Source: a virus. From it: a stretch of DNA of 32,613 bases. Positions within the stretch are counted from its first letter, which is position 1; every line of letters starts with the position of its first letter. Below the pieces are notes generated by a model. That model saw only the letters and a program-made list of their open reading frames with translations, was not told the DNA's origin and ran no database searches. The stretch lies in IMG/VR virus record IMGVR_UViG_3300044630_003566, positions 1 through 32,613 of that record; one strand, given 5' to 3'. This document shows positions 1 to 32,613 of this stretch, piece by piece. A program made the position numbers and the translations under genes.

Positions 1-291
1 CCTGAATTAGATGCTGAATTAGAGGATGAAAAAAGACACGGTTTTTGTAAAAAATGTTTTACCAAAAGAAGACTGTCTGAGTTAGAAAAAAATAAAATGG
101 AAAGTATAATTGATGAAATATTGTTAGATAAAAAAAAATCTAACAAAGATGTAATTAAGAAAAATACAGAATCTTCGTCAAATCCAGTAGAAAAAATTTT
201 AGTAAAAAATTTAGAGTCAATAAAAAAATTGGCAGATAAAGAAGATTTGGATTTCAATTCACTTTTAAAAAAAATAAAAACTGATGAATAG
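1..291 (+). CDS. Partial protein with a CxxC knuckle, 5' end outside window
   Basis: The reading frame is open from base 1, so this is the C-terminal 96 residues of a longer protein; the ATG at 97 is internal. The visible part begins acidic, then carries a basic stretch with a CKKC pair near residues 16-19 that could be half of a zinc knuckle. The rest is Lys/Glu-rich and probably helical, ending in KTDE. The stop codon overlaps the start of the next gene by 8 bases, as expected for co-translated phage genes. I do not recognise the family. A nucleic-acid-binding role is possible from the Cys pair and basic residues, but this is only a guess. Confidence 0.6.
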   Translation, partial: PELDAELEDEKRHGFCKKCFTKRRLSELEKNKMESIIDEILLDKKKSNKDVIKKNTESSSNPVEKILVKNLESIKKLADKEDLDFNSLLKKIKTDE

Positions 292-754
292 TGAGTTATA
301 TGGTCAAGAAATTGTAATTCCAGATGAAGTAATAAATCATCTTACCGTTTGTTTTGAAAATGTACCAAGTTCAAATTCGAACACAGAAGGACATAATAGA
401 AATCAGGAATTACGAGATACTGGATATGTGACATATCAACAACTTGGAAGAATGAAAAATTGGTTTGATTCTTTTGATGGAAAAAAAGAGGATGCTCCCT
501 ATGTCTTGAATGGTGGAGACTATATGTATAATTGGATAAATAATACATTACAAAGTCTTAGAAACGGGTCCAATCTTCAAACAAAAATAGATAAAGAGTA
601 TCGTCCTGAAGATGTAAGTGACGAACTCATAACCGACATGGGATGGTTATCAAATATGAATAGACCCTCCAAAGAACACAGTAGTGAAATTGATGATTTG
701 AAAATTACAGAAAGTGTAAAAAGAATAAACCAAATAATTAAAAAAATAATATAA
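284..754 (+). CDS. Hypothetical protein with C-terminal ITESV helix
   Basis: A 156-residue protein of unknown function that starts with ATG inside the end of the preceding gene (8-base overlap). The middle is rich in Asn, Asp, Tyr and Trp and looks like a small soluble domain. The last 16 residues, ITESVKRINQIIKKII, form a basic hydrophobic helix. The same ITESV opening occurs near the C-terminus of the gene at 1430, so the two proteins share a terminal element that may be a sorting or interaction signal. There is no signal peptide or membrane segment. It sits in a packed set of five small genes and is probably a phage structural or accessory protein, but this is inferred from context only. 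Confidence 0.6.
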   Translation: MNSELYGQEIVIPDEVINHLTVCFENVPSSNSNTEGHNRNQELRDTGYVTYQQLGRMKNWFDSFDGKKEDAPYVLNGGDYMYNWINNTLQSLRNGSNLQTKIDKEYRPEDVSDELITDMGWLSNMNRPSKEHSSEIDDLKITESVKRINQIIKKII

Positions 755-755
755 A

Positions 756-1043
756 ATGGCAACTTCAGAAAGATTGGATTTTAGTCAACCTCTAAATGAT
801 CTTGGTATTATTGGTCAGGACCAAAGAAAAAAGTTAATCCCAAAAAATGACTATAAAGAAACTAATCAGTATTCAGCAACTAACAAAGATGCAATTAGTG
901 ATGGTGATGATTTTGGTAAAGGTACTGGTGTTTTTTTAGACACAGTAAATGGTGGTTCTCAACTTGATATCATTGAAAGAAAAAATGAAATCAAAATAAA
1001 CGAATATCAACCAAACAAACCATATACAACCCCTTCGGCTTAA
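756..1043 (+). CDS. Small hypothetical protein
   Basis: A 95-residue polar protein starting one base after the preceding stop. It is rich in Asp, Asn, Lys and Gly, with few hydrophobic residues and no clear motif, so much of it may be disordered. The segment GKGTGVFLDTVNGGSQLDI is the most ordered-looking part. It is followed one base later by the WYL-domain gene. I do not recognise it. The tight packing on both sides and uniform base composition support it as a real gene of the same transcription unit. Confidence 0.5.
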   Translation: MATSERLDFSQPLNDLGIIGQDQRKKLIPKNDYKETNQYSATNKDAISDGDDFGKGTGVFLDTVNGGSQLDIIERKNEIKINEYQPNKPYTTPSA

Positions 1044-1044
1044 A

Positions 1045-1428
1045 ATGAAACTTTACAAAAATTTAAAAGGTCTTATTCTTGAAATAGCATCCTCAAGTAC
1101 AATTGTAGATGCAATTAAAAAAAGAAGAAGAGTTATAATTTATTATGAGGGTGACGAACCAGGAGGAAATGGTCTTAGAATTATTGAACCGGTTTGTTAT
1201 GGGTATAGCAAAACTGGAAATCCAGTTTTGAGAGCATGGGATTTAGAGGGTGCTTCTCATAGAGCATACCTAGGTGAAAAACCACTTCCTAGTTGGAGGT
1301 TATTTAGATTGGATAGAATACAATTTATAAGACCAACAACTGAGTTTTTTGACTCACCTCAACCAAATTATAATCCTTTGGGTGACAAAAGTATGTCAAG
1401 GGTAATAATAAACGCAAAATTTGAATAA
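1045..1428 (+). CDS. Stand-alone WYL-domain protein
   Basis: A 127-residue protein whose centre reads like a WYL domain. AIKKRRRVIIYY (residues 23-34) is the first strand, RIIEPVCYGYSKTGNPVLRAWD (45-66, in two strands) is the middle, and WRLFRLDRIQFI (84-95) is the closing strand with the usual LDRI. WYL domains are small SH3-like beta barrels that bind ligands or nucleic acid and usually follow a helix-turn-helix in transcription factors or sit in defence and CRISPR regulators. Here there is no DNA-binding domain; the N-terminus is a short helix and the C-terminal 30 residues are an unknown tail. A regulatory or sensor role is possible, as is a structural role given its neighbours. Confidence 0.65.
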   Translation: MKLYKNLKGLILEIASSSTIVDAIKKRRRVIIYYEGDEPGGNGLRIIEPVCYGYSKTGNPVLRAWDLEGASHRAYLGEKPLPSWRLFRLDRIQFIRPTTEFFDSPQPNYNPLGDKSMSRVIINAKFE

Positions 1429-1429
1429 T

Positions 1430-2011
1430 ATGAGTGCTGAAGATGATTTGATAAAAAAACTGATGATATCAAAACAAATCATGCAAAAACATGATACCAT
1501 GGGTAGAACAAAAGGAAATGATGTCACAACACCCATGGTTGAGGAATTTACTCCAGTTGCTGGTCAATACAATATTCCCCAAGAACTAATGATGGAATCT
1601 AAACCATCGACGAATTATAATACAGAAATTCCATCTGAGGATAGAATTAAAAATTCAAAACTTCCTGACGAAATAAAAAGACTGATGTTGGAACACCCAA
1701 TTGAGAAACCAAATGTTGGATCTGGAACAGTTTTATCAAATGATCTAGTTGAAAAAGCATCTCGTTTAATGAATACTGACGCATCAGGTAAACAAATTAA
1801 ACCTAATCAACCTTCACCAAAATCACCAATAACTGAATCTGTTAATATCAATAACATACGTGGGTTACTTAAGGAAGTCGTTGAAGAGGTTTTAAATGAA
1901 AATGGATTAATTGTTGAATCTGAAACAAATTCTAATGAAATTTTTAAATTTAGAGTGGGTCAACATATATTCGAGGGAAAATTGACAAAAATTAAAAAAC
2001 TAAAAGATTAA
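1430..2011 (+). CDS. Hypothetical protein with ITESV helix and C-terminal beta module
   Basis: A 193-residue protein. I chose the ATG at 1430, one base after the previous stop, over a TTG three codons upstream. The first 130 residues are polar and Pro/Asn/Ser-rich, likely extended. Then comes ITESVNINNIRGLLKEVVEEVLNE, an amphipathic helix ending in LNE, the (I/L)xE form cut by T4-type prohead proteases. The last 25 residues (FKFRVGQHIFEGKLTKIKK) look like a small beta hairpin. The ITESV element is shared with the gene at 284. Function unknown; a virion-associated protein is plausible. It is the last gene before a 58-base gap and the glycan block. Confidence 0.6.
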   Translation: MSAEDDLIKKLMISKQIMQKHDTMGRTKGNDVTTPMVEEFTPVAGQYNIPQELMMESKPSTNYNTEIPSEDRIKNSKLPDEIKRLMLEHPIEKPNVGSGTVLSNDLVEKASRLMNTDASGKQIKPNQPSPKSPITESVNINNIRGLLKEVVEEVLNENGLIVESETNSNEIFKFRVGQHIFEGKLTKIKKLKD

Positions 2012-2020
2012 AGAAATAAG

Positions 2021-2051
2021 TTGATTTGTTTGTAAAAAAGTTTTATACTTA
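2021..2051 (+). promoter_or_regulatory. Possible Bacteroidota-type promoter before the glycan block
   Basis: The 58-base gap ahead of the first glycosyltransferase holds TTG (2021-2023), a 20-base spacer, and TATACTTA (2044-2051). The Bacteroidota consensus is TTG then TAnnTTTG. The spacing is the same as in the stronger site at 28657-28687, but the -7 box matches only four of six fixed positions, so this is weak. The gap is the longest one upstream of the glycan genes, which makes it the best place for a promoter. Confidence 0.3.
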
Positions 2052-2069
2052 ACTCAAACAATTTATTTT

Positions 2070-3284
2070 ATGTCAAACAAAATTAATGTATTAGTACTTC
2101 CCAGTGACAAATCCGGAGTTGGCAAGTTTCGATCAGTCGATCCCCATATTCATTTACAAAATTTATACCCAAACGATTTTCATATCGATATTGATTATGA
2201 ACCCAAAATTAACGACTTTAATTTTTGGAAAAAATATCAGATAGTTCATGCCCATAGAAATATTGGGCAAAGTTACGAAAATACTCCACACTTAATTAGA
2301 ATGTTAAGACAAAATGGAATCATTGTAATCATTGATATTGATGATTATTGGTTACCAACTAAAGAACATCCAATTCATCAACTTATTGTTACAAACAAGA
2401 TTCATGAAAAAATTATTGCAAATATAAAAGAAGCGAGTTATGTCACAACAACAACCGAATTGTTTGCATCTGAAATCAAAAAGTTTAACCCAAATGTTGT
2501 AGTTTTTCCAAATGCTGTTGATCCCAACGACCCACAATTCAATGAGCCAACACAACCGTCAGAAAAAATTAGAGTTGGTTGGTTAGGTGGATCTTCTCAC
2601 TTACATGATTTAAAACTTATGGACGGTTTTGTTAATAAACTTAAACCAATTCAGAATAAACTACAATATTATCTTTGTGGGTTTGATGTAAGGGGAGTTG
2701 TAACTGAAATTAATCAAGAAACTGGTGAACAAAAACAAAGACCCATTCGACCTGATGAAACTGTTTGGGCAAGATATGAAGAATTATTCACAGATAACTA
2801 CAAAATCATTTCTGAAGATTATAAAAGTTTTTTGATGAAGTTTGAAGAAAAAGAGTTCTTAGAATCTCAAAACGAAAATTATGTAAGAGTATGGACAAGA
2901 CCAGTAAACTCTTATGCAAAAAATTATTCTAAGTTTGATATCTCGTTGGCACCGATCAAAAACCACATGTTTAATAGAATGAAATCTCAATTAAAAGTTA
3001 TTGAGGCTGGTTTTTATAAAAAAGCATTGATTGCGTCCCAAGTAGGACCTTACACTTTAGATCTTAAACACGCTTTAAATCAAGGTCAATTTACAAATGG
3101 AAACGCCCTTTTGGTTTCAGAAAATAATAACCATAGTGATTGGGCCAAAAACATTAAAAAATTAGTTGATAACCCGAACATGATCGAAGACTTGGGTAAT
3201 CAATTATATGAAACAGTGAAGGACAAATATAGTTTAGTTACTGTTTCGATCGAAAGAAGTCAATTTTACAAATCTATAATTTAA
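2070..3284 (+). CDS. GT-B glycosyltransferase (GT4-like)
   Basis: A 404-residue protein with the layout of GT-B retaining glycosyltransferases. The N-terminal Rossmann half includes IVHAHRNIG and an IIVIIDIDDYW strand. A linker strand FPNAVDP follows, then the C-terminal half opens with IRVGWLGGSSHLHDL. The donor-site region SQLKVIEAGFYKKALIAS (about residues 309-326) is the usual conserved Glu helix of GT4 enzymes. It would transfer a sugar from a nucleotide donor in the cytoplasm; donor and acceptor cannot be read from sequence. It opens the glycan block and is separated from the other glycan genes by an exonuclease and a dUTPase gene, suggesting the block grew by piecemeal insertion. Confidence 0.8.
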   Translation: MSNKINVLVLPSDKSGVGKFRSVDPHIHLQNLYPNDFHIDIDYEPKINDFNFWKKYQIVHAHRNIGQSYENTPHLIRMLRQNGIIVIIDIDDYWLPTKEHPIHQLIVTNKIHEKIIANIKEASYVTTTTELFASEIKKFNPNVVVFPNAVDPNDPQFNEPTQPSEKIRVGWLGGSSHLHDLKLMDGFVNKLKPIQNKLQYYLCGFDVRGVVTEINQETGEQKQRPIRPDETVWARYEELFTDNYKIISEDYKSFLMKFEEKEFLESQNENYVRVWTRPVNSYAKNYSKFDISLAPIKNHMFNRMKSQLKVIEAGFYKKALIASQVGPYTLDLKHALNQGQFTNGNALLVSENNNHSDWAKNIKKLVDNPNMIEDLGNQLYETVKDKYSLVTVSIERSQFYKSII

Positions 3285-3290
3285 TACTTT

Positions 3291-4010
3291 ATGATTACTA
3301 TTCCTATAACTAAAATTTTATTCCTTGACATTGAAACTGTTGGTATTACAAAAGATTTTGATACTTGTAAAGAAAGTTTCCCTAAACTTTCGAATCAGTT
3401 TGAAAATTATTATGATTGGTTCTTAAAGAGGTTTCCTGAAGATCAACTTGAGGGTAAGTCATTAGAAGAACAAAAAAACCATGTTTTTTCTACAAGGACT
3501 GCACTTGTTCCGGAGTTTGCAAAAATAATTTGTGTTTCCATGGCATTTGTTACTGATAAAGGTGAAATTAAACAACAAACTTTTGCAAATGATAATGAAC
3601 TTATCCTATTAGAAGATGTCCAAAAACTCTTGGAAAGATGTGGTAAATTAGATTTTTATATGTGTGGACATAATTTGAAAAACTTTGACATACCAATGTT
3701 AGCAAAGAGGATGATCATAAATGGTTTGAAACCACCATCAATTCTTCCTTCATTTGACACTAAACCATGGGAAGTTAAAGCCTTGGATACAAAAGAGATT
3801 TGGCAATATGGTGCTTACACCTCCATTGGTTCCCTGGATTTAATGTGTACATGTTTAGACATACCTACTTCTAAAGATGGTGAAATTTCTGGTGATCAAG
3901 TCCACTCGGCATATTGGAATGATAATAAGTTGACTGAAATATCAAAATATTGTGAACGAGATGTTGATGTATTGATTCAAACAATTAAAATTTTAAAAGA
4001 ACTACGTTGA
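3291..4010 (+). CDS. DEDDy-type 3'-5' exonuclease
   Basis: A 239-residue DnaQ-like nuclease. Exo I is LDIET with D13 and E15, exo II is GHNLKNFD with D133, and exo III is YCERD (Y220, D224), the Y-x3-D form that marks the DEDDy subgroup. All four metal-binding acids are present, so it should be active. Length and layout fit the stand-alone polymerase-B-like exonuclease domain, which phages use in DNA replication, repair or nucleotide recycling. It lies between a glycosyltransferase and dUTPase; its stop TGA shares a base with the dUTPase ATG, so the two nucleotide-metabolism genes are coupled. Confidence 0.85.
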   Translation: MITIPITKILFLDIETVGITKDFDTCKESFPKLSNQFENYYDWFLKRFPEDQLEGKSLEEQKNHVFSTRTALVPEFAKIICVSMAFVTDKGEIKQQTFANDNELILLEDVQKLLERCGKLDFYMCGHNLKNFDIPMLAKRMIINGLKPPSILPSFDTKPWEVKALDTKEIWQYGAYTSIGSLDLMCTCLDIPTSKDGEISGDQVHSAYWNDNKLTEISKYCERDVDVLIQTIKILKELR

Positions 4011-4600
4011 TGGATGAAAAAACAAAAGAATTACTAAACCAAGTAAAACATATTGAAGAAATTTTTGGTAAAGATTTTCAGGGATCTGAAAGTGAAATTA
4101 TAAATAAATTTGGTTTGTTTATCGAAGGTTTAGAAAGCGATGTAAAAAAAAATAATCCAACATTGGATTTAGAGTTTGTTCGAATTGATGGAGAAGCAAT
4201 TACTCCAACATACGCATACCCAAGTGATTCTGGTATGGACTTGTTCTCAACTCATGAAGAAGAAATCCAACCCTTGGAAAGAAAACTAATTGGTACTGGA
4301 TTGAAATTTAATATCCCTCAAAATTATGAGATCCAAATAAGGTCTAAAAGTGGATTGGCACTCAAACAGGGATTAATGGTGTTAAATTCACCTGGAACTG
4401 TAGATCAAGGATATTTAGGGGAAATCAAAGTGATATTATTTAACACCTCAAATCAAGTTGTTAAAATACAAAAAGGACAAAAAATTGCTCAAGCGGTCTT
4501 GACTCCAGTTGTTTCGGGTAAATGGGTAACACTCAAAGAAGTGGCATCTTTAGAAGAAAAAGATAGATCTGATAATGGTTTTGGTAGCACAGGCATATGA
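4010..4600 (+). CDS. dut: Trimeric dUTPase with N-terminal extension
   Basis: Hydrolyses dUTP to dUMP and pyrophosphate, keeping uracil out of phage DNA and feeding dTMP synthesis. All five motifs of the trimeric family are present in order: I SDSGMDLFS (72-80), II RSKSGLA (111-117), III GTVDQGYLGEI (129-139), IV GQKIAQAVL (156-164) and V RSDNGFGSTG (186-195). The catalytic Asp of motif III is D132. I start at the ATG at 4010, which overlaps the upstream TGA by one base, rather than the TTG one codon earlier. The protein is 196 residues; the usual core is about 140-150, so the first 50 residues are an acidic/basic helical extension of unknown role. The stop overlaps the next ATG (ATGA). Confidence 0.93.
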   Translation: MDEKTKELLNQVKHIEEIFGKDFQGSESEIINKFGLFIEGLESDVKKNNPTLDLEFVRIDGEAITPTYAYPSDSGMDLFSTHEEEIQPLERKLIGTGLKFNIPQNYEIQIRSKSGLALKQGLMVLNSPGTVDQGYLGEIKVILFNTSNQVVKIQKGQKIAQAVLTPVVSGKWVTLKEVASLEEKDRSDNGFGSTGI

Positions 4601-6108
4601 TCAGTATTATTTACTCAACACACAAAGACTCTGAGTACAATAACAAATTTAAACAACACTTATTACACACGGTTGGTGTTAAGGATGTTCAAATTTTAGA
4701 ATATGTCAATCATAATCAATATTCCTTATCAGAAGTTTATAATAGTGGAATAACTGAATCTATTTATGACATTGTTGTGTGTTGTCATAATGACATTAAA
4801 TTAGAAAAAAATTGGGGAAAAAAACTTTTAAGTGACTTTTCTAATAATCTGGAATTTGGTATAATTGGAAAAGCCGGATCATGTTATTTTCCCAAGTCCG
4901 GGGTTTATTGGGAAAAAATGAACCTAACAATGGTTGGTCAAGTATATCATCATCCACCAGGTCAAAACAAATGGTTAAGTAAATATTGTCCAAAATTTCC
5001 ATTTTTAATCCCCGTAGTTACAATTGATGGGTTATTTATTAGTTTTGATAAAACTAAAATTAAACATAATTTTGATGAGACAATTGGTAAGTTTCATTTC
5101 TATGATCATTTATTCTGTATCCCAAATTATATGGACGGAGTTAAAATTGGTGTGTCCTCTTCATTTGAGATTACACATGAATCTGTTGGTCAACCAAATC
5201 AAGAATTTTGGGAAAGCAAAGAAAAGTTTCTTGAAAAATGGAAACATGTTTTACCAATTGATTTAAAGCCTTCACACCCATATCTCAATGAAAATAATAA
5301 GTCAAAACAAATAAAAAACCAACCCAAAGTTGCCGTTATTATACCAACTAAAAATAATATAAATTTATTAATAAATTGTTTGAATTCTTTTTTCAAAAAT
5401 TGTGACCCAGATTATTTTGAAATTTTTATTGCAGATACAGGATCTTCTGATGACGAATTAAATGAAATAAAAAAGTATATCCAAAAAGAAAATAATATAA
5501 ATTTGTTATTATATGATTATTATAATTTCTCTAAAATTAACAATGATGTTGTTAAAAATCATTTATCTGATAAATTTGAGTATTTATTGTTCTGTAACAA
5601 TGACATAGTTTTATTGACTGATGTAATTTACAATTTGATTACTATTTTTAAAAACCATAAAAATGTTGGAACTGTTGGTTGTAGACTTCACTATGAGGAT
5701 AATACCTTACAACATCAGGGGATAACAATTTTTTTGAAACAAAATGTTAAACAAATATCTGTTGATCATTTTGGAAAAAATAGTTATTACAATTTTGATA
5801 CGACAACTAAACATGTTTTGGGTAATACTGCCGCATTAATGATGATTAGAAAAAACACATTTGAAAAAATTGGAGGTTTTGATGAATCATTAAGACATTG
5901 TTTCGAAGACGTTTTATTAAATTTAAAGTTGACGGTTTCAGGTTATAGTAATTATTATTCTCCTGACTCTGTTGCTTACCACCTTGAGTCTGCCTCAAGA
6001 GATATAAAAACAACAAATAATGAAATGATTCAAGATTACAATAATATATTGGTTCCATATATTAAAAATAATTTTGAAAAACTTAAAAAATTTGTATTAA
6101 TTAATTAA
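4597..6108 (+). CDS. Tandem two-domain GT-A glycosyltransferase
   Basis: A 503-residue protein with two GT-A-like domains. The N-terminal domain (1 to about 230) starts ISIIYSTHK, has LSEVYNSGI and a HND metal-site candidate at 64-66. The C-terminal domain (about 245-490) is a clear GT2: VAVIIPTKNNINLLINCLNSF, ADTGSSDD, NND at 334-336, then GNTAALMMIRKNTFEKIGGFDE and a Glu-Asp catalytic pair in HCFEDVLL. Two fused transferases often add successive or alternating sugars, as in polysaccharide synthases, but only the C-terminal domain is a strong match here. It starts in an ATGA overlap with dut. Confidence 0.82.
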   Translation: MISIIYSTHKDSEYNNKFKQHLLHTVGVKDVQILEYVNHNQYSLSEVYNSGITESIYDIVVCCHNDIKLEKNWGKKLLSDFSNNLEFGIIGKAGSCYFPKSGVYWEKMNLTMVGQVYHHPPGQNKWLSKYCPKFPFLIPVVTIDGLFISFDKTKIKHNFDETIGKFHFYDHLFCIPNYMDGVKIGVSSSFEITHESVGQPNQEFWESKEKFLEKWKHVLPIDLKPSHPYLNENNKSKQIKNQPKVAVIIPTKNNINLLINCLNSFFKNCDPDYFEIFIADTGSSDDELNEIKKYIQKENNINLLLYDYYNFSKINNDVVKNHLSDKFEYLLFCNNDIVLLTDVIYNLITIFKNHKNVGTVGCRLHYEDNTLQHQGITIFLKQNVKQISVDHFGKNSYYNFDTTTKHVLGNTAALMMIRKNTFEKIGGFDESLRHCFEDVLLNLKLTVSGYSNYYSPDSVAYHLESASRDIKTTNNEMIQDYNNILVPYIKNNFEKLKKFVLIN

Positions 6109-6119
6109 AAAAATATCGT

Positions 6120-6986
6120 ATGAAAATTTTAATCGGTTGTCTCTTATTTCGTGAATTTACTGGTTCCGAGATGTATGTGTTCGAACTTGCTAAAAACTTA
6201 CAAAAGTTAGGGTGTGATGTCACCATCACCTCACCTCATATTGGTGGACCACTAACAGATTTGGCCCTTAGTTTAGGAATAAAAGTTCACAATATCAAAG
6301 TTCCATTTATAAACAAAAATTACGATATTATTCACTCACAACATTATCCCGTAACTCAAACTTTACTCAAGTTATTTCCAAAAAATAAAATGATTTGTAC
6401 AATTCATTCTGAGGTAATTTCCCTAGAAAACCCAATTATTCACGAAAACATCAAAAAATACATCACAATCAGACCAGAAATTCAAAATCATATTATAAAA
6501 AACTTTTGGATTCCTGAAAATAAAACATGCGTGATTTACAATCCAATTGATACCAACAAGTTCAATATGAATGATACAACATCTGGTAATTATACATTAT
6601 TCGTTGGCACTATAGATTATTTGAGACAAAATACTATTAGAGATCTTGTAGATAAAACAAAGTCCGAAAACAAAGAATTATATTTAGTAGGAAAAAATCA
6701 TGCAAATTATTTGAATGAAATTTTATCTAATCACCATGTCAAACATTTCAACCAGACCTATGATGTGGAAAAATTTGTAAAAAATTGTGGTGAAACTGCT
6801 GGTATTCTTCTGGGTAGAACCACAATCGAAGGATGGTTATGCGGTAAACCTGGATGGATTTATGATATAGATTCAAACGGATCGATCAAAAATAAAACAC
6901 TACACCAAGTACCAAATAATTTAGAAATATTTAATTCAGAAATTGTTGCCCAACAAATAAAAGACGAATATTTAAAAATCTTGTAA
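6120..6986 (+). CDS. Short GT-B glycosyltransferase (GT4-like)
   Basis: A 288-residue GT-B enzyme. The N-terminus MKILIGCLLFREFTGSEMYV followed by ELAKNLQKLGCDVTITSP is the standard first Rossmann unit with a gly-rich acceptor loop. The linker strand VIYNPIDTNKF and the next strand YTLFVGTIDYLRQ mark the donor domain. The Glu near the usual EX7E site appears as TTIEGWLCGKPGWIYD. The length is about 80-100 residues below typical GT4 enzymes, mostly from a short C-terminal half. It directly abuts the wecB-like gene with no gap, so donor supply and transfer may be coupled, though the sugar it uses is not known. Confidence 0.75.
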   Translation: MKILIGCLLFREFTGSEMYVFELAKNLQKLGCDVTITSPHIGGPLTDLALSLGIKVHNIKVPFINKNYDIIHSQHYPVTQTLLKLFPKNKMICTIHSEVISLENPIIHENIKKYITIRPEIQNHIIKNFWIPENKTCVIYNPIDTNKFNMNDTTSGNYTLFVGTIDYLRQNTIRDLVDKTKSENKELYLVGKNHANYLNEILSNHHVKHFNQTYDVEKFVKNCGETAGILLGRTTIEGWLCGKPGWIYDIDSNGSIKNKTLHQVPNNLEIFNSEIVAQQIKDEYLKIL

Positions 6987-8000
6987 ATGAAAATATTAAT
7001 TTGTTTTGGAACAAGACCAGAATGGTTAAAAATAAAACCTTTATTAACCGTTTTTAATAAGAAAAATTATGATCTTCTTTTTACTGGTCAACATCAGGAC
7101 TTACTGACGGATATTGATTTTGATTATGAAATTAATATTTTTTCCAAAAATAATAGACTCGATGATATTTTAATCTCTTGTATGTCGAATTTCCCGAAAC
7201 AAAAGTATGACTATGTTTTAGTTCAGGGAGACACTGGATCTGCTTTGGGATGTGCTCTCGCGGCATATAATAGAAAAATTAAAATAATCCACTTAGAAGC
7301 GGGATTAAGAACTTATGATGATAAAAATCCTTATCCGGAAGAATCCTATAGACAACTTATTTCTAGAATTTCGGACATAAATTTGTGTCCAACTGAACTT
7401 TCACTAACAAATCTTAATAATGAGAAAGTTAAAGGTAAATCCTTTGTGGTCGGTAACACAGTTTTGGATAATCTTTATGAAACAAAAAAAAACTCAACAT
7501 ACGGAAACAAAGTTCTCATAACCTTACATAGAAGAGAAAATCACGAAATAATGGAAACCTGGTTCAAAACTTTAAATAATTTGAGTGAAAAATTTAGTAA
7601 CCTTGAGTTTATATTCCCAATTCATCCAAACCCAAATGTCAAAAAATTTGAAACGTTGTTAAGTGATAACATTAAAGTTATAGAACCTCTGGAACATAAA
7701 GAACTTGTGAATCTTTTATTAAATACAAAATTTGTAATTACTGATAGTGGTGGAATACAAGAAGAGTCGTCATTCTTGAATAAAAAGGTTATTGTATGTC
7801 GTAAAACAACAGAGAGGCCCGAGGGAATTGAAACCGGTCATATTCATTTATGCGAATCACCAGACCGACTAATTGAAATGGTTTACAAAATAGATTCAAA
7901 TTATTATATTGATAATGTGTGCCCCTACGGAGATGGTCAGTCTTCGATAAAAATTTTAAATATTTTAATAAATGATTACAGTAATATTGAACGGATATAA
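6987..8000 (+). CDS. wecB: UDP-GlcNAc 2-epimerase (non-hydrolysing)
   Basis: Interconverts UDP-GlcNAc and UDP-ManNAc, giving ManNAc-type donors for surface glycans. The 337-residue protein has the family landmarks in order: FGTRPEWLKIKPL at the start, QGDTGSALGCALAAY, HLEAGLRT, PYPEESYRQLIS, TLHRREN, FPIHPNP, and DSGGIQEES followed by RKTTERPEGIETG. These cover the UDP-binding loop and catalytic acids of WecB-type enzymes. The length is a little below the usual 370-380. No ManNAc dehydrogenase is visible, so the product may be used as UDP-ManNAc itself. It starts directly after the GT-B gene and its last 29 bases overlap the next GT. Confidence 0.9.
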   Translation: MKILICFGTRPEWLKIKPLLTVFNKKNYDLLFTGQHQDLLTDIDFDYEINIFSKNNRLDDILISCMSNFPKQKYDYVLVQGDTGSALGCALAAYNRKIKIIHLEAGLRTYDDKNPYPEESYRQLISRISDINLCPTELSLTNLNNEKVKGKSFVVGNTVLDNLYETKKNSTYGNKVLITLHRRENHEIMETWFKTLNNLSEKFSNLEFIFPIHPNPNVKKFETLLSDNIKVIEPLEHKELVNLLLNTKFVITDSGGIQEESSFLNKKVIVCRKTTERPEGIETGHIHLCESPDRLIEMVYKIDSNYYIDNVCPYGDGQSSIKILNILINDYSNIERI

Positions 8001-8697
8001 AAGATCTTCTCATTTTAACAACCAATTGAACGCAATTAGAAATCAAACAATGAAGCCTAGTCAGATTCTTTTTTGGCAAAACAAAGGTGAGGATTTTGAT
8101 AAAAGTCTAACAGAACAAACAATCCACGCTAGTTGTAATCATAATCTTGGTGTTTGGGCGAGATTTGCATTTGCACTCAACGCAAGGACAGAATACGTTT
8201 GTGTTTTTGATGATGACACAATTCCAGGAAAAAAATGGTTGGAAAATTGTTATAACACTATTCAAACCCATGATGGTCTATTAGGCACAATTGGAGTCAA
8301 GTTTCATGATTCTAAAAATTATGTAAAACATACAAGGGTTGGTTGGGACAAACCAAATGAAAATACTGAAGTAGTCGATATCGTTGGGCATTCTTGGTTT
8401 TTCAAAAGGGAAGATCTTTCAGTATTTTGGCGTGAGTTACCAGATATAACCCATAGTCCGATTGTCGGTGAAGACATGCATTTTTCGTACATGTTGCAAA
8501 AGTATACCAACAAAAAAACTTATGTCCCTCCACACCCAATTTTAGATTCTGAAATGTGGGGAAGTAACCCCAAATCTGCTTGGCAAATTGGTACTGACTC
8601 TGTTGCAATTTCTCGTAACCCATCAAACATGAATATAATGAACGATTGTTTTGTGAATTATGTCAATAAAGGTTTTAAATTGTTAAAAAATGGATAA
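7972..8697 (+). CDS. GT-A glycosyltransferase with DDD motif
   Basis: A 241-residue GT2-like enzyme. It begins MITVILNGYKRS, then AIRNQTMKPSQILFWQN (strand 2) and YVCVFDDDTIPGKKWLEN, where D80-D82 form the metal/nucleotide DXD site. VGHSWFFKRE and VGEDMHFSYML fit the acceptor-side strand and the late catalytic Asp region. The opening and DDD loop resemble exostosin-type as well as GT2 enzymes. The ATG lies 29 bases inside wecB; that start is supported because MITVILNGY is the expected first beta strand. Donor and acceptor unknown. Confidence 0.78.
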   Translation: MITVILNGYKRSSHFNNQLNAIRNQTMKPSQILFWQNKGEDFDKSLTEQTIHASCNHNLGVWARFAFALNARTEYVCVFDDDTIPGKKWLENCYNTIQTHDGLLGTIGVKFHDSKNYVKHTRVGWDKPNENTEVVDIVGHSWFFKREDLSVFWRELPDITHSPIVGEDMHFSYMLQKYTNKKTYVPPHPILDSEMWGSNPKSAWQIGTDSVAISRNPSNMNIMNDCFVNYVNKGFKLLKNG

Positions 8698-9409
8698 ATT
8701 TGATTCCGACTTTGATTTTTTTTGGGATAAAATAAATTCTAATGAAAATTTTACTTTTGCTCGATATGCAGATGGTGAAATATTGTTAATGAAAGGTCTG
8801 ACTGTTGGTTCAAACACTCAGGCATATAATGTAGATAAATGGTCAAGTGGGAACGGAATATCTAAAGTCGGAAAAGAACTTTTAAATTCCCTGAACCATC
8901 AGGAAGACAATTATTACTATGCAATTTCCTCAAAAACCGATAATCCAAGTGACTATAGTTTTTTAGTAAATAATATTAAAAACACCCAAAATTTAACATT
9001 TGTAAATCTTTGGATTAATAATAATTATAATAGATCAAAAGAAAAATACCAATCTTTGAAAAGACCGGTCAATATGATTTGCAACGAAAATGCAAAAATA
9101 GAAAATTTCCCCTTTCCGATTAAAAGTTTAACTTATTTTCCTAATGACTGTATAAATTTTTGGGAAAAAAACTCCGATAAATACTTGAGGGATCTCTATG
9201 AAAAGTTTTCCAATGTTGAAGACAATTTGTTTTTTATTTCTTGTGGTCCGGTTTCTGAAATAATAATTGATTATTTGTACAGAGCGTTCCCAAACAATAC
9301 TTATATAGATGTTGGGTCATCAATTGATGAATTTGTTCACGGAAAAAAAACTAGGCCATATATGTTCGATAATACGATATATAGTAAAATGAAATCTTAT
9401 TTCGATTAA
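8690..9409 (+). CDS. GT-D fold glycosyltransferase (DUF1792-like)
   Basis: A 239-residue protein that fits the rare GT-D fold first described for a streptococcal DUF1792 enzyme. The N-terminal FTFARYADGEILLMKG holds the DXE motif (D28, E30) that replaces the DXD of GT-A enzymes. The C-terminal SCGPVSEIIIDYLYR plus TYIDVGSSIDEF is the conserved second half of this fold. In the known case it adds glucose during glycosylation of a serine-rich protein, which is relevant to a virion-protein glycosylation idea. The sugar here is unknown. It overlaps the previous GT by 8 bases and abuts the next gene directly. Confidence 0.75.
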   Translation: MDKFDSDFDFFWDKINSNENFTFARYADGEILLMKGLTVGSNTQAYNVDKWSSGNGISKVGKELLNSLNHQEDNYYYAISSKTDNPSDYSFLVNNIKNTQNLTFVNLWINNNYNRSKEKYQSLKRPVNMICNENAKIENFPFPIKSLTYFPNDCINFWEKNSDKYLRDLYEKFSNVEDNLFFISCGPVSEIIIDYLYRAFPNNTYIDVGSSIDEFVHGKKTRPYMFDNTIYSKMKSYFD

Positions 9410-9997
9410 ATGAAAGATTTAGTTATATTAATACAGGGACCATCTTCAAATGTCAAACAACTTAAATCACTTTGGTCCGATTTTCCAGTTCTTTGGTCTA
9501 CCTGGACAGGTCAGGAAAATAATTATAACGATTCAGACATTACTCTTTTTAACACTTTACCGTCTAACCCAGGACAAAAAAACATAAATTTACAAAAAGT
9601 ATCGACTTTGAATGGTATAAAACTTGCTCGAGAACTTGGGTTTTCTAGAGTTTTAAAATGGAGAAGTGATCTTATACCTACTAATACAGTAAAATTGGTA
9701 AACTGTTTGGATAAAGAAAAAATAAATTTTCTTACCTGGCATTCTTCGTGTAATTATTTTGTTGATTATTTTATGGAGACCACAATAGATGAGATGGAAA
9801 AAATTTGGTCATTTGATAATTTGAGTAATCTAGTACCCGAAGAAACAATAACTGAACAAATACTGAAAATTGAAAATAAAAAATATAATTATATATTAGA
9901 TTATTTATCAGATGATTGTGAAATTTTTTGGACAAAGTATAATATAAACCTTTCTTCTTATAAAAAAGAAAGTTGTTACATGTTGAATAGACCATAA
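9410..9997 (+). CDS. WavE-like glycosyltransferase, paralogue 1
   Basis: A 195-residue protein resembling the WavE lipopolysaccharide-synthesis family. It has LVILIQGPSS at the start, STWTG (30-34), then NINLQKVSTLNGIKLAREL and VLKWRSDLIP with R85-S86-D87. The C-terminal LSDDCEIFWTKY is shared with the gene at 12914, which has the same motifs in the same order, so the two are paralogues. WavE was named from Vibrio cholerae core polysaccharide synthesis and is thought to be a transferase; the reaction is not established. The stop and the next start share one base (TAATG). Confidence 0.68.
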   Translation: MKDLVILIQGPSSNVKQLKSLWSDFPVLWSTWTGQENNYNDSDITLFNTLPSNPGQKNINLQKVSTLNGIKLARELGFSRVLKWRSDLIPTNTVKLVNCLDKEKINFLTWHSSCNYFVDYFMETTIDEMEKIWSFDNLSNLVPEETITEQILKIENKKYNYILDYLSDDCEIFWTKYNINLSSYKKESCYMLNRP

Positions 9998-11370
9998 TGA
10001 ATGTTAAACTAATAATTTTTGATCTGGATGGTGTTTTGGTAGATGCTAAAAACATACATTACGAAACTTTAAACAAATCATTAGGTCTGATCGATAGTAG
10101 ATTTGTTATATCTTGGTCTGATCATCTTAGTAAATATGACGGTTTAAAAACAAATCAAAAGTTAGAAATTTTATCTGAAGAACGAGGTTTACCAGTAGAG
10201 TTACATAAAATTGTGTGGAAAGAAAAACAAAGATTAACATTGGACTCTTTAGAAAATTTACAAAAATCGGAAAAACTAATATCAGTATTTTCAAAATTGA
10301 CTGATGAAGGATACAAAATTGCATGTTGTTCAAATTCTATAAGAAAAACTGTTTTAACAGTCCTATCAAAGTTGGGGATAATACAATTCTTTGATTTAAT
10401 TTTGTCTAACGAGGACGTACAAAATAGTAAACCTCACCCTGAAATATACTGGTCAGGTATTGCTAAGTTAGGATTTTTACCAGAAGAAACCCTTATAGTT
10501 GAAGATTCTCCTCATGGACTGTTGGCGGCATCTCGAAGCAAATCTCACGTTTTTCGAGTTTTATCTCCTGAGGAGGTTACATATGAAAATATTATTAATA
10601 AAATAAACAAAATAAACCAAACAAAAGTTATGAAAATTCCGAAATGGGTTGATAATAATTTAAATGTATTAATTCCTATGGCCGGAGCGGGGTCAAGATT
10701 TGAACAATCTGGGTATACCTTTCCAAAACCACTAATAGATGTTAATGGCGAACCAATGATTAAAGTTGTGACAGAAAATTTAAATATAGATGCAACTTTT
10801 ATTTATATTGTTCAAAAAAAACATAGAGAAAAATATAATCTTGATACTTTATTAAGTTTAATATCACCAAATTGTAAAATTATTGAAGTTGATGGACTGA
10901 CAGAAGGGGCCGCATGTACTTCTCTTTTGGCAAAAGAATTAATTAATAATGATCAACCATTATTAATGGCTAACTCAGATCAATTTATCGAGTGGGATTC
11001 AAACGAATTTATTTATAAAATGAATGAGACAGAATCAGACGGAGGAATCGTCACATTTAAATCTTCTCACCCGAAATGGTCATTTGCAAAAATAGACCAA
11101 AGTGGGTTTGTAATTGAAGTTGCGGAAAAAAAACCAATTTCTGACATTGCGACTGTTGGGATTTATTATTGGAAAAAGGGATCTGATTATGTGAAATACG
11201 CCGAACAAATGATTTCTAATGACATACGTGTTAATAATGAATTCTATGTTTGTCCGGTTTTTAATGAGGCAATTAACGACGGTAAAAAAATAAGAACTTT
11301 CAATGTTGACAAAATGTGGGGTATTGGCACACCGGAAGATTTAAATTATTTTTTAGAAAATTATAAGTAA
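9997..11370 (+). CDS. Fusion of HAD phosphatase and sugar nucleotidyltransferase
   Basis: A 457-residue two-domain enzyme. Residues 1-205 form a HAD hydrolase of the beta-phosphoglucomutase type: FDLDGVLVD (nucleophile D9, acid D11), the Ser of CCSNS, K145 in SKPHPEIYW and the E169-D170 pair. Residues 220-457 are a nucleotidyltransferase: NVLIPMAGAGSRF signature loop, K244 in FPKPLIDVNG, and an NSDQF metal-site region. All key residues of both halves are present, so both may be active. The pair would dephosphorylate one sugar phosphate or move a phosphate, and activate another to an NDP-sugar. I cannot name the substrate. Such fusions occur in bacterial capsule and LPS loci. Confidence 0.85.
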   Translation: MNVKLIIFDLDGVLVDAKNIHYETLNKSLGLIDSRFVISWSDHLSKYDGLKTNQKLEILSEERGLPVELHKIVWKEKQRLTLDSLENLQKSEKLISVFSKLTDEGYKIACCSNSIRKTVLTVLSKLGIIQFFDLILSNEDVQNSKPHPEIYWSGIAKLGFLPEETLIVEDSPHGLLAASRSKSHVFRVLSPEEVTYENIINKINKINQTKVMKIPKWVDNNLNVLIPMAGAGSRFEQSGYTFPKPLIDVNGEPMIKVVTENLNIDATFIYIVQKKHREKYNLDTLLSLISPNCKIIEVDGLTEGAACTSLLAKELINNDQPLLMANSDQFIEWDSNEFIYKMNETESDGGIVTFKSSHPKWSFAKIDQSGFVIEVAEKKPISDIATVGIYYWKKGSDYVKYAEQMISNDIRVNNEFYVCPVFNEAINDGKKIRTFNVDKMWGIGTPEDLNYFLENYK

Positions 11371-12038
11371 TGGTTATTTTTTATAAAAATTATAAGAGAA
11401 GTGAAAGAACATTTTTATCTATTCAATCAGTAAAACACCTTTTTCCTGAATTGGATGTTAGATGTTTGTTTCTTTATGATCAAACCTATGACGAATACTC
11501 AAATGTAATTTCTAAATTCGAGTCTTTAGGAATCAAATGTTATGGTGATCAAAAAAAATATAACTTTAACGAAATCTCGGGTGCCGGAAGTGAATATAAT
11601 GGGTTTTATTTCACAGAAGGGATTAATAAAATACAAAATATTATGTGTAAATTTGATGGTAAATTATTAGTTTTGGACGAAGATTCCTATTTTACAACTG
11701 GTATTACTATTAAATTTTTATTAGAAGAACAATATGATTTAGCATATTGTAATTGGCCATCACCCACCCTTAAACATCCGATTGGAATAAATGGAAGTGT
11801 GATATCCTTTAACCCCAAAAAAATTATGAATGTTTTTCCCCTTCCGGAAAAAAAAGAATATATTGAGGATTTATTAGGAGTTAATTTGTATGATAAGTGT
11901 TTATCACAAAACTTTAAAGTAGTTAAAATTCCAACAAGAGATTACGTAAATTATTTTGAAGACGGTAGGCATACAAATGATATTAATGAAATAAAAAATG
12001 ATTTAATAAAATATAAAATTGAATTTAAAGAATTATGA
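11370..12038 (+). CDS. Probable GT-A-like glycosyltransferase
   Basis: A 222-residue protein that looks like a compact GT-A fold without close resemblance to a named family. It opens with VIFYKNYKRSERT and the strand VRCLFLYD. KLLVLDEDSYF (DED at 103-105) is the likely metal and nucleotide site, followed by YDLAYCNWP and GINGSVISFNP, as expected for an acceptor side. It sits between the HAD/nucleotidyltransferase fusion (one-base overlap) and the TagD-like gene (ATGA overlap). Alternative: an inactive or non-sugar transferase of the same fold. Confidence 0.55.
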   Translation: MVIFYKNYKRSERTFLSIQSVKHLFPELDVRCLFLYDQTYDEYSNVISKFESLGIKCYGDQKKYNFNEISGAGSEYNGFYFTEGINKIQNIMCKFDGKLLVLDEDSYFTTGITIKFLLEEQYDLAYCNWPSPTLKHPIGINGSVISFNPKKIMNVFPLPEKKEYIEDLLGVNLYDKCLSQNFKVVKIPTRDYVNYFEDGRHTNDINEIKNDLIKYKIEFKEL

Positions 12039-12466
12039 AAAAATTATATACTGGGGGTACTTTTGATTTGTTTCATTATGGACATATTAATTTTCTGAGA
12101 CAATGTTCTCTTTTGTGTGATCAAGTCATTGTATCTTTGAACACTGACGAATTCGTGTCGTCTTATAAAAAATCTCCACCTATTTTGTCTTACAAGGAAA
12201 GAGAATTATCTCTTAGAAGTTGTAAATACGTTCACGATGTTATACCCAATATTGCTAATCATGATAGTAAACCATCTATAATGTTAGTGAAACCAGACAT
12301 AATTGCAATTGGTGATGATTGGGCAAAAAAAGATTATTATTCACAAATGCAATTTTCTCAAGAATGGTTAGATAATAATAATATACTTTTAGTTTATTTA
12401 TCATATACTTCTGGTATCAGCACTACTGATATTAAAAACAGAATAAAATCTTCTTTTGAAAAATGA
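12035..12466 (+). CDS. tagD: Glycerol-3-phosphate cytidylyltransferase (TagD-like)
   Basis: Predicted to join glycerol 3-phosphate and CTP to give CDP-glycerol and pyrophosphate. The 143-residue length is near that of TagD (about 130). GGTFDLFHYGHI contains the HxGH motif (H14, H17), TDEF follows strand 2, GDDW is at 93-96, and GISTTDIKNRI (127-137) is the C-terminal nucleotide-binding motif. GDDW and the TDEF segment favour TagD over the related ADP-heptose enzyme HldE. CDP-glycerol normally feeds teichoic acid or glycerol-phosphate capsule decorations. No clear CDP-glycerol glycerophosphotransferase is in the window. It overlaps the GDPD-like gene by ATGA. Confidence 0.83.
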   Translation: MKKLYTGGTFDLFHYGHINFLRQCSLLCDQVIVSLNTDEFVSSYKKSPPILSYKERELSLRSCKYVHDVIPNIANHDSKPSIMLVKPDIIAIGDDWAKKDYYSQMQFSQEWLDNNNILLVYLSYTSGISTTDIKNRIKSSFEK

Positions 12467-12909
12467 TTTTTTTAATTTCACATCGAGGAAATATCAATGG
12501 TAAAATTAATGAATTAGAAAATAATCCCAATTATGTTGACAAAGCGTTACGTTTGGGTTATGATGTTGAAATAGATATATGGGTAATTGAGGGTCAAATT
12601 TTCTTAGGTCATGATGAACCTCAATATCAAGTTTCAATAGACTGGTTATATAAAAGAAAAAATGAATTGTGGATTCACTGTAAAAATATTGAATCTATTG
12701 AATACTTTAATAAATTGATGGGTACTTACAATTATTTTTGGCACCAAGAAGATACTGTAACTTTAACTTCTAAAAATTTCATCTGGGCATACCCAGGTAA
12801 ACAACCAATAAAAAATAGTATTTCAGTATTGCCAGAACTATTCAATGATGATGTTTCAAACACGATTGGAATCTGTTCGGATTATATCGAAAAATATAAA
12901 TCAATTTGA
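12463..12909 (+). CDS. Compact glycerophosphodiester phosphodiesterase-like protein
   Basis: GDPD enzymes cut glycerophosphodiesters to glycerol 3-phosphate and an alcohol. This 148-residue protein keeps the landmarks in order: HRG (7-9), EID (36-38, metal acids), GHDE (49-52, catalytic His), a Lys in WIHCKN (74), and GICSDY near the end that mirrors the usual closing TD motif. The usual PEN motif after HRG is not kept exactly. At about 60 percent of normal length, several barrel helices must be shortened. The gene overlaps tagD by 4 bases, so its product could feed that enzyme with glycerol 3-phosphate. Alternatively it could trim glycerol phosphate from a glycan. Confidence 0.7.
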   Translation: MIFLISHRGNINGKINELENNPNYVDKALRLGYDVEIDIWVIEGQIFLGHDEPQYQVSIDWLYKRKNELWIHCKNIESIEYFNKLMGTYNYFWHQEDTVTLTSKNFIWAYPGKQPIKNSISVLPELFNDDVSNTIGICSDYIEKYKSI

Positions 12910-12913
12910 TATT

Positions 12914-13630
12914 ATGAATGAAATTGCAATAATTATACAAGGACCATTGATTATAGACGATTTATATCAAAAACAAGTAAATATCTTACCGAAACAACTT
13001 GAAAGTTTTTGCGATTTCCCAAAACAAATAATATTTTCAACTTGGGAACATTATAAACAAGAAAATTTACCTGTCGATGAATTTAATTTTATATTCAATG
13101 AACTACCCCCAGAACATGGACAGTTAAATTTATGGTTACAAAAAAAATCAACGATTGAAGGTTTAAAAAGGGCAAAAGATTTAAATTTCAAATACGCACT
13201 GAAACTGAGATCAGATATGGTATTGTCAAACCCTGGAAGATTTTTTTCATTAATGAACTTGGAAAAGTTAAATTTTTTGTGTTGGAATCATCATCAATCT
13301 TATGTAGGTTTACCTGGTTACTTGACCGATTTTATTATGTTTGGAGAAATAGATGAGATGATAAAACTGTGGGAAATTGATGAGGATTTTGCAAATGGTC
13401 CAGAGATTATGATGACAGAAAATTTAATTAAAAATTGTAATAGTGATATTGAGTATTTTTTAAATAAATTAAGTGAGGATTGCGACTTGTTTTGGGTCAA
13501 AAATCAATTTAATTTTTCAATTTTTCCATTGAATAAACCTAAACCCACGGTTTGTAACAAACCTTGGTATGTTTTTTCAGAAACAAAGGAATATCTTAAT
13601 AAAAATTATTTAAACTGTTTTAATCGATAA
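12914..13630 (+). CDS. WavE-like glycosyltransferase, paralogue 2
   Basis: A 238-residue paralogue of the product at 9410. The ATG at 12914 follows the upstream stop by four bases and places EIAIIIQGP at the N-terminus as in the other copy; the in-frame ATG at 12845 lies inside the GDPD-like gene and would add 23 unrelated residues. Shared motifs in order: IIQGP, STW, GQLNLWLQKKSTIEG, LKLRSDM (R99-D101), and LSEDCDLFWVKN. It has about 40 more residues, partly at the C-terminus. WavE-family proteins belong to LPS core synthesis and are probable transferases. The distance from paralogue 1 (four genes) suggests an old duplication or separate gain. Confidence 0.68.
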   Translation: MNEIAIIIQGPLIIDDLYQKQVNILPKQLESFCDFPKQIIFSTWEHYKQENLPVDEFNFIFNELPPEHGQLNLWLQKKSTIEGLKRAKDLNFKYALKLRSDMVLSNPGRFFSLMNLEKLNFLCWNHHQSYVGLPGYLTDFIMFGEIDEMIKLWEIDEDFANGPEIMMTENLIKNCNSDIEYFLNKLSEDCDLFWVKNQFNFSIFPLNKPKPTVCNKPWYVFSETKEYLNKNYLNCFNR

Positions 13631-13632
13631 AA

Positions 13633-14334
13633 ATGATTCCTCAAATTTTGTATACAAATAAAAATTGTGAAGATGTATGGCAAATTTTTTATGACCAAAA
13701 TAAAAAATTCTATAACGGTGAACTTTATGTCATAACCGACAAAGATGAGTTTCTTGATGTTGATCAAAACAAAATTTATACATATAAAAACTCCGAACCA
13801 TATTGGCAAGTTTGGGTAAGTGCTCTTGAAAAATTTGGTGTGGAAAATTTTATTTATCTCCAAGAAGATTTTATTTTATATGATTATGTTGATGAAAAAA
13901 AAATTATCGAACTTCAAAATGTTTTGAATTCGTCGGATTATTCATTTGTACGACTTATAAAGTCTGGTAACCTTAACAATAAAAAAATTGAAAATAACTT
14001 GTTTGAAATAGAATCGAACAATCAAGATATTTTTTCTATGCAACCAACAATTTGGAAAACTAAAGATTATTCTAAATTAATGTCTGGGGTTAAAGAAATA
14101 AAATGGTTAGAAAATTATAAATATAGAGAATTTATGGTTGATAAAAATATGAAAGGATTGTATTATTATAATGAAGAAAAAAAAAGAGGTCTTAATCATT
14201 ATGATAGTTCTATCTATCCATATATCGCAACAGCATTAGTGAGAGGTAAGTGGAATTTAAGTGAATATAATTTTGAGTTAAAACCACTTCTAGAAAAATA
14301 TAAAATTGAAATTAATTTAAGAGGAATATTTTAA
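13633..14334 (+). CDS. Possible GT-A-like glycosyltransferase
   Basis: A 233-residue protein with MIPQILYTN at the start, a GELYVITD strand, and FIYLQEDFILYDYVD, where E78-D79 occupy the place of a DXD site. SMQPTIWKTKDY resembles the acceptor-side strand of small GT-A enzymes. The rest is Lys/Asn/Tyr-rich, as in its neighbours. There is no close family match that I can name, so the call rests on fold-like layout and on position between a WavE-like gene and an FkbM methyltransferase. It may instead be an uncharacterised protein of the glycan block. Confidence 0.5.
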   Translation: MIPQILYTNKNCEDVWQIFYDQNKKFYNGELYVITDKDEFLDVDQNKIYTYKNSEPYWQVWVSALEKFGVENFIYLQEDFILYDYVDEKKIIELQNVLNSSDYSFVRLIKSGNLNNKKIENNLFEIESNNQDIFSMQPTIWKTKDYSKLMSGVKEIKWLENYKYREFMVDKNMKGLYYYNEEKKRGLNHYDSSIYPYIATALVRGKWNLSEYNFELKPLLEKYKIEINLRGIF

Positions 14335-14335
14335 A

Positions 14336-14947
14336 ATGTTAATAGATTTAAAACACGTTCAAAAAAAGTATAACTTGAATATAAATGGGGTGATTCATGT
14401 TGGTGCTCATTTTGGGGAAGAACACGAAACTTATTTAGATATGGGTATAGATAAAATAGTCTATTTTGAACCAGTAAATAAAACTTTTAAAGTCCTTGAA
14501 GAAAGAATAAAAGACTTTCCGTTGTTTAATTGTGCGTTAGGTTCAACTGAAATGACAACAACAATGTTTATTGAGGACGAAGACAAGTTTGGATGTTCGT
14601 CAATTCTGGAACCTAGTGACAACTATATCGGACATGCGTTGTTTTCAGAAAAACAAATTGTGCAGATCAAGACTTTGGATTCATTTGAATTTTCAGATTT
14701 TAATTTTTTAAATATTGATGTTCAAGGTTATGAATTAGAGGTATTAAAAGGATCAAAAGAAACTTTAAATAATATTGATTATATTATGTGTGAAGTTCAT
14801 CGTAATGTAAAAGAAAAAAATTTGGACTATATTAATTCACCATTGATAGAGGATATTAATAACTTTTTGAGTGACTTCGGATTCGTTTTATGTGAACAAA
14901 ATTGGGCGGGCATAAGTTGGGGTGATGCATTTTATATAAAAAAATAG
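14336..14947 (+). CDS. FkbM-family methyltransferase
   Basis: A 203-residue SAM-dependent methyltransferase of the FkbM type, which O-methylates sugars or polyketides. GVIHVGAHFGEE (18-29) is the SAM-binding glycine loop. IVYFEPV carries the acidic residue that binds the SAM ribose. LNIDVQGYELEVLKG is the family hallmark. The length is typical of the core domain. Such enzymes are frequent in O-antigen, capsule and phage glycan loci and usually cap or decorate a sugar. It starts one base after the previous stop and is followed two bases later by a second methyltransferase. Confidence 0.85.
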   Translation: MLIDLKHVQKKYNLNINGVIHVGAHFGEEHETYLDMGIDKIVYFEPVNKTFKVLEERIKDFPLFNCALGSTEMTTTMFIEDEDKFGCSSILEPSDNYIGHALFSEKQIVQIKTLDSFEFSDFNFLNIDVQGYELEVLKGSKETLNNIDYIMCEVHRNVKEKNLDYINSPLIEDINNFLSDFGFVLCEQNWAGISWGDAFYIKK

Positions 14948-14949
14948 AT

Positions 14950-15441
14950 ATGATAGAAATAGTAAATTTTAATGGTAAGACTTATCCCATGTTTCAAACA
15001 AAAGGATTTGCATCAAAATATTGTTTTCCTTTTGCAAAGGAAGTCTGTACAGGCACTGGATATGATATTGGATGCATGAAAGAAGAATGGTCTTTACCTG
15101 GATCAATACCGATAGATCTTTCTTTTGATGATGATTATCATGCAAACAACTTACCTGAAGGTGAAGTTGATTACATATTTAGTTCTCATTGTTTAGAACA
15201 CATAAATGATTGGGTGGGAACTCTAAATTACTGGGACACTAAAATTAAAAATGGTGGAGTTATTTTTTTGTACCTACCAGATTACTCCCAAGAATATTGG
15301 AGACCTTGGAATAACAGGAAACATTTTAATATACTCAAACCTGAGTATCTGATGGATTATTTCAAAAACAAAAATTATAGAAAAATATTTGTTTCTGGAA
15401 TCGATCTGTATAACAGTTTTATGGTAATGGTTGAAAAATGA
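14950..15441 (+). CDS. Class I SAM-dependent methyltransferase
   Basis: A 163-residue protein with YDIGC as a short SAM motif I, IPIDL with the ribose-binding Asp, DYIFSSHCLEHI as motif IV, and GGVIFLYLPDY as motif VI. The family is the Methyltransf_11-like group often seen in polysaccharide loci. The N-terminal 35 residues are atypical, and the protein is short, lacking much of the last strands. It probably acts on a sugar or glycan together with the FkbM gene just upstream. It ends in an ATGA overlap with the next gene. Confidence 0.75.
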   Translation: MIEIVNFNGKTYPMFQTKGFASKYCFPFAKEVCTGTGYDIGCMKEEWSLPGSIPIDLSFDDDYHANNLPEGEVDYIFSSHCLEHINDWVGTLNYWDTKIKNGGVIFLYLPDYSQEYWRPWNNRKHFNILKPEYLMDYFKNKNYRKIFVSGIDLYNSFMVMVEK

Positions 15442-16175
15442 AAAAAGTATTGATTCATCAACCATACAAGTATGGGGACTTCATCAATTTAATACCTATG
15501 GCTCAAAAATTAAAAAATTTGGGTTATCAGGTTGTGTTCCCACACTCTAGACATACTCAAGATCTTGTGGAATATTTGGAAGGTATTGAAACCTTTGAAA
15601 TAGGTCCTACCGATATCTCAACTAGTAAGAAATATTGCCTAGAAAACGATGCTATTTTAGTTGATTGTCAATTTTCTGATAATTACAATAGTTTATGTAC
15701 AGTACATGGCGGTAATTTATTTATAGAAGAAATTAAATACTATGTTGCGGAAGATATTCTAAAGTGTGGTTTGAAATATGAAGAAAAATATAATCTAGTT
15801 TGGAATAGAAATTATGAGAGGGAGGAAAAATTGAAAAAAATTTTGAAAATTGGTGATAATGAAAAATACAGTATTTCTCATCTCGTGGGTGATAATGGTC
15901 GTTTTGGAAAAATTCCAGATGAGTTTACAAGTACAAAAATTATTGAGGTGAAGAGAATAAATGGTTTTTCTTTGTTCGATTGGTTTCCAATTATAATGAA
16001 TGCTGAAAACATATTTACAATTCAAAGTTCCGTTCAATGTTTTGTAGATTGTATTAAAAAACAACTAAAACATAAAAACTTTTTTTTACTAAACGACTCT
16101 GTGGAAAAAGATCGTCTTTTGGTACCGGCATATGACTGGAACACATCGTATTTTGTAAATAAAAGATTAAGATAA
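15438..16175 (+). CDS. GT9-like (heptosyltransferase-like) glycosyltransferase
   Basis: A 245-residue protein that opens with KVLIHQPYKYGDFINLIPMAQKL, close to the start of GT9 enzymes (a strand, then GD and a helix starting with P). The C-terminal half has SLFDWFPIIMNAENIFTIQSS, which matches the GT9 donor-site helix and Thr/Ser motif, and then VQCFVDCIKK. It is about 100 residues shorter than heptosyltransferases, with little between the halves. I infer a GT-B transferase with an unknown donor. It overlaps the methyltransferase by 4 bases and precedes the epimerase by 4 bases. Confidence 0.62.
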   Translation: MKKVLIHQPYKYGDFINLIPMAQKLKNLGYQVVFPHSRHTQDLVEYLEGIETFEIGPTDISTSKKYCLENDAILVDCQFSDNYNSLCTVHGGNLFIEEIKYYVAEDILKCGLKYEEKYNLVWNRNYEREEKLKKILKIGDNEKYSISHLVGDNGRFGKIPDEFTSTKIIEVKRINGFSLFDWFPIIMNAENIFTIQSSVQCFVDCIKKQLKHKNFFLLNDSVEKDRLLVPAYDWNTSYFVNKRLR

Positions 16176-16179
16176 TGAT

Positions 16180-17220
16180 ATGAAAAAAATTTTAATACTA
16201 GGTGGCGGTGGATTTATTGGTGGTCATTTAGCAAAAAAATTACACCAACAGGGAAATTTTGTTAGAGTTGTTGATTTAAAACAACATGAATATTTTAATC
16301 AAAAAGAATTTTGTGGAGAATTTATCCAAGGTGACTTAAGAGATCCAAACTTCGTCTCAGTTGTCATGTTTGGACCAAATCAAAATTCTATTGAAGATCA
16401 AGAAAATTCATTTGATGAGGTGTATCAACTTGCTGCGGACATGGGTGGTGCCGGATATATCTTCACCGGAGAAAACGATGCGAATGTCATGCATAATTCT
16501 GCAACGATAAATCTAAATGTTGCGTATTATGCTTCAAAATTTAACGTTAAAAAAATATTTTATTCTTCTTCCGCATGTATGTATCCTGAACACAATCAAT
16601 TGGATCCCAATAACCCAAATTGTGAAGAATCGTCTGCATATCCGGCAAACCCAGATAGTGAATATGGATGGGAAAAACTATTTAGTGAAAGACTTTATTT
16701 TGCATTTAATAGAAATTATGGTCTTAATGTTAGGGTCGCTCGGTTCCATAACATTTTTGGTCCATATGGAACGTGGACTGGAGGTAAAGAGAAGGCACCT
16801 GCTGCAATGTGTAGAAAAGTTTCTGAGTGTAATGAGTCTGATGAAATAGAAGTTTGGGGGGATGGTAGTCAAACTAGGTCTTTCCTATATATTGATGATT
16901 GTTTGAATTCTATAGAGAAGATGATGAACAGTGACTTTATGGGTCCAGTTAATATTGGTTCTGATGAAATGGTTACAATCAATGAACTTGCCAAAATGGC
17001 AATCGAAATTTCTAATAAAAATTTAAAAATCAAAAATATCACGGGTGAGGAATTTTTAGATAAGTATGGATTTAAATGTCCAATAGGTGTTATGGGAAGA
17101 AATTCTGACAACACCCTTTTTGAACGTATGATTTCAGAAACAAATTATAATTCTTTATATGATGGTATGCTTAAAACATACCAATGGATTAATAATAACG
17201 TAAACAAATTAAATGAATAG
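16180..17220 (+). CDS. gme: GDP-mannose 3,5-epimerase-like enzyme
   Basis: A 346-residue short-chain dehydrogenase-type epimerase. The NAD site is GGGGFIGG (8-15). LAADMGGAGYIF, SSACMYPE, SEYGWEKL (YxxxK: Y162, K166), FHNIFGPYGTWTGG and KEKAPAA follow the order and wording of plant GDP-mannose 3,5-epimerase. C133 and K205 sit where the plant enzyme has its two epimerising residues (Cys145 and Lys217), with the same 72-residue spacing. The enzyme would turn GDP-D-mannose into GDP-L-galactose and/or GDP-L-gulose. GDP-mannose synthesis genes are not in the window, so the host may supply it. Its last 8 bases overlap the PhoH-like gene. Confidence 0.88.
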   Translation: MKKILILGGGGFIGGHLAKKLHQQGNFVRVVDLKQHEYFNQKEFCGEFIQGDLRDPNFVSVVMFGPNQNSIEDQENSFDEVYQLAADMGGAGYIFTGENDANVMHNSATINLNVAYYASKFNVKKIFYSSSACMYPEHNQLDPNNPNCEESSAYPANPDSEYGWEKLFSERLYFAFNRNYGLNVRVARFHNIFGPYGTWTGGKEKAPAAMCRKVSECNESDEIEVWGDGSQTRSFLYIDDCLNSIEKMMNSDFMGPVNIGSDEMVTINELAKMAIEISNKNLKIKNITGEEFLDKYGFKCPIGVMGRNSDNTLFERMISETNYNSLYDGMLKTYQWINNNVNKLNE

Positions 17221-17941
17221 AAGAAAGCCAACACAAAATGATGATACAGTCAAACCTTTTACCAAAAAAGATTTGATAAACTCAATTGTCAAAAAAAAAT
17301 CCAAAAATAAATTTTTGACAAACAATCAAAAAGAATATTATGATTCTTTGATCCAAAACCAAATAACTATTTGTTCCGGACCTGCTGGAGTGGGTAAAAG
17401 TTATGTCGCAATGAAAGCGGCAATCGATTTATTGGTTGACCCCAATAATTCTTATGAAAAAATTATTATTGTAAGACCAGCAGTTGAGGCGGAAGAAAAG
17501 TTAGGGGCTTTACCAGGAAATTTAGAAGAAAAACTAGATCCTTATATTTTTCCCTCTTATTATTTGTTGAATAAAATTATTGGTAAGGAATCAAGAGAAA
17601 AATTAAAGGAACATGAAATAATAGAAGTATTTGCTTTGGCGTATATGAGAGGTATGAATATTGATAATTCAATTTTGATTTTTGAGGAAGCCCAAAACTC
17701 AACACCTAATCAGATGAAACTACTTCTTACTAGAATTGGATTTAATAGTAAATTTTTTATATCTGGAGATCTCGAACAAACCGATCGATACAAAGACATC
17801 CGTCATTCTGGTCTTTATGACGCGATTACCAAATTCAATTTTTTAGATGATATAGGTATATTTGAATTTGGTCAAAATGATGTTGTTAGAAACCCACTTA
17901 TTACAAAAATTTTAAGAAAATATGATGAGGATAGGAATTGA
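17213..17941 (+). CDS. phoH: PhoH-like ATPase
   Basis: A 242-residue P-loop ATPase of the PhoH family, common in phages. The Walker A loop is GPAGVGKS (56-63), Walker B is ILIFEEAQN (154-162), and SGDLEQTD (184-191) is the sensor-like motif. IIIVRPAVEAEEKLGALPG is the characteristic stretch after the first domain. Role in phage is unclear; RNA metabolism and phosphate stress links have been suggested, and bacterial PhoH2 is an RNA helicase/nuclease fusion. The first 35 residues are a basic extension. It interrupts the glycan block with the HAD-like and small genes that follow. Confidence 0.92.
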   Translation: MNRRKPTQNDDTVKPFTKKDLINSIVKKKSKNKFLTNNQKEYYDSLIQNQITICSGPAGVGKSYVAMKAAIDLLVDPNNSYEKIIIVRPAVEAEEKLGALPGNLEEKLDPYIFPSYYLLNKIIGKESREKLKEHEIIEVFALAYMRGMNIDNSILIFEEAQNSTPNQMKLLLTRIGFNSKFFISGDLEQTDRYKDIRHSGLYDAITKFNFLDDIGIFEFGQNDVVRNPLITKILRKYDEDRN

Positions 17942-18575
17942 AATTAATGGTGTTCTTCGAAATACTTTTGAAAAGATCAAACATGTTTACCAAAAAAATT
18001 TAATTGACTCTCAAACTATTGAGTCACAACCTACGTACAATATTGACATATCGGGGGATACTCAAGATTTAATTACTAATGAAGATTTCAAATATGAAAT
18101 ATTAAGTGAAGAAGAATCTTTCGATTTAGAAAAAATGTATAAGTTTCAAAATAAAGAAGAACTTTATTCATTTTTATATGAAGAATATACAATGGAAGTT
18201 TTTGGACATGCTCCATCAACAGAAATGAACACGTTTAATGTCTTAAACGAATTTTATTTGGAGTTTAGAGACAATTATGATATATCAATTGTTTCTAACG
18301 AAATAGGAAAATCAAAACCTTCATCCCTTTTTTTCTTATCCAAATTCGGAATGTTGATAGAAAAAATCTTTTTTTACAGTGAAATTACAAAAAAAACCAT
18401 GTGGGACTCAATTGATGTTTTACTTACTGCGAATCCATACTTATTATTAGAAAGACCAGAAAATAAAATTGTTATAAAGTATGTTACAAATTATAACAAA
18501 GATATCCCTTCTGATTATGAAATAACTTCATTATCAGAACTAAAAGAAATAATTAAAAATATAAAAAATGTTTGA
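17925..18575 (+). CDS. HAD-like phage protein with degenerate catalytic motif
   Basis: A 216-residue protein that resembles a widespread phage HAD-superfamily group. Two ATG codons are adjacent; I prefer the second at 17925 because it gives MRIGIEINGVLR. In an active HAD enzyme the first motif is DxDG(V/T)(L/V); here it is EINGVL, so the nucleophile Asp is Glu and the second Asp is Asn. FGHAPSTEMNTFNVLNEFY and ISIVSNEIGKSKPSSLFFLSKFG keep motifs II and III, including the Ser and Lys. MWDSIDVLLTANPYLL replaces motif IV. It is therefore likely a non-hydrolytic HAD. The 17-base overlap with phoH suggests co-translation. Confidence 0.72.
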   Translation: MRIGIEINGVLRNTFEKIKHVYQKNLIDSQTIESQPTYNIDISGDTQDLITNEDFKYEILSEEESFDLEKMYKFQNKEELYSFLYEEYTMEVFGHAPSTEMNTFNVLNEFYLEFRDNYDISIVSNEIGKSKPSSLFFLSKFGMLIEKIFFYSEITKKTMWDSIDVLLTANPYLLLERPENKIVIKYVTNYNKDIPSDYEITSLSELKEIIKNIKNV

Positions 18576-18822
18576 AATTTTAGGTGAAAATTATTACATT
18601 GATTTGGTAAAAATTAATGATTCCGTCACATTCAACGACTTGAGTGGCGAAACACAAATTGCGGTAGTTAAATATGAAACAATTAAATTGATGGTAGAAT
18701 TGGTATGTAGTGAGGTGGAAAATATCGATGAAAAAATGAGAATGAAAAGTACGGAACTTTCTATTCCTTTTAAGTTGGCATTTAACACTCTTTTAATGCA
18801 TAAAATAATAAATAAATTATAA
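18568..18822 (+). CDS. Small hypothetical protein
   Basis: An 84-residue protein of unknown function, overlapping the HAD-like gene by 8 bases and ending three bases before the next GT. It is acidic in the middle (CSEVENIDEKMRMK) with hydrophobic segments on either side and no Cys or His pattern. There is no signal peptide. Its linkage to the phoH and HAD-like genes suggests one functional set of three genes set into the glycan block. Confidence 0.6.
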   Translation: MFEILGENYYIDLVKINDSVTFNDLSGETQIAVVKYETIKLMVELVCSEVENIDEKMRMKSTELSIPFKLAFNTLLMHKIINKL

Positions 18823-18825
18823 TAT

Positions 18826-19884
18826 ATGAACAGTGAACAAATTCAAAAATTAGAAAAATCCATTAGTAATATGGAAGAAAAAAGGGCTAGGATTTATTTC
18901 TTAGTACAAGACACAAAAGGTAATGCTAAAGCATCCGTGAGGTACATTTACCAAATGGCATACACATTATTCGAGAGTGGTTACAATTCGATTATTCTTC
19001 ATGAAAAACCCGAATACTCCGGTGTTTCGGATTGGTTAGATGAAAAATATATGACAATGCCTCATAATTCAATTGAGGGTACTAATCTAGAAATTTCCCC
19101 GGAAGATTTAATTATTATTCCTGAAATCTATGGATTCGTTATGGAACAAATAACTAAGTTACCATGTGGTAAAATTGTACTATGTCAAGCATACGATCAC
19201 GTTTATGAAACTTTACAACCGGGTCAAACTTGGTCCCAGTTAGGTTTCTTTAAATGTATTACAACATCAGAAAAACAAAAAGAATATCTTGAAACAATGA
19301 TGAGAAATGTTTCCTATGAAGTTATTCATCCATTTATTTCAGATTCGTTTCAAAAAAACCCTTTACCCCCAAAAACAATTATTTCAATCTATACAAGAGA
19401 TCATAGAAATACAACAAATTTTATTAAAATGTTTTACAGTAAATTTCCTCAATATAGATGGATTACATTTAGGGATATGAGAGGTCTTTCTGAATTAGAA
19501 TTTGCACAAGGGTTGAAAGATAGTTTTTGTTCAGTATGGATTGATTCCCCAAGTGCATTTGGTACTTTTCCACTTGAATCTATGAAAATGGGTGTACCTG
19601 TTATTGGGTTAACTCCTAGCATGGTTCCTGAGTGGATGAAAGAAGAAAATGGTATTTGGATTAATAATCAAAACTTGTTGTTGGATGTCCTTGCCGACTT
19701 TATTCAAAACTGGTTAGAGGACAATATTAATCCAGATCTTTATGATCAAATGTCTCAAACGGTAGAACCTTACTCTAGTGAAGAAACTTTCAAAACTAGT
19801 GTCTTATCTTTGTTTGAAAAAATGATGGTAACTAGAATTGAAAACTTTAAAAATCAACTAACTAAATTTGAAACAGTAGAATAA
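18826..19884 (+). CDS. GT-B glycosyltransferase (GT4-like)
   Basis: A 352-residue GT-B enzyme. After a 20-residue helical leader, RIYFLVQDTKGNAKASVRYI opens the acceptor half. VIHPFISDSF is the linker and TIISIYTRDHRNTTNFI opens the donor half. The signature is WIDSPSAFGTFPLESMKMGVPVIGL, with the Glu helix and GVPVI that position the donor sugar nucleotide in GT4 and related enzymes; it is followed by MVPEWMKEENGIWI. This is the clearest GT4 donor site in the window. It comes after the phoH trio and is next to the GT2 gene at 19886. Confidence 0.82.
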   Translation: MNSEQIQKLEKSISNMEEKRARIYFLVQDTKGNAKASVRYIYQMAYTLFESGYNSIILHEKPEYSGVSDWLDEKYMTMPHNSIEGTNLEISPEDLIIIPEIYGFVMEQITKLPCGKIVLCQAYDHVYETLQPGQTWSQLGFFKCITTSEKQKEYLETMMRNVSYEVIHPFISDSFQKNPLPPKTIISIYTRDHRNTTNFIKMFYSKFPQYRWITFRDMRGLSELEFAQGLKDSFCSVWIDSPSAFGTFPLESMKMGVPVIGLTPSMVPEWMKEENGIWINNQNLLLDVLADFIQNWLEDNINPDLYDQMSQTVEPYSSEETFKTSVLSLFEKMMVTRIENFKNQLTKFETVE

Positions 19885-19885
19885 T

Positions 19886-20692
19886 ATGAAAAATAATAAC
19901 ACAATTTCGGTAATTTTACCAATTAAATCTTCAATGACTGGGTTTTTTGAAGATTATTTTAAAAAATGTATTGAGTCAATCAAAATTCAAAAAGTACCTT
20001 TTGATGAGGTAATTATCGTTCACACTGATGAAACGGCACTTGTGGAATTTTTGGATTCTTATGATTTTGGTGATTTGCAAACTAAACGATTCGTTTGGAC
20101 TGAAGAGGCAAATTTTTGCGAACAAGTAAATTATGGAGTCAAAAATTCAACATCAAAATGGGTTTCCATTTTAGAATTCGATGATGAGTACTCAAATATT
20201 TGGTCTAAAAATGTAAAAGAATATATGAACCATTATCCAGAAGTCCAAGCATTCCTCCCAATAGTGGTTGATGTTGATGAAAAAGGAGTTTTTGTAGGGT
20301 TTACAAATGAGGCATGTTTTGCCGCAAACATTACACAAGAACTTGGTGTGTTAACTAATGAAGTTTTACAGACATATCAAAACTTTCAAATTTCAGGAAT
20401 GGTTATTCAGAAAGAAATGTATGAAAAATATGGTAAACTAAAGTCTAACATAAAACTTACTTTTGGTTATGAATTCTTTTTGAGAATGACACAAAATTCA
20501 GTCAACTTCATGACAGTTCCGAGAATAGGATATAAGCACACAAATTTCAGAAACGGTTCTCTTTTCTGGAATTACAAAAATGGTACTGAAAAATTATATG
20601 AAGACGAAGTTAGGTTTTGGATTGATTCTGCAAAAAAAGAATATTTCTTTACAGAACAAAGAGATATAAATTACGAACCTCAAGAAATTTAA
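19886..20692 (+). CDS. GT2-family glycosyltransferase
   Basis: A 268-residue GT-A enzyme. ISVILPIKSSMTGFFEDYFKKCI is the first strand-helix unit, DEVIIVHTDE the second strand, and WVSILEFDDEYSNIW carries the DDE metal site (99-101). SGMVIQKEMYEKYGKLKSNIKLTFGYEFFLRM matches the acceptor strand and the late catalytic region of GT2 enzymes. The product is probably cytoplasmic. It is the last glycan gene; its stop shares a base with the start of the late sigma factor (TAATG). Confidence 0.8.
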   Translation: MKNNNTISVILPIKSSMTGFFEDYFKKCIESIKIQKVPFDEVIIVHTDETALVEFLDSYDFGDLQTKRFVWTEEANFCEQVNYGVKNSTSKWVSILEFDDEYSNIWSKNVKEYMNHYPEVQAFLPIVVDVDEKGVFVGFTNEACFAANITQELGVLTNEVLQTYQNFQISGMVIQKEMYEKYGKLKSNIKLTFGYEFFLRMTQNSVNFMTVPRIGYKHTNFRNGSLFWNYKNGTEKLYEDEVRFWIDSAKKEYFFTEQRDINYEPQEI

Positions 20693-21438
20693 TGTCAGAT
20701 GAATTAGAAATAAATAATGATCTGAATGTTGTAAAAAAGAAAGGTAGAAAACCAAAACAAAACAATTATTTTGATGAAAGAGAAGAAACGGCCGTTAAAC
20801 TTTATTTAATGGCCACAACCTTCGAAGAAAAAAACAAAATATATAATGAGTTTTTAAGGAAACCTTTGGACAAGATGATATCGTCAATAATAAGACGATA
20901 CAAATTATATAGAAAAGATATGAATTTCGAAGAGATTCATGTAGACACACATTCCTTTTTAATGACCAAAATAGATAAATTCAAACCATCGAAAGAAAAG
21001 AAGGCGTATTCCTATTTTGGTACAATTTGTAAAAATTATCTCATGGGTCAAATAATGAAAGATCAGAAAGAGATGAATCGCAAAATTTCATATGAAGATA
21101 TCTCATCTGACTTGTTAAATACACCCGATATGATATACCACATAGATAACGACGAACTTACATCTGAAGATGTGATTTATAGATTTTTAAATTTATTAAA
21201 AGACACTCTAGAAGAACCAAGTCTAACTGAACAAGAAGTTAAACTTGGAAGAGCGATTCAAGATATTTTTGAAAATTATACTTCAATATTTTTTGATTCC
21301 AGTAACAATAAGTTCAACAAAAACATTATTTTGTTTGAGTTAAGAGAGATGACAAACCTTTCAACTAAAGAAATTAGGGGATCAATTAAAAAATATAAAA
21401 AAATCTATAATCAAATGTTACAAGAACTTTTGAGATAA
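20692..21438 (+). CDS. 55: Late-transcription sigma factor (T4 gp55-like)
   Basis: A 248-residue protein matching the gp55-like sigma factors of T4-type phages, which bind host RNA polymerase and direct it to late promoters. YFDEREETAVKLYL (26-39) and the helix SSIIRRYKLYRKDMNFEEIH, then THSFLMTKIDKFKP and KKAYSYFGTICKNYLMGQ, form a region 2-like core. A C-terminal helical pair (LREMTNLSTKEIRGSIKKY) may contact the promoter or clamp. The first 20 residues are acidic then basic and likely disordered. It is directly followed by the first TATTTATA motif at 21443, so the factor may drive the genes just downstream. Confidence 0.85.
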   Translation: MSDELEINNDLNVVKKKGRKPKQNNYFDEREETAVKLYLMATTFEEKNKIYNEFLRKPLDKMISSIIRRYKLYRKDMNFEEIHVDTHSFLMTKIDKFKPSKEKKAYSYFGTICKNYLMGQIMKDQKEMNRKISYEDISSDLLNTPDMIYHIDNDELTSEDVIYRFLNLLKDTLEEPSLTEQEVKLGRAIQDIFENYTSIFFDSSNNKFNKNIILFELREMTNLSTKEIRGSIKKYKKIYNQMLQELLR

Positions 21439-21442
21439 AAAG

Positions 21443-21450
21443 TATTTATA
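21443..21450 (+). promoter_or_regulatory. Late-promoter-like motif TATTTATA
   Basis: TATTTATA fills most of the 18-base gap after the sigma-factor gene and ends six bases before the ATG at 21457. The same core precedes several structural genes in this window. If it is a -10 type box, the transcript would start at or very near the ATG. Confidence 0.45.
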
Positions 21451-21456
21451 GTTAAT

Positions 21457-21822
21457 ATGGCAAGACCGGTAAAAAAACAAATTAATTTATCCAAAGATTC
21501 GATGTTATCTTTGATGCAAGAAATTTACAATGAATTGGTAGAACAAAGATCAACAGCAATAAGAATTCAAAATAAAATGTTGACAATGATGAAAGAACCG
21601 GAGGATATGACTCTTATTGGTCCAGTAATTGAAAAACAACAAAAAATTATAAACGATTGTGTTGAAAAAAAATTGACTTTATCTAAATTACAATCACAAA
21701 TGTGGCAAAAATCTCAAGATAAAGAAGAAGATTTTACTTTATCTGATCTTGATTTAGATGACAGTACCTTCAAAAGTTTAATCGAGAAAGATATTTCTTC
21801 AGATAATAAATTAAAAATGTAA
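21457..21822 (+). CDS. Hypothetical helical protein
   Basis: A 121-residue, mostly helical protein of unknown function. The first 12 residues are basic (MARPVKKQINLS), the middle has heptad-like spacing, and the last 35 residues are acidic (DLDLDDSTFKSLIEKD), so it is bipolar. This suits a small adaptor or a phage morphogenesis factor. Position next to the sigma factor raises the thought of a gp33-like late co-activator, which is similar in size, but no sequence hallmark supports it. It is followed five bases later by the large structural gene. Confidence 0.55.
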   Translation: MARPVKKQINLSKDSMLSLMQEIYNELVEQRSTAIRIQNKMLTMMKEPEDMTLIGPVIEKQQKIINDCVEKKLTLSKLQSQMWQKSQDKEEDFTLSDLDLDDSTFKSLIEKDISSDNKLKM

Positions 21823-21827
21823 TTTAA

Positions 21828-23771
21828 ATGGCTCTAGATAATCAACAGGGTTATACGGATATCAAAAAAAAAACTACCTTAAGTCAAAAGTACAGAAAGG
21901 TCAAAAAAGATATTAAGGATTTAGAAAAAAAAACCGGAAATAACTTTGAAACTTGGGCTGGTGGTGTTGAAACAAAATATGGAAAATATGGTGCACAAAA
22001 ATTAAAAAGTGCTGAAAATTATTTAAATTACCAGAAAAAAAATCTTAAAACACAATTTGATGAATTATTAGATATTAAATTTTTGTCTGCGGAGTCCGGT
22101 GACACCAAATCAATGAAATATCTTAAAAAAACTTTTTCTGCCGCATTAATAGAACTCAAACCAAAAATCGAAAAGATTCTGGCAGAACTTATGGTTAAAA
22201 CTTTGGGTTGTGATCAGGATTCTAGTTTTCCCGCAAATACTTCGGTATATATCAAAGTCAAATCAATTGACTTATTAAATCTACTCAAAGAAGAACCTGA
22301 TTCGTTAGTGGGTCAAGTATGTTATGAATCGAATCCAATTATCTATCAGAATCAACCCTTCTCGATGAATAAAGAGTTAAGAAATAGAATACAAAACATT
22401 AACATACCTTACTCTGCACCATCATTTGGTAATTCCAATTATATTGGTAGTTCTGGACAAGATCTTTTTGATATAACTTATGTGGATAATTATATCAACC
22501 CACTAGGTCAAACTGTTGTCGGAGATTTTTTTAAAATTGATTTTTTTCCAAGGTCTAGTAACACAAACAAAATCTCAGAATTTTTAGAAGATTATTTTAA
22601 AACAATTGATATTATAGATTATAAACATTTATATGCGAATTTAATACAAAATCTTACAGGATCACTCTCAATCGAGAAAGGAGATGGTGACACCGTCAAT
22701 GGTGATTTTACCAAAATTATGATTATAATGAAAAGAATTTTTGGTCTTTGTTTTGACGAAACTCAAGAGATTGATGTAAGTGGAATATCTAAGTTATCAC
22801 AAAGTGATAATATTGATGATTCTTTTTTTGAATTTGACGAAATGGATTTGAAGTACATTGATTTTATTAATTCAAATATCAAAATCAAAGTGGTTGAATT
22901 CGAGGAATGTCAAAACGTGAAACTAACAGTTGATTCCAATTCACTTTTAACTGCGGTCAATAACCTAACATATTTTCCTGGACAAAATAATAATAACCAA
23001 CTTAACGATGCATCAGAGGAACTTACAGAAACTATGAAAAATAGTTTTTTTCCTTTCGAAATTAATTTCGATGAGACTTTTCTCAAAGAATATCCAAGAG
23101 CACTTGTCATGACAATACTTTCACCTAAAACACTTTTACCTCTTATTGCTTTAGGTAAATCTTTGGGTCAGGATTTATATGATGATGTCCAATCCTTTGT
23201 AGATTTTGCAAAAAAATTCAAAACATTTTTTGTTGCATTTGTTTCAAAAGTTGGGGCTGAGTTTGTTAGAATAATTTTTAATCTAATAAAAAAAGATATT
23301 TTATCTTTATCTCAAGTTATTTTAACAGATATAAATGATGAGATACGTAAGAAAAAAGAAGTTTTAGTTCTGGCATTAATTGCAATTGCAGTGAAACTTG
23401 TATCTGATTTCAGAAGTTGTAAGAGTGTTATAGATGAACTTTTATCTATATTAAATTTAGTCCAAAAAAATCTTGAGAAGAAAAAAAAACCACTACCATA
23501 TGCTTTAGTGAAATCCTCACAAGTTCTTCAGGGATTTTCAAAAACAAGAGCGGTAATAAATGTTATAGAACAATTTGATAAATTAGGTCTTCCTACAGAC
23601 CCTATGCCCGATGGAAGTCCTAATTTAATGTTGGCAGCAGTCGATGCTATAATTGGAGGTATTGACAAAGAAGAAACACAAAATGGTCAAGTACAAGTTG
23701 CAATAGACCCATTAAGTTTAACTCCAATAGGAACAACAATACCTCAAGTTATGTTCGGTAAAAAATTATAA
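21828..23771 (+). CDS. Large virion-like protein of unknown function
   Basis: A 647-residue protein. The first 90 residues are Lys-rich and helical (coiled-coil like), followed by a mixed alpha/beta middle. A helical C-terminal region carries a hydrophobic run VLVLALIAIAVKLVSDF near residue 520 that could be a buried helix. The last 50 residues are Pro/Gly/Gln-rich. Size and position between the late sigma factor and a baseplate OB-fold gene suggest a tail or baseplate protein. I do not recognise a family. No signal peptide is present and the hydrophobic run is too isolated to claim a membrane protein. Confidence 0.65.
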   Translation: MALDNQQGYTDIKKKTTLSQKYRKVKKDIKDLEKKTGNNFETWAGGVETKYGKYGAQKLKSAENYLNYQKKNLKTQFDELLDIKFLSAESGDTKSMKYLKKTFSAALIELKPKIEKILAELMVKTLGCDQDSSFPANTSVYIKVKSIDLLNLLKEEPDSLVGQVCYESNPIIYQNQPFSMNKELRNRIQNINIPYSAPSFGNSNYIGSSGQDLFDITYVDNYINPLGQTVVGDFFKIDFFPRSSNTNKISEFLEDYFKTIDIIDYKHLYANLIQNLTGSLSIEKGDGDTVNGDFTKIMIIMKRIFGLCFDETQEIDVSGISKLSQSDNIDDSFFEFDEMDLKYIDFINSNIKIKVVEFEECQNVKLTVDSNSLLTAVNNLTYFPGQNNNNQLNDASEELTETMKNSFFPFEINFDETFLKEYPRALVMTILSPKTLLPLIALGKSLGQDLYDDVQSFVDFAKKFKTFFVAFVSKVGAEFVRIIFNLIKKDILSLSQVILTDINDEIRKKKEVLVLALIAIAVKLVSDFRSCKSVIDELLSILNLVQKNLEKKKKPLPYALVKSSQVLQGFSKTRAVINVIEQFDKLGLPTDPMPDGSPNLMLAAVDAIIGGIDKEETQNGQVQVAIDPLSLTPIGTTIPQVMFGKKL

Positions 23772-23772
23772 T

Positions 23773-23997
23773 ATGGAAAAAGATAAACAAATTGTAAGAG
23801 CACAAGACGTTGCGGAAATAGTTAAAAATTTCACAGACAAATCAAATAGAGATTTGAGAATCGCAATGGAATTTTTAAAAAAAGAATTTGAATTTACAAA
23901 AGATAATATTTTAAAATTAACTGATCATTTTGAAAAAGTTAAAAATGATTATAATACTGTTTTAGAAGAATTTAACAAACGGAATGGAGCAAGTTAA
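23773..23997 (+). CDS. Small coiled-coil protein
   Basis: A 74-residue protein starting one base after the large structural gene and overlapping the baseplate gene by 14 bases. Nearly all of it should form a charged helix with repeated Phe/Leu spacing (ILKLTDHFEKVKNDYNTVLEEF). Function unknown; a chaperone or a small assembly factor for one of the flanking structural proteins is plausible from position. The 14-base overlap suggests translational coupling. Confidence 0.6.
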   Translation: MEKDKQIVRAQDVAEIVKNFTDKSNRDLRIAMEFLKKEFEFTKDNILKLTDHFEKVKNDYNTVLEEFNKRNGAS

Positions 23998-25498
23998 AAA
24001 TATAAGAATAGGTAGAGTCTTAAATAATCAAGATCCATTACTTCTTGGTCGTTTGAGAGTTTATGCCCCCGATGGTGATCCAAAAGAATATTTGGAAATT
24101 CCAAAGTCCGAGTGGTGGACTTCAAAGGACCCTTTGATTCATATACCTCTAATCCCATACCATTTACATATTACACCCTCAGAAGATGAATATGTTCACT
24201 TAATTTATTCAACGGATAGAGAACCATATGATAGTAATAAATTTTACATTCCAGGACCAATAAGTCGCCCGTGGAGGAATTTAAAAGATACATTCAACGG
24301 GTCACAAGCAGTTTTGTCAAACGGAAATAATTTACAACAAGCATATCAACCTCTGGATTCAACTACCGGGAAAGTAAACGTTGACATCGAAGGGGTCTAT
24401 CCCAAACCAATTGATAACGCAATCCTTGGTCGTGGTACCAGTGATGTAATTTTGACTCAACAGGATGTATTAATAAGAGCAGGAGTCACATTACCCAGTC
24501 AAAACCCCGAACTTCCAATTATTAAAAATGATAAAAGAAGTTTTCTACAAGTCTCAACCTTTCCATTAGAAACTATTAGTACAGGAACAGAAACTGCTAC
24601 TGAACGCACTTTCGAAGACGTAAGTATAAAAAGTTATGTTGAGTGGTATATTACTCCTAATAATAGTTTAGACTATGACGGATATATTAATTTTTATTAT
24701 ATAAATGGTAATGATGAAAAATTTAAAATATCTAACGTAAGTCAGAATGTTAATATTTTAGAAGGACAAAATTTTTTAACAGCATATACAATTAATTTTT
24801 CTTCGAAAACACTAGATGAGACCAAAGAATTAATAAATCAATTTATAAAAGGGGTAAATGTTGGTTTTATTAATATAAATGGTTACCCTACATTTACTGT
24901 TGAAAATCAATTTCCATTTTTTTACGGATTGGAATATTCAAATTATCTATTACTAACGTCTGACGATACTACTACTTCAAGTATAATAACAAATTTTATT
25001 CCCATTAATAAATTAGAACAATTATACCCGAAAGTAACTTTGAATGTTGCATTTCCAGAAACTGGAAATGGTTTGGTAACAAGAAAAAATCCCCCTCAAT
25101 TAGGAATTATTTATGATGAAAATCAAACCACAATAAATACATTTGGGTCAACACCAACACCAATAACATATTCATTGATGGGTGGAGATCGTGTGTATTT
25201 ACTATCTCATAGATCTGAAGATAAGTTTAAAGTAGATCTTAAAGATACCTTATATGGAATTCAAGAACCACAATTAGCAACCGATATATATCAAAAAACA
25301 AATTCTATGGTTAGAGGAGATGAATTACTATCACTTTTAAATTTGATAGTCAATTTTCTTCTTACCCACGTTCACGCATTTCCAGGTGTTGCACCAATTA
25401 AAGAGTATCCTAAAAAAGGGGTGTCTGCGTTGGAACTTGAAACCGTAATTAAAAATGCTCAAAATACCATACTGAACCAAAATATTCGAATTAATTGA
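23984..25498 (+). CDS. Baseplate hub/spike-like protein with N-terminal OB fold
   Basis: A 504-residue protein whose first 110 residues read like the OB domain of T4 gp5-type baseplate spikes. NIRIGRVLNNQDPLLLGRLRVYAP, then HIPLIPYHLHITPSEDEYVHLIY and KFYIPGPIS, show the usual strand order. The middle is Asn/Thr-rich beta sequence. The C-terminal 110 residues include MGGDRVYLLSHRSEDKF and NSMVRGDELLSLLNLIVNFL followed by THVHAFPG, a His pair that could bind metal as in spike tips. I see no lysozyme domain. It probably sits at the centre of the baseplate. The start ATG is within the upstream gene; the second residue region MEQVKNIRIGRV fits the fold start. Confidence 0.7.
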   Translation: MEQVKNIRIGRVLNNQDPLLLGRLRVYAPDGDPKEYLEIPKSEWWTSKDPLIHIPLIPYHLHITPSEDEYVHLIYSTDREPYDSNKFYIPGPISRPWRNLKDTFNGSQAVLSNGNNLQQAYQPLDSTTGKVNVDIEGVYPKPIDNAILGRGTSDVILTQQDVLIRAGVTLPSQNPELPIIKNDKRSFLQVSTFPLETISTGTETATERTFEDVSIKSYVEWYITPNNSLDYDGYINFYYINGNDEKFKISNVSQNVNILEGQNFLTAYTINFSSKTLDETKELINQFIKGVNVGFININGYPTFTVENQFPFFYGLEYSNYLLLTSDDTTTSSIITNFIPINKLEQLYPKVTLNVAFPETGNGLVTRKNPPQLGIIYDENQTTINTFGSTPTPITYSLMGGDRVYLLSHRSEDKFKVDLKDTLYGIQEPQLATDIYQKTNSMVRGDELLSLLNLIVNFLLTHVHAFPGVAPIKEYPKKGVSALELETVIKNAQNTILNQNIRIN

Positions 25499-25506
25499 TA
25501 TTTATT
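25499..25506 (+). promoter_or_regulatory. Late-promoter-like motif TATTTATT
   Basis: TATTTATT directly follows the stop codon of the baseplate gene and ends 12 bases before the ATG at 25519. It shares the TATTTAT core with sites before other structural genes. The leader after it has AAAGG near the start codon, one of the few SD-like stretches in the window. Confidence 0.5.
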
Positions 25507-25518
25507 AAATAAAAGGTA

Positions 25519-26979
25519 ATGTCAATTAATAATTCTTATTTTTCCAAAAATAATACAATACTATATGATAGTTTTACAAATACCGGAAGAAACCCGGTTA
25601 TGGAATTGTATTATGGAGATGGGGGGATTGCAAATCCAAAAGGGTATTCTAGATTCATATTCGATTTAGATCTCGGTTTGTTGAGAGAAAAAATTGATGA
25701 TGGAACAATATCAACTGGGTGTACGTCAGCAATGACTCACACTTTACGAATGACAAACACATCTTTTTTTGATAAAGATTTTTTGAACACAACTACTTCG
25801 CAAGGAAGACTCAGAGCAACATCTTTTGATTTATTTTTATTTAGAATTCCCTACACTAATTTTGATCCGAACCAACCCCAACTTTGGGATGAGGGTGTCG
25901 GGTACGATTATATTGATTCTATAACAAATATCCCAAATGATAAAAATTACTCCGATCGACCTTCGAACTGGTCAGGAAGAACCACAATAGATAATTGGGA
26001 AAACCCTGGAATTTATAGTAATACAAATACTGGGATATTCAACTACAATCAATTACAAATAATTGACACTCAACATTTTCAATTCGGTGATGAAAATATC
26101 GAATTTGATATGACAACTGAAATCCAGAATGTGTTAGATGGTACAATACAAAATCCAGTAGGTTATGGAATTGCGTATTTACCACAAGTAGAAAATATCA
26201 CCGGAACCTCCGGAACTTATTCAGTTGAATTTTTTACAAGACACACACAAACATTTTATGAACCTCATCTTTATACAAATTATGATGACTTGATAGAAGA
26301 TGATAGAAATTTATTTTCCTTGGGAAAAGTAAATAAACTTTATTTATATGTTTATGAGGATGGTAATTTTTTAAATTTGGATCAAAATCCGGTTGTTGAC
26401 ATAACAGGACCAAATTGTCAAGTAATACCCGGTCTATCTGGTCTAACAACTTGTAGAAGATCGAAAGGTGTTTATGAAGTTGTTATTCCACCATTATTAG
26501 GTTACTCAGTTCCTTGTACTTTTACAGATACATGGAGAAATATTATATCAAATGGTTTTACCCTTCCAGACATTATAAATCAATTTACAGTTTATCCATT
26601 AGCAAAATCTTTTACGATTGGAACTCAATCAAAAGATCCAGTATTATATGGGTTTGATTTTTATGGTATTAAACAAGATGAAAAAATATTAAACACAGAT
26701 GTAAGAAAAGTTGGGGTTATAATTAAAAAGGCATATACCACAAATCATTTACAACTCAAAGTTGATGCTTATTATCGTGTTTATGTAAGAGAAGGTCAAA
26801 CGGAAGTTCAAGTACAAGAGTGGACAAAAATTAACAGGACCCCAAATGAGTATTATTTTATCTTTGATACTCGAGATAAAATACCTAATGAATATTTTAT
26901 TGATATCAAAGTTTTGAGTAGTGGGGAAGTTAACACTTACAAAAAACAAATTAAATTCCAAATAGTGAATAAAAAATAA
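25519..26979 (+). CDS. Beta-rich virion protein with lectin/CBM-like N-terminal half
   Basis: A 486-residue protein, probably a tail or head appendage. The first 260 residues have the pattern of a DNRLRE/CBM96-like jelly-roll domain: YSRFIFDLDL early, SFDLFLFRIPY, a WDEGVGYDYID turn, SNWSGRTTIDNWENPGIY, EFDMTTEIQNVLDG, and FFTRHTQTFYEPHLYTNYDD as the closing strands. This fold often binds sugars. The second half (from about 290) contains further beta modules with three Cys residues. An adhesin or a glycan-binding decoration role is suggested. It is preceded by a TATTTATT motif and followed by a similar one. Confidence 0.6.
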   Translation: MSINNSYFSKNNTILYDSFTNTGRNPVMELYYGDGGIANPKGYSRFIFDLDLGLLREKIDDGTISTGCTSAMTHTLRMTNTSFFDKDFLNTTTSQGRLRATSFDLFLFRIPYTNFDPNQPQLWDEGVGYDYIDSITNIPNDKNYSDRPSNWSGRTTIDNWENPGIYSNTNTGIFNYNQLQIIDTQHFQFGDENIEFDMTTEIQNVLDGTIQNPVGYGIAYLPQVENITGTSGTYSVEFFTRHTQTFYEPHLYTNYDDLIEDDRNLFSLGKVNKLYLYVYEDGNFLNLDQNPVVDITGPNCQVIPGLSGLTTCRRSKGVYEVVIPPLLGYSVPCTFTDTWRNIISNGFTLPDIINQFTVYPLAKSFTIGTQSKDPVLYGFDFYGIKQDEKILNTDVRKVGVIIKKAYTTNHLQLKVDAYYRVYVREGQTEVQVQEWTKINRTPNEYYFIFDTRDKIPNEYFIDIKVLSSGEVNTYKKQIKFQIVNKK

Positions 26980-26987
26980 AAATAAAA

Positions 26988-26999
26988 TATTTATAAATA
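26988..26999 (+). promoter_or_regulatory. Late-promoter-like motif TATTTATAAATA
   Basis: The 27-base gap before the ATG at 27007 contains TATTTATA (26988-26995) overlapping TATAAATA (26992-26999), the latter being the exact T4 late promoter box. The palindromic overlap makes the active orientation unclear, but both genes around it run on the plus strand. Confidence 0.55.
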
Positions 27000-27006
27000 A
27001 AAAAAC

Positions 27007-27633
27007 ATGGCAAATTATACCGGACAGAGTTGTATAGATGAAGTAGTTGTAATATTGACTGGTAGCACAGGTTTTACAACCGGACAAATAGTTGGTGGAT
27101 TTCCTATTGGATCAGGTCCAGGGGCAACACAATGTTATACAATTTTAGGAAATGCATCATTAAGCGAAATTCCAACAATTCAGTTTCAGGGATTGGCATT
27201 TTATGAAGATTGTATTGAATGCTATATAGATAAAGAACTTGGTTTTGAATTTGAAGACTGTATAACTGGCGACTTAGAGGTGGTATCGGCAACTAGTCTT
27301 GGTTTTGTACCTACAATAGATTTAATTTATCAATTTTCATTAGATGGCTCCGCACCAAGATGTTATATTGCAACAGGTAACGTTGATCCTTTGGGGGTTG
27401 ATATTACGCCACAATCAATCAATGTTTTTACTAGTTGTATAAATTGTTATAAAAATCAAACAGTGACTGCTGGTACTGAATATACAGTCTGTGTTATTTG
27501 TTGTCCTTGTGATTCAGGTTCTACTGTAACAAGTGTGGCTGTACCTCATCCTGTATGGACATCAACAGATGGTAAGGCGGTAGTTCAAAGTAACATGGTC
27601 GTTTTAGGTGGACCTAATGGATTAAATAATTAA
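27007..27633 (+). CDS. Cys-pair repeat virion protein
   Basis: A 208-residue protein with a double repeat. Repeat 1: CYTILGNA (43-50) then FYEDCIECY (65-73). Repeat 2: CYIATGNV (119-126) then FTSCINCY (141-148). The distance from the first Cys to the CxxC is 26 and 25 residues. A third Cys cluster, CVICCPC, is at 162-168. Each unit looks like a small beta domain held by disulfides or a metal. Similar Cys-pair units occur in phage structural proteins from Bacteroidota metagenomes, from memory and unchecked. The last 40 residues are a separate tail. A surface fibre or decoration protein is likely. No signal peptide. Confidence 0.6.
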   Translation: MANYTGQSCIDEVVVILTGSTGFTTGQIVGGFPIGSGPGATQCYTILGNASLSEIPTIQFQGLAFYEDCIECYIDKELGFEFEDCITGDLEVVSATSLGFVPTIDLIYQFSLDGSAPRCYIATGNVDPLGVDITPQSINVFTSCINCYKNQTVTAGTEYTVCVICCPCDSGSTVTSVAVPHPVWTSTDGKAVVQSNMVVLGGPNGLNN

Positions 27634-27635
27634 AT

Positions 27636-28124
27636 ATGAGAAATTTAAATTCAATTATTAAAAGAGTAATTAAAGAAACTTTTGAAGATAAACCATCAAC
27701 TCAAGAAAGAGGGTCTTCAAGATATATGTTCTTTTCAAATTTACAACAAATGAGAAGACAATGTGATATGTTATTAGAATTGGATCATTCTATGATTGAA
27801 GAAATTCTTGAAAATGGTCACGACTGGGCTCAGGATCATATCGCGGAAGCAAAAAATAACATGGATCAAGTTTTTGATTTTTTAATGAATGAGACAAAAA
27901 AACATGGAATGCAAATGTCAATGAATATTGATGATGAAGATATGGTCATGATGGAAGGTAGAAAAAAAACAGGAACAAAACTTTGTGCCAGAGGTTTAGC
28001 ATCTGCTAAAGCGAAATATGACGTTCACCCCTCTGCTTATAGTAATGGTCACGCCGTTCAAGTATGCAAAGGAAAAATCAAAGGACTCGACGGAAAAAGA
28101 AGGTGTTCAGGTGCGTTTTGTTAA
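27636..28124 (+). CDS. Candidate internal head protein with basic Cys-containing tail
   Basis: A 162-residue protein. The N-terminus MRNLNSIIKRVIKETFED is a basic amphipathic helix ending in IKE, the (I/L)xE form of T4 capsid-targeting sequences cut by the prohead protease. The middle (30-90) is helical with WAQDHIAEAKNN, which includes a second IAE site. The C-terminus (109-162) is basic and contains four Cys: LCARGLASAKAKYDVHPSAY, then VQVCKGK and CSGAFC. The Tyr-xx-xPSAY pattern recalls a short tail shared by many T4-like phage proteins (from memory, unchecked). The layout suggests a protein packed into the head and possibly injected, but this is inference. Confidence 0.6.
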   Translation: MRNLNSIIKRVIKETFEDKPSTQERGSSRYMFFSNLQQMRRQCDMLLELDHSMIEEILENGHDWAQDHIAEAKNNMDQVFDFLMNETKKHGMQMSMNIDDEDMVMMEGRKKTGTKLCARGLASAKAKYDVHPSAYSNGHAVQVCKGKIKGLDGKRRCSGAFC

Positions 28125-28170
28125 AGAATAAAAGAAATTAATATCTCTTTTTTTGAATTTTATGTTTATC

Positions 28171-28183
28171 CGTATATTTATTA
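28171..28183 (+). promoter_or_regulatory. Late-promoter-like motif identical to the capsid-gene motif
   Basis: CGTATATTTATTA in the 61-base gap before the HNH gene is repeated exactly, on the opposite strand, at 32389-32401 upstream of the capsid gene. It ends two bases before the ATG at 28186, so a normal leader would need a later start codon or another promoter upstream. TTTG at 28152-28155 with a 17-base spacer to TATATTTA also gives a weak Bacteroidota-like promoter. Confidence 0.45.
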
Positions 28184-28185
28184 GT

Positions 28186-28668
28186 ATGGATCAACAATGT
28201 AGTAAATGCGGAAAAATAAAATCTATAACTGATTTTTATAAAACTCAAAGAGGAAATAAATGTAAAGAATGTATTTTAAAAGTAACACGAGAATATAAAA
28301 GAAAGAAAAGATTAGATCCGGAACACAGAAAAAGAGAAGGGATCTTACAAAAAGAAAGAAGGGTTAGATTGTGGCAAAACACTCTTATTCATGACTCAAA
28401 ACATAGAAAAATAGAATGTACGTTAACCGTTGACGACATCAATGAAATGATGGAGAAACAAAACGGTCTTTGTCATTGGTTTAAAATACCTTTAATACCT
28501 TCCCATCAAAAAAAACATCCACAACAACCATCTTTAGATAGATTAGATAATAATAAGGGATATACTAAAGATAATGTTGTACTATGTTGTTATTCCGCAA
28601 ACATAGGTAGAAATGAAATTGATTTGGGGACTTGGAGAACTTTTTTGAAATTACTTTTGAATAATTAA
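28186..28668 (+). CDS. HNH-type endonuclease with zinc finger
   Basis: A 160-residue protein. I start at the ATG at 28186, which places MDQQCSKCGK first; earlier in-frame starts (TTG 28153, ATG 28162) would add an unlikely hydrophobic leader. C5-x2-C8 and C26-x2-C29 form a treble-clef-like zinc site. A basic helix follows, then KQNGLCHWFKIPL and SLDRLDNNKGYTKDN (116-130) with VVLCCYSAN, which is the core of the HNH_3-like nuclease family. The usual first His of HNH is not obvious, though HW at 97-98 may serve. Free-standing HNH genes in phages are often homing endonucleases that spread between genomes. Confidence 0.7.
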   Translation: MDQQCSKCGKIKSITDFYKTQRGNKCKECILKVTREYKRKKRLDPEHRKREGILQKERRVRLWQNTLIHDSKHRKIECTLTVDDINEMMEKQNGLCHWFKIPLIPSHQKKHPQQPSLDRLDNNKGYTKDNVVLCCYSANIGRNEIDLGTWRTFLKLLLNN

Positions 28669-28687
28669 ATTTTCTTTTTTATATTTG
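28657..28687 (+). promoter_or_regulatory. Bacteroidota-type promoter
   Basis: TTG (28657-28659), a 20-base spacer, and TATATTTG (28680-28687) match the Bacteroidota consensus TTG and TAnnTTTG at the usual distance. The -33 element overlaps the end of the HNH gene. It lies 19 bases before the ATG at 28707, whose leader is almost pure A. This points to transcription by the host housekeeping sigma factor, probably early in infection. Confidence 0.65.
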
Positions 28688-28706
28688 TAAAAACAAAAAA
28701 AACAAT

Positions 28707-29141
28707 ATGAAAAAAAGTATTCTAAGATTTTACAAAAGATTTAAAGTTTATTTAGGAAAATTAGGACGTTCGAAAGGACTTAAAACTGAAGAATATTTAC
28801 AAGATCACGAAAAAATCGCATTCCGTATATGTGTAAAACTTATTTCTCACGAGGATTCTGAACTTGTAATTGCACCAATGTCACAAAAAAGATTTATAGT
28901 GAATAATACCCTTAATTTATTTTGTACATTAGACTGGGGAAGAATCGAATTGACCAATCATACATTTCATTATGACGTTAAGTTAAGTGGTAGAGATTTC
29001 GAAAGAGTTCTTTTCTTATTCGATAAAGAATCAGAAAAAAGAAGATCGGTTACTGAAAGTATAGTTCAAAGTCAAATTAACGACTCACTAATTAAAATAT
29101 TAAATAAAATTAATAATAGAGTAGAAACTCACTTAAGTTAA
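28707..29141 (+). CDS. Hypothetical protein under a host-type promoter
   Basis: A 144-residue protein with a strongly basic N-terminus (MKKSILRFYKRFKVYLGKLG) that could bind nucleic acid or a membrane surface. The centre contains KIAFRICVKLISHEDSELVIAP and FIVNNTLNLFCTLDW, a beta-rich unit, and KLSGRDFERVLFLFDKESEKRR, a charged helix. I do not recognise the family. It is the only gene in the window with a clear Bacteroidota promoter, so it may be expressed early. It ends two bases before the convergent stop of the next minus-strand gene; no terminator is visible between them. Confidence 0.65.
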   Translation: MKKSILRFYKRFKVYLGKLGRSKGLKTEEYLQDHEKIAFRICVKLISHEDSELVIAPMSQKRFIVNNTLNLFCTLDWGRIELTNHTFHYDVKLSGRDFERVLFLFDKESEKRRSVTESIVQSQINDSLIKILNKINNRVETHLS

Positions 29142-29143
29142 AA

Positions 29144-30157
29144 TTATAGATTCCTAAGTATTCTTCTTATAATTTGATCCTCATTCATTTTTTTGGTTTT
29201 GTAACTTGTCATAACAGGTTTTTGACCTTTTCCTGATTGAGGATCTTTTTTTTCTGCATTTCTTTTTTGTTGACATGCCGATCTTTTTTGTGAATCACTC
29301 ATTTTACCTGCAACACCAGAGGCTCTACATTTTGGATATGATCCTGTGTCGGCATCCTTTCTTCCACATGGGGGATGTTTACCATCTACTTTTCTACATA
29401 TATCTACCCAAGGTCCTTTTGGCTGAGATGACCCTTTTGTTTTTTTCTTTTTACCAAACCATACAGCCAAATCTTCGTTTACCGCATGAACCGGGTATTC
29501 TTCCTGATTATATGACCCATCTTTGTTTTTTTCCCAAACCCCGACCGTCCTTTTGATATTATTTTTCAAACTAGGTTTTTTGGCATAATCATTATAATCA
29601 TGATCTACCTCAATAGAAAAAGGGCTTAAAAAATTTTTTTTCCATTTTTTTAACCCCAATTCAACTGGGCCACTGTATACCCCTGCACTAGTTGATGAAT
29701 CAACTTCATTGATTGCATTTTCATTTGATTTTAGTTTGATAGTTTCTCGTAAAATGTTTTTTATGACATCATCAATACTTTCAAGTTTTGTCTTAGGTTT
29801 TTGTTTTTTGGGTAATTTAATTGGTTTTGCATCTGTATTTTTTTTAGGAAGTGAGTTCATAATACCAGCATCCCCATCCCAGGCAAATTTATCTGGGTGT
29901 TTTTTAATATCATTTGTGACTTTTTCTGCCCTTTTTTCTATCTTACTTATCCATTTTGGGTGAGTCGACATATCACCATCTAAACTGTCATAATCAAGTA
30001 ACGCACTGTCATAGTCATTAAGGATTTCTGTGTAAGGTTTGTTTAACTTATCTCCAAAATCCCGTAACCCGGGAAGTAACGGTGATACATAACTACCTCT
30101 AGAAGAACTGGTCGATGTAATTTCGTTTAATATTTTTTTAATAATCTTATTTAACAT
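29144..30157 (-). CDS. Basic protein with duplicated targeting-like segments and DUF5872-like end
   Basis: A 337-residue, very Lys-rich protein. It starts MLNKIIKKILNEITSTSSSR, a basic helix ending in LNE followed by a Ser/Thr linker. A similar unit recurs at 128-190: DVIKNILRETIK, then INEVDSSTSAGVYSGP and HDYNDY, matching SYVSP and NDYDSALLDYD of the first copy. A third helix, EDQIIRRILRNL, ends the protein. Residues 233-303 contain WFGKKKK, GPWVDICRK, PPCGRK, YPKCRASGVAGKMSDSQKRSA, which I associate with the DUF5872 family (from memory). The basic, repetitive, (I/L)xE-rich layout suggests a protein packaged with DNA and cut by the prohead protease. Confidence 0.62.
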   Translation of the reverse strand: MLNKIIKKILNEITSTSSSRGSYVSPLLPGLRDFGDKLNKPYTEILNDYDSALLDYDSLDGDMSTHPKWISKIEKRAEKVTNDIKKHPDKFAWDGDAGIMNSLPKKNTDAKPIKLPKKQKPKTKLESIDDVIKNILRETIKLKSNENAINEVDSSTSAGVYSGPVELGLKKWKKNFLSPFSIEVDHDYNDYAKKPSLKNNIKRTVGVWEKNKDGSYNQEEYPVHAVNEDLAVWFGKKKKTKGSSQPKGPWVDICRKVDGKHPPCGRKDADTGSYPKCRASGVAGKMSDSQKRSACQQKRNAEKKDPQSGKGQKPVMTSYKTKKMNEDQIIRRILRNL

Positions 30158-30177
30158 AGAAAAATAATACCTATACT

Positions 30178-30185
30178 TATAAATA
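30178..30185. promoter_or_regulatory. TATAAATA/TATTTATA box between divergent genes
   Basis: The 46-base gap between the minus-strand gene (start 30157) and the plus-strand gene (start 30204) contains TATAAATA on the plus strand, equal to TATTTATA on the minus strand. It could serve the gene at 30204 as an exact T4-type late box (18 bases to ATG) or the minus-strand gene as the TATTTATW motif seen elsewhere (20 bases to ATG). Confidence 0.45.
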
Positions 30186-30203
30186 TCATAAAAGTTTAAA
30201 AAT

Positions 30204-30425
30204 ATGGAAAACTCAAATAATTTGTATGGAAATCTATTCGGAACAATAAATATACTTGATGAAAATCATTTGGAATTAATTTTAACCTCAATGGATGAGG
30301 GTCATGCCATTTATTATTTGGTCGAAGCAATTAAAGCCGCTCACAAACGGGGATCCTTCACAATTGGTGAATCTGAAGTTCTATCAAAAGCAATTAGAGT
30401 AATATCTAAAAATTCCGAAGAATAA
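30204..30425 (+). CDS. Small hypothetical protein beside the capsid gene
   Basis: A 73-residue acidic protein with ATG in an A-rich context. YYLVEAIKAAHKRGSFTIGESEVLSKAIRVI is a helix-turn-helix-like pair of helices around a Gly/Phe turn, but no DNA-binding family can be named. It is bordered by the divergent TATAAATA box and, downstream, by a terminator shared with the convergent capsid gene. Function unknown; small accessory proteins next to capsid genes are common in T4-like phages. Confidence 0.6.
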   Translation: MENSNNLYGNLFGTINILDENHLELILTSMDEGHAIYYLVEAIKAAHKRGSFTIGESEVLSKAIRVISKNSEE

Positions 30426-30440
30426 ATCATATAAAATAAA

Positions 30441-30464
30441 AAAGGTCAGACGAATCTGACCTTT
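30441..30464. terminator. Bidirectional intrinsic terminator
   Basis: AAAGGTCAGA (30441-30450), loop CGAA, then TCTGACCTTT (30455-30464) form a 10-bp perfect hairpin. A runs on the left and T runs on the right give a U-tract in both directions. It lies between the stop codons of the plus-strand gene at 30204 and the minus-strand capsid gene, and would end both transcripts. Confidence 0.88.
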
Positions 30465-30487
30465 TTCTTTATTTAACCTTTAATTGA

Positions 30488-32350
30488 TTATCTCAATTCT
30501 TGTAAGTCAAATGTACGTACTCCATCAACTGTGATACGTCCGTAGAAACGGTTGTTAACCATTTTCTTAGCGTATCGTGTCATAATACCTTTGATAGGTG
30601 TAAAGTTAAATGGATTGTACATTGTAGGTGTCAATTGTAGAGGTACATACGGTGCGTAGATGTAACCAGTGTCTAACAATGATGTTCCTTTGTGTCCAAT
30701 CAAAACTTGGTTTGGTGGGAAGTAAGGATCACGGTAAACTTGGTAACGTCCTGCTAAAGTACCTACTCTTTCGATACCCATGTTATATTGATCTTGCTCA
30801 GGTGAAGCGTTAGATACGTGGAAGTACTCCAAATCATCAAAAATTGCGGAAACCTCAGATGATACAACGATCCAGTTAGCACCACCACGAAGAGTTGACT
30901 TGTGGATTTGTGCGGACAACTGGTTGATTGCTGTGATCAAAGTTTGGTTCCAGTCTTTTTGAGTGTAAGAAGTTGTTTGAGAAATTCTTCTCCATCCGTT
31001 GTAATCCCAACGTAAGTTCCAAGCCGCACCTTTACGAAGGTCACGTAGAATTTCACGATCGATTTCAGCAGCCACTTGTTCAGACAACAATGCTGTAAGT
31101 TCAGCCTCTGCGTCGATGTTGTGGAATGCCGCAACGTCTTGTGCTAATTCAGGAGACCATTGTGCTCTTAGTTTTCTTTCAGACACAGAAACAGTTACTG
31201 ATTCTAAGTCAAAAGATACTTCACCAATTTTGTCTTCGAATTCTAATTCTTCATAACGTCTCCAAACAGCGGTAAACGATGTTGCAGATGCTGCAGAATA
31301 GATAGTAGTACCTGTGTAACCATCCAAAGATGTTGAGTTACAATCAGCACAAACTGGACAAGATAAGTCAACTTCTAAATAGATACAACCTTCTGGGTCA
31401 CAGATGTTGTCAAAAGAACCACCGTTTCCGGTAGCGGCCCATTTAGTTTGAGAAGTTGTAGAGTTAGGATTAACGATTCCTTTACCGTATTGTTGAGTAA
31501 CAACTCTAAACAATAATGGAACTGGAGCCGCTTGTGTACCTAATACATTACAAGGTGTTGTAGATGCGGAAATAGTTGGTTGGTTTGCGAAGATTTTAAG
31601 ATCTGAAAGGAAAGTCTCAGAATCAACTTCAGCACCATCCGGTCCTACTAATTTACCCCATCCGATGTAAGAATTCCATCCACAAAGTTTCATGATGATT
31701 TTTCGGTAATTACCTTCAGAAGTAATTTGGAAATCAACCAAGTTACCGTTAGACCATTGTAACATGGATGTGTTTTGTGTTACAGCAGACCAACGACCTT
31801 TAGAATAATCGAATAATCCTGGAGGATCTAATCCTGCCTCAGAACCTTCATAAAACAAATCATAAAGATTTTTTGAGTAAGTAGGATTGTATGTTCCGTT
31901 ACCACTGTCATATCCTGCGTTAGGATCACCAGGGTAGTTACCAGGTGCACCTACAGGAGAATAATGGTCTCCAGAGTTTGACGGATATGCTCCTGTGTAA
32001 GTACCACCAGAATATCCTTGAATTTTAGGTACAAAGTAGAACAATTTACCAATTGGTAAGTTCATTGCTTGTACTGATACGATGTCATTTGCCAACAATT
32101 TAGAGAAAACTCGACGAATGATTGGGAAAACAACAGTTTCGAACGCTCCGTTAGAACCTTCAGAAGTTGCTTCGTTAATCAAATGTGACGCTTGGTTTTC
32201 ATATAATTGTGCCACGTTTTCTTTTAGATGACCTCTAAGACCATCAAGGAATCCTAATCGATCCCATTTGTTAATAGTATCTTCTTTGATAACTTTAAGG
32301 TGCTTAAGACCGATGTTACCAACAAGACCTGATTCTAATAATGCTCCCAT
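30488..32350 (-). CDS. 23: Major capsid protein (T4 gp23-like)
   Basis: Forms the hexamers of the phage head. The 620-residue protein matches gp23 along its length: a helical N-terminal prodomain; VSVSERKLRAQWSPELAQDV then NIDAEAELTALLSEQ; and GRYQVYRDPYF, IGHKG, DTGYIYAPYVPL, FNFTPIKGIMTRY and FYGRITVDGV at the C-terminus. HLINE|A at 57-61 fits the (I/L)xE cleavage site that removes about 60 residues (65 in T4). It is about 100 residues longer than T4 gp23, with a Gly/Tyr/Pro-rich insert (110-160) and a five-Cys cluster (C317, C322, C331, C334, C337). The DNA is less AT-rich and uses different codons from its neighbours, as expected for a highly expressed gene. Confidence 0.95.
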   Translation of the reverse strand: MGALLESGLVGNIGLKHLKVIKEDTINKWDRLGFLDGLRGHLKENVAQLYENQASHLINEATSEGSNGAFETVVFPIIRRVFSKLLANDIVSVQAMNLPIGKLFYFVPKIQGYSGGTYTGAYPSNSGDHYSPVGAPGNYPGDPNAGYDSGNGTYNPTYSKNLYDLFYEGSEAGLDPPGLFDYSKGRWSAVTQNTSMLQWSNGNLVDFQITSEGNYRKIIMKLCGWNSYIGWGKLVGPDGAEVDSETFLSDLKIFANQPTISASTTPCNVLGTQAAPVPLLFRVVTQQYGKGIVNPNSTTSQTKWAATGNGGSFDNICDPEGCIYLEVDLSCPVCADCNSTSLDGYTGTTIYSAASATSFTAVWRRYEELEFEDKIGEVSFDLESVTVSVSERKLRAQWSPELAQDVAAFHNIDAEAELTALLSEQVAAEIDREILRDLRKGAAWNLRWDYNGWRRISQTTSYTQKDWNQTLITAINQLSAQIHKSTLRGGANWIVVSSEVSAIFDDLEYFHVSNASPEQDQYNMGIERVGTLAGRYQVYRDPYFPPNQVLIGHKGTSLLDTGYIYAPYVPLQLTPTMYNPFNFTPIKGIMTRYAKKMVNNRFYGRITVDGVRTFDLQELR

Positions 32351-32388
32351 TTTTAATTTTTTTTAGGCTTTATTTAGTTTTATGTATA

Positions 32389-32401
32389 TAATAAATATAC
32401 G
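32389..32401 (-). promoter_or_regulatory. Late promoter motif of the capsid gene
   Basis: Read on the minus strand, CGTATATTTATTA lies 38 bases before the capsid ATG, in a 73-base gap. The same 13 bases occur at 28171-28183 on the plus strand. With the distance to the start codon, this is the best-placed copy of the TATTTATW motif and the likely late promoter for the major capsid protein. The leader ends in an A-rich stretch instead of a Shine-Dalgarno box. Confidence 0.6.
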
Positions 32402-32423
32402 AGTTTTTAAAAAAGTTTATTTT

Positions 32424-32613
32424 TTATAGTTTTTTCATCAAATCCTTCATTCGTAAGAACTGAGGATTCTCATAAGTTTTTGATTCGATCAAGTTTACTG
32501 AAGACCCATTAGATGGAGTTTTGTTTACAGTTCTCTCGATAGATTCGTTTATTTTTGATTTTGACTCATTGATAGTTGGTGTTGTGTCCAATTCTGATTT
32601 GATTGTACGATAA
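32424..32613 (-). CDS. C-terminal part of a possible prohead scaffold protein
   Basis: A minus-strand frame open to the window edge, ending with TAA at 32424-32426; 62 residues are visible. It is polar and Ser/Asn/Lys/Glu-rich with TINES, KINES and LIES, three matches to the (I/L)xE-type prohead protease site, and it ends NPQFLRMKDLMKKL, a terminal helix. In T4 the scaffold gene 22 lies just upstream of gene 23 and its product is cut many times by gp21. Position, polar composition and repeated sites fit a gp22-like core protein, but the visible part is too short to be sure. Confidence 0.5.
   Translation of the reverse strand, partial: YRTIKSELDTTPTINESKSKINESIERTVNKTPSNGSSVNLIESKTYENPQFLRMKDLMKKL

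Follow-up and report, generated by a model that had tools for sequence, protein, structure and literature searches.

The closest described systems are those of the moraphages (PMC12619734) and of the bS21 phages of freshwater Bacteroidetes (PMC9723584), freshwater phages of up to about 300 kb whose core, as far as the available text of the two papers goes, includes a T4-like head protein, a sigma factor, a dUTPase and PhoH. That text of the moraphage paper also reports four core glycosyltransferase orthogroups and notes variable islands, the content of which its authors left for later work (PMC12619734); the bS21 paper reports the bS21 context, and in the available portions of both a fixed slot with exchangeable glycan cassettes is undescribed (PMC12619734, PMC9723584). 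Large LPS or glycan gene clusters are likewise found in the T4-like cyanophages P-SSM2 and S-SSM7, one P-SSM2 cluster lying near phoH; these phages belong to a different group with a different host, and the accessible part of the source does not report exchange between near-identical strains (PMC3037559). Pelagimyophages carry a hypervariable, glycosyltransferase-rich host recognition cluster located between VrlC and gp14 with tail fiber genes (PMC7029224). Among eukaryotic giant viruses, mimivirus has collagen-like proteins to which a viral enzyme adds glucose, and a nine-gene cluster partly encodes its fiber glycans (PMC4691112).

The window analyzed here is the whole 32,613-nucleotide stretch of virus record IMGVR_UViG_3300044630_003566. 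It is a fragment of a longer contig: the same virus is represented by a 187-kb contig (G001, 99.997% identical), which is incomplete and belongs to a group reaching about 300 kb. The lineage is one of lake-dwelling, bS21/moraphage-like jumbo phages, with Bacteroidota probably the hosts, as predicted. G001 contains the bS21/moraphage-type grouping of head protein, portal, large terminase and opposite-strand bS21: the head protein is encoded at 42158-44017 on the minus strand, portal- and terminase-sized genes (read by eye) extend on that strand up to 52022, and a bS21-like ORF (also read by eye) lies on the plus strand between these genes in the head-gene region. Genes o6, o8, o9, o25, o28, o29, and o30 are conserved in about 30–160 related loci, and by gene type we liken the four moraphage orthogroups to o6, o9, o28, and o29. 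Neither o28 nor o35 had a match in the isolate phage collection.

The initial annotation had described positions 2070–20692 as a single glycan-synthesis block with about twelve candidate glycosyltransferases, four sugar- or polyol-activating enzymes and two methyltransferases. All genes in this span do lie on the plus strand, overlapping or separated by a few bases (Table 1), and both the activating enzymes (WecB-type o11, the HAD–nucleotidyltransferase fusion o15, the CTP-transferase o17 and the epimerase-family o24) and the methyltransferases (o21 and o22, by profile) were borne out. The glycosyltransferase count stood in part: profiles recovered o6, o9, o10, o12, o19, o28, and o29, and similarity to o19 adds o14; o13 is a weak candidate, and o16, o20, and o23 matched no profile. 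The span also holds o7, o8, o25, o26, and o27, the last two being further non-glycan genes. Within it a conserved scaffold can be told apart from an exchangeable cassette, and its description as one glycan operon was dropped after comparison of relatives.

Table 1. Positions (window numbering), strand and supporting evidence for the features discussed.
Feature	Position	Strand	Evidence
o6, core GT-B glycosyltransferase, left scaffold	2070-3284	+	phrog_7162 glycosyltransferase 5.7e-45; Glyco_trans_1_4 2e-4
o7, 3'-5' exonuclease, non-glycan	3291-4010	+	PF10108 4e-13; conserved, median 68%
o8, dUTPase, non-glycan	4007-4600	+	PF00692 8e-24; conserved
o9, core tandem GT2 glycosyltransferase, left border of variable slot	4597-6108	+	PF13712 2e-21, PF00535 5e-16; median 64%
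Exchangeable glycan cassette, o10-o24	6120-17220 (about 6.2-17.2 kb)	+	sister-contig comparison
o10, GT4-type glycosyltransferase	6120-6986	+	PF13439 2.6e-14
o11, non-hydrolysing UDP-GlcNAc 2-epimerase (UDP-ManNAc supply)	6987-8000	+	TIGR00236 wecB, 259 bits vs. cut-off 210
o12, GT2 glycosyltransferase	7972-8697	+	PF00535 6e-8
o13, GT-D-like glycosyltransferase (weak)	8690-9409	+	DGE motif invariant in 7 sequences
o14, WavE-like glycosyltransferase	9410-9997	+	38% identical to o19
o15, HAD phosphatase/phosphomutase-like domain fused to sugar nucleotidyltransferase	9997-11370	+	HAD_2 4e-29, NTP_transferase 2e-11
o16, possible glycosyltransferase	11370-12038	+	no match in Pfam, NCBIfam, PHROG or PDB
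o17, CTP-transferase, glycerol-phosphate or ethanolamine-phosphate type	12035-12466	+	PF01467 4e-19
o18, short GDPD-like protein, partner of o15	12463-12909	+	HR, EN, ExD, GHD invariant
o19, WavE-like glycosyltransferase	12845-13630 (true start probably near 12914)	+	PF07507 6e-11
o20, possible glycosyltransferase	13633-14334	+	28-34% relatives in other phages and Balneolaceae; no family match
o21, FkbM methyltransferase	14336-14947	+	PF05050 3e-19
o22, SAM methyltransferase	14950-15441	+	PF13489 8e-10
o23, GT9-like by eye only	15438-16175	+	no family match; distant sister-cassette relative, 25%
o24, GDP-mannose 3,5-epimerase family	16180-17220	+	2c59 1e-81 over full length
o25, PhoH, right border of slot	17213-17941	+	PF02562 6e-64
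o26, conserved protein	17922-18575	+	conserved in 156 loci; no family match
o28, core GT-B glycosyltransferase	18826-19884	+	PF00534 2e-4, under curated cut-off
o29, core GT2 glycosyltransferase	19886-20692	+	PF00535 1e-8; median 62%
o30, gp55-like late sigma factor, end of gene run	20692-21438	+	phrog_234 late sigma 5e-4
Late-promoter-like motif GTATTTATA, ahead of o31	21442-21450	+	first on the plus strand of the window
o42, T4-like major head protein	30488-32350	-	phrog_138 1e-66; 75-83% in related contigs

The division is drawn by sister contigs from two other metagenomes (G002 and G003), which carry DNA unrelated to window positions 6864–16172 and yet are 98.5–100% identical to the window's virus just outside both cassette borders. 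At the left edge, identity to the sister strain drops within o10 to 92–95% and then to background; at the right edge it is 82–90% in o24 and then 97–99% in PhoH. An assembly artifact is an unlikely source of the difference because each cassette version occurs in two contigs, of which the pair that carries the window's version may be of common origin, and the alternative is 99.9% identical between the two metagenomes. Slot size in relatives ranges from 79 bp to 9.5 kb (11.1 kb here), some slots being nearly empty and others holding different glycan genes, and the 186 ORFs of 27 sampled slots fall into 109 clusters, with FkbM and other methyltransferases, epimerases, GT2 enzymes and hexapeptide acyltransferases as the commonest families. 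As judged from these alignments, whole cassettes are exchanged between near-identical phages at a fixed slot between o9 and PhoH, where no fiber gene was seen, in contrast to the pelagimyophage island. Such exchange is what is new here; glycan clusters in T4-like phages were already known, and this locus is a further glycan-synthesis cluster sited in a plastic part of such a genome.

Around the slot, o6, o9, o28, and o29 are conserved core genes of the lineage, interspersed with the exonuclease, dUTPase, PhoH and sigma factor genes, and they are still present where the slot is empty. Median identity of o6 across the lineage is 72%, and o28 has relatives in 190 viral stretches, the best 80 of the 190 being at least 62% identical. 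The exchangeable center, the core status of these four glycosyltransferases and the freedom of the block from a late-promoter-like motif were all invisible to the initial annotation. The high variability of the cassette genes and the sometimes empty slot would also suit mostly passenger DNA, or a reservoir of unrelated cargo that yields no common product, and the available text on the cyanophage LPS clusters records that these were once proposed as stuffer DNA (PMC3037559). We consider this very improbable, given that glycan-type families are commonest in the sampled slots, that reading frames are intact and overlapping, that the o15–o18 pair stays together across many viral contigs, and that an FkbM methyltransferase gene ranks, in the accessible part of the bS21 paper, among the top 100 transcribed bS21-phage genes in lake metatranscriptomes (PMC9723584).

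Further searches refined several cassette assignments. A Balneolaceae MAG and further phage loci hold relatives of o12 at 46–66% identity. The best PDB profile match of o13 was GalT1 (4phr/4pfx, E 0.03), and an o13 homologue matched the GT-D family PF08759 at 0.004 (17.4 bits, below the cut-off of 27); a homologue of o14 (L256:5212-5808) matched WavE at 0.003. For o16, o20, and o23 the PDB yielded no usable match, and the single-sequence folds predicted for o16 and o20 (pLDDT about 41) were set aside. Among the activating enzymes, o24 carries SSACMYPE and GGKEKAPAA, which we take to be the active-site Cys and Lys of GDP-mannose 3,5-epimerase, and o17 matches 3elb (3e-25) and TagD 1coz (2e-20) in the PDB while falling under the TagD equivalog cut-off. 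The o15 fusion matches phrog_3980 (3e-77) and had 244 confirmed matches in viral contigs vs. 4 full-length matches in genomes. The o18 protein, which the initial annotation had not noticed, is shorter than the whole GDPD fold, and its best profile match is GDPD 7e0v (E 0.003 over about 50 residues); of its 80 viral copies, 71 have an o15-type nucleotidyltransferase no more than 2.5 kb away.

Bacterial Wzx/Wzy O-antigen and capsule loci are likewise fixed loci with interchangeable donor and transferase genes; they have a flippase, a polymerase and an initiating transferase, none of which was found in the phage block. The initial annotation had argued from this lack of membrane genes for cytoplasmic assembly on a protein, and the argument survived in the 187-kb contig, the cassettes and the related loci. 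No ORF of the incomplete G001 has at least four hydrophobic segments, and neither a flippase nor a ligase gene turned up in it just outside the window. Polytopic membrane proteins were absent from the 186 cassette proteins of the 27 slots, and one of 3831 ORFs in related loci had four hydrophobic segments (L080:14634-16565, 643 aa); as a flippase it was rejected, its size matching that of o32, a structural-region protein. As a positive control, the same scan detected Wzx- and Wzy-like proteins beside bacterial relatives of o15–o18. The initiating sugar transferase PF02397 and flippase PF01943 were found in none of 15 records, and no oligosaccharide-to-protein transferase was recognized.

These absences count against a second reading, already raised in the initial annotation, in which host O-antigen or capsule precursors, still lipid-linked and cytoplasmic, have their sugars extended or replaced by the enzymes and the host flippase and ligase export the product, the altered surface blocking superinfection or re-adsorption. 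We judge such remodeling unlikely, although it keeps a real share of the probability because the host's own flippase could accept a product made by the phage. In its gene content the block looks like a bacterial locus for surface polysaccharide stripped of membrane genes; one Balneolaceae MAG contig carries relatives of o11, o12, o13, o15, o18, and o20, a gammaproteobacterial MAG has the o15–o18 pair close to a Wzx-like protein, and the pelagimyophage authors prefer that reading for their phages (PMC7029224). Besides the missing export, polymerase and initiating genes across slots and records, the retention of the four core glycosyltransferases in empty-slot phages argues against it, and exporting many different glycans through the host's flippase would be demanding.

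No late-promoter-like motif, of the form RTATTTATA, was found ahead of o6–o9 and o25–o29 in any of 435 distinct upstream stretches, and the block is therefore probably transcribed earlier than the late virion genes. Early transcription would suit modification of the host surface or of DNA at least equally well. DNA glycosylation, in which the core glycosyltransferases would sugar a hydroxymethylated base and the cassette would extend it to diverse oligosaccharides that block restriction enzymes, is further favored by the position of the core genes among dUTPase, exonuclease, PhoH and sigma genes. In 2024 work by Pyle, as cited in PMC12619734, virus glycosyltransferases are said to hypermodify DNA with diverse glycans, which we count in favor of this reading. 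Nevertheless, we hold it improbable. A change of Asn to Asp distinguishes dCMP hydroxymethylase from thymidylate synthase, and the thymidylate-synthase homologues in G001, G007, G008/G009, G011, and G014 keep the Asn; hydroxymethyluracil would be compatible with this because a dUMP hydroxymethylase would keep it too. A Tet/JBP search gave no match but was uninformative, its positive controls being silent as well, and the block proteins did not match the T4 DNA glucosyltransferase families in Pfam. The T4-type set of dCMP hydroxymethylase plus alpha/beta DNA glucosyltransferase was not found, G001 being incomplete.

Assembly on virion proteins draws instead on the divergent operon adjoining the block, which encodes a Thr/Pro-rich protein and a collagen-like fiber whose Gly-[Thr/Ser]-X type triplets number 291; the late motif precedes the first two genes of this operon. 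Relatives have similar fiber genes beside the block, with up to 872 triplets. The fiber operon and the remaining upstream genes show about 99% identity between sister strains; the cassette therefore changes without them. Thr/Ser-rich repeats are common in phage fibers, and the adjacency is a circumstantial pointer to this fiber as a possible acceptor. Mimivirus offers a functional parallel, with clustered virus-encoded donor synthesis and glycosyltransferases, collagen-like proteins and a glycan on the virion (PMC4691112); we do not claim common ancestry, and in the jumbo phages the acceptor is a proposed one.

The explanation we prefer, at a probability of roughly 0.5, is a two-tier system in which a strain-variable glycan would be started by core enzymes and completed by the cassette, most likely in the cytoplasm on virion proteins. 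In the first tier, o6, o9, o28, and o29 would start a common glycan; in the second, the strain-specific cassette would supply unusual donors, further glycosyltransferases and methyl caps. The proposed donors are UDP-ManNAc, probably GDP-L-galactose or a similar epimer, CDP-polyol or CDP-ethanolamine, and the o15–o18 product. Swapping the cassette whole, via recombination in flanking genes, would alter the outer glycan and leave the rest of the phage unchanged. The collagen-like and Thr/Pro-rich proteins of the late, Thr/Ser-rich fiber operon are the leading acceptor candidates, and the role we infer is glycotype switching, directed at receptors, grazers or rival phages. More tentatively, at somewhat less than even odds, the locus may be a glycotype locus with an O-antigen-like slot, at which exchange between near-identical strains switches the oligosaccharide on the collagen-like fibers and o15–o18 make an undescribed, mainly viral nucleotide-activated building block.

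If these proposals are correct, o15–o18 would represent an undescribed, virus-enriched donor pathway, and the core glycosyltransferases of a widespread freshwater phage group, with no close isolates in the collection searched, would gain a testable product. A sugar coat varied by cassette exchange while the fibers stay unchanged would amount to a virion-level form of serotype switching.

Sister contigs G002 and G003, which came from two other metagenomes, were ∼99% identical to G001 (the 187-kb contig of the same virus) upstream of the variable glycan cassette o10–o24 and 98–99% identical downstream, and window positions 6864–16172 had no nucleotide match in either. Scored in 200-base steps, identity to G002 was 98.5–100% until o10, 92–95% within o10, and at background inside the cassette; on the right side it was 82–90% in o24 and 97–100% from PhoH (o25) onward. 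By this profile, o10–o24 is the exchanged unit, and o10 and o24 are its homologous edges. The alternative cassette, 99.9% identical between G002 and G003, contains relatives of o10, o21 (46%), o23 (25%), and o24 only.

Mapping of every window protein onto ∼160 related loci identified o6–o9 and o25–o37 as lineage-wide, whereas nearly all of o10–o24 was, within that sample, confined to this virus. The four core glycosyltransferases (o6, o9, o28, and o29) had median identities of ∼62–72% over the related loci, and all four were retained, where the locus extended far enough, by phages whose slot between o9 and PhoH is empty or almost so. This o9-to-PhoH distance is 11.1 kb in the window and spanned 79 bp to at least ∼9.5 kb in relatives (loci fetched to 10 kb). 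The 186 ORFs from 27 slots formed 109 clusters (35% identity, 60% coverage). When a single member of each cluster was scanned against Pfam (top 25 of 76 families by frequency, with overlapping counts for related families), FkbM methyltransferases (12), epimerases (8), and GT2 (8) ranked highest; other methyltransferases, GDP-mannose dehydratase-type proteins (6), and hexapeptide transferases (5) were also frequent, and WbqC, GT11, GT25, sulfotransferases, and CTP-transferases were rarer.

The initial annotation had noted no visible flippase, polymerase, or membrane gene in the block, and a hydrophobicity scan, which does detect bacterial flippase and polymerase candidates, agrees: no ORF in G001 and none of the 186 cassette proteins had four or more hydrophobic segments, and across related loci 1 of 3831 ORFs did. 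PF02397 and PF01943 were absent from all 15 records, with controls working; for other flippase families and for ABC exporters, coverage came from the hydrophobicity scan only.

Among the cassette enzymes, o11 scored above the WecB equivalog cut-off, o24 was matched along its length by plant-type GDP-mannose 3,5-epimerase, and o17 resembled ethanolamine-phosphate and glycerol-3-phosphate cytidylyltransferases, scoring under the TagD cut-off. Judged by their neighborhoods, o15 and o18 form a pair: o18 was close to o15 in 67 of 80 viral loci, and 71 of 80 viral o18 copies had an o15-type nucleotidyltransferase no more than 2.5 kb away. Identical peptide patterns gave 244 confirmed o15 matches in viral contigs vs. 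four full-length matches in 84,980 genomes, a tendency rather than a ratio because the two collections are not equal in size or redundancy. Both genes were also seen traveling together in numerous viral contigs of aquatic origin and in a small number of MAGs from bacteria or archaea (L191–L194, L200–L372). One Balneolaceae MAG carries relatives of o11, o12, o13, o15, o18, and o20 on a single contig, and the pair also occurs in a gammaproteobacterial MAG, close to a 13-segment, flippase-like membrane protein. The cassette therefore resembles a bacterial surface-glycan locus in its genes, but stripped of membrane genes.

Locations and properties of individual features (GT, glycosyltransferase).
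Feature	Location	Strand	Description
RTATTTATA	window 21442, 26987	+	ahead of structural-gene starts
RTATTTATA	window 30186	−	ahead of structural-gene starts
o15	window 9997–11370		phrog_3980; beta-phosphoglucomutase-type HAD domain and sugar nucleotidyltransferase in one protein
o18	window 12463–12909		phrog_34507; short, GDPD active-site residues present
o38	window 28153–28668		HNH-type endonuclease-like (by eye)
g1_002	G001	opposite to block	1774 aa; RTATTTATA-type motif ahead
g1_001	G001	opposite to block	452 aa, Thr/Pro-rich; RTATTTATA-type motif ahead
g1_000	G001	opposite to block	1347 aa up to contig end; 291 triplets of Gly-[Thr/Ser]-X type
Gly-Thr-Ser repeat protein	G001 69277–70032		beside second GT locus
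Second GT locus (L172)	G001 70247–74023		protein of 806 aa (two GT2 domains plus rhamnosyltransferase-like part)
Second GT locus (L172)	G001 70247–74023		RgpF-like protein; GT2-type protein
Thymidylate-synthase homologue (L288)	G012 31500–32291		divergent, ∼280 aa, without usual PFN motif

In G001, 43 of 73 occurrences of NTATTTATA lay within 120 bases upstream of a same-strand start (vs. 8.6% by coverage), mostly 11–30 bases ahead. RTATTTATA preceded relatives of o31, o35, and o40 in 37/80, 48/75, and 11/12 distinct upstream stretches, respectively, and o6–o9 and o25–o29 in 0/435; no second conserved box was obvious beside the listed sites. From the genes downstream, it is a candidate for the late promoter in this group of phages. 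Because the glycan block is without this motif and a gp55-like sigma gene (o30) closes the gene run, the block is probably transcribed early or middle.

Directly left of the block in G001 lie g1_002, g1_001, and g1_000. Several relatives have g1_002- and g1_001-like proteins in the same divergent position, in three cases accompanied by adjacent or nearby Gly-Thr/Ser repeat proteins (as many as 872 triplets, in G009), and the smaller second glycosyltransferase locus adjoins repeat protein g1_078. Such adjacency is circumstantial evidence for these proteins as possible glycan acceptors. As for DNA, thymidylate-synthase homologues in G001 and five further records retain Asn where dCMP hydroxymethylase has Asp, which speaks against hydroxymethylcytosine, not against hydroxymethyluracil; the divergent G012 homologue may be another pyrimidine-modifying enzyme.

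The window (32,613 bases) is a complete IMG/VR record, recovered at 11668–44280 of G001 (187,384 bases) with 99.997% identity. Its T4-like major head protein (o42) shares <46% identity with even the closest relatives among collected isolates, where core proteins o28 and o35 had no match at all; PhoH and o28 relatives are encoded in hundreds of viral stretches. The endonuclease-like gene o38 is probably a mobile insertion, since it occurs in the window and G003 and is missing from G002. An N-terminal motif resembling MKKIIRLTESDLVRIVKRVIKE or MNLQESIRRILKE is common to many small genes at ∼84–145 kb of G001, which form a large family of the phage group. G001 also encodes proteins with signal peptides, which we take to be of Bacteroidota type, and an FTPNNDGVNDLF stretch. 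In G001 the head, portal, and terminase genes are on one strand and the bS21-like gene on the other, as described for bS21-encoding phages whose predicted hosts are freshwater Bacteroidetes (PMC9723584). The core set of the present phage (dUTPase, PhoH, sigma, and several glycosyltransferases) also fits the moraphages, for which four glycosyltransferase orthogroups were reported in the core (PMC12619734). The proposed lineage placement rests on this arrangement and gene set.

T4-like phages are already known to carry glycan clusters (PMC3037559, PMC7029224). In the sections of the literature consulted, we found neither wholesale exchange of glycan cassettes among near-identical phages at a fixed slot flanked by core genes, with every sampled version free of membrane genes, nor the virus-enriched o15–o18 pair.
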